Source of the DNA: Prevotella sp.
GTDB lineage: Bacteria > Bacteroidota > Bacteroidia > Bacteroidales > Bacteroidaceae
Reading direction: 5' to 3'
Assembly: GCA_022781445.1 (NCBI GenBank)
Contig: JALETQ010000044.1
Coordinates: 1-44,779 of the forward strand
DNA length: 44,779 bases
Part shown: positions 1-44,779 of the stretch, piece after piece
Position numbering within the stretch: the first letter of the stretch is position 1
Layout of the letters: each line of letters starts with the position of its first letter
Position numbers and translations under genes: made by a program
The notes under the pieces: model-generated
Seen by the model: the letters and a program-made list of their open reading frames with translations, nothing else
The model's database searches: none
What the model was told of the DNA's origin: nothing

Positions 1-2118
1 GCGGATGAGACGGAGCCTCACACGGTTGCTCGTCGAGCCGAACACCTTGCGAAGGGCTATCTCCTTGCTGCGCTGACCGATGAAATAGGTCGACATGGCG
101 ATGAGGCCGAGCAGCGAAATCAGGATGGCGACAAACGAGAAAATGGTCAGCAGGTGTGCCATACGCGACTGTTCGCTGTAGGCGTTCTCGATCTGTTGGG
201 AGAGATAGGGGGCATCCTGCACCATGTCTTCATGATATACGCTGCGGTACACCTTCCTGACTTGCTCGAGACAGTCGCCTTCGGTCTTGACAAGTACCGA
301 ACCGACCGCTTGATCGGGCAGCTTCTTGAAGAGGTAGACAACGGCCACTTCATTGCTGTTATCGTGCGTGACGGTCATCAGCCTGAAGTCGTCGGTGATG
401 CCGGCAATGGCGTCTTCATCATAATTTTCGTTGTACCTGAAGGTGCGGGCATCGGGCTTGAGTCCCATCTTCGCATGGAAATCGGGCGTGACGAAGATGG
501 ATATCGAATCACCTTGGGTGAACTGCCTGTGTATCTTGATGCCCAGCAGCGAAAGGTAATTGTCGTCGGCATAGAAGCGTTGGCACCTCACGGGATTGTT
601 GTTGACGTAAGCCATCTGGTTGAATCCGCCCATCAAGGGAGAGCACATGCACACCGATACGCCCTTGACCGGGCCGAGCTGCAGCAGCGATTTCTTGAAA
701 AGTTCTGCCTTCCGGGCATCTGTCGGCACATTGATTTCCATCATTCCCCCGGTGTCGTAGCCCAGCGGTGCATTGATGAGGTGACGTATCTGCATGCTGA
801 AGATGAAGGCAAGGGCGATGCAGGAGATGGTGATGACGTTTTGCACGATGATGAATACCTTTCCGAACACCATCTTGGTTTGTCGCCGGAAGGTGCCTCT
901 CACCACATCGACGGGCTTCACCCTCGACATGATGAATGCCGGAAGCACACCGGCCAGCGCACCGACCACCAGCACGAATGCCGCCAGCAGTCCCAGAGGC
1001 AGGATGCCGAAGAGCGAGCGCAGGGTTATCGTGGTGTCGAGCAGGTTGTTGACCGCAGGCACGAAAGCCCATGCCAGCACTACCGACAGCACTACCGAAC
1101 AGAGGCAGAGGCAGATGCTTTCGAAGACCAGCCGCATCCTCACCTCCCATGTATGGCTGCCCAAAAGGCGACGTGTCGCCATCTCGTGCGAGCGTTGGCC
1201 GGTGAGTGCCGTCGTGAGATTGATGTAGTTCATCATCGAGAACAGCAGGATGACGATGCCGATGAAGAAGATGAAATACACCAGTGCCACGTTGCCGCGC
1301 CGGCATACGTTCGAGGAGTAGTCGGAGAAGTAGCTCGCGGAGAACGGCAGGAGGCGGAAGGTGACCTTCATCCTGAAGTTTTCTTCGTAGATAGGTTTCA
1401 GGATTTTGTTGATGTTCTGTTCGAGTTGCGCCGCATCGGTGCCGCTCTTGAGCTTCAGCACCACATCGGGTGATCCGAAGTTGCCGTTGATATCGAAGAA
1501 GTAGGGCAACTTTTCACGCAGCTGCTCATAGCGGCCGATGACATCGATGTCGGGCAACGAGGTCTCGACGGGTTTCTCGAAGACACCCTTGACGTGGAGT
1601 TTCCTGTGGTCGGCGGTGACGATGGTACCGCTCAAGGCGTTGCCGAGAGGGAAGAGCCGGCGGGCAAGCTGCGTCGAGATCATCACGTCGTCGACGGAAG
1701 CGAGTGCCGCGTCGGGGTTGCCTTCGGCCATTTCGGGATGGAAGAAGCGGCAGAAGGTGGAGTCGGCAAAGAGCATATTCACCTTCATCATGCCCCCTTG
1801 TGCGTCGACGGCTATGCGCACGTCGCCGTCGGCATAGAGGGCACAGCCCGATGCAATTTGCGGCAGCTGCTTCTGCAACAGGGGAATCACCTCGCGCGAG
1901 GTGCCGCTGAGTTTGTTTGCTTCCATCCCGGCACAGAGGCTGTAAAGGCTGTCGCCGTCCTCGATGTTGCGGTCGATGCCCGTTTCGTGAAGGTAATACA
2001 GTCCGATGAGCACCACGAACGAGAAGCTCACACTCAGTCCGAAGACATTGATGGCAGTATATACTTTGTTTCGGGAGAGAAACGTGAAGTAGGACTTGAT
2101 GTTGAAGAGAGGTTTCAT
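1..2118 (-). CDS. MacB/FtsX-like ABC transporter permease (3' end cut by window)
   Basis: Membrane component of a tripartite export system. The minus-strand frame is open from an ATG at 2118 to base 1, giving 706 codons without a stop; the family is usually around 780-800 residues, so the C-terminal end is missing. It begins MKPLFNIKSYFTFLSRNK, a cytoplasmic start followed by a first membrane helix (about residues 18-38). A large periplasmic MacB_PCD-like region follows, then an FtsX block of membrane helices near residues 280-420, a second periplasmic part, and the start of a second FtsX block. This duplicated layout is common in Bacteroidetes permeases. It starts 16 bp after the adaptor gene and is the third gene of the operon. 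No ATPase gene is in the window; one may lie beyond base 1. The substrate is unknown. Confidence 0.9.
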   Translation of the reverse strand, partial: MKPLFNIKSYFTFLSRNKVYTAINVFGLSVSFSFVVLIGLYYLHETGIDRNIEDGDSLYSLCAGMEANKLSGTSREVIPLLQKQLPQIASGCALYADGDVRIAVDAQGGMMKVNMLFADSTFCRFFHPEMAEGNPDAALASVDDVMISTQLARRLFPLGNALSGTIVTADHRKLHVKGVFEKPVETSLPDIDVIGRYEQLREKLPYFFDINGNFGSPDVVLKLKSGTDAAQLEQNINKILKPIYEENFRMKVTFRLLPFSASYFSDYSSNVCRRGNVALVYFIFFIGIVILLFSMMNYINLTTALTGQRSHEMATRRLLGSHTWEVRMRLVFESICLCLCSVVLSVVLAWAFVPAVNNLLDTTITLRSLFGILPLGLLAAFVLVVGALAGVLPAFIMSRVKPVDVVRGTFRRQTKMVFGKVFIIVQNVITISCIALAFIFSMQIRHLINAPLGYDTGGMMEINVPTDARKAELFKKSLLQLGPVKGVSVCMCSPLMGGFNQMAYVNNNPVRCQRFYADDNYLSLLGIKIHRQFTQGDSISIFVTPDFHAKMGLKPDARTFRYNENYDEDAIAGITDDFRLMTVTHDNSNEVAVVYLFKKLPDQAVGSVLVKTEGDCLEQVRKVYRSVYHEDMVQDAPYLSQQIENAYSEQSRMAHLLTIFSFVAILISLLGLIAMSTYFIGQRSKEIALRKVFGSTSNRVRLRLIR

Positions 2119-2134
2119 GAGTGGAAGATAAGCG

Positions 2135-3388
2135 TTATTTGAGGATGAGAATTTCGTTGTCCTTGTAACTTTCGTATCCGCTGACGATGACACGCTCGCC
2201 GGGTTCGAGTCCTTCGAGCACTTCGTAGTATTGCGGGTTCTGGCGGCCGATGCGTATCTTGCGGCGATAGGCTTTCTTGCCGTCCTTGTCAAGCACGAAT
2301 ATCCAGTTGCCGCCCGTGACGCTGTAGAACGTTCCTTTGGGGATCAGCACCGCCTGCTTGGACTCGCCCAGCTGCAGGTCCACATAGTAGGTCTGTCCGG
2401 TGCGGATGTTGGCGGGTCGTCTGCCGCTGAAGACGAAGTCGATCTTGAACCTTCCGTCCTTGACTTCGGGATAGACCTTCCTGACGGTGAGGCTGTAGCG
2501 TTTTCCGTTCTGTTCGAAGGTGGCGGTGAGTCCCTGATGCACGCGGTCGATGTAGTGTTCGTCGACTTTGGCTTCGACCTTATAGTCGCTCAGGTCGTTG
2601 ATGACGCCTATTTTCTGACCGGGCGAGATGCTTTGTCCCAGCTCGATGTCCAGCTGTCCCACCTCGCCGTCGATCTGCGAGCGCACGTTGAGGCGTTCCT
2701 TGCGCTGTCGGACGAGCTGCACGTTGCGCAACATCGACGACAGGTTGTCGTTCATCTGGTCCATCTGTGAACGTCGCAACTGGGCATTTTTTTGGAGTTG
2801 CCGGCGGATGAGGGCGTTTTTCCTGACCGACAGTTCATATTCTTCCTTGGCCTTGAGATAGTCCTCGCGGCTGTTGAGCTGCTCCTTTTGCAGGGCGGTC
2901 TGATGATTGTAGCTGCGTTTTTTGGCCTGCATCTCCATTTCCAGACTTGCGGCTTCGCTTTGGTTGTTGAGCCTGTCCTGCTCCATGGTGATCTGCGTGT
3001 TGCGCAACATGTTCTGTTTTTCGGCAAGCTCGCTCTCGGCATTGAGTATCTCGAGGTCGAGGTTGCTGTTGCTCAATCTTACAATGACATCACCTTTCCT
3101 GACATGCGCGCCTTCCTCGATAACCTTTTCGAGTACCACGCCACCCTCTTCGGGCGAGACTTGCACCACCTGTATGGGCACCACGTTGCCGTCGACGCTG
3201 ACATAATCGTCAAAGCGTGCTTTCTTCACGTCGCCGATGCTGAGCCCCCGGCGTTCCACTTTAAGCGTTGACGACATGTTGCCCAGTGCAAGCCATGCGA
3301 GAGCTGCCGCCAGCAGCAGTCCGCCACCCGTCCATGCCCAGTATTTCTTGGGCAGCCAATACTTTTTCTGTTTTATTTCAATGTCCAT
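2135..3388 (-). CDS. HlyD/MacA-family periplasmic adaptor
   Basis: Adaptor (membrane fusion) protein joining the inner-membrane permease to the TolC-like channel. The 417-residue protein has a short cytoplasmic N-terminus, one membrane helix (about residues 18-37), a lipoyl-like segment (VVPIQVVQVSPEEGGVVLEK), a long alpha-helical hairpin rich in Q, E, K and R (about 110-230), a second half-lipoyl segment (IDGEVGQLDIELGQSISPGQ) and a C-terminal beta-barrel and membrane-proximal region ending in LEPGERVIVSGYES. This order is that of MacA/HlyD adaptors. The ATG overlaps the last 16 bp of the upstream TolC gene, which suggests translational coupling. The permease follows at once. Confidence 0.93.
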   Translation of the reverse strand: MDIEIKQKKYWLPKKYWAWTGGGLLLAAALAWLALGNMSSTLKVERRGLSIGDVKKARFDDYVSVDGNVVPIQVVQVSPEEGGVVLEKVIEEGAHVRKGDVIVRLSNSNLDLEILNAESELAEKQNMLRNTQITMEQDRLNNQSEAASLEMEMQAKKRSYNHQTALQKEQLNSREDYLKAKEEYELSVRKNALIRRQLQKNAQLRRSQMDQMNDNLSSMLRNVQLVRQRKERLNVRSQIDGEVGQLDIELGQSISPGQKIGVINDLSDYKVEAKVDEHYIDRVHQGLTATFEQNGKRYSLTVRKVYPEVKDGRFKIDFVFSGRRPANIRTGQTYYVDLQLGESKQAVLIPKGTFYSVTGGNWIFVLDKDGKKAYRRKIRIGRQNPQYYEVLEGLEPGERVIVSGYESYKDNEILILK

Positions 3389-4698
3389 GGTCTGATACCT
3401 TTATAATAGTTTACCAATCGTTCTTTCATTTCGAGCATGAGTTTCATCTGCAGCAGGCGTATGCGGCTGTCGAGCCATGCCTGTGCCGCCGTGTGGAGGT
3501 CGAAGGTGGAGAGCATGCCTTCTTCGTACTTGCGTTGCGACAGCCGGTAAGCCAGCGCGTCGGCTTCGGCCTTCTTCTCCATCTTCACCAGCTCGCGGGC
3601 ATATCCGTTGCGGTCGAGTACGGCCTGCGCGATGTCGTCGTTGAGCTTGCGGCGGGCATCGTCGAGGTCGAGCCGGGCAGCTTCCCAGTCGGTCTTGGCA
3701 CGGCGCACCGACCGCCAGTTCGAGGGCGTGAAGACAGGTATGGACAGCGACAGGAAGATGTATTCGCCCCTGTTGTTCGCGAACTGTTTCCCGAAGGATT
3801 CTGCCCTGCCGCCGTCCCGGGAGAGATTGCGGTAATAATTGGTCGATATGCCTCCTCCGAGTTTGAGGCTCGGCAGCAGGCCTGCGCGGCTGATGAGGTA
3901 GTCGCGACGTGCCTTTTCGACTTGGTCGGCAGCCGTCCGTACCACGGGCGACACGTCCTTGAAGCGGTCGTAGATGGCTTGTGCATCATCGTTGGCCACG
4001 ACAGTGGCCACGAGGGTGGTGTCGAGGGCGAGCGAATCGCCGGCGGGGAAGTTCATTTCGGTTTTCAGGGCTGCCATCGCCAAGAGGGCATTGTTTTGCA
4101 GATGCAGCAGGTTGTAGTCGTCTTCAGCCACCTGACTTTCCATCTGCACCACGTCGGGACGTGCCTTTTCGCCCTGCTCAAACAGGGCTTGCGTCTTGCG
4201 GAGCATAGCCCGGCTGTCGGCAAGTTTGCGCTCGGCCAGCGCGATGCCCTGCCGTTGGTACACGGCCTCGACAAACTTGGCCATCACGGTCATGGCCTTG
4301 TCGTCGGCGGCTTTCTGCAGGGCTGTCTCGCCGGCGGCGCGTGCCAGCCTCGCCTTCTTGAAGGCATGGAGGGTGCGTCCGCCGTCAAAGAGTGCCACCT
4401 CGGCTCCGATGCTGTAGTAGTTCTGGAAGGTCGTGACGTTGTTGTAGGTGTTGGTGCCGGGGTCGATGTTGCGTCCCCAGTTGTACTGTGCCGATGTCTG
4501 CGCCGATACCGTGGGCAGGAAATCGAGCTTTGCGGTTTTCTCTTCATACCGGCTCTGCGCTGTCTCCATGCGCTGTTTGCGCACGCCATTGCTGTGTTCG
4601 ATGGCGTAGGCAATGCAGTCGTCCATCGTCCACCGCTGCTGTGCGAAGGCTGTCAAGCCTGCCAGTGTGCCTATTATGATACAAATGTTTCTTTTCAT
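3373..4698 (-). CDS. TolC-family outer-membrane efflux channel
   Basis: Outer-membrane exit duct of the export system. It starts MKRNICIIIGTLAGLTAFAQ, a clear signal peptide, and continues into two OEP repeats of long helices and short strands (ending KGIRPWTLK). About 441 residues, normal for the family. An in-frame ATG at 4707 would add three residues (MGC); 4698 is preferred because it gives a cleaner signal peptide. First gene of the operon TolC - adaptor - permease. The sigma-54-type promoter at 4711-4728 ends so close to the start that the mRNA leader would be only a few bases, if that promoter is real. The channel belongs to the same export machine as its two neighbours; cargo cannot be told. 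Confidence 0.92.
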   Translation of the reverse strand: MKRNICIIIGTLAGLTAFAQQRWTMDDCIAYAIEHSNGVRKQRMETAQSRYEEKTAKLDFLPTVSAQTSAQYNWGRNIDPGTNTYNNVTTFQNYYSIGAEVALFDGGRTLHAFKKARLARAAGETALQKAADDKAMTVMAKFVEAVYQRQGIALAERKLADSRAMLRKTQALFEQGEKARPDVVQMESQVAEDDYNLLHLQNNALLAMAALKTEMNFPAGDSLALDTTLVATVVANDDAQAIYDRFKDVSPVVRTAADQVEKARRDYLISRAGLLPSLKLGGGISTNYYRNLSRDGGRAESFGKQFANNRGEYIFLSLSIPVFTPSNWRSVRRAKTDWEAARLDLDDARRKLNDDIAQAVLDRNGYARELVKMEKKAEADALAYRLSQRKYEEGMLSTFDLHTAAQAWLDSRIRLLQMKLMLEMKERLVNYYKGIRPWTLK

Positions 4699-4710
4699 AC
4701 ACCCCATCTT

Positions 4711-4728
4711 CGTGCCAAAACCGTGCCA
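4711..4728 (-). promoter_or_regulatory. Candidate sigma-54 (-24/-12) promoter of the export operon
   Basis: On the minus strand the sequence reads TGGCACGGTTTTGGCACG. The invariant GG (4727-4726) and GC (4715-4714) are exactly ten bases apart, as in sigma-54 promoters, and the -24 half TGGCACG is a full consensus match; the -12 half is TGGCA instead of TTGCA. The predicted start would be near 4702, only a few bases before the ATG at 4698, which is the weak point of the assignment. A sigma-54 activator gene lies divergently 0.7 kb away, which supports it. Confidence 0.6.
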
Positions 4729-4783
4729 TACATCACATATTACACGTTATCAAGAACTTACGAAAAACCACCAAAAAGCATAT

Positions 4784-4821
4784 TGTCCAATTATTGGACA
4801 CGGCTGCCCAAATATTTGACA
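4784..4821. promoter_or_regulatory. Paired palindromes, likely activator (UAS) sites
   Basis: Two 17-bp palindromes lie side by side: TGTCCAATTATTGGACA (4784-4800, perfect 8-bp arms) and TGCCCAAATATTTGACA (4805-4821, imperfect). Their centres are 21 bp apart, about two helical turns. They sit 60-110 bp upstream of the sigma-54-like promoter at 4711-4728, where a bacterial enhancer-binding protein would dock. The likely ligand is the sigma-54 response regulator encoded at 5402-6736; this is inference. Confidence 0.6.
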
Positions 4822-4987
4822 CACCTGCACACGCCTTGCCTGTCGCAAACGATGGCCGGAAGGCAAATGAACGGCAAGCCGAAAGACTGCGTCAGGGATG
4901 ACAACACTGCCGTAACGGACGAGAAAGGGGCTTCGCCACCGCACGTACCGGGTGACTTCCAATGCCCGTTATCCCGTCGGCGGCAAA

Positions 4988-5031
4988 TTCCCAACACGTT
5001 GAAAAATATTTCCCAACACGTTGGGAAATCA
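4988..5031. repeat. Two direct repeats with 22-bp spacing, one a perfect palindrome
   Basis: TTCCCAACACGTTG occurs at 4988-5001 and again at 5010-5023, exactly 22 bp apart. The second copy is extended into a perfect inverted repeat, TTTCCCAACACGTTGGGAAA (5009-5028). Half-sites resemble those at 4784-4821 (CCAA...TTGG) but with a four-base instead of three-base centre. They may be further regulator sites for the divergent two-component genes, or a minimal member of the 22-bp-period repeat class described elsewhere in the window. The rest of 4822-5213 shows no gene or other structure I can support. Confidence 0.5.
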
Positions 5032-5213
5032 GGAAAGACGAGATAACGGGAAACCGAAGCCGCCCGAAAGGCGTGACAGACAGGACGGTATAACGGCAGG
5101 GAACGATACAGGTCCGGGGCAGGCACGCTGTACGGACAACCGCGGGAATGCCGCCTGCGCCCCTCGGGAAACCAGAAGATGCACCGCCCGATGCCACAAA
5201 ATCGGCTCCATGC

Positions 5214-5245
5214 TTGAAAGTGAACGGAAAATGAGGTATCTTTGC
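5214..5245 (+). promoter_or_regulatory. Bacteroidetes-type promoter of the two-component operon
   Basis: TTG at 5214-5216, a 20-base spacer, then TATCTTTGC at 5237-5245, matching the Bacteroidetes housekeeping promoter. Transcription would begin near 5252, leaving a leader of about 150 nt before the response regulator ATG at 5402. Confidence 0.65.
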
Positions 5246-5401
5246 AACAACCGAAGGTGCCGACAGGCTGAAATATACCAAGACAACAACCCGGCGACAC
5301 ACAAGCCCGGCGACAATTCCCGACGGCCAAGCCCGGGAACTGCGTCAAGATCAAGAAAGACATCACCGGACGGTCTGGCGACCGACGGGAAACGACACAA
5401 C

Positions 5402-6736
5402 ATGAAACAAGGAACGATACTGATTGCCGACGACAACCGCAACATTCTGACAACCGTCAAGATGCTGCTCGAAGACCGCTTCGAACGTGTCATCACCACC
5501 ACCAACCCCGAGAACATCCCGACACGATTGCGCGAGGACAGGCCCGACGTGGTGTTGCTCGACATGAACTTCCGAAGCGGCATCAACAACGGCAACGAGG
5601 GCCTGTACTGGCTCAAGGAAATCAAAAGGGCCGACGAGAACGTCGAAGTGGTGCTGTTCACCGCCTATGCCGACATCGAGCTGGCAGTGACGGGCATCAA
5701 AGAGGGGGCTTCCGACTTCGTGGTGAAACCCTTCGACAACGACAAGCTCACCGAAACGCTCCTCAACGCCTACCGCAAGAGTCACCGAAGCGACCACTCC
5801 CCTGCCCCCGCCGAAACGGAGAGCAAGATGTTCTGGGGCGACTCGCCGGCCATGTGCGACCTGCGGCTCATGGTCGAAAAGGTGGCCGTCACCGATGCCA
5901 ACATCCTCATCACGGGCGAAAACGGTACGGGAAAAGAGGTACTCGCCAACGAAATACACCGGCTGTCGAGACGCTGCCGCAACAAAATGATGCCCATCGA
6001 CATGGGAGCCGTGATGGAAACACTCTTCGAAAGCGAGCTATTCGGACACATGAAAGGGGCGTTCACCGACGCCAAGGCCGACAAACCGGGGAAATTCGAA
6101 CTCGCGGAAGGCGGCACGCTGTTTCTCGACGAGATAGGCAACCTGAGCTACAGCCTGCAGGCCAAACTGCTCACCGCCCTGCAAAGGCGGAGCATCGTGC
6201 GTGTGGGCGGCAACCGGCAAATCCCCATCGACGTGCGGCTGATATGCGCCACCAACCGCGACCTGCAGGACATGGTGAACCAAGGCTCTTTCAGAGAGGA
6301 CCTGCTCTACCGCATCAACACCATACACCTGCACCTGCCGCCGCTGCGCGAACGCCCGGGCGACATCACGGCACTGGCACGCATCTTCCTCAAAAGATAT
6401 GCGTCGATGTACAACAAGGCCGACATGGACTTCTCCGCCCGAGCCGAACGCAAAATCGAATCGCTGCCTTGGTTTGGCAACGTGCGCGAGCTGCAGCATG
6501 CAGTGGAGAAGGCTGTCATCCTGAGCAACGGCAGAACCCTCGACGACAACGACATCGACAGCGGCAACACCGTCAGGGAAAAACCGCTCGACGAGGTGAA
6601 GACGCTCGACGAAATGGAAAGGCGGCTCATCGAAAAGACCATCCGCGACTGCGAAGGAAACCTGTCACAGGTGGCTTTCCAACTGGGCATCTCCCGGCAA
6701 ACACTCTACAACAAAATCAAACGTTACGGACTATGA
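5402..6736 (+). CDS. Sigma-54-dependent response regulator (NtrC/AtoC family)
   Basis: Transcriptional activator of 444 residues. Receiver domain at 1-120 with acidic residues D10-D11, phospho-acceptor D54 (VVLLDMNF), T88 and K109. AAA+ domain at about 145-380 with Walker A GENGTGKE (172-179), Walker B FLDE (241-244) and the sigma-54 contact loop GAFTDA (219-224), a variant of GAFTGA. Fis-type helix-turn-helix at the C-terminus (LSQVAFQLGISRQTLYNK). The start MKQGTILIADD is chosen because the receiver fold begins there; the frame is open further upstream but that sequence is not receiver-like. The stop overlaps the kinase ATG (ATGA). It probably activates the divergent export operon. Confidence 0.93.
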   Translation: MKQGTILIADDNRNILTTVKMLLEDRFERVITTTNPENIPTRLREDRPDVVLLDMNFRSGINNGNEGLYWLKEIKRADENVEVVLFTAYADIELAVTGIKEGASDFVVKPFDNDKLTETLLNAYRKSHRSDHSPAPAETESKMFWGDSPAMCDLRLMVEKVAVTDANILITGENGTGKEVLANEIHRLSRRCRNKMMPIDMGAVMETLFESELFGHMKGAFTDAKADKPGKFELAEGGTLFLDEIGNLSYSLQAKLLTALQRRSIVRVGGNRQIPIDVRLICATNRDLQDMVNQGSFREDLLYRINTIHLHLPPLRERPGDITALARIFLKRYASMYNKADMDFSARAERKIESLPWFGNVRELQHAVEKAVILSNGRTLDDNDIDSGNTVREKPLDEVKTLDEMERRLIEKTIRDCEGNLSQVAFQLGISRQTLYNKIKRYGL

Positions 6737-7875
6737 CGCATTGGCTCGACATCGTTTTGATTCTCGCACTGATTGTCTTGGCGGCGGCTTACCTGCAACT
6801 GCGGAAGCGTTACCGGCGCAACATCGACAAGATTGGGTTCATGTTCAACGCTCTCGATGTGGGCGACTACACCTTCCGCTTTCCCGAAGAGGGGAAAAAA
6901 AGCGGCGAATCACAGGTCAATTCCTCGCTCAACCGCGTGAAAGCCATCCTGCAACATGCCCGAGACGAACAGATCGAACGCGAAAAATACTTCGAGCTGA
7001 TCCTCGACTCGGTCGATACGGGCATCCTTGTGGTCGACGAGGAAAGGGGCATCGTGCTGCGAAGCAACCGCGCCGCCCTCGACCTGCTGCACCTTGGAGC
7101 CGTAACCCACATCAACCAGACGAAAGAAAAGATGGCGGACTTCTCCACCCGCGAGACCCACACGGTCATCAAAAACCGGCGCGTCCGCATCATCGGCTTC
7201 AGCGACATCAAGGGAGAGCTTGCCAACCAGGAAATCGACAGCTGGGTGAAACTCATCCGCGTGCTCACCCACGAAATCATGAACACGGTGACACCCATCA
7301 TCTCGCTCAGCGACACGCTGCTCAAAAACTCGCAAGGCGAACAGCGGACGGGGCTGCAGGTCATCAGCCAAACGGGTAAAGACCTCGTGAAATTTGTCGA
7401 GAACTACCGCAAATTCACCCATGTGCCCACACCTTCGCCACGCCTGTTTTATGTCAAGCCATTCCTGCAACGCATGACCGAACTGACGAAACCGCTCCTG
7501 AAAGACGGTGTGGACATCAGCATCGACATCGAGCCGCATGACCTGCTGGCCTACTCGGACGAAGGACTCGTGAGCCGCGTGGTGAGCAACATCCTTAAAA
7601 ATGCCGCTGAAGCCGTCGACAGCAACGGACACATCGGCATCCATGCCTACACCGACGCACAGGAAGCGGTCACCATCGACATCAGCAACGACGGCGAACC
7701 GATTCCCGATGATGTGGCTTCGCATATCTTCGTGCCTTTCTTCACCACCAAAAACGGCGGCAGCGGCATCGGCCTGTCCATCTCCCGCCAAATCATGCGT
7801 GCCTGCAACGGCTCACTCGTTCTCCTCTCCGACAAGAAAACCAAGCTCACCACCTTCCGCCTCACGTTCAACTGA
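6733..7875 (+). CDS. Sensor histidine kinase, partner of the sigma-54 regulator
   Basis: 380 residues. One membrane helix (about 4-22), a short linker, a PAS-like segment (about 86-160), then the HisKA-type dimerisation region with phospho-acceptor H180 in LTHEIMNTVTP and a HATPase domain: N box NILKNAAEA (287-294), ISNDGEPIP, F box FVPFFTTK and G box GGSGIGLSIS (342-351). There is only one N-terminal helix and no periplasmic sensor domain, so the signal is sensed in the membrane or cytoplasm. The ATG overlaps the stop of the response regulator (ATGA), so the two are co-translated. The last codons (TTC AAC TGA) form the first unit of the 22-bp repeat array that follows. Confidence 0.93.
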   Translation: MTHWLDIVLILALIVLAAAYLQLRKRYRRNIDKIGFMFNALDVGDYTFRFPEEGKKSGESQVNSSLNRVKAILQHARDEQIEREKYFELILDSVDTGILVVDEERGIVLRSNRAALDLLHLGAVTHINQTKEKMADFSTRETHTVIKNRRVRIIGFSDIKGELANQEIDSWVKLIRVLTHEIMNTVTPIISLSDTLLKNSQGEQRTGLQVISQTGKDLVKFVENYRKFTHVPTPSPRLFYVKPFLQRMTELTKPLLKDGVDISIDIEPHDLLAYSDEGLVSRVVSNILKNAAEAVDSNGHIGIHAYTDAQEAVTIDISNDGEPIPDDVASHIFVPFFTTKNGGSGIGLSISRQIMRACNGSLVLLSDKKTKLTTFRLTFN

Positions 7876-8064
7876 CCTTCATGCCGCCTTCAAATACCTT
7901 TCTTACGGCATTCAACCAATCTGATTTCCATACTCAACCGATCTCTTCTCCATATTCAACCGCCCTCCGTCAAACATCCGACCGAGTTTCTTTCTTCAAT
8001 CCATCCCCCCCCTTTCTCCATCCAACCGCTATCCTCTCTTCATCCCATCGCCCTGTGGAGAGTA
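7867..8064. repeat. 22-bp-period tandem repeat array, nine degenerate units
   Basis: Nine consecutive 22-bp units start at 7867, 7889, 7911, 7933, 7955, 7977, 7999, 8021 and 8043. They share a start like TTCAACCGATCT and a pyrimidine-rich second half ending in CCA or TTCA. Units differ from each other by several bases but spacing never slips. The first unit includes the stop codon of the kinase gene. The array lies between convergent genes (kinase on plus, ferredoxin on minus). There are no unique spacers, so it is not a CRISPR array. The remainder to 8189 shows nothing else. Confidence 0.8.
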
Positions 8065-8184
8065 TCGAAAGAGGCTTCGGTTCATCTTCCTTGAAAACAA
8101 ATGTTTCCACACATCAATCGCTCTTCGGGTTCTCCAAACATGAAAAGGGAAAACACCGAAACAAGAAAAGCCGAACAACGACAA

Positions 8185-8219
8185 AACAAAAGAGCGACAT
8201 CCCGAAGGATATCGCTCTT
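8185..8219 (-). terminator. Intrinsic terminator of the ferredoxin gene
   Basis: Stem AAGAGCGACATCC (8190-8202) pairs with GGATATCGCTCTT (8207-8219) with one wobble and a four-base loop. Read on the minus strand the loop is TTCG and the stem is followed by TTGTTTTG. It lies about 30 bp after the ferredoxin stop. Confidence 0.85.
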
Positions 8220-8247
8220 GTATGTGATTTGATTCAATCAACGCCTA

Positions 8248-8415
8248 TCAGGGAAGGCTGATAGCTTCAGACGGGCAAACGTCTGCGCAAGTACCGCATT
8301 CGGTGCAAACGTCGGGATTGATGGAATACTTTGCGCCCTCAGAGATTGCTTCAACGGGGCATTCGTCGATACATGAACCGCAAGCGATGCAGTCGTCACC
8401 AATTACATAAGCCAT
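8248..8415 (-). CDS. Small 2[4Fe-4S] ferredoxin
   Basis: A 55-residue electron carrier, MAYVIGDDCIACGSCIDECP at the N-terminus. Two cluster motifs are complete: CIACGSCIDECP (residues 9-20) and CTECGTCADVCP (37-48), with the conserved proline after the fourth cysteine of each. This is the length and pattern of clostridial-type bacterial ferredoxins, which serve pyruvate:ferredoxin oxidoreductase, Rnf and similar anaerobic enzymes. It has its own promoter (8472-8507) and terminator (8185-8219), so it is monocistronic. Confidence 0.95.
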   Translation of the reverse strand: MAYVIGDDCIACGSCIDECPVEAISEGAKYSINPDVCTECGTCADVCPSEAISLP

Positions 8416-8471
8416 AGTTTTCTTGATTTTTATTGTTTATAAATGTTCTTGTATACCAACTTTTGGTTGCT

Positions 8472-8507
8472 GCAAAGATACGACATATTTTTAATATACC
8501 TACAAAA
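8472..8507 (-). promoter_or_regulatory. Promoter of the ferredoxin gene
   Basis: On the minus strand, TTTTG (8507-8503), 22 bases, then TATCTTTGC (8480-8472). Good match to the Bacteroidetes consensus; the leader to the ATG at 8415 is about 50 nt. Confidence 0.75.
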
Positions 8508-8541
8508 GGGGATGCTTTTTTTTGAAAAATTGTAGGCTCAC

Positions 8542-8553
8542 AAGCCCCAATCG
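8542..8553. repeat. Solitary end of a 3'-flanking inverted-repeat element
   Basis: AAGCCCCAATCG, the same left-end sequence that opens the elements at 20784 and 33439, occurs here ten bases after the stop of the minus-strand gene 8563-9114. No matching second arm is seen. Confidence 0.4.
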
Positions 8554-8562
8554 TTGCAGTCG

Positions 8563-9114
8563 TCACAAGGTCATACCAATCGAGAAAAAGACGTTATTGA
8601 AATGGGGAATTCCGTCCGTGCGCGAATTCGTGTGCCTGTAACTGATGCCAAGGATGGGCGTAAAACCTTTGCGTATTTTACAAACGACCCCCATTTCGTA
8701 CACCGTGGCTTTCATCTCCGAATCGTAAATATTCGTTCCTATCATGCCTTGCAAGTCCAAGCTCCCGGATAGTTCGGGCAAGGACAACACCTTACACCCT
8801 ACTCCCAATCCGCCGATATTGGATTTGAAATGCGTCCGGTCATCACCTTTCTCATAGATGCCCCGAATAAACTCGGTTCTGATAAAGCCGTACAAACTAT
8901 TGTTGAACTTGTATCCGATGCTGCCCAACCATATATGCTGAAGGGTATTGTGCTGCTTGGTTGTAGCACCTGTCCTCAACTCCGCATAGAAATTATCGAA
9001 GAAGGACTTCTTCTGAGCATCTTGGGCAAACATCATACCGCAAGAGATCGCAAAAACGAACATGACCATCATTCGTTTCACAGACGATTCATAACACTTA
9101 AGACTGCTTTTCAT
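8563..9114 (-). CDS. Exported beta-barrel-like protein of unknown function
   Basis: 183 residues. A hydrophobic segment MMVMFVFAISCGMMFAQ at about 15-31 looks like a signal peptide; an internal start at MMVMF is possible and would give a more standard signal. The mature part alternates polar and hydrophobic residues (YAELRTGATT, IWLGSIGYKF, LYGFIRTEF, VCKIRKGFTPILGISYRH) and ends in FFSIGMTL, as small outer-membrane barrels do. I do not recognise a named family. It has its own promoter at 9192-9223 and is divergent from porT. Confidence 0.75.
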   Translation of the reverse strand: MKSSLKCYESSVKRMMVMFVFAISCGMMFAQDAQKKSFFDNFYAELRTGATTKQHNTLQHIWLGSIGYKFNNSLYGFIRTEFIRGIYEKGDDRTHFKSNIGGLGVGCKVLSLPELSGSLDLQGMIGTNIYDSEMKATVYEMGVVCKIRKGFTPILGISYRHTNSRTDGIPHFNNVFFSIGMTL

Positions 9115-9191
9115 AATGACAAATAATTAAATGGATAAAAAAAGATGGTTGTATTTTACACCCGATTGCCGGACATTTGGCGAATCATGAC

Positions 9192-9223
9192 GCAAATATA
9201 CACAAAAAAGGAAAAACAGACAA
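9192..9223 (-). promoter_or_regulatory. Promoter of the exported barrel-like gene
   Basis: On the minus strand TTG (9223-9221), 20 bases, then TATATTTGC (9200-9192). Close match to the Bacteroidetes promoter; leader about 80 nt. Confidence 0.7.
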
Positions 9224-9395
9224 AACAAAAAGAGGAGGATTATTTTGAAAAACAGAAATTACGGCAGAGGCTTCCATACAATAATGCACCCGAGGGTACG
9301 TTATGTCTTTGAGTGCTTTCCCTTCGTTGACAAAGGTCGGAGGGAACATGACGACAACCGTTGCAGCCTATGCGCTCACCAACACCCAAACACGG

Positions 9396-10148
9396 ATGAA
9401 CAACATGACAAGACATTTTATATCCCTATTGCTGACATTCTGCTTTCTGTCGGCATCGGCCCAAGAACGAAAAGTAGAGAATCGTCCCTATACCGACCTG
9501 CGTCCCTTCCATTTCGGTGTGTTGGTGGGCAGTCATCTGCAAGACATCGAGTTCAGAAACGTCGGTCCGCAGATGATCGAACTCGAGGGAGGCGGCACCA
9601 CCGAGAAGTTGGTGCTAGCCGACCAAGACCGATGGGATGCAGGTTTCACGGTGGGCGTGCTGGGCGAATTCAGGCTGAGCAGGCATTTTCAATTCCGCGT
9701 GGCACCCACCATGTACTTCGGGACACGCCACATCACCTTCCGCAACATGACCGATCTTGACATCAACGGGGTACCGACACTGCAACGGCAGGACATCAAG
9801 ACGGCATACATCGCCTCATCGTTCGACATGATTTTTGCGGCACCACGCTTCAACAACCACCGCCCGTACCTGATGGCGGGGGTCAGTCCGATGATCAACC
9901 TCACGGGCAAGAGCGAAGATTACCTGCGGTTGAAACGCTCGGATGTGTTTCTCGAAGTGGGTTTGGGATGCGACTTCTACCTGCCTTTCTTCAAGCTGCG
10001 TCCCGAATTGAAGTTCATGTATGGCATCACCAACAGCCTCGACACCAACCACTACAAGGAAATCAAAGACCGCAACATGCTGATGTATACCAACTCGGTC
10101 AACTCGGCACACAGCAAGATGATTGCCCTCACTTTCTATTTCGAATAA
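9396..10148 (+). CDS. porT: PorT-family outer-membrane protein (T9SS)
   Basis: About 250 residues with signal peptide (MTRHFISLLLTFCFLSASAQ after a possible MNN). The mature protein is a beta-barrel with PorT-like features: the opening RPYTDLRPFHFGVLVGSH, repeated strands (GVLGEFRLSRHFQFRVAPTMYFG, YLMAGVSPMINL) and the end MIALTFYFE. In Porphyromonas and Flavobacterium PorT/SprT is needed for type IX secretion, which fits the T9SS cargo proteins at 30362-33433, 40775-41245 and 43592-44779. Start 9396 or 9405 are both possible; an earlier in-frame ATG at 9303 would put 31 hydrophilic residues before the signal peptide and is unlikely. Confidence 0.85.
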   Translation: MNNMTRHFISLLLTFCFLSASAQERKVENRPYTDLRPFHFGVLVGSHLQDIEFRNVGPQMIELEGGGTTEKLVLADQDRWDAGFTVGVLGEFRLSRHFQFRVAPTMYFGTRHITFRNMTDLDINGVPTLQRQDIKTAYIASSFDMIFAAPRFNNHRPYLMAGVSPMINLTGKSEDYLRLKRSDVFLEVGLGCDFYLPFFKLRPELKFMYGITNSLDTNHYKEIKDRNMLMYTNSVNSAHSKMIALTFYFE

Positions 10149-10280
10149 TCTTCCCCAAAGAAACCGGCACCCGACAACGCGATTGAGTGCCGGAACGTGA
10201 AAGACATCGCCTCCCCGGCCTGACCCGAACGGACGAAACAAATAATCGAGTGCGGACAGGCAGATTCTCTACGGTGGAGG

Positions 10281-11120
10281 CTATTTTTTCTTAAAGTCGA
10301 GCAACAACCGGCCGATTTTCAATCCCTGCTTGCCGTTTTGGTCCACAAAGACCTGCTTACCATCGATATTTGGGACAACACCGAGCGTCTTCATCATGGT
10401 ATGTGAATGGCCGCCAAGCACCAAGTCGATGTTTCTCGACTGACGGATAAGGATGGTATCGTTGATATCGGGGCTGTCCCAGCCAAGATGCGACAGGCAA
10501 ACCACGATGTCGCAACGCTTCCTGACCTTCAGGAAAGCCGCCACCCGGTTGGCGGTCTCGATGGGATCGAGGAACTTCAGCCCCCGGCTTTTATCGACAT
10601 CAATGAGTCCTTTGGGATCGGGTGACAATCCGAAAACGCCGACTTTCAAACCGTTGCGCCTGATGATGAGCCACGGCTTGACCAAGCCTTTGAGCGGCGT
10701 ATCGGTAAAATCGTAGTTGGAACAGACAACAGGAAAAGTGGCATTCTTGAACAGTCGAGCCATATTCTCGATACCGAAATCGAACTCGTGATTGCCGATG
10801 GTGACGGCATCGTAACGCATACGGTTCATCAACTCGACCTCCACATCGCCCCGGTAGAGTGTGTAATAGGGCGATCCTTGCGAGAAGTCTCCGCTGTCGA
10901 AAAGCAGAAGGTCGGGATGAGTGCGGCGTTCTTCTGCCAAAACGTTGAGACGACGCACAAAGCCGCCTTTGCCGGCGATGTTCTTGTCGGCCAACCGCGG
11001 GTTCAACGGTTCGATACAGCTGTGGGTATCGTTGGTGTGGAGGATGAGCAACTGCTTCCGTTGTGCCTCGGCAGTCACTGCCAGCACACCTATCAGGATG
11101 GTAATCAAGAGTTTTTTCAT
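10281..11120 (-). CDS. Exported metallophosphatase, 5'-nucleotidase N-domain protein
   Basis: 279 residues with signal peptide (MKKLLITILIGVLAVTAEAQ). Complete calcineurin-like metal site: LHTNDTHSC, FDSGDFSQGS, GNHEFDFG, LSHLGWDS and GGHSHT. This is the catalytic half of UshA-type 5'-nucleotidases, which hydrolyse nucleotides in the periplasm, but the protein stops where the C-terminal substrate-binding domain should begin. That domain is a separate gene 13 bp upstream (11134-11916). The two halves probably work together. The convergent gap to porT (10149-10280) holds a possible 7-bp hairpin, CCGGCAC...GTGCCGG, and no 22-bp repeat. Confidence 0.9.
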   Translation of the reverse strand: MKKLLITILIGVLAVTAEAQRKQLLILHTNDTHSCIEPLNPRLADKNIAGKGGFVRRLNVLAEERRTHPDLLLFDSGDFSQGSPYYTLYRGDVEVELMNRMRYDAVTIGNHEFDFGIENMARLFKNATFPVVCSNYDFTDTPLKGLVKPWLIIRRNGLKVGVFGLSPDPKGLIDVDKSRGLKFLDPIETANRVAAFLKVRKRCDIVVCLSHLGWDSPDINDTILIRQSRNIDLVLGGHSHTMMKTLGVVPNIDGKQVFVDQNGKQGLKIGRLLLDFKKK

Positions 11121-11133
11121 GTGAAGGGAATGG

Positions 11134-11916
11134 TTAGGGTTTTACAATCAGAATACGTCCTTCGATGCTTCGGTCAACGACGACGCCCTCGCGGTGCATC
11201 GTCCGGAGATAGTCGGCGATGACATGTCTCACGTTGTTGCCCTCTCCCGGCGGTTCGTTCTTGTCGAACGACTGTTGGAAAGCGACCATGCGGTCATTGC
11301 CTTTGGAAACATAGTCGATGGTGGCAATGCGGTATGTGTCGTCATCGGCGATGGGTAAACCGTTGAGACGCGCATCGACAAGTTTGCCGTCGGCAGTGAT
11401 TTTCAGCATCACACCCCGGCTCACGCCTTCGCCGCCCTGCAGGGCTATCTGACCGAAGAGTTCCTTCACGAGGCTGCCTTTGAGCGAAACGAAGCAAATA
11501 CGGTTGTCAAAGGGTGCCACTTCGAGAACATCGCCCACGGTGACAACACCTTTGGGGAGAGCCGCACGCATGCCTCCGATGTTGTAAACGGCGAAGTCGG
11601 GCTGCTCATCATAGGACTTTCCGGACCACATCAATATATCGGCAAGGAGGTTGGACAACGGACTTTCCGGACGGAAGGCTTCGAGGTCGCGTGCCAAAAC
11701 GCCCACCTGCGGACTCATAGTGCTGTCGATGCGCTGTTTATAGGGTTGCAGAAATGCGGTGATTTCGGCAGAAACAGGTTGGTCGTAGCGTTGGTCCACG
11801 GTGATTTGCGACCTTTCGACATGACTCATCCGGTAGGATGTCGAACACGAAAGAGCAGTGCAGACGATGGCGACGGCACTGACGTATCGAAGTGAATGGA
11901 TTGTGGTTTTCTTCAT
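11134..11916 (-). CDS. Lipoprotein, 5'-nucleotidase C-terminal domain
   Basis: 260 residues. The signal ends in a lipobox, CTALSC, so it is likely lipid-anchored. The remainder is the 5_nucleotid_C fold: SPLSNLLADILMW near residue 85, FAVYNIGGMRAALPKGVVTVGDVLEVAPFDN (the substrate-binding Asn-Gly and Pro-Phe-Asn signatures) and DDTYRIATIDYVSKGNDRM. It lacks the metal-binding half, which is the next gene downstream. The order is reversed relative to the usual single protein: C-domain gene first. The 143-bp space to the upstream LtaS-like gene shows no clear promoter. Confidence 0.9.
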   Translation of the reverse strand: MKKTTIHSLRYVSAVAIVCTALSCSTSYRMSHVERSQITVDQRYDQPVSAEITAFLQPYKQRIDSTMSPQVGVLARDLEAFRPESPLSNLLADILMWSGKSYDEQPDFAVYNIGGMRAALPKGVVTVGDVLEVAPFDNRICFVSLKGSLVKELFGQIALQGGEGVSRGVMLKITADGKLVDARLNGLPIADDDTYRIATIDYVSKGNDRMVAFQQSFDKNEPPGEGNNVRHVIADYLRTMHREGVVVDRSIEGRILIVKP

Positions 11917-12059
11917 AGTTGAATGATTTTTTATCCTTGGTGTATGGTTTTGAGCGTTGAATGGGTTCGGAAGGCGGAGCGATGTGACACCATCGAAGGG
12001 ACTGCCGGCATACCATATTTAATATAATGACACACGATGGCAGAACGGCGGCGGTCATT

Positions 12060-14033
12060 TCAGGGCATAAGACGATCGTTGACCATGCGGAACATATACT
12101 GCCAGATGATGGCTTTGAGCTCTTTTTCCATGCCGGCCTGCTCCTGTCGCTTTCCCACGAGGTTGGTTTTCATCTCACGGTCACCGATGGCATAGACACC
12201 GCGCGTCTTGTTTCCGTCAAACTGCAACACCAATCCATGCTTCACATACTGATACATTCCGTTGATGTAATTCACGGCGTAGGCATCGTCGGGCTTGACT
12301 TCGAGAAGATTTTTTCCAAAAGTGAGAAACGGATAGGGATAGTTCACCAATCCGAGCATGGTCGGCACAATGTCGATTTGCTGGGCGATAGTGTTGCTGA
12401 TGCCGGGCTTTATCTCTCCGCTCGGGTCGTAAATGATGAGAGGAACGTTGAATTGACCGATATCGCTCTTGTAACCTGCATGATTGCTCATGTTGGTATG
12501 GTCGGCGGTAAGGACGAAAACGGTGTTCCTGAACCAAGGTTTCGTCCGGGCTTTGGCAAAGAACTTCGAAAGTGCCATATCCGTATAGCGGATGCACTTG
12601 TGAATTTCGAGTTCCTCCTCGGGGTAAGTTTTCTTGTACCGGTCGGGAATATGGAAGGGGTGATGCGACGAAACCGTGAAAACCGAGGTCATGAACGGCT
12701 GCGGCATCTCATCGATTTTTGCACACATGTATTGCAGGAACGGCTCATCCCAGATGCCCCAGTTACCGTCGAAATCGGCATCACCGCCAAAGCGTTTGTC
12801 GGCAGCATAGTCCTGACGGCCGTAGTAATGCTTGAAACCTATCTTGTTGGCGAACGCCAAAAATCCCATGCTGCCTCGGTTGGCTCCATGAAAAAAGGCG
12901 GTATGCCATCCCGTTTTACCCAGCAATCCGGGCAAACCCGTATAGAGATTCATGGATGCCGGGGTCAGCACGAACGGTTCGATGAACATCGGTATGCCGC
13001 AAAGAACCGAAGGCATGCCGTCAATGGATTTCTTGCCGTTGCTGAACGAGTAACGGAAAGTAAGACTGTTTGCCACCAAGCGATCCACAAACGGGGTGTA
13101 ACTCTTGTAAACGCCATCGGTTTTATCGCGGTTGAGTGCGCCGATATATTCTTTACCGAAGCTCTCAACGATGATCACCACCACATTTTTTTTCTTCAAC
13201 TCTCCCACCTTTTGCGGTCGAAAAACCGGTGAAAAGACACGAGCTGCCGAAGTTTCATCGCCAAAGAAGTCGGGAACACGAAAAACACTCTTACCGAAAG
13301 TACGGATGAGCGCAAATGGCGTATTGAGCACCAAAGCTGCCTCTATCGGACGGGTGACATATTGATTGGCATTATTGACGGTGATGGGACGGATACCCGA
13401 ACCAAGTCCTCCTCTACAAGCACCTATTGAAACAGGAACAGCGAGAAGCAAACACAGCATGTAAACAAGGAAATAGCGTATCTTGAGATTCTTCGTACGA
13501 ATATCATCTCGCGACAATCGAGGTTTCACATAGAGCAGACACAAGGCCTTAATGAGTACGACGGCAATCAAAACAAGATACCAGTGGCGAACAAATTCGG
13601 TAAAGAAGATGCCCGACAAGTTGTTCTCATTACCAAATTCGGAAAACACAGTAGTGGTCGTTCGACGCAATGTATAAGGGAAATAGACCGCATCTGCCAT
13701 ATTGATGACCACCGCCAGTCCATTGACAACCACATAAAGCCACTTGCAAAAACGATGATAGAGGGGAGTCTCTTTTGCCCAATAAGGCAACAACATCAAC
13801 AATATATAAAGCGAATGGGTGTAAAAGACGGCTGATCGGTCGAAAATAAAACCTCCTTTAATCAGATCGGACATTGCCGAAAACGACAAGCCCTCGACAA
13901 AATATGCATGGTTTTCCAACAGATATACCAAACGGCAAATCATGTAAACGACAAAAGACATGAGTATATTGAACACCAATGCTGTTACCGAAGCTCCCAT
14001 ACCATGAAGCCATTTTATAATCATCTTATTCAT
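12060..14033 (-). CDS. LtaS-like membrane sulfatase-fold phosphotransferase
   Basis: 657 residues. Five predicted membrane helices in the first ~200 residues, then an extracytoplasmic alkaline phosphatase/sulfatase-fold domain: metal-binding IIVESFGKEY (E290), a probable nucleophile in SNGKKSIDGMPS (S336, where LtaS has threonine), WDEPFLQYM and VLTADHTNMSNH. The architecture is that of lipoteichoic acid synthase and phosphoglycerol or phosphoethanolamine transferases. Gram-negative members modify envelope glycans or lipids; the substrate cannot be told here. It is the last gene of an envelope cluster with an MsbA-like exporter and a GT10 glycosyltransferase. Confidence 0.9.
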   Translation of the reverse strand: MNKMIIKWLHGMGASVTALVFNILMSFVVYMICRLVYLLENHAYFVEGLSFSAMSDLIKGGFIFDRSAVFYTHSLYILLMLLPYWAKETPLYHRFCKWLYVVVNGLAVVINMADAVYFPYTLRRTTTTVFSEFGNENNLSGIFFTEFVRHWYLVLIAVVLIKALCLLYVKPRLSRDDIRTKNLKIRYFLVYMLCLLLAVPVSIGACRGGLGSGIRPITVNNANQYVTRPIEAALVLNTPFALIRTFGKSVFRVPDFFGDETSAARVFSPVFRPQKVGELKKKNVVVIIVESFGKEYIGALNRDKTDGVYKSYTPFVDRLVANSLTFRYSFSNGKKSIDGMPSVLCGIPMFIEPFVLTPASMNLYTGLPGLLGKTGWHTAFFHGANRGSMGFLAFANKIGFKHYYGRQDYAADKRFGGDADFDGNWGIWDEPFLQYMCAKIDEMPQPFMTSVFTVSSHHPFHIPDRYKKTYPEEELEIHKCIRYTDMALSKFFAKARTKPWFRNTVFVLTADHTNMSNHAGYKSDIGQFNVPLIIYDPSGEIKPGISNTIAQQIDIVPTMLGLVNYPYPFLTFGKNLLEVKPDDAYAVNYINGMYQYVKHGLVLQFDGNKTRGVYAIGDREMKTNLVGKRQEQAGMEKELKAIIWQYMFRMVNDRLMP

Positions 14034-14088
14034 TTTCTGATTTGAATACTTGTTGATTGCCTGTTTTCTTCAAACTTCGTTCCTACAT

Positions 14089-15117
14089 TTACAGCTTCAA
14101 CTTCTTACGCATCATCCGCATTTTGGCTTTATAATAATGCCGACCGATGGCGTAATTGAACATATTGTGCCGTTCCAAGCCCGACCGACAAGGCCGCAAC
14201 GTGACATCTTTGCGCACGGCATGGGGGTCGAGGGTATCGCAAAGGGCGGCAATTTGTCCGAAGAGGTTGTACTTGCCCATCACGAGTTGCTTGCATTGCT
14301 CAAGCGGATAGGCTGCTTCTTCAGCGGCATGGGCGGCAATGGTACGCTCAATGATTTCGATGGCGAGTTGCGGACGCTTGATGTCGATGGTCTGATAGGC
14401 CGTTTCGGGAAAGTAATCGTCTATGTTCCTGCAACCGTAATATATCGGAAAGGTTTCTGCCAGATAGCAGTCTGCCAGTTTCTCGGTCCAGTAATAGGGT
14501 TCCGAACAGTTTTCGATGGCGATATGATAGCGGTAAGGTGCCAGCACTTCCCACTTGTCGTCGAAGTCCCGAAAGCCTCGTCCGAATACATCGAGGCGAT
14601 CCTTGAAGTGTTCTTTGAGAGCAGCCACGAAGCCGATGCGGTCAATATGCCCCTGCGTGAATGCCTTATTGCTCGTGATGACGGAAATGAGTTTGGTCTT
14701 CTCGGGTGTCGGGGCATTTGCCAAGGTATCGTAATCAAGGTCGTAGACATAGCCTCCGGGGGTGTCGCGGTAGCCCACATACCACGGCAGCACGGCAGGT
14801 CCGTAATGTACATTGGGATGGGCGGTAGGCTCTTGGCAGGTGTAAACCAATCCGAACTGACGCAGATAACCCGCCGGATAGACAAGTACCGATCGCGGTT
14901 CGGTGGATAGGAAAATGGTGTTTTGAGGTGCCACCCTGACGGTCTGAGCCTCTCTCAATCCCTTGCCCTGCACGACCCAGAAGTCGTATTCGTCCCTGTC
15001 GTCGTCAAGATGGAAGCGGTATTTCCCATCGGGCGACACCAGTTGTCCGCCGGGTGTCTGCCGGTGGTAAATCTTTCCGAGTGAGGAACGATAGGGAGTG
15101 AGTTTGATTTCAAACAT
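14089..15117 (-). CDS. GT10-family glycosyltransferase (fucosyltransferase-like)
   Basis: 342 residues from MFEIKLTPYRSS. The C-terminal half carries the alpha-1,3-fucosyltransferase family 10 signature: RYHIAIENCSEPYYWTEKLA, then DCYLAETFPIYYGCRNIDDY, the donor GDP-sugar binding region. It probably transfers fucose or a related sugar from a GDP donor to a surface glycan. The start at 15117 is taken because the upstream in-frame 20 residues are charged and unlike the family. It lies between the MsbA-like exporter (146 bp upstream) and the LtaS-like gene (55 bp downstream), on the same strand. Confidence 0.85.
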   Translation of the reverse strand: MFEIKLTPYRSSLGKIYHRQTPGGQLVSPDGKYRFHLDDDRDEYDFWVVQGKGLREAQTVRVAPQNTIFLSTEPRSVLVYPAGYLRQFGLVYTCQEPTAHPNVHYGPAVLPWYVGYRDTPGGYVYDLDYDTLANAPTPEKTKLISVITSNKAFTQGHIDRIGFVAALKEHFKDRLDVFGRGFRDFDDKWEVLAPYRYHIAIENCSEPYYWTEKLADCYLAETFPIYYGCRNIDDYFPETAYQTIDIKRPQLAIEIIERTIAAHAAEEAAYPLEQCKQLVMGKYNLFGQIAALCDTLDPHAVRKDVTLRPCRSGLERHNMFNYAIGRHYYKAKMRMMRKKLKL

Positions 15118-15146
15118 ATCTGTTGTTTTTCGGTTTCGTCTCTTGA

Positions 15147-15170
15147 TTCCAAACCGGTCATCAGACCGAA
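15147..15170. repeat. Copy of the CCAAACCGGTCATCAGACCG 3'-flanking repeat
   Basis: TCCAAACCGGTCATCAGACC here matches the ends of the elements at 20784 and 29685; CGGTCATCAGACCG can form a small hairpin. It lies between the end of the MsbA-like gene and the GT10 gene. Confidence 0.5.
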
Positions 15171-15263
15171 GAGCCAATCATTTCATTCCATAGATGATGC
15201 CGCCCTGTCGCTTCCTTCATCCAACCGGGGAGGCACCGGGACGGCAACATCCGCGACGGCGTT

Positions 15264-17096
15264 TCATCCTTGCTGCATGTCGTGCAACTTGCGATAATAA
15301 CCGTCGAGAGCCATGAGTTGGTCGTGTGTACCCCGCTCGACGATACGTCCTTCGTGGAGGACACATATCTCATCGGCATTGCGGATGGTCGACAGACGGT
15401 GCGCAATGGCAATGGTCGTTCGCGTTTTCATGAGCCTTTCGAGCGCATCCTGCACCAATCGTTCGCTCTCGGTGTCGAGTGCCGAGGTGGCTTCGTCGAG
15501 AATGAGGATGGGCGGGTTCTTCAAAATGGCACGGGCGATGCTCAGCCGTTGCCGTTGTCCGCCCGAAAGACGTCCGCCACGGTCACCGATAACAGTGTCG
15601 TAACCATGCTCCGATGCCATGATGAACTCATGGGCGTTGGCAATGCGGGCTGCTTCTTCGATTTGTTCCTGCGTGGCCGACTCCACTCCGAAAGCAATGT
15701 TGTTGCGGATGGTGTCGTTGAACAGGATGGGGTCTTGGTTCACATTGCCCATCATCGAGCGCAGGTCGTGAAGTCTCATCCGCCGTATGTCGATGCCATC
15801 GATGCACACGCTCCCTTCCACCGTGTCGTAAAAACGTGGCAACAGGTCGACGAGCGTCGACTTTCCGCTGCCACTCTGTCCCACCAGTGCGATGGTCTTG
15901 CCTTTCTCGATGGTGAGATCAATGTGTCGCAACACCCATGTATCGCTGTATTTGAACGACACATCGCGCAACTCTATGCACTCCTTGAAGCCGCCTTCAT
16001 GGGACACGGCATCGGCAGGGTCGGCGATTTCGACTTCGGCTTGCAATATTTTGTCGATGCGTTCCATCGACGCCAATCCTTTCGGAATGTTATATCCGGC
16101 TTTTGAGAACTCCTTCAACGGGTTGATGATCGAATAGAGTATCACGAGATAATAGATGAAAGTGGTACCCCCCAATGCCTGATTGTTGAGCACGAGGATG
16201 CCGCCGAACCACAACACGATGACAATCATCACCGTACCGAGGAACTCCGACATCGGATGCGCCAGCTGTTGGCGGATATTGACACGCATCACGTCGTCGC
16301 GATAGGCACTGTTCACGCGGTCGAAGCGGGTGTTCATCTTCTCTTCGGCACAGAAAGCCTTGATGATGCGCAAACCGCCGAGCGTCTCTTCCACCTGACT
16401 CATGGTGTCGCTCCACAACGTCTGGGCCTTGAGCGACTTTTGCTTGAGCCGCCTGCCCACGTTACCCATCACCCATCCCATCAGCGGAACTACCGCCAAG
16501 GTAAACAGTGTCAGCTCCCACGAGATGACAAGAAGGGTCGAAAAGTAGGCCACGATAAGCACGGGGTTCTTGAAAAGCATGTCGAGCGAGGACATGATGG
16601 AACTCTCCACCTCACCTACGTCACCGCTGATGCGGGCAAGCAGGTCGCCTTTGCGCTCCTCCGAGAAATAGCCGAGCGACAAGGCATTGATCTTGCGGTA
16701 TATCTGATTGCGTATGTCGCGAACGACACCGGTGCGGATGGGCACCACCGAAGCCGACGAAAGGAAATATGCACCTGTCTTCAGGGCCGTGAGAACCGCC
16801 AGAACGATACCGATGAGCAGCAAAGTCGTCGTGGCACTCGTGTCGGCAATGAGGCGATTGACGTAAAAATTCATGTTGTTCATCACCACCTCATCGGCCT
16901 TTGCCCAGTTCCACTCCATGATCTGCGTGGCACGCTCGGTCTCTCCTGTCTGAAAAAGAATGTTGAGCATGGGAATGAGCGTGGCAAACGAAAAGATGTT
17001 GAGTACCGCCGATAGGATGTTGAATACGACCGACAGCACCAGATATTTCTTGTAAGGAGGCACAAACCGCCTCATTATCTGTAAGAATTCTTTCAT
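15264..17096 (-). CDS. MsbA-like ABC exporter (fused permease-ATPase)
   Basis: 610 residues from MKEFLQIMRRFVPPYK. Six membrane helices in 1-340 (type I exporter fold), then the ATPase: Walker A GQSGSGKST (406-414), a Q-loop in VNQDPILF, signature LSGGQRQRLS (510-519), Walker B ILILDEATSALD and H-loop AHRLST. Such half-transporters flip lipid A-core or other lipids across the inner membrane; the neighbouring GT10 and LtaS-like genes support an envelope role. A 12-residue upstream extension is possible but the internal methionine gives the usual start and a promoter lies just before it. Probably the first gene of the cluster. Confidence 0.92.
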   Translation of the reverse strand: MKEFLQIMRRFVPPYKKYLVLSVVFNILSAVLNIFSFATLIPMLNILFQTGETERATQIMEWNWAKADEVVMNNMNFYVNRLIADTSATTTLLLIGIVLAVLTALKTGAYFLSSASVVPIRTGVVRDIRNQIYRKINALSLGYFSEERKGDLLARISGDVGEVESSIMSSLDMLFKNPVLIVAYFSTLLVISWELTLFTLAVVPLMGWVMGNVGRRLKQKSLKAQTLWSDTMSQVEETLGGLRIIKAFCAEEKMNTRFDRVNSAYRDDVMRVNIRQQLAHPMSEFLGTVMIVIVLWFGGILVLNNQALGGTTFIYYLVILYSIINPLKEFSKAGYNIPKGLASMERIDKILQAEVEIADPADAVSHEGGFKECIELRDVSFKYSDTWVLRHIDLTIEKGKTIALVGQSGSGKSTLVDLLPRFYDTVEGSVCIDGIDIRRMRLHDLRSMMGNVNQDPILFNDTIRNNIAFGVESATQEQIEEAARIANAHEFIMASEHGYDTVIGDRGGRLSGGQRQRLSIARAILKNPPILILDEATSALDTESERLVQDALERLMKTRTTIAIAHRLSTIRNADEICVLHEGRIVERGTHDQLMALDGYYRKLHDMQQG

Positions 17097-17104
17097 AATT
17101 GTCG

Positions 17105-17136
17105 GCAAAGGTAGCACAAACGACGCAATCACACAA
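17105..17136 (-). promoter_or_regulatory. Promoter of the MsbA-like exporter gene
   Basis: On the minus strand TTG (17136-17134), 20 bases, then TACCTTTGC (17113-17105). The predicted transcript would begin almost at the ATG at 17096, so the leader is very short. Confidence 0.6.
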
Positions 17137-17229
17137 AAGAAACTCCGACAAATTGAGCCTTCCCTTCCTCCTCTCCGATGCCGAAAAAGCTCATCAACCC
17201 TGACTACCCGTCACACCGCTGACAATGTA

Positions 17230-18381
17230 TCACATCCGGCGAGGCTGCCCGAAAAAAGACAACAGCAAGGAAGAAACAAACAGAAAGGCTGCCGACACCA
17301 ATGCTGTTTCGATACACGGCGACACCATCAGCAGGCAACCGGCGAGCAGTCCGATTGACACTCCCCACTCCGACGCGAGGAAATAGGTGTTTTGTGCCGT
17401 GGCTCGCTGACAATGATCGCCACTGCGAAAAAGCAACGAGAGCAACAGACTGCCGGCAAGGTTCCACGAACGACCGAGCAGCACCGCCGACAATGCAAAA
17501 AGTGCCGTGCCTCCACGGGCAAGAAACACAGCCAAGAGTGCTGTCAGAAAGGCCACCGCAAGGGACAAACGGTTGTCCTTCTGTTCGGGCCAACGATTGG
17601 AAGCAAACATCGACAAGGCAATACCCAGCAGAAAAAACAACACATAGAAAGCACTGAAGGTGGCGGCCAACAGCAGTCCCACCCCCATACTCATAAGGAG
17701 AGCGGTGACAAACAGACGCCTGCCCTGCACAAGAAAGAAGCGGTCGAGGCTCACCACGCGATGGACTTCATCGGGTACGCGGAAGGGGAAATGTATCGTT
17801 GCCACCGGCAAGAATGCCGCCAACGACAGCCCCACGACGACGAGCCACGGATTGGCGGCACCTTGCAACGGATAGAGGAGGCCTGCCGCCGTGCCGGCTG
17901 CCATGCCTAACCTGCCACACCATGCCGTGAGAAGATTGGCTCGCGAACGGTTGTGCGACTCGCAAACGTCAATGATCAGCGTGCCGCACAGCACCATCTG
18001 TGCCAGTCCGGAGGTCATGCCCGAGAAACCGCGCAACACCATCAGCCACGTCGCATCCGACGATGTCGCCATCGGCAGCCGCACCGTCAGGTAAAATCCG
18101 AGAATGCCTGCCGTGAACAACAGCATCGAAAAAAGACACACTCCGTTGCGACGGAAACGCTGAATGAGGAAGTTGTTGAAGGGGGCGGGCAACAAAATGC
18201 CGACGGCATAGCAACCCATCAGACAGGCAAAGAGGCGATAACCGTCGGGCGAAGTCAAACCCGACGACAGCAAAGACATCGACATATAGACCGCCGACGT
18301 GAGAAAAAAGTGAGCAAGAAGCAACTTGATGAATCCGCGATGCCACAAACGGGCATGAACAGGTGTTACTTGGGTATACAT
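17230..18381 (-). CDS. MFS transporter
   Basis: 383 residues with about twelve hydrophobic helices and short loops, typical of a major facilitator permease. It has the helix 2-3 loop RFRRNG and the charged mid-loop near residues 200-225 (RVPDEVHRVVSLDR). No substrate-specific motif is recognisable. It is somewhat shorter than average (400+). The gap to panB upstream is 136 bp and that to the MsbA-like gene downstream is about 130 bp, so it may be transcribed alone. Confidence 0.85.
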   Translation of the reverse strand: MYTQVTPVHARLWHRGFIKLLLAHFFLTSAVYMSMSLLSSGLTSPDGYRLFACLMGCYAVGILLPAPFNNFLIQRFRRNGVCLFSMLLFTAGILGFYLTVRLPMATSSDATWLMVLRGFSGMTSGLAQMVLCGTLIIDVCESHNRSRANLLTAWCGRLGMAAGTAAGLLYPLQGAANPWLVVVGLSLAAFLPVATIHFPFRVPDEVHRVVSLDRFFLVQGRRLFVTALLMSMGVGLLLAATFSAFYVLFFLLGIALSMFASNRWPEQKDNRLSLAVAFLTALLAVFLARGGTALFALSAVLLGRSWNLAGSLLLSLLFRSGDHCQRATAQNTYFLASEWGVSIGLLAGCLLMVSPCIETALVSAAFLFVSSLLLSFFGQPRRM

Positions 18382-18517
18382 GGTTTACATGATTTGTATT
18401 CTGTCATCATACGAAAACAATACAGAAGGCCCGCGCCCGAAGAACGATACCGGTGCGTCCGACAACGCAAATCCGCCCCTCATCCGAACCGAAGACCGAA
18501 CAATGAAGGCTCACAAT

Positions 18518-19339
18518 TCAATAGGCTTCGTTCTCGTTGGGAAAATCAGACTGCTTCACATCCGTCACATAGTGTTGAATGGCATCGGTCATGACTTCGT
18601 TCAAGTTGGCATAACGACGCAGAAACTTGGGAGAGAAACCCTGTGTCTTGCCCAACATATCATCGACCACCAGTATCTGACCATCGGTTCCCACACCGGC
18701 ACCGATGCCGATGGTGGGACACTTCACGGCATCCGACACCTCGACAGCCAAGGAGGCGGGTACTTTCTCCAACACGATACTGAAACATCCGGCATCGGCC
18801 AGCTGCACGGCATCGGCCATGAGTTTGTCGGCTTCGGCCTGCTTAGTGGCCCGCACGGCGTATGTACCGTATTTATTGATGCTCTGCGGTGTCAGTCCCA
18901 AATGCCCCATCACGGGAATCCCGGCATCGAGAATGCCTTTCACTGTGTCGATGATTTCCCTGCCGCCCTCCAATTTGAGGGCATCACAACCACTTTCCTT
19001 CATGATGCGGATGGCATTCTTCAATCCTTCATGACGATCGATCTGATAACTGCCGAACGGCATATCACAAACCACCAAAGCCCGATTGACGGCACGCACC
19101 ACCGAACAGGCATGATAAATCATCTGATCGACCGTGATGGGCAGCGTGGTCACGTTGCCCGCCATGACATTGGAGGCGGAATCACCCACGAGGATGCCGT
19201 CTACACCCGCCCTGTCAACGATGGTTGCCGTGGTGTAATCGTAGGATGTGAGCATGGAAATCTTCTCGCCCTTCTGCTTCATCTCCATGAAACGATGGGT
19301 CGTTACTTTTCTCGAATCGCTTACTAAATATCCGGCCAT
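18518..19339 (-). CDS. panB: 3-methyl-2-oxobutanoate hydroxymethyltransferase
   Basis: First committed step of pantothenate synthesis: adds a hydroxymethyl group from methylene-tetrahydrofolate to 2-oxoisovalerate, giving ketopantoate. 273 residues, normal length. Family motifs are complete: [32 protein letters not shown] (Mg and substrate site), [28 protein letters not shown] and [15 protein letters not shown]. No panC or panD neighbours are in the window. Own promoter at 19367-19399. Confidence 0.97.
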
Positions 19340-19366
19340 GATTTCTTTTCTTTATGATTGTGGGAT

Positions 19367-19399
19367 GCAAAGGTACACCTTTTATCCGATTGGCGACAA
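19367..19399 (-). promoter_or_regulatory. Promoter of panB
   Basis: On the minus strand TTG (19399-19397), 21 bases, then TACCTTTGC (19375-19367); leader about 20-25 nt. Confidence 0.7.
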
Positions 19400-19462
19400 C
19401 TTATCGGCAACATTTCGGACTTTTCATTCCCTTTCCTCCCCGAACAGCATCTTTGGCCGTTT

Positions 19463-19560
19463 CTTTGTCTTGACGTAGTCCGTTACGTCTGCAACAAAGC
19501 GACAATCCATCCGATCGACAGCCAAACGGGCTCCACTCGGAACCTGATGAACGATCCGGG
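19463..19560. repeat. Hairpin-forming intergenic element, copy 1 of 3
   Basis: Core 19463-19499: CTTTGT...ACAAAG closes an outer stem and GACGTA...TACGTC an inner stem around GTCCGT. It shares TGACGTAGTCCG and CTGCAACAA with the copy at 20884-20920, and the following segment (CCATCCG...ACTCGGAACC) aligns with both other copies. It lies in the divergent gap between panB and the asparaginase gene (19340-19717); apart from the two promoters nothing else is seen in that gap. Confidence 0.55.
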
Positions 19561-19667
19561 CTGAAAAGACGGGCAAACAGCCTACTTCCGCACACACCTG
19601 CCACGGTGACCCCTATCCCTGCACGTTAAATTTTTCGCTTTTATGCCGATGTTACACCTTTTTTGTG

Positions 19668-19676
19668 TAAGTTTGC
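19668..19676 (+). promoter_or_regulatory. Probable -7 element of the asparaginase gene
   Basis: TAAGTTTGC matches TAnnTTTG and lies 42 bp before the ATG at 19718. A TTG at the right distance is not seen, so it is a weaker assignment. Confidence 0.5.
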
Positions 19677-19717
19677 AAGTGAAATCAACCTTAAGAGACT
19701 TATTTTTATTACACACT

Positions 19718-20755
19718 ATGATGAAACGCAACGAGAAAGTATTGTTGATTTACACCGGAGGAACGATTGGAATGGGACGCAATGCGCTCACGGGTGCGCT
19801 CGAACCGCTTGACTTCGAACACCTCATCGTCAATGTTCCCGAGCTGGCGTACCTCAAGACGAAGGTGGAAACCCATCAATTCACACCGCCTATCGACTCC
19901 AGCGACATGTCGCCCCGCAACTGGGCGGAGATTGTCCGCATCATCGCCGGCTCCTACAACGACTACGACGGTTTCGTGATTCTCCACGGAACCGACACGA
20001 TGGCATACACCGCTTCGGCCTTATCGTTCATGCTCGAAAACCTCACCAAGCCCGTCATCCTCACCGGAAGCCAGCTGCCCATCGGTATGCCGCGCACCGA
20101 CGGCAAGGAAAATCTTGTGACAAGCATCGAACTGGCTGCCGCACACCACGAAGACGGTACGCCATTCGTTCCGGAAGTGTGCATCTTTTTCAACGGAAAA
20201 TTGCTGAGAGGCAACCGGGCCACCAAGCTCAATGCCGATGAGTTCAACGCTTTCGACTCTTTCAACTATCCTCATCTGTGCGACGCGGGCATCAACTTCG
20301 TATTTCATCAACACCACATCCTGACACCCGACTTCGACAAACCGATGATTCCTCACTTGAATATGGATACGGGTGTCTTCGTGTTTTCGCTCTTTCCGGG
20401 CATCCGGGAAGAAACCGTCAAACACCTTTTGTCCACACCCACCATCCATTCCATCGTTATGCGCTCCTACGGCAGCGGAAACGCTCCGCAACATCCGTGG
20501 CTACACAACATACTGAAGGAAACCTACGATAAAGGTGTCACCGTGGTAAACATCAGCCAATGTCTGGCAGGAAGCGTGGAAATGGGACGCTACGACACGG
20601 GATACCAAATCAAGAGTACGGGTGTCATCAGCGGATACGACAGCACCGTCGAGAGTGCCGTGACCAAACTGATGTTCCTGAGAGCCAGATACGGCGATCC
20701 GCAGTTGATACGCAACGGCATGAACACCTGCCTTTGCGGCGAAATCACCCTTTGA
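19718..20755 (+). CDS. ansA: Type I (cytoplasmic) L-asparaginase
   Basis: Hydrolyses L-asparagine to aspartate and ammonia. 345 residues without a signal peptide. Catalytic threonine in IYTGGTIGMG (T16) and the second active-site block GFVILHGTDTMAYTAS (T92-D93), followed by the conserved LTGSQLPIGMPRTDGKENL. The tail SQCLAGSVEMGRYDTG is typical of AnsA. Two ATGs in tandem (19718 and 19721) are possible starts; an upstream in-frame ATG at 19643 precedes the promoter and is not used. Confidence 0.95.
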   Translation: MMKRNEKVLLIYTGGTIGMGRNALTGALEPLDFEHLIVNVPELAYLKTKVETHQFTPPIDSSDMSPRNWAEIVRIIAGSYNDYDGFVILHGTDTMAYTASALSFMLENLTKPVILTGSQLPIGMPRTDGKENLVTSIELAAAHHEDGTPFVPEVCIFFNGKLLRGNRATKLNADEFNAFDSFNYPHLCDAGINFVFHQHHILTPDFDKPMIPHLNMDTGVFVFSLFPGIREETVKHLLSTPTIHSIVMRSYGSGNAPQHPWLHNILKETYDKGVTVVNISQCLAGSVEMGRYDTGYQIKSTGVISGYDSTVESAVTKLMFLRARYGDPQLIRNGMNTCLCGEITL

Positions 20756-20783
20756 CAAATATCAACTCCCTTCGGACTTCTTC

Positions 20784-20990
20784 TTAGCCCCAATCGGTCA
20801 TCAGACCGTTTTGGTCCTACATTTCATGGCATTCATGATTCTTTCCGGCCGTTTTTGTCCGCTTGCCGGCAGCCTGTATGTTGCCTTGTCCTGACGTAGT
20901 CCGCCACGACTGCAACAAGACAACGAGCCTCCGGCCGACAAGCCAACAAAACCGATTCGGAATCCAATAACCGATTGGGGTTGGGCAGAA
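20784..20990. repeat. 3'-flanking inverted-repeat element enclosing hairpin element copy 2
   Basis: Opens with TTAGCCCCAATCGGTCATCA (20784-20803), which continues into GACCG, and closes with ACCGATTGGGG (20970-20980); CCCCAATCGGT and ACCGATTGGGG are exact inverted repeats about 190 bp apart. Inside it, 20884-20920 is copy 2 of the TGACGTAGTCCG hairpin element, closed by CTTGT...ACAAG. It begins 28 bp after the asparaginase stop. Confidence 0.65.
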
Positions 20991-21090
20991 AAAGTTTTTC
21001 TGCCCAACCGTTCATAAGATACTGCAGCATTTCACTTCATTTTCCTGATGTCTTCTGATTTTTTTTGCACTCATGGTACACAAAATCAAA

Positions 21091-21193
21091 CACCGCATCA
21101 GTAAAAAAAATGGCATGACACAGCGGCATCACATCTTCCGGAGCATGTCACGTTTCATCCGGCATGACCATTTATATATTATGGTATGACCAA
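21091..21193. promoter_or_regulatory. Cluster of GGCATGAC-like direct repeats upstream of rubrerythrin
   Basis: GCATGACA (21113), GCATCACA (21126), GCATGTCA (21143), GCATGACC (21162) and GTATGACC (21184), with a weaker GCATCAGT at 21095. Spacing is irregular (13-22 bp). They could be operator half-sites of an oxidative-stress regulator or remnants of a repeat. The rest of 20991-21276 is AT-rich and shows no gene. Confidence 0.35.
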
Positions 21194-21276
21194 GGAGGAA
21201 GATGACGAAATGAAAAATAAGCCGCTTTATTTGTAAAAATTCCAACTTAAACATGAGGTATTTGGAATTTATTGTT

Positions 21277-21421
21277 TATCTTTGCAGAAGACAGGCTGCG
21301 CCTCGGCAATCTGAAAGAACTTACATTGCACTCGACTTGCGCTGTCTTTGCAGAAGACAGGCTGCGCCTCGGCAATCTGAAAGAACTTTCATTGCACTCG
21401 ACTTGCGCTGTCTTTGCCACA
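21277..21421 (+). repeat. 66-bp tandem duplication carrying promoter -7 motifs
   Basis: Units 21281-21346 and 21347-21412 differ by one base (CTTACATTG versus CTTTCATTG). Each begins TTTGCAGAAGACAGGCTGCG and ends GCACTCGACTTGCGCTGTC; a third TTTGC follows at 21413. The first is preceded by TATC, giving TATCTTTGC (21277-21285), a full -7 box; the later ones read TGTCTTTGC. The region supplies the rubrerythrin gene's promoter, possibly with several start points. Confidence 0.75.
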
Positions 21422-21506
21422 TATTCGATGGCCGGAGAGCGACTTCGGCAACACGAAAAAAAGAAGACCGAACGTGTACAATTCATTATAACTTAACAAA
21501 AACAAT

Positions 21507-22046
21507 ATGAAAGATTTGAAAGGAACTAAGACAGAGCAAAACCTCAGAGAGGCTTTTGCCGGTGAATCAATGGCTCGCAACAAGTACACTTACTGGGCAT
21601 CGAAAGCCAAAAAAGACGGTTATGTGCAAATGGCTGCCATCTTTGAAGAAACTGCCAACAATGAAAAAGAACACGCCAAAATGTGGTTTAAGCTGCTGGA
21701 AGGCGGAATCAAGGAAACTCCCGAGAACCTGAAAATGGCTGCCGAAGGTGAAAACTACGAGTGGACGGATATGTATGACCGCATGGCTCGCGAAGCTGAA
21801 GAAGAAGGCTTCAAAGACATTGCCTACAAATTCCGCATGGTTGCTGCCATCGAACGTCATCACGAAGAACGCTACCGCAAGCTGTTGAAGAACATCGAAG
21901 ACCGCATTGTCTTCTCAAGAGATGGCGAAAGCGTATGGCAATGCCGCAACTGCGGTCACATCATCATCGGCAAAGCTGCCCCCAACATTTGCCCGGTATG
22001 CGACCATCCGCAAAGCTACTTCGAACTGAGAGCCGAAAATTACTAA
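21507..22046 (+). CDS. rbr: Rubrerythrin
   Basis: Non-haem diiron peroxidase protecting anaerobes from hydrogen peroxide. 179 residues. The N-terminal four-helix ferritin-like domain has the iron ligands in [29 protein letters not shown] and [15 protein letters not shown]. The C-terminal rubredoxin domain has CRNCGH (first CxxC) and CPVCDHP (second CxxC) for the single iron. Slightly shorter than classic Desulfovibrio rubrerythrin (about 191). Monocistronic: repeat-rich promoter region upstream and a terminator 68 bp downstream. Confidence 0.97.
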
Positions 22047-22113
22047 TCGGGAAAAGGAACAAAGGACTTCCATATCCCGCAATTCAGTACATTCACGACC
22101 GACCTTCCCATCG

Positions 22114-22141
22114 AAAACCGACAGGGGAGGCCGGTTTTTTT
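22114..22141 (+). terminator. Intrinsic terminator of rubrerythrin
   Basis: AACCGAC (22116-22122) can pair with GCCGGTT (22130-22136) across a short purine loop, with one mismatch, and runs into a stretch of seven T. Confidence 0.7.
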
Positions 22142-22160
22142 GAGCATTCACGAACACCCG

Positions 22161-22253
22161 TTAAGCCCAAATCGTTTCGTCTGCCGGCCGGAAAGTGACA
22201 TGAGCGACAGGAAATGTATAAACAAACGCTCTCATGACCGATTTGGTTTAAGG
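22161..22253. repeat. 3'-flanking inverted-repeat element
   Basis: TTAAGCCCAAATCG (22161-22174) at one end and ATGACCGATTTGGTTTAAG (22234-22252) at the other form an imperfect inverted repeat around a ~60-bp centre. The right end matches those of the elements at 29685 and 33439. Confidence 0.6.
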
Positions 22254-22452
22254 CCGGATCATGGCGACATGGGGCATGAACCGCGTAGTCCGAAACTGTC
22301 ATGGAAGGCTCCAAAAGAGGGGTTGGTATGATTCCTAACCGTTACACCTTCCGTTAACGAGAGTGTAATTTTGCTTTCGGGTACGGATGTTCATGACCTA
22401 TTTGGCCCACCTCGAGGGGAACTTCAACAACACTGCCGAAGATCTGCAACAC

Positions 22453-22540
22453 AAAACCTGCCCTTTCACCCGATAAAACCTATCCTTTTGAGCCGCAAAA
22501 GCCGCCCTTTTGTATCAGAATTCGAGCCTTTTCACCAAAG
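22453..22540. repeat. 22-bp-period tandem repeat array, four units
   Basis: Units start at 22453, 22475, 22497 and 22519. The first three begin AAAACC or AAAAGC, then reach CCTTT(T); the core AAAACCTGCCCTTT is the reverse complement of the core in the array at 37240. The fourth unit keeps only GAGCCTTTTCACC. It lies between convergent rubrerythrin (plus) and the metallophosphoesterase gene (minus). An isolated TAATTTTGC at 22366 looks like a promoter -7 box but no gene follows it. The remainder of 22254-22687 shows nothing else. Confidence 0.75.
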
Positions 22541-22687
22541 GAACGGGCAACAGGCGTGTAACCGTCTGGCACGACACCACTTACGCAACAAACAGGAAGT
22601 ATTGACCGTACTGATGGTCAGAAAAGGGAAAAGGGTTGGAAAGAAAAGGCGGAAAAAAGAGAAAAGGAAGGCGGAAGGAACGGAGGA

Positions 22688-23776
22688 CTACCGACGACGC
22701 AAAGTGATGACTACATATTCGGAGCGGGTACCGATGCGGAATTTGCCTCCCCAAATACCCAAACCCGAACTGACATAATAAGAGGTATTGCCTTTGCGCA
22801 GATAGCCGTGCGACTTTTCGTAAATCATATCCGTTACAAGAGAGACCGGCCACATCTGTCCGCGGTGGGTATGACCGCTCAACTGCAGGTCGATGCCTGC
22901 CCGTCGGGCTTGCTCAAGCGCGTAGGGTTGGTGGTCGAGCAACACCAGATACTTTTGCTTATCGACACCCGATAGGAGCTTGTTCAAACTTTGGCGATGT
23001 CGGTTCGAGCGGTCATCACGTCCGATGATGGTCAGTGGCCCACACACTTCACTGCTGTCGCGCAGCAGGCGGATACCGGCTTGTCGATAAAAACGCTCGG
23101 CACGGTCGGCACCGGCAAAATACTCGTGGTTGCCAAAGACGGCATAAACAGGTACACGGATGGCGCGCAACTCTTCAGCCATGCCCTCGTCAAGGAGCGG
23201 CCGCACGCTGTTGTCGATGATGTCGCCGGCAATCAGCACTACATCGGGGTTCGCGCTGTTGATGAGCTTCACCCACCGATGCAACGTTTGGCGGTCATGA
23301 TGGTAACCAAGATGCAAGTCGCTCACCATCACCAGCCGCACTTCGTCTTTGGGAAGAGGATTGGCAGTGGTCAGTTCAATATCTACTCGCTGTTTATGAA
23401 GATAACGCAAATGACCGTAAACGAAAACCGCCGTCATCAGAAGGGTAATCGCCAGAGCGGTGATGCCGTTGTGACAGAGCCACGTCCGAGGCACGATGCC
23501 CACCAGTCTGCCTACGTCCAGAAGGAGGAAAGTCATCACGAGATAGAGCATGATCATCAGTGATGACGTGCCGATCTCGTATATCCATGTACCAACCGAC
23601 AGCGGAAGGCGATCGGGAACGCGCATGAGTGTGGGAATGATGAGCAGAAAACAGGTCGCAAGAGTCACCACTGCCGTCACCTTGAGCCACACAGCCCAAG
23701 GCAAGAGACACCAAATGTGCCACAGACAGTAGAGCAACCCCAAGACGGGGAGCATCAAAAAGAGTACGAACGGCAT
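22688..23776 (-). CDS. Membrane metallophosphoesterase (YkuE-like)
   Basis: 362 residues. Four hydrophobic helices in the first ~125 residues, then a calcineurin-like phosphoesterase domain with its full metal site: VMVSDLHLGY, VLIAGDIIDN, VFGNHEYF, VLLDHQP and LSGHTHRGQ. Relatives include UDP-2,3-diacylglucosamine hydrolase-type and YkuE-type enzymes; the true substrate is not clear. It follows cdsA by 14 bp, so it is probably the last gene of the rsfS-ftsH-cdsA operon and may act on membrane phospholipid or lipid A intermediates. Confidence 0.9.
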   Translation of the reverse strand: MPFVLFLMLPVLGLLYCLWHIWCLLPWAVWLKVTAVVTLATCFLLIIPTLMRVPDRLPLSVGTWIYEIGTSSLMIMLYLVMTFLLLDVGRLVGIVPRTWLCHNGITALAITLLMTAVFVYGHLRYLHKQRVDIELTTANPLPKDEVRLVMVSDLHLGYHHDRQTLHRWVKLINSANPDVVLIAGDIIDNSVRPLLDEGMAEELRAIRVPVYAVFGNHEYFAGADRAERFYRQAGIRLLRDSSEVCGPLTIIGRDDRSNRHRQSLNKLLSGVDKQKYLVLLDHQPYALEQARRAGIDLQLSGHTHRGQMWPVSLVTDMIYEKSHGYLRKGNTSYYVSSGLGIWGGKFRIGTRSEYVVITLRRR

Positions 23777-23790
23777 GAAAAGCAGCTGGT

Positions 23791-24660
23791 TTACAACATC
23801 GAAGAGATGGTAAAAATGTAGATAACGGCAGCCGGAATTGCCATCAGCGCAGAGTCGAAGCGGTCGAGCATACCGCCATGACCGGGCAGGATGTTGCCAC
23901 TGTCCTTGACTCCGAGGGTACGCTTGAAGAGTGATTCAACCAAATCGCCCAACGTACCGAACACCGTCACGACCAAGCCCAAACCCAGCCACTGCCACGT
24001 TGTGAGCATGGATACGCCGGTTTCGCCCGACGAATCGAAACGGGAAATGAGCCAAGCCGCCAACAACACGAACAGGCCACCGCCGATACAGCCTTCCCAA
24101 CTCTTGGCGGGCGAGATGCGGGGAAAGAGCTTGTGGCGGCCCAGCAACGAACCGGCACAATAGGCTCCCGTATCGCTGACCCACAAAAACACAAAAACAC
24201 TCAAGGGCAACAGGTAGTTGTAACCAATCTGTTGGTGATTGGGCGAGGAGGCAAACGCCAGCACATTGATCATCGACAACGGCAACGCGATATACATCTG
24301 CGAAAGCATGGTGTACGCCCAGTTGTTGATCGGATTGGCAGCCTTGGTGTATAGCTCTGAAATCATGAGATAAACGACCGTGATGAGATAGGGAATGAAA
24401 GCCTCTGTCGACACATAGCCGACACAGAATCCTGCCACGGTGAGGAAGAAATACACTCCGGCAACACAGCTGATGAACCGGTTGATGCGTATATCCTTGC
24501 CATCATTGACCAGTCCCCCATACTCCCAGATAGTCATACCGGTGACGAGTGCAAAGAGAATCATCATGGCAAAGGGGCGGTAGAAACTCGTGACTACGAT
24601 GGCAACGTAGAGAAATCCCGTGATGGCTCTAACGATTAAATTCTTTTGTTTGTCGGTCAT
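23791..24660 (-). CDS. cdsA: Phosphatidate cytidylyltransferase
   Basis: Makes CDP-diacylglycerol from phosphatidic acid and CTP, the branch point of phospholipid synthesis. 289 residues, about eight membrane helices. The C-terminal family signature is complete: SLFKRTLGVKDSGNILPGHG followed by GMLDRFDS. It starts 11 bp after ftsH and is followed after 14 bp by the metallophosphoesterase. Confidence 0.96.
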   Translation of the reverse strand: MTDKQKNLIVRAITGFLYVAIVVTSFYRPFAMMILFALVTGMTIWEYGGLVNDGKDIRINRFISCVAGVYFFLTVAGFCVGYVSTEAFIPYLITVVYLMISELYTKAANPINNWAYTMLSQMYIALPLSMINVLAFASSPNHQQIGYNYLLPLSVFVFLWVSDTGAYCAGSLLGRHKLFPRISPAKSWEGCIGGGLFVLLAAWLISRFDSSGETGVSMLTTWQWLGLGLVVTVFGTLGDLVESLFKRTLGVKDSGNILPGHGGMLDRFDSALMAIPAAVIYIFTISSML

Positions 24661-24671
24661 AAGGGCTTGAT

Positions 24672-26663
24672 TTACGCTTCCGAACGGCTGATTTCGACAT
24701 CGTCGGATGCCGGACGTTCTTCAACGGGTTCGACAGTTCGGGATTCTTTGGTATCGTCGTTCATGATTTCCTGCGAGCGACTGACCCAAGGACGCTTGCC
24801 GAATATCTTCTCGACATCCTCGGCGAATATCACTTCGGAGCGGATGAGCATTTCCGTGAGCGCATTGTGTCCCTCCTTGTGTTCCATGAGGATGCGCTTG
24901 GCACGGTCATATTGCTCGTTGACCATCTGCAACACTTCATCATCAATGACCTTGGCAGTGGTTTCCGAATAAGGACGCTGAAACTGTTCTTGATTGTTGT
25001 AGTAACAAATATTGGGCAGTTTGTCGCTCATGCCAGCATAGGCAATCATGCCGAAAGCGCTCTTGGTGGCTCTTTCGAGGTCATTCATGGCACCGGTCGA
25101 GATGCGTCCGGCAAACAATTCCTCGGCTGCCCGACCGCCCATGAGGGCACACATCTCGTCGAGCATTTCCTGCTTGGTGGTGATCTGTCGTTCTTCGGGA
25201 AGATACCATGCGGCACCGAGTGCCCTGCCACGGGGCACAATGGACACTTTGATGAGCGGATTGGCATGTTCGCAGAACCATGACACGGTGGCATGACCGG
25301 CTTCGTGGAGGGCAATGGTGCGTTTTTCCTGTGCCGTCATCACCTTGGTTTTCTTCTCCAATCCACCGATGATGCGGTCGACGGCATCGAGGAAGTCCTG
25401 TTTGCCCACGCTCTTGGCATCGCGACGGGCAGCGATCAGTGCCGCCTCATTGCAGACATTGGCGATATCGGCTCCCGAGAAACCCGGTGTCTGACGCGAA
25501 AGCAGGTCGACATCGACCGACTTATCTATCTTGACAGGCTTGAGATGCACATGAAATATCTCCTTACGCTCGTTCAGATCGGGCAGATCGACGTGAATTT
25601 CGCGGTCGAAACGTCCGGCACGGAGCAACGCTTTGTCGAGCATGTCGACACGGTTGGTGGCTGCCAGAATGATGACACCGCTGTTCGTGCCGAAGCCATC
25701 CATCTCGGTGAGCAGCGCATTGAGCGTATTTTCGCGTTCATCGTTGCCCCCCATCGACGGATTCTTCGAACGCGCGCGGCCTACGGCATCGATTTCGTCG
25801 ATGAAAATGATGCAGGGCGACTTCTCTTTGGCTTGTCTGAAGAGGTCGCGCACACGGCTTGCCCCCACACCGACGAACATTTCGACGAAATCGCTACCGC
25901 TCATGGAGAAGAATGGTACACCGGCTTCACCGGCCACAGCCTTCGCCAGCAGGGTTTTTCCGGTTCCCGGAGGACCTACGAGCAATGCTCCCTTGGGAAT
26001 TTTACCACCCAAATCGGTATATTTCTTGGGATTCTTGAGAAATTCAACGATTTCCTGCACCTCCTGCTTGGCACCCGCCTGACCGGCAACATCCTTGAAC
26101 GTGATGCCAAGGTCGTCACCTTTTTCATACATACGTGCCTTCGATTTGCCAACGTTGAAGACACCCCCGGGACCTCCGGAGCCTCCTCCCATGCGACGCG
26201 AGAGGAAGTAGAGCATCACAATGAGGAAGATAAAGGGCGAGAAATTGATGAGCAGGGTAATGAGTTCGTTGCCCTTTTTATTTTCGAAATTATAATTTCC
26301 GTTGAATCGCTTGGCTGTGACGGCTTGGTTGAGGAAAGCTTCCACCTGCTCGACGGAACCGTATTCGACAACAAGATACGGATGGGTACCCGTTTGCTTG
26401 GTGCCGGCTTTGAAGATTTCGCGGATGTATTGCGGCTTGACATACATCTTGAGCGTCTTCTCTTCATTATTGATGGTCACCTCAGAGGCATAGCCTTTCA
26501 TGACCAATCGCTTGAATTCGGTGTATGTACTCTCTTTGCTGATGCCTCCTTTGCTGTTGCCTTGACCGGTGAAGAACGCCACCACCAATCCCACAATGAT
26601 GAGCATGTAAATCCAATTCATGTTGAATTTGGGCATCGAGGGCTTATTTTTGTTTTCGTCCAT
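24672..26663 (-). CDS. ftsH: ATP-dependent zinc metalloprotease FtsH
   Basis: Membrane-bound AAA+ protease that degrades misfolded membrane proteins and short-lived regulators. 663 residues. Helices at about 15-32 and 135-153 flank a periplasmic domain; a Gly-rich linker leads to the AAA domain with Walker A GPPGTGKT (230-237), Walker B IIFIDE (285-290) and the second region of homology [20 protein letters not shown]. The zinc protease motif HEAGH is at 453-457 and the third ligand lies in AMNDLERAT (D528). The C-terminal tail is acidic. It lies between rsfS and cdsA, an arrangement common in Bacteroidetes. Confidence 0.98.
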
Positions 26664-26740
26664 GTGTTGTTTGGTTATACATTAGGATGATAATCGAACG
26701 TTGATTCAACGCTCTGTGTCGATGACAAGTCTTGCAAATA

Positions 26741-27094
26741 TCAGTCCTCGTCGGCAAATGCTGTCATTTTGGCATCCTCCCAGAGGTGTTCGATGTCATA
26801 GAAAGCACGTGTTTCGGGCAGGAAAATGTGAACCATCACGTCGCCATAATCCATTGCCACCCACTGCGAAAGTCCCACACCGACGGTGCGGATGGGTTTC
26901 TCACCCGCCTTCACGCGAGCCGTCTCTTCCACCGAATCGGCAATGGCTTCGACCTGCTGGGGTGAATTTCCCTGACAGATCACGAAGAATCGACACACGG
27001 CACCATCGATTTTATCCATGTCGATGGTCACGATTCCTTTTCCTTTCTTTTCTTGAATTCCCTCTACAATCGTTTCAACTAAGTTTTTTATCAT
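26741..27094 (-). CDS. rsfS: Ribosomal silencing factor RsfS
   Basis: Binds uL14 on the large ribosomal subunit and blocks subunit joining in stationary phase. 117 residues from MIKNLVETIVEGIQEKKGKG. The family's conserved parts are present: VTIDMDKIDGAVCRFFVICQGNS, VEAIADSVEE and the WVAMDYGDVMVHIF stretch. The start at 27094 is used because 29 upstream in-frame residues are not family-like. First gene of the operon with ftsH, cdsA and the phosphoesterase; its 77-bp gap to ftsH has no clear terminator. Confidence 0.95.
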   Translation of the reverse strand: MIKNLVETIVEGIQEKKGKGIVTIDMDKIDGAVCRFFVICQGNSPQQVEAIADSVEETARVKAGEKPIRTVGVGLSQWVAMDYGDVMVHIFLPETRAFYDIEHLWEDAKMTAFADED

Positions 27095-27273
27095 ATAAAA
27101 TGTGTTCAGATGTGATGAGCGAGGATGCCATGATGCGCTCCGGCAAGGGTTGTCGGTACAGTGGAAGTGCATCATCCGCACAGCAGAACCTGCCGGCGGC
27201 TACCTCATTTCCCACCATCGAGCCGGTCCCGGCGGCTGTCCGAATCCCGGGAGGGCATCGCTCAAAATTGATT

Positions 27274-27304
27274 ACAAAGATAGGCGAAAAGGCAGGAACA
27301 GCAA
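27274..27304 (-). promoter_or_regulatory. Promoter of the rsfS-ftsH-cdsA operon
   Basis: On the minus strand TTG, 19 bases, then TATCTTTGT (27282-27274). This leaves a leader of about 170-180 nt before rsfS, long enough to hold a regulatory structure, though I do not recognise one. The remaining gap to the tRNA promoter shows no gene. Confidence 0.6.
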
Positions 27305-27551
27305 AATAAATTTGGAAATATTAAGCCGGCGTGCGGAATTAACGCCTGTCAGCCATGAATAACCGGACGGATTCCACCCTAATATCAGACAGACGAATTA
27401 CATACATCTGTCACAAGCGGACGAAATCCGGACGAAAGCGACACCAACAAGCGGAGGAGCAATTGCCGGCGGTTCGATGGCCGATTTGTGGTTAAGCCAG
27501 TGTAAAAACGCGAAAAGAAATGATAAAGCCGGCGATTTTTGGCGGAGAAAT

Positions 27552-27583
27552 TTGGAAAAACAAAAAAAACGTCGTAATTTTGC
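27552..27583 (+). promoter_or_regulatory. Promoter of tRNA-Gln
   Basis: TTG (27552-27554), 20 bases, then TAATTTTGC (27575-27583). Near-perfect Bacteroidetes promoter, about 40 bp before the mature tRNA start. Confidence 0.75.
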
Positions 27584-27626
27584 ACGTGAAAACCAAGACC
27601 TGCCTGCGTTTTCAAACATATTGCCT

Positions 27627-27697
27627 TGGGATATGGTGTAATGGTAACACTACAGATTCTGGTCCTGTCATTCTTGGTTCGAGTCCGAGTATCCCAA
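27627..27697 (+). tRNA. tRNA-Gln (anticodon CUG)
   Basis: 71 bases fold into a full cloverleaf: acceptor TGGGATA/TATCCCA, D stem GTGT/ACAC, anticodon stem ACAGA/CCTGT with loop TTCTGGT (anticodon CTG), four-base variable loop, T stem CTTGG/CCGAG with loop TTCGAGT, discriminator A. The U1-A72 pair is typical of tRNA-Gln. The 31-39 pair is an A-C mismatch. The 3' CCA is not encoded. Confidence 0.93.
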
Positions 27698-27705
27698 CGA
27701 CGGAA

Positions 27706-27743
27706 GGCGCAAGTAACCTTATTCGAGGGACTTGCGTTTTTTA
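27706..27743 (+). terminator. Intrinsic terminator after tRNA-Gln
   Basis: CGCAAGT (27708-27714) pairs with ACTTGCG (27730-27736), followed by six T. It begins ten bases after the tRNA. Read-through could feed the kinase gene at 27872, for which I see no strong separate promoter. Confidence 0.75.
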
Positions 27744-27871
27744 TTTGTTCTCCCAACAGACCTTTCCGACATTGCGAACGATTTCGGATCATCTTGGCTT
27801 TCAGTCGGAGCAGCATGGTCGTTCTCACCGGAAGGCTCTCGGGAAGGGACAAACAGAAAAGCCATTTCCCC

Positions 27872-28876
27872 ATGACAAGAAGGACAAACATTTGCGGCGT
27901 TGTTCAGAATGCCCTGCCGGCAACGATTATCATTCTCGTTTCCTACATCACATTTCAGGCTTTCTACAACCTGATTGCATTCAAATCGCTACTGCCTTAT
28001 ACCGATGCCGGCGATTTCTGGCGAAGCGTCATGCACAATCTCGTGCCGATGATTGCCCTCTTCGCCACAAACTTCACATTGGTCTTCAGGCTGAACCGTC
28101 TCCACAACATCGTCTATAAAATATTGACCGATGTCATCATCTCGTTTATCTTCCTCACGCTGATCAACCTTGCGTTTCTCTTTTATATGCATGACACGCC
28201 TTCCGCCCATGTCGACTGGGCAGGAACCACCTTCTGCAACACCTTTATCCTGATGGGCATCGAAATGTCTTTCTACATCAGTCATTACCGAAAGTCGCTC
28301 CAGCAAACGGAAGAATACAAACGTCGCGTGCTGATGTATCAGTACAATGCCCTCAAAGCACAGGTCAACCCCCACTTTCTCTTCAATTCTCTCAACATCC
28401 TTTACTCATTGATCAGTATCGACCGGCAGAAGTCGCGCCAGTTCGTCATGTCGCTTTCGGAGATGTACCGGTACATCATGACACAGCAGGACCGCGAGCG
28501 TACCTTGCTCGAGGACGAACTGCGGTTCCTTCGTTCTTATGTGGAAGTACTTGAAATGAGATATTACCATCAGTTCAAGGTGGAGATAAGAGGCGAAGAA
28601 TCGGTCAGGAAACAGGAGATAATTCCTTTTACCATGCAGCTGCTCATAGAGAATGTCACCAAGCACAACGTCATATCGCAACGCTATCCGCTGACGGTTT
28701 CGGTCAGGATTTCCGAAAATGCCATTACCGTCGTCAACCCCATCCGTCCACGGACATCAACCACCTCTACGGGAATCGGACTACGCTACATAACCGATCT
28801 CTACCGACAGTACGGAAAAGACTTCGTCCATTGCAACGACGGCAAGGTCTTTGAAGCCGTCGTTCCTTTTCTGTAG
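27872..28876 (+). CDS. LytS-type sensor histidine kinase (His_kinase family)
   Basis: 334 residues from MTRRTNICGVV. Four predicted membrane helices (about 16-34, 55-73, 86-106, 120-138), then the His_kinase domain with H168 in AQVNPHFLFNSLNILYSL, followed by a degenerate HATPase region: LLIENVTKHN (258-266) and TGIGLRYI (300-307). There is no large sensor domain, as in Bacteroidetes partners of LytTR regulators. A start at 27815 (MVVLTGRL) is possible but adds a charged, unstructured N-terminus. It is followed by its LytTR regulator 42 bp later. Confidence 0.9.
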   Translation: MTRRTNICGVVQNALPATIIILVSYITFQAFYNLIAFKSLLPYTDAGDFWRSVMHNLVPMIALFATNFTLVFRLNRLHNIVYKILTDVIISFIFLTLINLAFLFYMHDTPSAHVDWAGTTFCNTFILMGIEMSFYISHYRKSLQQTEEYKRRVLMYQYNALKAQVNPHFLFNSLNILYSLISIDRQKSRQFVMSLSEMYRYIMTQQDRERTLLEDELRFLRSYVEVLEMRYYHQFKVEIRGEESVRKQEIIPFTMQLLIENVTKHNVISQRYPLTVSVRISENAITVVNPIRPRTSTTSTGIGLRYITDLYRQYGKDFVHCNDGKVFEAVVPFL

Positions 28877-28918
28877 TGCCGTTTCATTACCCAGAACCTT
28901 TTCATAAAGCCGTCAGAC

Positions 28919-29689
28919 ATGAAGATGAAATACGCCATTATTGAGAACGAGCCATTCTCGCTCAAAAGTCTTCAACAAACGATTGCCGCACTGCGGCCAG
29001 ACTACGAACTGACTTTCACTGCCGAATCGGTGGAAGAAAGTATTGCCTTCTTCATGAGAAATCCTGCCGTTGACATCATCTTCATGGACATAGAGCTTGT
29101 TGACGGCAACTGTTTTGAAATTTTCAGCAAGGTCGAAGTCCGCACTCCGATTGTCTTTACTACGGCCTATGATACTTTTGCCCTACAGGCCTTCAAGGTA
29201 AACAGCGTGGACTATCTGCTCAAACCCATTCACGAGACAGACCTGGAACATGCCCTGCAGAAGCACGAACGTAGCCGAAAGACCGAAGACGAAAAGAGAA
29301 ATCTTGCCTTGTCATACGGCAAACTGGCACAGGCAGGCACAAAACACCGCATCCTGACCGTCAGCGGCGACAGTTATTCCTTCGTCGAAATCGCCGATGT
29401 CGCTTTCTTCGTCAGTGAAGACAAGTGTATTTTTGCCTACCGAAAGAACGGCGGACGGCGCCTGACGGCCCTGAACAACCTTTCCGAAGTGGAGGCTGTC
29501 GTCAACCCAAATGACTTCTTCAAACTCTCGCGCGACCTTGTTGTCAACATCTCCGCCATAGCGTCTGTGCACAAATTCTTTCACGGACGACTGTCGGTCG
29601 TCGTGGGAACCGGGTCGGAAGAACGCAAGGTCGTCGTCAGCACAGCACGACGCAAGGAATTTCTCGACTGGCTGGGCGGACAAAGCTAA
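28919..29689 (+). CDS. LytTR-family response regulator
   Basis: 256 residues. Receiver domain (1-120) with acidic E9/E11, phospho-acceptor D57 (IIFMDIEL), T86-T87 and K107 (YLLKPIHE). A C-terminal LytTR DNA-binding domain (about 145-253) carries ISVSG-like ILTVSGDSY, VAFFVSEDKC and FFKLSRDLVVNISAI. Normal length. It is co-directional with its kinase and with the lone receiver and adhesin genes downstream, which it may regulate; the target sites cannot be assigned. An alternative ATG two codons in (MKYAI) exists. Its stop codon lies inside the inverted-repeat element at 29685. Confidence 0.92.
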   Translation: MKMKYAIIENEPFSLKSLQQTIAALRPDYELTFTAESVEESIAFFMRNPAVDIIFMDIELVDGNCFEIFSKVEVRTPIVFTTAYDTFALQAFKVNSVDYLLKPIHETDLEHALQKHERSRKTEDEKRNLALSYGKLAQAGTKHRILTVSGDSYSFVEIADVAFFVSEDKCIFAYRKNGGRRLTALNNLSEVEAVVNPNDFFKLSRDLVVNISAIASVHKFFHGRLSVVVGTGSEERKVVVSTARRKEFLDWLGGQS

Positions 29690-29846
29690 ACCCAAACCGG
29701 TCATCAGAAAACTTGTCTTTCCTCTTGCCCGAAGAAGTGCGACATGCTTGTAAATGCCTGGCAGGCCGCTGGCGTTTCGGCAGATCACGGGAGGCTTTTA
29801 CAACACTTTGGTTTCAAAAATCTCTCATGACCGGTTTGGGGCTAAG
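29685..29846. repeat. 3'-flanking inverted-repeat element
   Basis: GCTAAACCCAAACCGGTCAT (29685-29704) and ATGACCGGTTTGGGGCTAAG (29827-29846) are inverted repeats with two differences, enclosing about 120 bp. The left arm contains the TAA stop of the LytTR regulator. It separates the regulator from the lone receiver gene. Confidence 0.75.
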
Positions 29847-29960
29847 GCAGTTCGTTCCCCGTTTTTTCCATTCGAGGAAACGAATTGGCGGGTTCGTTCC
29901 GATTCACTTGCCGTTTCATTGCCTTTCCGTTATTTTTGCTTCAACCCAAAGAGAACGACA

Positions 29961-30350
29961 ATGAAACGGAATATAAGTTATGTTGTGATGGGCAACGAAC
30001 ACTATACCGCACTGGAAATCGGAGAGAGGATACGCATCGCGCGCCCCGGCTATCGCCTGTTGGGCATGACGGAAGACTCGGAACAATCCACGGAGATGCT
30101 CGAAAACAACGACGTCGACCTGATTATCGCCGACATTCATCTGTCGGACGGCAACAGTGTCGATGCCATCCGTAAGTCCGGACGCACGCATACACCCGTC
30201 GTTCTTGCCACCCCCTACCGCAAGGGAAACCCCACGTATGGCGATCTGAATGTATTTGCCTATATGGTGAAACCCATCAGTGACGGCGAACTCATGAAGA
30301 TGATCGTGCAATTTGAGCAAAGCTATTATCAGAATACCAGTATCAAGTAA
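29961..30350 (+). CDS. Stand-alone receiver-domain protein
   Basis: 129 residues, a receiver domain only. Phospho-acceptor D58 is kept (LIIADIHLSDGN), as are T84 and K104 (YMVKPIS), but the N-terminal acidic pocket reads VVMGNEHY where the LytTR regulator has IIENEPF: one acidic residue is lost, so metal binding and phosphorylation may be altered. The helix pattern and the IELVDGN/IHLSDGN resemblance suggest it descends from the neighbouring LytTR regulator by duplication and loss of the DNA-binding half. It ends 11 bp before the adhesin gene and is probably co-transcribed with it. A role as phosphate sink or T9SS-linked regulator is only a guess. Confidence 0.8.
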   Translation: MKRNISYVVMGNEHYTALEIGERIRIARPGYRLLGMTEDSEQSTEMLENNDVDLIIADIHLSDGNSVDAIRKSGRTHTPVVLATPYRKGNPTYGDLNVFAYMVKPISDGELMKMIVQFEQSYYQNTSIK

Positions 30351-30361
30351 CACTTACCGCT

Positions 30362-33300
30362 ATGACAAAAGACGCGAAACTATTATCACTCTGCATGACA
30401 GTGATGTTGTCTGCCCCATTCTCCGGCATGGCACAACCAAAGGGATACCGTCAAGACGCCCCCTTTCCCCCCGTGAACCACATCATACAAGTCCGGCAAA
30501 CACCTCCTGTAAAGAAGGACGGAATGACAAAAGGGAATCAGTCCACCGTGGTGAGACCTGCGTGGACGGCACAACTCAACGACGAGAATGTGTTCCATCT
30601 GTTTACCGTCATCGACAACAACAAGGACGACGCGACATGGATTTTCTTCAAAGACGGCTACGGCTCCGGAAACACCTGCTACAAATACAATGCACAGGAG
30701 GCAGCAGACGACTGGCTGATTTCACCTTATATCGAATTGAAAGCAGGCACGAACTACAACATCAGGTTCCATGCACGCGCCAACAGCTCCTATTACAAAG
30801 AGACACTGAAGGTATGTGTGGGGACAGAACCTACCGTGGCGGGAATGGCGGCAGGACAGGTCATCCTTCCGTCTACCGAGATCGGAGGCGACACCGTATC
30901 CTTCTCCAAAACGTTCACGCCCGTCACCGACGGCAACTACTGCATAGGATTCCACGCCGAGACCGAGGCCGACCACAACCGTCTGTACCTTTACGACCTT
31001 ACCATTGAGGAAGGAGCCGTCAACGCCGCACCCGACGCGCCGACGGCATTGTCGGCTACAGCCGATGAAACGGGCGAACCGAGGGCGACACTCTCCTTCC
31101 TTCTTCCTCTGAAAGCGGTCGACGGAACGACACTCAACACCATTGACAGCGTACTCATCAGCCGGAACGGGGAAAGACTGACCGCACTGACGGGCGTTTT
31201 TCCGGGCAGCCGGCAAACCTACGAAGACAATCATGTGGTCCTTAACGGCAACAACACCTACACCATTGCCGCCTATGCCGGGAAGAACAAAGGCAAGGAA
31301 GCCGCGGCAACGGTCTTCGTCGGCGTGGACACTCCACAGATGCCGCAGGCTCTTGTCATCAAAGACAACAAGACCACCGTCGGAGCGGCATGGAGCAAAG
31401 TCACGGAAGGTGCCAACCACGGAAGAATCAATCCGGAAAGGATTGTGTACAAGGTGTTCGCCTTCGACGAACAGAACCGGCCGACCATCCCCGTGAAGGA
31501 GGTGACGGGCAAAACCGAGACACAGATCGAAGTGAACACCGGCGAAGGCCCGCAACGACTTTTACAGTATGCCGTGGCTGCAAGCAATGCGGGCGGACAG
31601 AGCGACTTCGTCTACTCCAACGCCTTCGTGGCAGGAGCACCCGAGGTGCTTCCGTTCCGCGAAAGTTTCAGCGTGGACGACCAGTCTGCCTTCAACCACT
31701 TTTGGTGGATGGACGGTGAAGGATCGGGCTACGGCTATGGTCTGTCCACCGTCGCCTTCGACCGCTCCTCATACGACGGAGACGGATCGTGCATCAAGTT
31801 CAACTCGGTGGCCTACAATGACAAGTTGAACTTCAAGACAGGGAAAATCAGGCTGGAAAACTCGGACAGACTGAAAGCCGTATTCAGCTATCGGTCCGAC
31901 GAAGCCAGGTTTGCACGCTTCAACCTGATGGCAGTCATGCCGGACGGCAATGCACTCCCGCTGAAGTCGTACTCTTTGGCTGAAGCTACCGAATGGACAC
32001 CGGTGCAGGTGGACCTGCCGTCTTATCTCGGACAACTCGACCATGTGATGCTTCAGTTTCAGCTGGAGGCAACCGGATCACCGGATGTTCCCCAAACCCT
32101 TTATATCGACAATGTAAACATTGCCGTGGCTTCCGGCAAGGATATTGCCATATCACTTGGCCTGCCCGGGAAGGCACAGCGAGGAAAGAAGACATCTCTC
32201 AAACTGAAGGTGAGAAACTACGGAAGTGACGAAGCCAAGGGATACACCGTCACGGTAAAGGCTGCCGATGAGCTGATCCTCAACACAAAGGTAGAAGAAG
32301 TACTGCCTCCGTTCAGCAACAGGGACATCGAAGTGCCGTTCACGCCGAACATCCTCCATGCAGGGGAACAGCTGCAGATTACCGCAGAGATAACTATGGA
32401 CGGAGACGAGAAGGCGGAAAACAACACAGCCTCCGGCTCCGTGAAGCTCTACGATTACAAAGGCGCACCGGTCGCCGGGCTGACCGGCATCCCCACATCC
32501 GAAGGTGTGCGGCTCTCATGGAACGCTCCCGAGGCCGTAAACGAGACCTTCACCGAGACGTTCGAGGACTATCAGCCGTGGATAATCGACCACATTGGCG
32601 AATGGACGGTCGTGGACAACGACAGAGAAGTGGTAGGCTCGCTCTTCAATGACCTCCAACTGCCGCACGAGCATGAGAAATATGCTTTCATGGTAACCAA
32701 CTTTGAACAAGACTATCAGGCAGGAAGCTATTTCCCGGGACACTCCGGCTACACCTTCCTCTCTTCCATCTATTGCATCAACTCCGACGGAACAGAACAC
32801 CGCCCCAACGACAACTGGCTCATCAGCCCCGACCTTTCGGGCAATGCGCAGACCGTCACTTTCCACGCACGCAATCATGACGGCTCGGACATTCTATTTC
32901 CCGAGAACATCCACGTCCTCTATTCCACTACCGACACCCGACTTGAAAGTTTTAAGCCGGCGGGCAGTTATGTCGCCGACAAAGGTGAATGGCAGGAGTT
33001 TTCCGCCCGGCTGCCGGAAGGCGCATTGTTCTTTGCCATCAGAAGCAAGAACGAGGCCGGCAAGAGCAACTGGCTCGCTCTCGACGACATCACATTTGAA
33101 CGCGGAACGGGCAATGTCGCCGGATACAACATTTACCGCGACGGCACTTTCCTTGCCATGATCAAGGACGTGACAGCCTTCACGGACAGAAGTGTCCAGA
33201 ATGGCGAACATCGCTATCAGGTGACCGCAGTTTACGCCAACGGAAACGAGTCGGCACCCGCGACTGTCATCGTCACCGTGACGACGAACATCAACCGGCC

Positions 33301-33433
33301 GATGGCAAATGGCGGACACCCGGCCGACATCTATGACATTTCAGGACGATTGGTGCGCAAGAACGCCACTTCGGCGGAAGGACTGAAACGCGGCATCCAT
33401 ATCGCAGGCAACAAGAAGTTTGTGGTAAAATAA
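30362..33433 (+). CDS. Large T9SS-secreted adhesin-like protein (cleaved-adhesin domains)
   Basis: 1023 residues. Signal peptide at 1-24 (ending SGMAQ). Two cleaved-adhesin-type domains: about 85-215, containing DDWLISPYIELKAGTNYNIRF, and about 735-900, containing NDNWLISPDLSGNAQTVTFH; both are the jelly-roll domains of gingipains and haemagglutinins. Between them lie fibronectin-like modules (about 225-430), a further jelly-roll-like region (435-590, FRESFSVDDQSAFNHFWWMDG) and a CARDB-like domain (600-690). A last fibronectin module leads to a T9SS sorting signal at the C-terminus (IYDISGRLVRK...GLKRGIHIAGNKKFVVK). No protease domain is seen. It probably binds host or biofilm ligands at the cell surface and is transcribed with the lone receiver gene. 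Confidence 0.85.
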   Translation: MTKDAKLLSLCMTVMLSAPFSGMAQPKGYRQDAPFPPVNHIIQVRQTPPVKKDGMTKGNQSTVVRPAWTAQLNDENVFHLFTVIDNNKDDATWIFFKDGYGSGNTCYKYNAQEAADDWLISPYIELKAGTNYNIRFHARANSSYYKETLKVCVGTEPTVAGMAAGQVILPSTEIGGDTVSFSKTFTPVTDGNYCIGFHAETEADHNRLYLYDLTIEEGAVNAAPDAPTALSATADETGEPRATLSFLLPLKAVDGTTLNTIDSVLISRNGERLTALTGVFPGSRQTYEDNHVVLNGNNTYTIAAYAGKNKGKEAAATVFVGVDTPQMPQALVIKDNKTTVGAAWSKVTEGANHGRINPERIVYKVFAFDEQNRPTIPVKEVTGKTETQIEVNTGEGPQRLLQYAVAASNAGGQSDFVYSNAFVAGAPEVLPFRESFSVDDQSAFNHFWWMDGEGSGYGYGLSTVAFDRSSYDGDGSCIKFNSVAYNDKLNFKTGKIRLENSDRLKAVFSYRSDEARFARFNLMAVMPDGNALPLKSYSLAEATEWTPVQVDLPSYLGQLDHVMLQFQLEATGSPDVPQTLYIDNVNIAVASGKDIAISLGLPGKAQRGKKTSLKLKVRNYGSDEAKGYTVTVKAADELILNTKVEEVLPPFSNRDIEVPFTPNILHAGEQLQITAEITMDGDEKAENNTASGSVKLYDYKGAPVAGLTGIPTSEGVRLSWNAPEAVNETFTETFEDYQPWIIDHIGEWTVVDNDREVVGSLFNDLQLPHEHEKYAFMVTNFEQDYQAGSYFPGHSGYTFLSSIYCINSDGTEHRPNDNWLISPDLSGNAQTVTFHARNHDGSDILFPENIHVLYSTTDTRLESFKPAGSYVADKGEWQEFSARLPEGALFFAIRSKNEAGKSNWLALDDITFERGTGNVAGYNIYRDGTFLAMIKDVTAFTDRSVQNGEHRYQVTAVYANGNESAPATVIVTVTTNINRPMANGGHPADIYDISGRLVRKNATSAEGLKRGIHIAGNKKFVVK

Positions 33434-33438
33434 CCGGC

Positions 33439-33559
33439 AAGCCCCAATCGGTCACCAAGGCTCGGACCAATCTGCCCTGCAAGCCGACGAGAGCTGTCGT
33501 GAACTATGGAATATGAAGAAAAAAAGACACTCTGCAGCTTCATGACCGTTTGGGGACTT
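33439..33559. repeat. 3'-flanking inverted-repeat element
   Basis: AAGCCCCAATCGGTCA (33439-33454) and TGACCGTTTGGGGACTT (33543-33559) form an imperfect inverted repeat enclosing about 90 bp. It starts five bases after the stop of the adhesin gene. Nothing is seen between it and the array at 33719. Confidence 0.7.
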
Positions 33560-33718
33560 AACATGACTTAACAGTATATTCCACTGCCTGCGAGCCGTGT
33601 TCCACACGTGTTCCGACCCTCCCGCCGCCCTGCCGGAAGGTGCCAAAAGGGGATTTCGGGAACAATACGGAATGTATTGACAATCAGAATCATACAAAAA
33701 TATCGGAAGATATACGGA

Positions 33719-33850
33719 AAACGATAGTACTTTTTGCATGAAAAGTACTATCGTTTTACTCAAAAAGTACTATCGTTTTGCCGGGAAAATACTATCGTCT
33801 CCCAAAGAAAGTACTGTCGTCTCCCCAAAACACTGTTTCGATAGCCCCGA
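33719..33850. repeat. 22-bp-period tandem repeat array with inverted first unit
   Basis: Direct units start at 33741, 33763, 33785 and 33807; the core is AAAAGTACTATCGTTTT, decaying to GTACTGTCGTCTCCCC, and a fifth degenerate unit may follow at 33829. The unit before them (33719-33740) carries the core inverted, AAACGATAGTACTTTT, so units 0 and 1 can form a 16-bp hairpin. It lies between the convergent adhesin gene (plus) and nhaA (minus). The rest, 33851-33978, shows nothing. Confidence 0.8.
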
Positions 33851-33978
33851 AAACATCAGACAGCACGGTTAAAATGTGTAATGTTTTCACAAAAACGCAG
33901 ATTTTCTTTATCTTCAAGCAGCCGGCAGATTCCGAACCGGAAGCAACGCTGTCAACCGACAATGCAAACATCAGCGGC

Positions 33979-35304
33979 CTAAGACCGGTTCCTGTCCAGC
34001 AACCGATACCCCACAACGGCACCGACAATGGAGGCAACGAAGATGCCCACTTTGGCATGGAGCAGATACCCGGACGGGCCGAATGCGAGGATGGCAATGA
34101 ACATGGACATCGTGAAGCCTATCGAAGAAAGGAATCCGAGGCCGGCAACGGTCCGCCAAGTCATCGAGCGGGAACGCCTGCCAAGCCCGGTTTTCTCGGT
34201 AATCCAGACAGCAAGGAGAATGCCTGAAGGCTTACCGATGAGCAAACCGCACAGCACACCCAACGCCACACGGTTGGAAAAGAGGGCATGGACATCCAAG
34301 TCCACGAAAGATATACCTGCATTCGCCAAGGCAAAGATGGGCATGATGACAAACGAAACGAAAGGATGAAGCCGGTGTTCGAGCTGTTGCAGCGGCGGAA
34401 TGGCGTGCAGCGAATCTCTCTGAACCTTGGAAAGGATGGCCAACTGGTCGGGTTCGAGCGTCCGGACGTCATTGGAAGCCGCGTTTTCAAACAGTCTTGT
34501 CAGCTTTTTGACGCGCGCCACGAAAGCAGCTTCGGGGATACGCGAATCGGCGGGGATGACCATGGCGGCCAAAACCGCCGAAATCGTGGCGTGAATGCCC
34601 GAAGTCAGAAACGAAACCCACACGCCTCCTATGCCGAGAACGCCATAAAACAAGACATTCTTGACACCCAGCCTGTTGCCGAGATACATCAAGGCAAGGA
34701 AACCCGCCCCGAGCGCGAGGTTGATGAAGTTGATCTGTGACGTGTAGAACAAGGCTATGACAACGACACTTCCCAGATCGTCGACAATGGCAAGCGTCGT
34801 CAGAAACACTTTGGCGGAAACGGGCACCTTGTCGCCCAACAGATGAACCACGGCAAGGGCAAATGCAATGTCGGTCGCCATCGGAATGCCCCACCCCACG
34901 GCCATGGGGGTACTCATGTTGAACAGCAAATATATCATGGCAGGAATAAACATACCGAAAACTGCACCGACAACCGGAAGTATGACCTTACGGAAATCGC
35001 GCAGCTCTCCGCCTATAAATTCGCGCTTGAGTTCAAGGCCGACCACGAAAAAGAACATCGACATAAAGCCGTCGTTCACCCAATGTTCGATGCTGAAATT
35101 CAAAAACGGATGACCATTGACCACAAAGCCCAGATGATTTTCAAGGAAATGCGCATATTCTTCGCTCAACGGAGAATTGGCAAGCAGCAGTGCCAGGACG
35201 ACAGATATACCCAACACGATTCCGCCCGACTTCTCCCGATGCAGGAATTGCAAGACTGAAACGGCAAGATGGTTTTCAATTTTCTTCTGAAAGCGTTCTC
35301 TCAT
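33979..35304 (-). CDS. nhaA: Na+/H+ antiporter NhaA
   Basis: Exchanges cytoplasmic sodium for protons, controlling pH and salt stress. 441 residues from MRERFQKKIENHL, with about twelve membrane helices. Family motifs: GGIVLGISVVLALLLANS, VNDGFMSMFFFVVGLELKRE, ATDIAFALAVVHLLG, the ion-binding pair in AIVDDLGSVVVIALFY, and LFSNRVALGVLCGLLIGKPSGI. The longer in-frame upstream stretch (to 35496) lacks family similarity and passes through the promoter region, so 35304 is taken as start. Monocistronic, divergent from the AT-rich gene. Confidence 0.96.
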   Translation of the reverse strand: MRERFQKKIENHLAVSVLQFLHREKSGGIVLGISVVLALLLANSPLSEEYAHFLENHLGFVVNGHPFLNFSIEHWVNDGFMSMFFFVVGLELKREFIGGELRDFRKVILPVVGAVFGMFIPAMIYLLFNMSTPMAVGWGIPMATDIAFALAVVHLLGDKVPVSAKVFLTTLAIVDDLGSVVVIALFYTSQINFINLALGAGFLALMYLGNRLGVKNVLFYGVLGIGGVWVSFLTSGIHATISAVLAAMVIPADSRIPEAAFVARVKKLTRLFENAASNDVRTLEPDQLAILSKVQRDSLHAIPPLQQLEHRLHPFVSFVIMPIFALANAGISFVDLDVHALFSNRVALGVLCGLLIGKPSGILLAVWITEKTGLGRRSRSMTWRTVAGLGFLSSIGFTMSMFIAILAFGPSGYLLHAKVGIFVASIVGAVVGYRLLDRNRS

Positions 35305-35353
35305 GTAATCAAACAAATTGTATATCACTTCCACCAACACGACGGGAGTTACT

Positions 35354-35362
35354 GCAAAGATA
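35354..35362 (-). promoter_or_regulatory. Promoter -7 element of nhaA
   Basis: TATCTTTGC on the minus strand, 50 bp before the nhaA ATG. No TTG is found at the normal distance. The divergent gap 35305-35718 otherwise holds only the -7 box at 35548. Confidence 0.55.
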
Positions 35363-35547
35363 CGAAAAACAGGCGGAATATCCGTCTTGCCAAAGTCAAA
35401 ACTACTCCGGCTTTCCGGCGGCATCAAGTCGCACCGCCGCCATACTGTGGGAAAACTAAAGGAAATGAAAACGAAGGATGCAGAAAACGAATTCACCCTC
35501 CTTGGGAAGAAATCACGAAAGAACGATCACTTTCTCTCGAAAATCGC

Positions 35548-35556
35548 TATCTTTGC
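35548..35556 (+). promoter_or_regulatory. Promoter -7 element of the AT-rich gene
   Basis: TATCTTTGC on the plus strand, 163 bp before the ATG at 35719; no clear -33 element. Confidence 0.5.
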
Positions 35557-35718
35557 AGATGGTGATAGTGAGCCTATGAGACTAAAAATCATTTTCACAA
35601 TATAAACAAAAGATGTGACAAGGTCTTTATTTAGTCAGACCCAAATACCACACACCTACAATTAAGTGACTTGCGTTATGTTACAATCAACGAAACAATA
35701 AAATTGCCAGACAAAGCT

Positions 35719-36771
35719 ATGAGACACATAATTAAAATACTATGCCTTCTGCTATCTCTTTTCACTTCAATAAAAACAACAGTAGCACAGAATACTATCA
35801 AACCTTTATCAGAATGGGATATAACAGCATTTTGCTCTTATAACTCATACCATCCATACAATTATTTGAAAGCTGACAATAATTGGGAAATTCTTTGCGC
35901 TCTTAAAAAGGAACACTTGCTTTCCGAATTACAGTCAATGGGGGTCAACTACAGCCAAAGTCAAATTATGCTCCTTCATATCGGGGGCTTTCTTAAACAT
36001 AAAGAAATGAGATGGGCTACAACTATGCCCATATTCGACAAAAAAGAGACCGACTCCATACGAGACCTTTCCAAGCAAATAGCCGAAAGGCTTTATTACA
36101 AAATGGAAAATGATTATCGCAGTTTCTTAAAAGAACTATCACAAAACGGATACAAGGACAACTCTTTCAGCCTTATGTTTTCTTATCTGCTCGACGGAAA
36201 AGCTTGGAATAAAATCTCCCCGGAGAAACAGGAGTTGGGAAATTATGCCACTTGGACAGGAGTTATTTGGGCAATGTATGCACCACGCCAACATCAGAAA
36301 ATCGGAACAAATGGATTTGGAGCGTTAAGACTCAATTGGACAGACAGCCTCACCCTTTATCCCAGCAACCAAATGATGCTTGACTTTCAAGACGAATTTA
36401 TAAAGAACAAAAAGGTAACAGATGCCAAACTAATAGAGCAACTTTATCGTTTGGGGGCAGTTGATCAAAGTGGAAAAATTACCATTCCGATAATTAATGA
36501 AACCGAAACAAACGAGTTTAATACTATTTGCGACACCATCATAGAAAAACTCGCCTCCGCGGTTGAAGATAACTTAGAACAGTTTATGAAAATAGCCGGT
36601 CTACAAAACAGAGAACTTTCTACCGTCATCTTCTACCACGAGCTAATATGGGATCTTATGGAATTATTGCAAAAAAACAGATTGATAACAATGCCCCGAA
36701 TATTACTATCGTCCCAAGCTCCCCCAAAAGAGATCCGAAATATAATGTTTTTCACCGTGAAACAAGATTAA
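35719..36771 (+). CDS. Exported protein of unknown function, AT-rich
   Basis: 350 residues. Signal peptide MRHIIKILCLLLSLFTSIKT followed by TVAQ. The mature part is mixed helical and soluble-looking (LLSELQSMGVNYSQSQIMLL, AERLYYKMENDYRSFLKEL, LIEQLYRLGAVDQSGKITIP, IIEKLASAVEDNLEQFMKIAG, DLMELLQKNRLITMPRIL). I recognise no named family, but the middle resembles a long helix-turn-helix protein in which a hydrophobic insert is used as a ligand pocket; that is speculative. Base composition is clearly more AT-rich than all neighbours, with A- or T-ending codons, suggesting recent transfer. The internal ATG at 35719 is chosen because it starts the signal peptide; 35671 is also in frame. Confidence 0.75.
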   Translation: MRHIIKILCLLLSLFTSIKTTVAQNTIKPLSEWDITAFCSYNSYHPYNYLKADNNWEILCALKKEHLLSELQSMGVNYSQSQIMLLHIGGFLKHKEMRWATTMPIFDKKETDSIRDLSKQIAERLYYKMENDYRSFLKELSQNGYKDNSFSLMFSYLLDGKAWNKISPEKQELGNYATWTGVIWAMYAPRQHQKIGTNGFGALRLNWTDSLTLYPSNQMMLDFQDEFIKNKKVTDAKLIEQLYRLGAVDQSGKITIPIINETETNEFNTICDTIIEKLASAVEDNLEQFMKIAGLQNRELSTVIFYHELIWDLMELLQKNRLITMPRILLSSQAPPKEIRNIMFFTVKQD

Positions 36772-36857
36772 GCCCCAAAAGGAGTTAAAGACAATTTATT
36801 CCACACCTTTTAATCCAGAAACTTATGTATTTACCATTCTCTCTGTTCCTCTTTATA

Positions 36858-37128
36858 GACTGAAAGATCCCTTACAGGAAAAAAAACGACAGCCAGTAAC
36901 TACGAACCAAACCTTATTGAAAGAGTGGTGGATATTGCCGAAGGGATTACATTGAGTGCAGGCGGTGGGTTGGACTTCCAAGTCAACGGAGAGACTTATG
37001 CTGATACCGCTTTTCAGCGAAGACCGTACCACGAAGGCAATAAGAGAAGGTCTCGACAACAAAAGCCTAAAACCCTCTTGCGCTTCATCGGACGAACCGT
37101 GCATCCTTACGACTTGCAAGACAAATGA
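36858..37128 (+). pseudogene. Possible gene remnant
   Basis: An open stretch on plus reads TGKKTTASNYEPNLIERV, then VDIAEGITLSAGGGLDFQVN and GETYADTAF, which looks like real protein, but it has no ATG near its beginning. After about 37010 the protein-like sequence seems to continue in another frame (FSEDRTTKAIREGLDNKSLKP). This fits a frameshifted relic of an unknown gene. The remainder of the gap 36772-37239 has nothing else I can support. Confidence 0.3.
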
Positions 37129-37239
37129 TGGTTTCACACGGACGGCATGGGCAATGACAAGGAAATACGGAACAAAACCACGAAAGATATCCGGCCGACC
37201 GAAAGCCAAAACAAGCCCGAACCGGAACACTCCTTTCGC

Positions 37240-37327
37240 AAAAGGGCAACTTTCACTGTCCGGAAGGGCAGGTTTTATTCGGGAAAAGGGCAGGTTTCAC
37301 GAAACGAAAGGGCAGGTTTTGCATCAC
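37240..37327. repeat. 22-bp-period tandem repeat array, four units
   Basis: Units start at 37240, 37262, 37284 and 37306; the GGG of each AAAGGGCAGGTTT core falls at 37244, 37266, 37288 and 37310, exactly 22 bp apart. The core is the reverse complement of the core at 22453. It lies between the convergent AT-rich gene (plus) and the anti-sigma gene (minus). Confidence 0.8.
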
Positions 37328-37424
37328 ATGGGTTCCCAATGGCCGGTCGGACATCGACTGTCACCGATGAAATCCAATCGTTCGTGAGAGTTCGATCGGG
37401 AGATGATACAGCCACCAAAAGCAG

Positions 37425-37453
37425 AAGCCGGAATCGATAATCGAAACCGGCTT
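37425..37453 (-). terminator. Possible terminator of the sigma/anti-sigma operon
   Basis: AAGCCGG (37425-37431) and CCGGCTT (37447-37453) can pair around a 15-base loop; on the minus strand the tract CTTCTGCTTTTGG follows. It lies about 100 bp after the anti-sigma stop. The T-run is imperfect. Confidence 0.5.
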
Positions 37454-37554
37454 TCCTTGAAACTAAAAAACAAATTTTCATGGATTATTCACCCTCACGG
37501 GCCGAATACTGTTTTAATAAACTTGATATTGTTTTGTGTAAAGCTTGAAAAATT

Positions 37555-38028
37555 CTACTTGATGGTCACGGCATCGGTGTCCGTACGCCGCAGGCTGTCG
37601 GTTTTGATGGAATCACTCTTGGCTACCGACGGACCATGTTTCTCGGTTTTGTCCTGCACGGCCACACGGTGCATCTCTTCTTTGGTTTCCGACCGGAAAG
37701 CCACTTGCAACGCATTGCTCAGCGTTATGGTGATGGCAACGACGGCAGCAGCCCTGAAGAGGGGCATCATGCGGTGCCTGAGCGTTATCTTACGTGCTTT
37801 CACGGGCATGGGTTCACCGATGATTTCCAATATTTCATTGTCGAAATCGTCACTCAACTTCTCGTTTTGAGCGTTGTCGAGCTGGCAATCAAAGAGTGCC
37901 TTGTAAGATATCAACTCCACCGGCACATCCTTCTGACTGAAAAATGTCCTGAGAATGCGTTCCTCTTCGAGGGTCGTTTCGCATCTCCAGTATCTTTCGA
38001 GGAGTTGTTCGATGTATTTATAGTCCAT
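37555..38028 (-). CDS. Putative membrane anti-sigma factor
   Basis: 157 residues. A cytoplasmic N-terminal half (MDYKYIEQLLERYWRCETTLEEE, helical, with a short acidic region), one membrane helix (about 89-110: PLFRAAAVVAITITLSNALQ) and a short extracytoplasmic tail. It overlaps the ECF sigma gene by 11 bp, the usual position for the cognate regulator in Bacteroidetes. I infer anti-sigma function from position and topology only; there is no FecR or zinc-binding anti-sigma signature (no HxxxCxxC). Confidence 0.75.
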   Translation of the reverse strand: MDYKYIEQLLERYWRCETTLEEERILRTFFSQKDVPVELISYKALFDCQLDNAQNEKLSDDFDNEILEIIGEPMPVKARKITLRHRMMPLFRAAAVVAITITLSNALQVAFRSETKEEMHRVAVQDKTEKHGPSVAKSDSIKTDSLRRTDTDAVTIK

Positions 38029-38533
38029 AATCGTCTGTTTCTTGAATACGTTGTTTGATGGTCTGGCGCGCTCTGAAGATATTTACCTTGACCGATTCTT
38101 CGCTGATGTTCATGATGGCGGCGATGTCCTTGTAGCTTTTTTCTTCAAAATCCCGCAACTGAATGCACGAGCGTTGCTTTTCGGGCAGTTCGTCAACGAG
38201 TCGTCTGATCCATGCAATTCTGTCGTTTTGAGAGGTCTTTTCGTAAGGATCGGGGCCGTAATCTTTTCGCATCGCCTCCTCCGATTCTTCGTAAGAGAGG
38301 CTGTCGGCACCCCTTTTTCGGGTGTGGTCGACGGCAATGTTCCGGCAGACGGTAAGGCAGAAAGCCTCCATAGAGTCGATGTTTTGCCAATCGTCGCGTT
38401 TGTTCCAAACCTTGATGAGCGTTTCCTGTACGACATCTTCTGCGGTTTCTCTGCCCCTTGTGATACGCAAGGCAAGTCGAAAGAGGATATCTTTCAAAGG
38501 CAGCACGTCGTTTCTGAAACTTTTCTGGCTCAT
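38018..38533 (-). CDS. ECF-subfamily RNA polymerase sigma factor
   Basis: 171 residues. Region 2 (about 10-75) has DILFRLALRITRGRETAEDVVQETLIKVWNKRDDW, with the DNA-melting stretch of ECF factors. Region 4 (about 110-165) has LPEKQRSCIQLRDFEEKSYKDIA, then IMNISEESVKVNIFRARQTI, a helix-turn-helix. It is translated first in a two-gene operon with the putative anti-sigma factor. The regulon is unknown. Confidence 0.93.
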   Translation of the reverse strand: MSQKSFRNDVLPLKDILFRLALRITRGRETAEDVVQETLIKVWNKRDDWQNIDSMEAFCLTVCRNIAVDHTRKRGADSLSYEESEEAMRKDYGPDPYEKTSQNDRIAWIRRLVDELPEKQRSCIQLRDFEEKSYKDIAAIMNISEESVKVNIFRARQTIKQRIQETDDYGL

Positions 38534-38675
38534 GTTCTCTCTGCTATAAAAGACGTATTAACGGGGATGGAAGTTACAAAATCCCCGGATTATTTTTTCA
38601 ATTCAATGTTTTTTAACTCAAACGGGCCGTCTGGGGCGGAGTAGATTTACTCCGCTTACCCGCATCTTGCTTGTC

Positions 38676-38780
38676 GGTTTGTCTGGCCGTAGCCCTCTGC
38701 ACCTGCCACAAAACCTTCCATCCGGATGCCCTACAACCAAAGAAGACCTATCCGGACTCTGACGACCTATTCGGATTTGC
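38676..38780. repeat. Hairpin-forming intergenic element, copy 3 of 3
   Basis: Core 38676-38715: GGTTTGT...ACAAAACC closes an outer stem; inside is TGGCCGTAGCCC, corresponding to TGACGTAGTCCG in copies 1 and 2. The following CCATCCGGATGCCC...CTATCCGGACT aligns with the tails of the other copies. It lies upstream of the sigma gene and after the terminator at 38831. 38534-38675 shows no other feature. Confidence 0.5.
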
Positions 38781-38830
38781 CGGAAAGACGTGCAGCCAAG
38801 CAGCAGCTCTTGGAGGATAACCCATGAAAA

Positions 38831-38875
38831 CAAGTAACCGAAAAAACCGACAAAATCGGTTTTTTCGGTTACTTG
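38831..38875. terminator. Bidirectional terminator, perfect 20-bp hairpin
   Basis: CAAGTAACCGAAAAAACCGA (38831-38850) and its exact reverse complement (38856-38875) enclose the loop CAAAA. The inner arms contain A- and T-runs, so it can terminate in both directions. It lies 42 bp after the stop of the gene at 38918 and may insulate it from the sigma gene. Confidence 0.85.
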
Positions 38876-38917
38876 TGATATGCGATCTGCCCTCATAGAG
38901 ACAGATGGCAGGCCGGT

Positions 38918-39802
38918 TTACGGATTGGTTCTGAAAGGCACGAGCTGAATTTCGGTCGTGGGACCACCATTATATCCGCAAATAATAACCTGGTAATCGG
39001 CATTTTTGGTGGCACAATACAATTCGATTTCCTGACTGCCTTTATGGATATACTGCGGTGTCGGATGCTGCTGACTGATAAGATTCTTGAACATCGCTTC
39101 ATTAGAACCTAAATCTTTCACCCAAGAATCAATGTAATTCTTCTTTTGGGCACCCACATAGTAGGGATCGTCATTGGTCGTACTGATTTTCACCATCACC
39201 TTGCCATCTTCTCCGGGAGTCACCGATTCAACAGTGATTTTGTTTTCGGAGGGAGTGGGCGAAAGTGTTTTATACTTCTGCATGTAGATCGGAGTGGTAA
39301 TTTCGCCTTCCAAGGAAAGACCATAGCAATAGGCATAGTACTCGTGATCCCAAAGGATGAAGCCGTAGTCGGTACCGCCATCCATGGTGTAATCGCCCTT
39401 GTTTACTTGCGAAGGAAGGATATCTGTCCATGTTTTACTGTAGAGACTTGCTACATAAACCCACCATTCCTTATCCATATTGAAGATGGAACCATATACG
39501 TCCCAAGCTCTGCCGTAGCCGGTTTGATCGGTGAAACATGAATAATAAGTGATGTTCTTGTCTTTGGGAACAATGTTTACTTTGAGAACCGATGAAGTGA
39601 TTTCTGCCGGTTCGATCACAAAATCGTCACCGGTGTTGAATGCCGGCATCTCCAAGAATGAAATACTGTCAACCTCGGCGGCATCATAGGTTACCACTTT
39701 TCCGTCTTTTTGGTGAACCAAAAGATTGTAGTCGTTTTTGGTTTGCGCTCCTACGGTGAAAGCCATCATGATGGCGAGAAGCATTAAGCTATATTTTTTC
39801 AT
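38918..39802 (-). CDS. Exported protein with N-terminal VDSISF motif
   Basis: 294 residues from MKKYSLMLLAIMMAFTVGAQ (signal peptide). A short N-terminal module, YNLLVHQKDGKVVTYDAAEV followed by DSISF, is shared with its two upstream neighbours. The rest (about 45-294) has beta-sandwich-like segments with aromatic-rich loops (TTNDDPYYVGAQKKNYIDSW). It is a divergent duplicate of the next gene: both have SVTxGxDG and TNDDPY in the same place. No T9SS tail is visible. Function unknown. Last gene of a three-gene cassette. Confidence 0.8.
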   Translation of the reverse strand: MKKYSLMLLAIMMAFTVGAQTKNDYNLLVHQKDGKVVTYDAAEVDSISFLEMPAFNTGDDFVIEPAEITSSVLKVNIVPKDKNITYYSCFTDQTGYGRAWDVYGSIFNMDKEWWVYVASLYSKTWTDILPSQVNKGDYTMDGGTDYGFILWDHEYYAYCYGLSLEGEITTPIYMQKYKTLSPTPSENKITVESVTPGEDGKVMVKISTTNDDPYYVGAQKKNYIDSWVKDLGSNEAMFKNLISQQHPTPQYIHKGSQEIELYCATKNADYQVIICGYNGGPTTEIQLVPFRTNP

Positions 39803-39874
39803 GAGTAATTTTTCAAATTTAATGTGTGATGATATCATGTGATGATTCATGTTCGGTGAACGGTGTCAGCCGAA

Positions 39875-40768
39875 TCAGTCGGCATAATAGGTGGTGACGT
39901 ATTTGTAATACTTGGTGGTACGCACACCATACTTATAGCCAAACGCCAAAACGATGTATTCGGTCTGATCTTTTAAATTGGGGATCAACACCTTCTGACT
40001 TCCGGTGTGAACCATCGATCCATAGCCTCCATACTTGGTTTGCACGCTAATCATCTTGTCGACCGCCGCCTCTTCAGAGCCTTCGTCAGTCACCTTCTTC
40101 TTAAACGACTCATAAGTTTGGTAAGTTACGACATAAGGATCGTCGTTAGTGGCTGTCATTTCAACGGTCAGCCCATCAGGACCGGAGGTAACAGACTTGA
40201 TATCCAATTCATTTTTAGACATTTCCACACCGGGAGTAGTGAACCAGAGTTCGGTAACATCGGTCAGCACTTTGGCGGTTTCGGGGTCGATGCCATAGGC
40301 ATAGATGCAATAACGTGTATTGGGCATCAACGGTTTGATGAGGTCATTCGAATCAAAACTTTGTGTTCCTTTCGATACACTCTGTCTCATCACGTCTTGC
40401 CAAGTGACGCCTTCATTGCCCGAAGCCAGGTTTGACCACCATGCCTGGTCGTGATCGGTGAGAGTTCCATATTGATCCTTGATGATTCCGTAGCTCTCTT
40501 CGCTCACCATGAACTGATAATAGTTGAGTTCATCGCTCGAGGGAACGATCTGATAGGTGGCGTGATCGGGGTCATTGTCGCCGAGCTTGATGGTCAGTGT
40601 TTCTTTGGGAGCAACCGCTTTGGGAGCAAAGTTGATGTGATCGACGTCCGACAACATGTAACCTGCCACGGTTTTGTCTTTCTTGTGTATACGAACACGG
40701 TAATTATCTTGGGCAAAAGCGGTTGTTGCCATCAACGCAACAACGACCAAAGTAAATATTTTTTTCAT
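39875..40768 (-). CDS. Exported protein, paralogue of 38918-39802
   Basis: 297 residues with signal peptide (MKKIFTLVVVALMATTAFAQ). The N-terminal module reads NYRVRIHKKDKTVAGYMLSD followed by VDHINF. The remainder holds beta-rich, fibronectin-like segments (DELNYYQFMVSEESYG, PNTRYCIYAYGIDPETAKVL, EYIVLAFGYKYGVRTTKYY). It matches its downstream neighbour in domain order and in the SVTSGPDGLTVEMTATNDDP stretch. No T9SS tail. 6 bp after the T9SS-tailed gene. Confidence 0.8.
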   Translation of the reverse strand: MKKIFTLVVVALMATTAFAQDNYRVRIHKKDKTVAGYMLSDVDHINFAPKAVAPKETLTIKLGDNDPDHATYQIVPSSDELNYYQFMVSEESYGIIKDQYGTLTDHDQAWWSNLASGNEGVTWQDVMRQSVSKGTQSFDSNDLIKPLMPNTRYCIYAYGIDPETAKVLTDVTELWFTTPGVEMSKNELDIKSVTSGPDGLTVEMTATNDDPYVVTYQTYESFKKKVTDEGSEEAAVDKMISVQTKYGGYGSMVHTGSQKVLIPNLKDQTEYIVLAFGYKYGVRTTKYYKYVTTYYAD

Positions 40769-40774
40769 GAGAGA

Positions 40775-41245
40775 TTACTTTTTGAATTTAACAGCTTGGT
40801 TGTCTACTTGAATGATATATACACCGTGAGTGAGGTCGGCAACATCGACAGCACCGCCTTTCCATTGCGAAAGGTTCTTCACCATGCGTCCGTCCATGCT
40901 GAAAACACGCACATTGGCAGCACCATCCACACCCTGCAGGCGAAGCACAGAGCCGTTGGCATCAAGGCTTACGCTGAAGTTTGCCACTGTGGTTTCGGCA
41001 ATCTTGTTGGCAAGCATGAAGTAAATTTTTTCTACGGAAGCATAATCGAATGAGGCAAGTTCCGATTTTTCGCCATTCACTGCGATACCGGATTCTTTCA
41101 AGACGATGTTCTTCACGGTTTTTAGCTCGTACTGGCTGGAGCCGTTCTTGGTCAGAACAACCAGATGTTGCGTGTCGTCTGCCTGGGCAATTCCGCACGA
41201 AAGCAGCATCGAAGCAACGAGCATTTTCTTGGTAATTTTCTGCAT
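40775..41245 (-). CDS. Small T9SS cargo protein with type A sorting tail
   Basis: 156 residues. Signal peptide MQKITKKMLVASMLLSCGIAQ. Two VDSI-type modules, one at about 25-50 (HLVVLTKNGSSQYELKTVKN) and one near residues 62-74 (ELASFDYASVEKIYF), then directly the T9SS type A tail of about 75 residues: ANVRVFSMDGRMVKN...DLTHGVYIIQVDNQAVKFKK. There is almost nothing between the modules and the tail, so it is a near-minimal T9SS substrate. It is the first gene of a cassette with two larger exported paralogues that lack a tail. Confidence 0.85.
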   Translation of the reverse strand: MQKITKKMLVASMLLSCGIAQADDTQHLVVLTKNGSSQYELKTVKNIVLKESGIAVNGEKSELASFDYASVEKIYFMLANKIAETTVANFSVSLDANGSVLRLQGVDGAANVRVFSMDGRMVKNLSQWKGGAVDVADLTHGVYIIQVDNQAVKFKK

Positions 41246-41284
41246 AATCAGATTTGTTTTTAATGTTTGTATGAATTAAGTGTT

Positions 41285-41318
41285 CGTATTCCTAATACGA
41301 TAGAAACGCCCAAAGTTA
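41285..41318 (-). promoter_or_regulatory. Promoter and palindrome before the three-gene cassette
   Basis: TAACTTTGG on the minus strand (41318-41310) is a -7 element about 65 bp before the ATG; no good -33 is seen. TCGTATTCCTAATACGA (41285-41301), a perfect 7-bp inverted repeat, lies at or just after the predicted start and could be an operator or leader hairpin. Confidence 0.5.
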
Positions 41319-41532
41319 TATATTTATTCTTGATTTTCAGAAGCACGGATTCTATTTTTTTGCATTCTTAACAGCCATATACAATTTCATTTACATCGAT
41401 ATATGATGGTACTATGGACACCTATCCGCCATCGATCCGATCGCCGACGAGACCGAAACCGAAACATCGGACAGCCCTTCTTGACCGACAAAGATTCGCA
41501 TCATCCGATTCATCAAGGTTTTTCCCACCCCT

Positions 41533-43260
41533 CTAATCTTCCGTATCCGCCGACGCCGGGGCTTCTCCGGGAAGAGAAGGCTTTTCATCCGTCTCCGATT
41601 GTTCGTGCACTTCCAATCTGGCAGCCTCCCTGTATTCGGCAGGCGTCATGCCATAGTGCGACGAAAACAGCCGGTAGAAAGTCGTTGCGGTCATACCACA
41701 CTCCTTTGCGATGTAATCAATGGTGTAGTACGGATGCTTTTTGAGGATGTCTGCCGCATATTCCAAACGCAATCCGTTCACGAATTGGGAATAGGACATG
41801 CCGGCATACTTGGTGAAAAGTGACGAGAACTTGTTCTTCGGAATGTGAAACTGTTGTATCAGTGCTTCACGGTTGAGGTCGGTCCGGAGATAAAGCCTTC
41901 GCGAAATCATTTCTTCCCTCACCGATTCGAACAGCCGGCGTTCCTTGTCCGGAGCAGGTCTGGCCTCATTTAGGAGGTATTCGTTGCGCGCCAACTGTTC
42001 CTTCCTGATTTTCTCGTCGAGCATTTTCACCATCAGCTTGTTTTTCTGTAGCATCTTTCGGCTGAAACGATAGGTAAAATAAGTGATGCTGCCCAACAGA
42101 AGCACCACCAGCAGCACCACGACGGCCATGACAAACGTCCGTTCGTCGTCAAGCTGCCGTTGCTGTTCCATCTCTTTGTTTTTCTGTTCGTACACCGAGG
42201 TCAGTTCCGAATCGGCATCCAATTCTTCTCTGTCGATGATATTGCGTTTGAGTTTGGCTATCTGTTTGTAGCACGCTGCCGTCTCACGATAGTTTCCTTT
42301 GCCCTCATAGCCTTCTGCAAGCAGACGGTAAGCATCGATCATCTCTGTGGTTCCGACAACGGATATTTGTTCCAGATAAGAGATCCGCTCCCTTGCAAAG
42401 GCTGTCATGTCATCGTAAAGGCTGTCTGCCCGAAGATAGGGCAGGACACATTTGTAGTCATATCTGCCACTGTCGCCCAACATTTTGAAGGTTTCGTAAT
42501 ATCGTTGTGCCTGTTGAGATTTCCCCTCCCGGCGGGCAAGTACGGCAAGATGGGCATAAAGGTCTTTCAGACGTTGTTCCGGAATGCGGGCACGTCGGTA
42601 GGAATCCGCGCCGTCGTCCACACCGGCCAGGTCAGAGACACGGCGCAACACCTGCCGACATTCATCATTACGGTTGTCTTGCTGGAGATATTCCACAAGG
42701 AACATGTAATACAGATATAAATCCTCATCAGAACGGGAAGCCTTTTCCATACGGCCGATGGAGGAGCGCATCAAACGATAAGCAACGGTTTTGCTGCCTC
42801 TGACGTAGGCACATCGCCCTCGGAAAAAGATGGCTTCGGCCTGATTGTGCACATCGCCCGATTTTCGGGCAAGCCGTTCCAACCGGAACGAACACCGTTC
42901 CACCCCGGCAATATTACCGATGGCAAAGTAACAGGGCATGAGCCGCACCATGAGATCCTTCTGCCGGTCGACGTTTCGGCTGATAACTTTGTCGTAAAGT
43001 GCCCTTTTATAATATTTGATGGCATCGAAATACTTGCCTCTGTTGAAGAACAGATCGCCTTCTATGAGATTGACCTCGTGGGCAGGCAGGTTGTGAGTGC
43101 GGCGTAATAGGATCAGTTCTTTCCTTGCCGCCGACAGATCCTTGGCACTTTGCCGATAAACAGTATGAATTTTACGCAGCAGCAACGAGTCATGGGTTCC
43201 TCCGACCGATATGACGGGCAGCAGAAAGAGCAGCAAAAGGAGGAGTTGTTTCTTCGTCAT
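41533..43260 (-). CDS. Membrane-anchored TPR/AraC-type transcriptional regulator
   Basis: 575 residues. Signal anchor at 1-20, a periplasmic TPR-rich region (about 30-335; LIEGDLFFNRGKYFDAIKYY, AHLAVLARREGKSQQAQRYY, LLAEGYEGKGNYRETAACYK), one membrane helix (376-397), a coiled linker and a cytoplasmic AraC/XylS helix-turn-helix at about 455-548 (LIQQFHIPKNKFSSLFTKYA, YIAKECGMTATTFYRLFSSH). The protein senses outside and binds DNA directly inside, without phosphorelay residues. It lies between the T9SS cassette and the BspA-like gene; either may be its target. Own promoter at 43297-43305. Confidence 0.9.
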   Translation of the reverse strand: MTKKQLLLLLLFLLPVISVGGTHDSLLLRKIHTVYRQSAKDLSAARKELILLRRTHNLPAHEVNLIEGDLFFNRGKYFDAIKYYKRALYDKVISRNVDRQKDLMVRLMPCYFAIGNIAGVERCSFRLERLARKSGDVHNQAEAIFFRGRCAYVRGSKTVAYRLMRSSIGRMEKASRSDEDLYLYYMFLVEYLQQDNRNDECRQVLRRVSDLAGVDDGADSYRRARIPEQRLKDLYAHLAVLARREGKSQQAQRYYETFKMLGDSGRYDYKCVLPYLRADSLYDDMTAFARERISYLEQISVVGTTEMIDAYRLLAEGYEGKGNYRETAACYKQIAKLKRNIIDREELDADSELTSVYEQKNKEMEQQRQLDDERTFVMAVVVLLVVLLLGSITYFTYRFSRKMLQKNKLMVKMLDEKIRKEQLARNEYLLNEARPAPDKERRLFESVREEMISRRLYLRTDLNREALIQQFHIPKNKFSSLFTKYAGMSYSQFVNGLRLEYAADILKKHPYYTIDYIAKECGMTATTFYRLFSSHYGMTPAEYREAARLEVHEQSETDEKPSLPGEAPASADTED

Positions 43261-43296
43261 GCAGATGAGATGATAGATTAAAAACCAAACGCGAAT

Positions 43297-43305
43297 GCAA
43301 ATTTA
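43297..43305 (-). promoter_or_regulatory. Promoter -7 element of the TPR/AraC regulator
   Basis: TAAATTTGC on the minus strand about 37 bp before the ATG at 43260. The upstream T-rich stretch may serve as the -33 region. Confidence 0.55.
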
Positions 43306-43320
43306 CGAATAAATTCAAGA

Positions 43321-43359
43321 CAAAAAAAGCAGTCCCGACATGCGAACATGCGAGACTGC
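43321..43359 (-). terminator. Intrinsic terminator after the 65-residue gene
   Basis: On the minus strand GCAGTCTCGCATG, loop TTCG, CATGTCGGGACTGC, then seven T (43328-43322). A stem of about 13 bp with one bulge. It separates the small gene from the TPR/AraC regulator. Confidence 0.85.
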
Positions 43360-43369
43360 CGAGAGATTG

Positions 43370-43567
43370 CTAATCCATTTCTGACCAGAAGCCTTTGGCT
43401 GATGCTTCCAATCCTTCTTCATCGTCTTCACTCCCGACACCGATGTGTTCGTCTCCGGTTCCGGTGTGAATGGTTCCGGTGATGTTGTTGCCACTGACGG
43501 ACATCAAGTTGTCATTACCGACAAGCACAAAACAGGTGACTTGCGGACTGAGGTATGCTTTCTTCAT
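43370..43567 (-). CDS. Small 65-residue protein of unknown function
   Basis: Starts MKKAYLSPQVTCFVLVGNDN, then LMSVSGNN and a Gly/Asp/Glu-rich acidic tail (TGTGDEHIGVGSEDDEEGLE), ending in FWSEMD. The N-terminal pattern MKK-Y-xxP followed by a hydrophobic stretch and LMSxSG recurs in many small Bacteroidetes proteins of unknown role. It is not a classical signal peptide. It starts 24 bp after the BspA-like gene and ends with its own terminator, so it may be co-transcribed with that gene. A leader-plus-core peptide design is conceivable, but no modification enzyme is near. Confidence 0.7.
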   Translation of the reverse strand: MKKAYLSPQVTCFVLVGNDNLMSVSGNNITGTIHTGTGDEHIGVGSEDDEEGLEASAKGFWSEMD

Positions 43568-43591
43568 TTGTCTATTCTTTTTTATTTTCAG

Positions 43592-44779
43592 TTATTTGAC
43601 TATATGTTTCTTGCCATTGATGACATAGATGCCTGACGGAAGATGCCGAACCCTTTCCCGAACCGTACCGACCGATTCGCCGCGAAGGTTGAATACCTGC
43701 TTGTTTTGGGCATCACGGATAAATATCTCGGTACGAATATCAGTGGTTTGGGCATCGGTGGTGCCCAGTTTGCCGTTGCTCACGGGTTGATGGTCTTTGA
43801 TGATCTGCCAGTAACAACGGTATGCGCCCATATGACGTTGCTTGCCACCGCCTGCCTGTTTGTAAAATCGGAGTTTACCGCCACTGTTGGAAAAAAGAAA
43901 TTCACCCGTATTGAGATTCCGACCGCCCGACTGATAAGTACCCGACATCGTGATTTGAGTGAGCAAAGCCGATTTATCTTCTTCCTGATTGGAGATGTTT
44001 GTGCAGACAGACAGTTCTTTGTCTGTCAACAAGGCAGATGATTCCGAATGGTCTACGATATAGGCAGAACCGATGTACTTGGGGTCAACCTTCAGCAGAT
44101 AAGGACGGTTGGCAAGCATTTTTCCGTCTTTCACGAGCGTGAAGTCCAAATGGTAAAGATGATTGCCTTCAGTATCAAGACCTTTGTACGCGGCAGCCGT
44201 CATTTCTGCCGCCATCGCCAAGTCGCCAAAAACCGCTTTGACATCGATGTCGTTGGGATAGCAAGCCGTAATCCACTGCGCTTCGTAGGGACGAACATTA
44301 TCGGGGAGCGTCTGCCATGCGTAACGATTTCCGCCATTTTGATACCAGCCATCATCACCTTGCCTTTCAGTATTTTCAGCATCGGCATACTTCCAGTTTT
44401 CACCGTTCTTATATATACTTTCATATACATCTTGATTGGCCACATAGAACACGCAATTATTCACCTGTTTCATATTCTGTTGATCCTGCGACACGAAGGG
44501 ATATTTGCCCAAAGTGCGCGGTTTGTCACCCAAAAGAACAACGGTGCGGATGTTTTCGCAGCCATGCAGGAAATATTCACCAATGGTTGTAAGATTTTCC
44601 GGCACGACAAGCGTGGTGAGTTGGTTACACGAACACAAGAAATGGTCGCCAACCGAAGCCAGGGTGTTGGGAAGCGATATGCTCTTGAGGCTTTTACAAT
44701 ACTGAAAAGCAAGGTTTCCGATGGAGGTCAAGGAATTGCCGAGCGTGGCAGATTGCAGATTCGCACAACTCCAAAAGGC
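43592..44779 (-). CDS. BspA-like leucine-rich repeat surface protein (5' end outside window)
   Basis: The frame is open to the window end; about 395 residues are visible. The first ~75 are LRR_5 (Treponema/BspA-type) repeats: SLTSIGNLAFQYCKSLKSIS, LPNTLASVGDHFLCSCNQLT and VPENLTTIGEYFLHGCENI. A long beta-rich region follows, then a C-terminal T9SS-type tail (IFIRDAQNKQVFNLRGESVG...LPSGIYVINGKKHIVK). BspA-like proteins are cell-surface adhesins. The apparent in-frame start near 44731 is TTG and lies inside a repeat, so it is not the true start. Confidence 0.88.
   Translation of the reverse strand, partial: AFWSCANLQSATLGNSLTSIGNLAFQYCKSLKSISLPNTLASVGDHFLCSCNQLTTLVVPENLTTIGEYFLHGCENIRTVVLLGDKPRTLGKYPFVSQDQQNMKQVNNCVFYVANQDVYESIYKNGENWKYADAENTERQGDDGWYQNGGNRYAWQTLPDNVRPYEAQWITACYPNDIDVKAVFGDLAMAAEMTAAAYKGLDTEGNHLYHLDFTLVKDGKMLANRPYLLKVDPKYIGSAYIVDHSESSALLTDKELSVCTNISNQEEDKSALLTQITMSGTYQSGGRNLNTGEFLFSNSGGKLRFYKQAGGGKQRHMGAYRCYWQIIKDHQPVSNGKLGTTDAQTTDIRTEIFIRDAQNKQVFNLRGESVGTVRERVRHLPSGIYVINGKKHIVK

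Follow-up and report, generated by a model that had tools for sequence, protein, structure and literature searches.

What are short tandem repeats of one and the same period doing in several of the gaps between the genes of a Prevotella contig? The window considered here (the whole stretch analysed, 44,779 nucleotides) contains the following features:

4988..5027, no strand assigned: two units at 22-bp spacing from the TTCCCAACnnGTTGGGAA family, within a divergent gap (4708-5401)
7867..8064, no strand assigned: array A, nine degenerate 22-bp units of approximately TTCAACCGATCTCTTCTCCATA, pyrimidine-rich and without the A/T frame described below
22453..22540, + strand: array B, four main-family units of the AAA-CCTGCCC-TTT type, the last degenerate
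33476..33810, + strand: larger dispersed element that takes in part of array C
33719..33850, + strand: array C, about six units of the AAAAGTACTATCGTTTT type, the last degenerate
37240..37327, - strand: array D, four main-family units, appearing as GGGCAGG on the + strand

Repeat arrays in the window

A sequence-only reading of the window had proposed four arrays of exact 22-bp period, and these are borne out: identity at lag 22 is 0.551, 0.545, 0.645 and 0.621 in arrays A to D, respectively, against dinucleotide-shuffle means of 0.25-0.29, and the observed values were reached by 0/2000 shuffles at lag 22 and by 0/500 when the best of lags 10-44 was taken. In array D, lag 44 stands above lag 22 (0.68 vs 0.62). 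The word “exact” holds for the period, but not for the units, and the first unit of array C (33718-33734) is inverted relative to the remaining ones. Arrays B and D belong to one family, read on opposite strands; by our gene calls, which are home-made with a hexamer model, they sit in the convergent gaps 22047-22687 and 36772-37554. The start of array A overlaps the final 9 bp of a gene called as ending at 7875. TRF at a low threshold picks up only arrays A and C, and a search of the window against Rfam at gathering score returned tRNA-Gln as the sole match, the arrays matching no known RNA.

Array C is closely matched in the related genomes G003, G017 and G026. The larger element around it has a 78% copy on contig C45, its segment 33476-33673 is copied without the array on contig C51, and no terminal inverted repeat was seen by eye at its ends. 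The nearest match to array D elsewhere in the genome (contig C4) is alike over 93 bp only. The two-unit pair is flanked by inverted arms, 4965-4978 and 5037-5050, with one mismatch as read by eye. The exact array pair of the window found no match in a search of genome contigs, from which this genome and very near ones may be absent; for the nhaA gene neighboring the arrays, the closest among the best 80 of 509 matches were those of Prevotella sp. UBA1395 (78%) and P. illustrans (74%).

Genome-wide distribution and gene context

We examined 830,479 of the 2,389,987 bases of the window's genome (G000); array densities in this sample lean upward because its contigs were chosen from those with known matches, while comparisons between lags and between gap classes depend less on that choice. 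Arrays with a 22-bp period occupy 47 of 373 intergenic gaps, vs 0-2 gaps for each lag between 8 and 99 that is not a multiple of 22 or 24. The relative G076 has lag 22 in 35 of 103 gaps, and no lag outside the multiples of 22 marks more than one gap there; in G053, which holds other minisatellites, lag 9 is about as frequent as lag 22 (18 and 19 gaps).

The 47 array-bearing gaps comprise 16 convergent, 7 divergent and 24 tandem ones, out of 38, 37 and 100 gaps of at least 300 bp; the corresponding fractions in G076 are 14/20, 3/21 and 18/46, and array orientation in its tandem gaps, read from the list, is mixed. Hence, both checks set by the sequence-only reading, an excess of lag 22 over other lags and an enrichment between convergent genes, came out in its favor in the window's genome. 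Its count of five convergent pairs, with an array missing from the fifth gap (10149-10280), also agrees with the present gene calls, and this absence is expected of so short a gap, since gaps below 400 bp hold 1 of the 47 arrays. However, its linking of the arrays to convergent genes as such had missed the divergent pair at 4988-5027 and does not accommodate the divergent and tandem gaps of the sample.

Nor does the position speak for a response to positive supercoils between convergent genes, as it had suggested. Gap length is a stronger predictor of array presence than gap class (logistic z 6.65 for length and 2.08 for convergence in the G000 sample), and a separate 200-bp palindromic repeat shows an equal bias (24/38 convergent, 10/37 divergent and 42/100 tandem gaps of at least 300 bp). 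The two occur together in 23 of 139 gaps of at least 400 bp, where 22.8 are expected; they are thus independent, and the notion that the arrays are part of the palindromic repeat is rejected. The convergent-gene bias of the arrays is therefore real yet not special to them: the position shows that both repeats avoid gene 5′ ends, and does not of itself point to a supercoil response.

The main family: a four-unit array of fixed pitch

The unit of the main family is AAA-N7-TTT, usually present four times. The weight matrix used for the window's genome was seeded with AAA...GCCCTTT and the searches of the genus with the skeleton; hence the results presuppose part of the A/T frame, and only flanks, spacers, words (the heptamers within the frame), spacing and unit number were free to vary. 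All 31 pairs of neighboring relaxed cores in the 830-kb sample lie either 22 bp (22 pairs) or 44 bp (nine pairs) apart, no other spacing occurring up to 100 bp, and all 28 exact main-family cores fall in gaps. Among 48 arrays found with the weight matrix, 32 span four units, 11 span three, four span two and one spans five. Aligned with one another, 30 of the 32 four-unit arrays (a contig edge was too near the other two) carry 0.90 bits per position inside the array vs 0.08 in the far left flank; they have no flank in common beyond about 8 bp, and their first spacer is partly conserved, the commonest base at its center reaching 0.50-0.67. There is also a single eight-unit array (C6:64863-65029), several of whose spacers are identical.

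The sequence-only reading had further supposed that an A-tract skeleton is kept at all loci. This applies to the main family, whose predicted bend of 63.5 degrees exceeds the 27.4 of its flanks and the 35.4 of other palindromic families (with hand-entered curvature angles) and is high in both genomes tested. It does not extend to array A or to the other 22-bp families of the genome, which have neither the A/T frame nor the curvature; thus, curvature fails as a general explanation of the period.

Conserved frame and changing words across the genus

The AAA-N7-TTT skeleton recurs in part of the genus with heptamer words specific to the species, the commonest half-site triplet being GGG in the window's genome, GGT in G010 and GCG in G076. 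Of the 21 genomes in the count, many have far more four-unit than five-unit matches (245 vs 1 in G076, 227 vs 4 in G017 and 63 vs 1 in G140), while five or more units are frequent in some relatives (four- vs five-unit matches 224/117 in G124, 170/79 in G095 and 145/72 in G006). In several genomes of the genus the reversed control exceeds the skeleton (135 vs 23 in G127, 98 vs 45 in G129 and 76 vs 23 in G046).

Orthologous arrays of the sister species G076 and G017 separate the two components of the unit. At seven loci the A/T tracts differ at 0/168 positions, a count that is free of selection bias for G017 alone, as the G076 arrays had been picked for intact tracts, and the words differ at 53/196, the spacers at 25/189, the element flank at 194/979 and the DNA outside at 456/3904. 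The words at these loci are thus changing faster than the DNA around them. Eight pairs had been picked, one being dropped as there was no exact array in G076; the pair at G076 106305 was left out because its two copies may be separate insertions. Moreover, the words in slots 2 and 3 of an array are equal in 0 of 34 G076 copies (9.1 expected) and 2 of 17 G017 copies (4.9 expected), as though two different sites were required.

A candidate docking site for a DNA-binding protein

The constancy of spacing and A/T frame, beside letters that differ by species, argues for the arrays being a dock for a DNA-binding protein. Judging from these sequence patterns, we tentatively favor, as quite plausible though short of a confident assignment, the reading that four-site arrays dock such a candidate protein, and that small mobile elements disperse the clusters while selection maintains them. 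Each unit would comprise two half-sites, AAANNN and NNNTTT, around one central base, so that successive A/T tracts would lie 11 bp apart and an array of four units could accommodate four dimers. Copies of the candidate dimeric protein could line up next to one another along a single face of the DNA, on the four sites 22 bp apart, with the words providing base-specific contacts that would change when its preference changes. MITEs moved by a transposase encoded elsewhere would carry the arrays to new places, and the frame would be maintained by selection once the carrier had decayed. The resulting complex might act in chromosome architecture or insulate neighboring transcription.

The sole octamer-forming family tested as the reader, Lrp/AsnC, was rejected: it has 1-3 copies in 26/26 genomes, array-rich and array-poor alike, and its presumed recognition helix is nearly invariant between species, where a reader that tracks the words would be expected to change. 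More speculative, and in our estimate rather doubtful, is the extension to a genus-wide docking code, in which four-dimer sites of fixed A/T frame and 22-bp pitch would have words that turn over genome-wide with a fast-evolving reader, several such readers operating in parallel, one per array family; every Prevotella species would then render the shared platform in a dialect of its own.

In most tandem repeats the unit number varies and the sequence is stable; here the reverse is seen, with unit number, pitch and frame kept in many species while the words change. If a protein does read the arrays, hundreds of sites would be following a fast-evolving bacterial DNA reader, in a genus widespread in the microbiomes of humans and animals. 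Such a reader would offer a handle on chromosome organization in the Bacteroidales.

Carriers and alternative explanations

A possibility that we take seriously while doubting it is that the arrays are neutral minisatellite cargo of MITEs, with slippage altering the unit number and survival between convergent genes reflecting least harm. Several observations point to mobility. The G076 array lies within a block of about 212 bp that is conserved and also present in G017, and three G017 copies reside in insertions (353, 461 and 462 bp) for which G076 has no counterpart at the corresponding site. Of these insertions, two have clear duplicated flanks, AACAAT and TTATTTCT, that are single in G076, where the second has diverged; for these G017 copies there is a target duplication set against an empty site. 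Near one of the three insertions, at a distance of about 0.3 kb, G076 carries a separate array copy. The MITE239-like ends of the G017 carriers, the common flank of some CAACnnGTTG copies, the inclusion of array C in a larger element and the equal convergent bias of the palindromic repeat agree with the same explanation. Against it, the unit number peaks at four in the window's genome and many relatives instead of spreading, the flanks are randomized around arrays whose pitch is intact, and the tracts stay unchanged beside words that do differ. Further, the terminal motif occurs within about 330 bp in just 5 of the 19 G017 copies examined. In the window's genome the terminal motif TGAGTTCGG was found within 500 bp of none of 47 arrays. 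Even if neutral, the arrays would show mobile elements seeding regularly spaced site clusters genome-wide.

REP/BIME elements are short intergenic repeats, in either orientation, biased to gene 3′ ends and specific to the species in sequence, which bind gyrase, IHF or Pol I. The present arrays resemble them in all these features of sequence and placement, and a similar role at 3′ ends, as put forward in the sequence-only reading, with phased A/T tracts easing wrapping by gyrase or a general nucleoid protein and relieving positive supercoils, would suit the tracts every 11 bp and the high predicted bend of the main family. We nevertheless consider it unlikely: wrapping would presumably not need species-specific words, the other 22-bp families are not curved, and the position bias is shared by the separate repeat. 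Unlike REP/BIME, the arrays have a rigid 22-bp pitch and form clusters of four, and the REP-type transposase domain PF01797, present in 5 of 14 control genomes, has 0 matches in the window's genome.

It is improbable that the arrays act as bidirectional terminators or RNA hairpins in which the first unit, being inverted, pairs with units complementary to it. In nearly all G076 and G017 copies slot 1 does run opposite to slots 2 and 3, array C being arranged alike, and summed mismatches in G017 lean to pairing (p 0.07). However, exact complements of slot 1 to slot 2 or 3 are no more frequent than in shuffled arrays (16 vs 15.7 in G076, p 0.54; 11 vs 9.1 in G017, p 0.22), so that base-pairing between slots, or arms of an intrinsic terminator, were rejected for both species; in the window's genome the commonest arrays are unidirectional (>>>> and >>>, eight each among 48 arrays) and therefore offer no such hairpin.

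We give very little credence to uptake signals for natural transformation. The abundance of the arrays, their fixed frame with words that differ by species, and a position that is in part at gene ends would fit, but Neisseriaceae uptake sequences are usually single sites, unlike these clusters of four with exact cores confined to gaps (28/28). The analogy is with the uptake sequence dialects of the Neisseriaceae, in which one motif reportedly exists in many copies and in versions particular to each species (PMC3630211).

Comparison with BrickBuilt

Among the matches listed in the open-licence literature, no title on 22-bp arrays in Prevotella was found. The nearest known system is BrickBuilt of Porphyromonas gingivalis, a minisatellite within a MITE, with 19 copies in strain ATCC 33277 and one 23-nt unit family of 1 to 22.8 units (PMC4596501). 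The same source mentions 22-nt repeats of P. gingivalis, with no location given in its section 7, where elements of the MITE239 type are also said to have apparently included no mini- or microsatellites. The G017 carriers begin with ACGTGAGTTCGG, close to the ACGTGAGTTCGA of P. gingivalis MITE239 (ISPg3 ends; Table 2 of PMC4596501). BrickBuilt shares with the present arrays intergenic tandem units 22-23 bp long, carriage by a MITE whose ends are of the IS5 type, and sites that are filled in one strain or sister species and empty in another. Its leader and tail with terminal inverted repeats have no counterpart in the G000 main family, which shows no carrier (30 aligned arrays without a common flank beyond about 8 bp), and a partial one in G017 and G076. 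Unlike BrickBuilt, the present arrays have a period of 22 rather than 23, a dominance of four units (a span of four in 32/48) instead of a range from 1 to 22.8, several unit families per genome, and words that vary by species within one A/T frame.

Arrays in the Window and in Its Genome

The sequence-only reading had placed four 22-bp-period arrays between convergent genes of the window, and their positions and period are confirmed by lag-22 identities that no shuffle equalled (shuffle means 0.25-0.29). Together with a further pair that had been overlooked, they are:

4988-5027, extra pair TTCCCAACACGTTGAAAA and TTCCCAACACGTTGGGAA, 22 bp apart, divergent gap
7867-8064, array A, nine pyrimidine-rich units, lag-22 identity 0.551
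22453-22540, array B, AAA-CCTGCCC-TTT, identity 0.545
33719-33850, array C, unit AAAAGTACTATCGTTTT with unit 1 inverted, identity 0.645
37240-37327, array D, AAA-CCTGCCC-TTT on the strand opposite to B, identity 0.621

The proposed common skeleton of A-tract and T-tract or pyrimidines holds for B and D, which form one family, and fails for A, which is of a different kind. Array C lies next to nhaA, whose relatives are in Prevotella, and is enclosed in a larger element, which recurs on contig C45 and, in part and lacking the array, on C51. The window also holds 2.1 copies of a 66-bp unit at 98% identity (21279-21417, inside the gap 20756-21506 of our home-made gene calls).

Across the genome (2.39 Mb, 65 contigs) the pair pattern AAACCTGCCCTTT-N9-AAACCTGCCCTTT finds 100 matches at up to 3 mismatches, against 0 for the backwards pattern. 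We surveyed 373 gaps of at least 60 bp, from home-made gene calls on 830,479 bases, counting as arrays those stretches in which 28 or more of 44 positions match at lag 22. These occur in 47 gaps, and 22 indeed tops all lags from 8 to 99. Since lags 24 (8 gaps), 48 (5), 72 (4) and 96 (4) are, with 44 (26) and 66 (6), the only others seen in more than 2 gaps, a smaller 24-bp class stands beside the 22-bp class; 24-bp-period arrays (TCCATACTATAGCAATAGTGTCAG) of up to about 11 units lie at C4:21940-22227, C55:148307-148450 and C55:140462-140557. The array families include AAA-N7-TTT (the main family, with B and D), CAACnnGTTG, TGACGTCA and TGTACA pairs, among others.

Anatomy of the Main Family

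In our sample of this genome all 28 exact cores fall within gaps, and relaxed cores with neighbours within 100 bp lie 22 bp (22 cases) or 44 bp (9 cases) apart and at no other distance. Chaining by weight matrix yielded 48 arrays spanning two (4), three (11), four (32) or five units (1), with units pointing either way in one register. Alignment by register of 30 of the 32 four-unit arrays gave an information content of 0.90 bits per position within the array, against 0.08 in the left flank far from it, and the common sequence ends within about 8 bp on either side. Because AAA...GCCCTTT served as the seed of the matrix, the seeded columns owe part of their height to construction, which does not hold for the empty flanks. 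Spacer edges hold T-G-C and C-A, while two of the three spacer centres are near background and the first spacer is partly conserved. Read as half-sites, AAANNN-n-NNNTTT, the unit places an A or T tract each 11 bp. One eight-unit array (C6:64863-65029, in locus L321) has identical spacers in several units, as after recent slippage, and two near-identical arrays separated by 5 kb, whose flanks match as well (C12:105164-105229 and C12:109997-110062), are probably a recent local duplication.

Bend prediction over 88 bp gave 63.5 degrees for the main family versus 27.4 in its flanks, with 16 of 30 arrays above 1.64 SD of their own shuffles versus 16 of 200 random gap pieces. In another Prevotella genome, G076, the values are 91.5 versus 31.5 degrees, and all 35 arrays exceed that threshold. 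Other palindromic families show no predicted curvature (12 tested, mean 35.4 degrees).

Fixed Tracts and Changing Words in Two Sister Species

Of the 24 runs within the initial 240 kb of G076, all but one, which has three units, have exactly four; convergent gaps contain 10 of the runs, tandem gaps 13 and divergent gaps 1. Among 34 elements from 400 kb, selected by a CAA...GG word, slot 4 reads CAATAGG and, in nearly all, slot 1 is opposite in direction to slots 2 and 3. Slots 2 and 3 never share a word in these 34 (9.1 expected), and do so in 2 of 17 elements of the sister species G017 (4.9 expected).

Eight orthologous pairs from the two species were compared, of which seven were scored, the eighth being without an exact array in G076. 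Differences affect 0 of 168 tract positions, a figure weakened, though not accounted for on the G017 side, by the choice of G076 copies with intact tracts. They affect 53 of 196 word, 25 of 189 spacer, 194 of 979 remaining element and 456 of 3904 outside positions. Words are replaced from each species' own repertoire: the AAACCG half-site, with 22 occurrences in G017, is outside the six commonest of G076, and AAAGAG (31 in G076) shows the opposite pattern.

Position between Genes

Arrays are enriched between convergent genes, as the sequence-only reading held, and occur in divergent and tandem gaps too.

Occurrence in gaps of at least 300 bp
Lag-22 arrays, window's genome: convergent 16/38, divergent 7/37, tandem 24/100
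200-bp palindromic repeat, same genome: convergent 24/38, divergent 10/37, tandem 42/100
G076 arrays: convergent 14/20, divergent 3/21, tandem 18/46

In tandem gaps all three lean to the 3' end of the upstream gene (18/24, 42/59 and 17/19, respectively), the main-family chains of the window's genome weakly so (13/20, p = 0.26). Array and palindromic repeat occur in 46 and 69 of 139 gaps of at least 400 bp and together in 23, where 22.8 are expected. Thus, because a separate repeat with a like bias occurs independently, the convergent bias needs no array-specific function. This self-complementary repeat has a copy at 20787-20982 of the window (AACCCAAATCGGTCAT...ATGACCGATTTGGGTT); 830 kb of the genome contain 116 copies or fragments of it, 54 of at least 170 bp.

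Spread over the Genus and Order

The first-family pair pattern (up to 3 mismatches) occurs in 3 of 60 drawn genus genomes, counting the window's own, and the bare two-unit skeleton, at 70 or more matches and at least four times the reversed control (TTT-N7-AAA), in 23 of 149 as counted from the table. Such arrays match the control themselves, which leaves the window's genome, G006, G010, G017, G076 and G124 outside the 23 despite high counts. The control even exceeds the skeleton in several genomes (G127, 135 vs 23; G129, 98 vs 45; G046, 76 vs 23; and G003, which contains C-type arrays, 67 vs 24); its excess in G127, G129, G046, G008 and G138 is perhaps another array family in the other phase. 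Pieces of 11-20 kb taken without selection from six other genomes of the genus show lag 22 in 2 of 45 gaps, neither of them A/T-framed.

The four-unit skeleton is present in 21 of 21 genomes, mostly picked for high counts. Five-unit matches are few beside four-unit ones in many genomes (G076, 1 vs 245; G017, 4 vs 227; G140, 1 vs 63; G063, 0 vs 19; G053, 0 vs 13) and common in some (G124, 117 vs 224; G006, 72 vs 145; G095, 79 vs 170; G126, 56 vs 144). Order-wide, a four-unit match turned up in 6 of 247 genomes. The window's own genome has 14 and a similar-looking member of its family 2; the other four have one A/T-rich match each, and those in G396 and G407 resemble tandem repeats of their own. 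The word differs between species, with half-sites GGG and CCT in the window's genome, GGG and GCA in G012, GGG and CGT in G053, GGT in G010, and GCG and CCT in G076 and G017, a table resting on about four loci for G012 and one or two for many other species. Gaps of G053 (L141-L150) hold several CTCGTTTGCTCGTCGCTTGTCC-type minisatellites, unlike the A/T-framed arrays.

Carriers and Possible Function

The four units of G076 are part of an approximately 212-bp block, which in G017 is contained in insertions of 353, 461 and 462 bp missing at the matching G076 place, two of them with clear duplicated flanks (AACAAT, TTATTTCT); for the 461-bp insertion G076 has its own copy about 0.3 kb away. The ends of these two start with ACGTGAGTTCGG and resemble MITE239 of P. 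gingivalis as it appears in Table 2 of PMC4596501. Insertions in G017 with such ends, some composite, are:

L262:7705-7913
L261:10024-10232
L263:6125-6332

The end motif lies within about 330 bp of the array in only 5 of 19 G017 copies examined, and was not found near the G076 copies. Some CAACnnGTTG copies in the window's genome share a common flank, one with inverted arms. These insertions, that flank and the array C element indicate that mobile elements have carried such arrays. Main-family arrays of the window's genome have neither a common flank nor a TGAGTTCGG end nearby; this family would have outlived its carriers, if any existed.

That the arrays are neutral cargo is the main rival explanation, which we hold to be rather unlikely. 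A usual number, a fixed pitch, a frame that stays and words that change are at odds with free slippage and consistent with sites for a dimeric protein; we propose, at somewhat short of even confidence, that the arrays are sites read by such a protein assembling in register. Lrp/AsnC was tested as the reader and rejected. Terminator and hairpin readings, termination having been suggested from the sequence alone, fail in that, in G076 and G017, complementarity of slot 1 to slot 2 or slot 3 is no greater than with shuffled words.

The nearest described system is BrickBuilt of P. gingivalis, from which the present arrays differ in unit number, in their several families and species dialects, and in that the main family of the window's genome is without a carrier.
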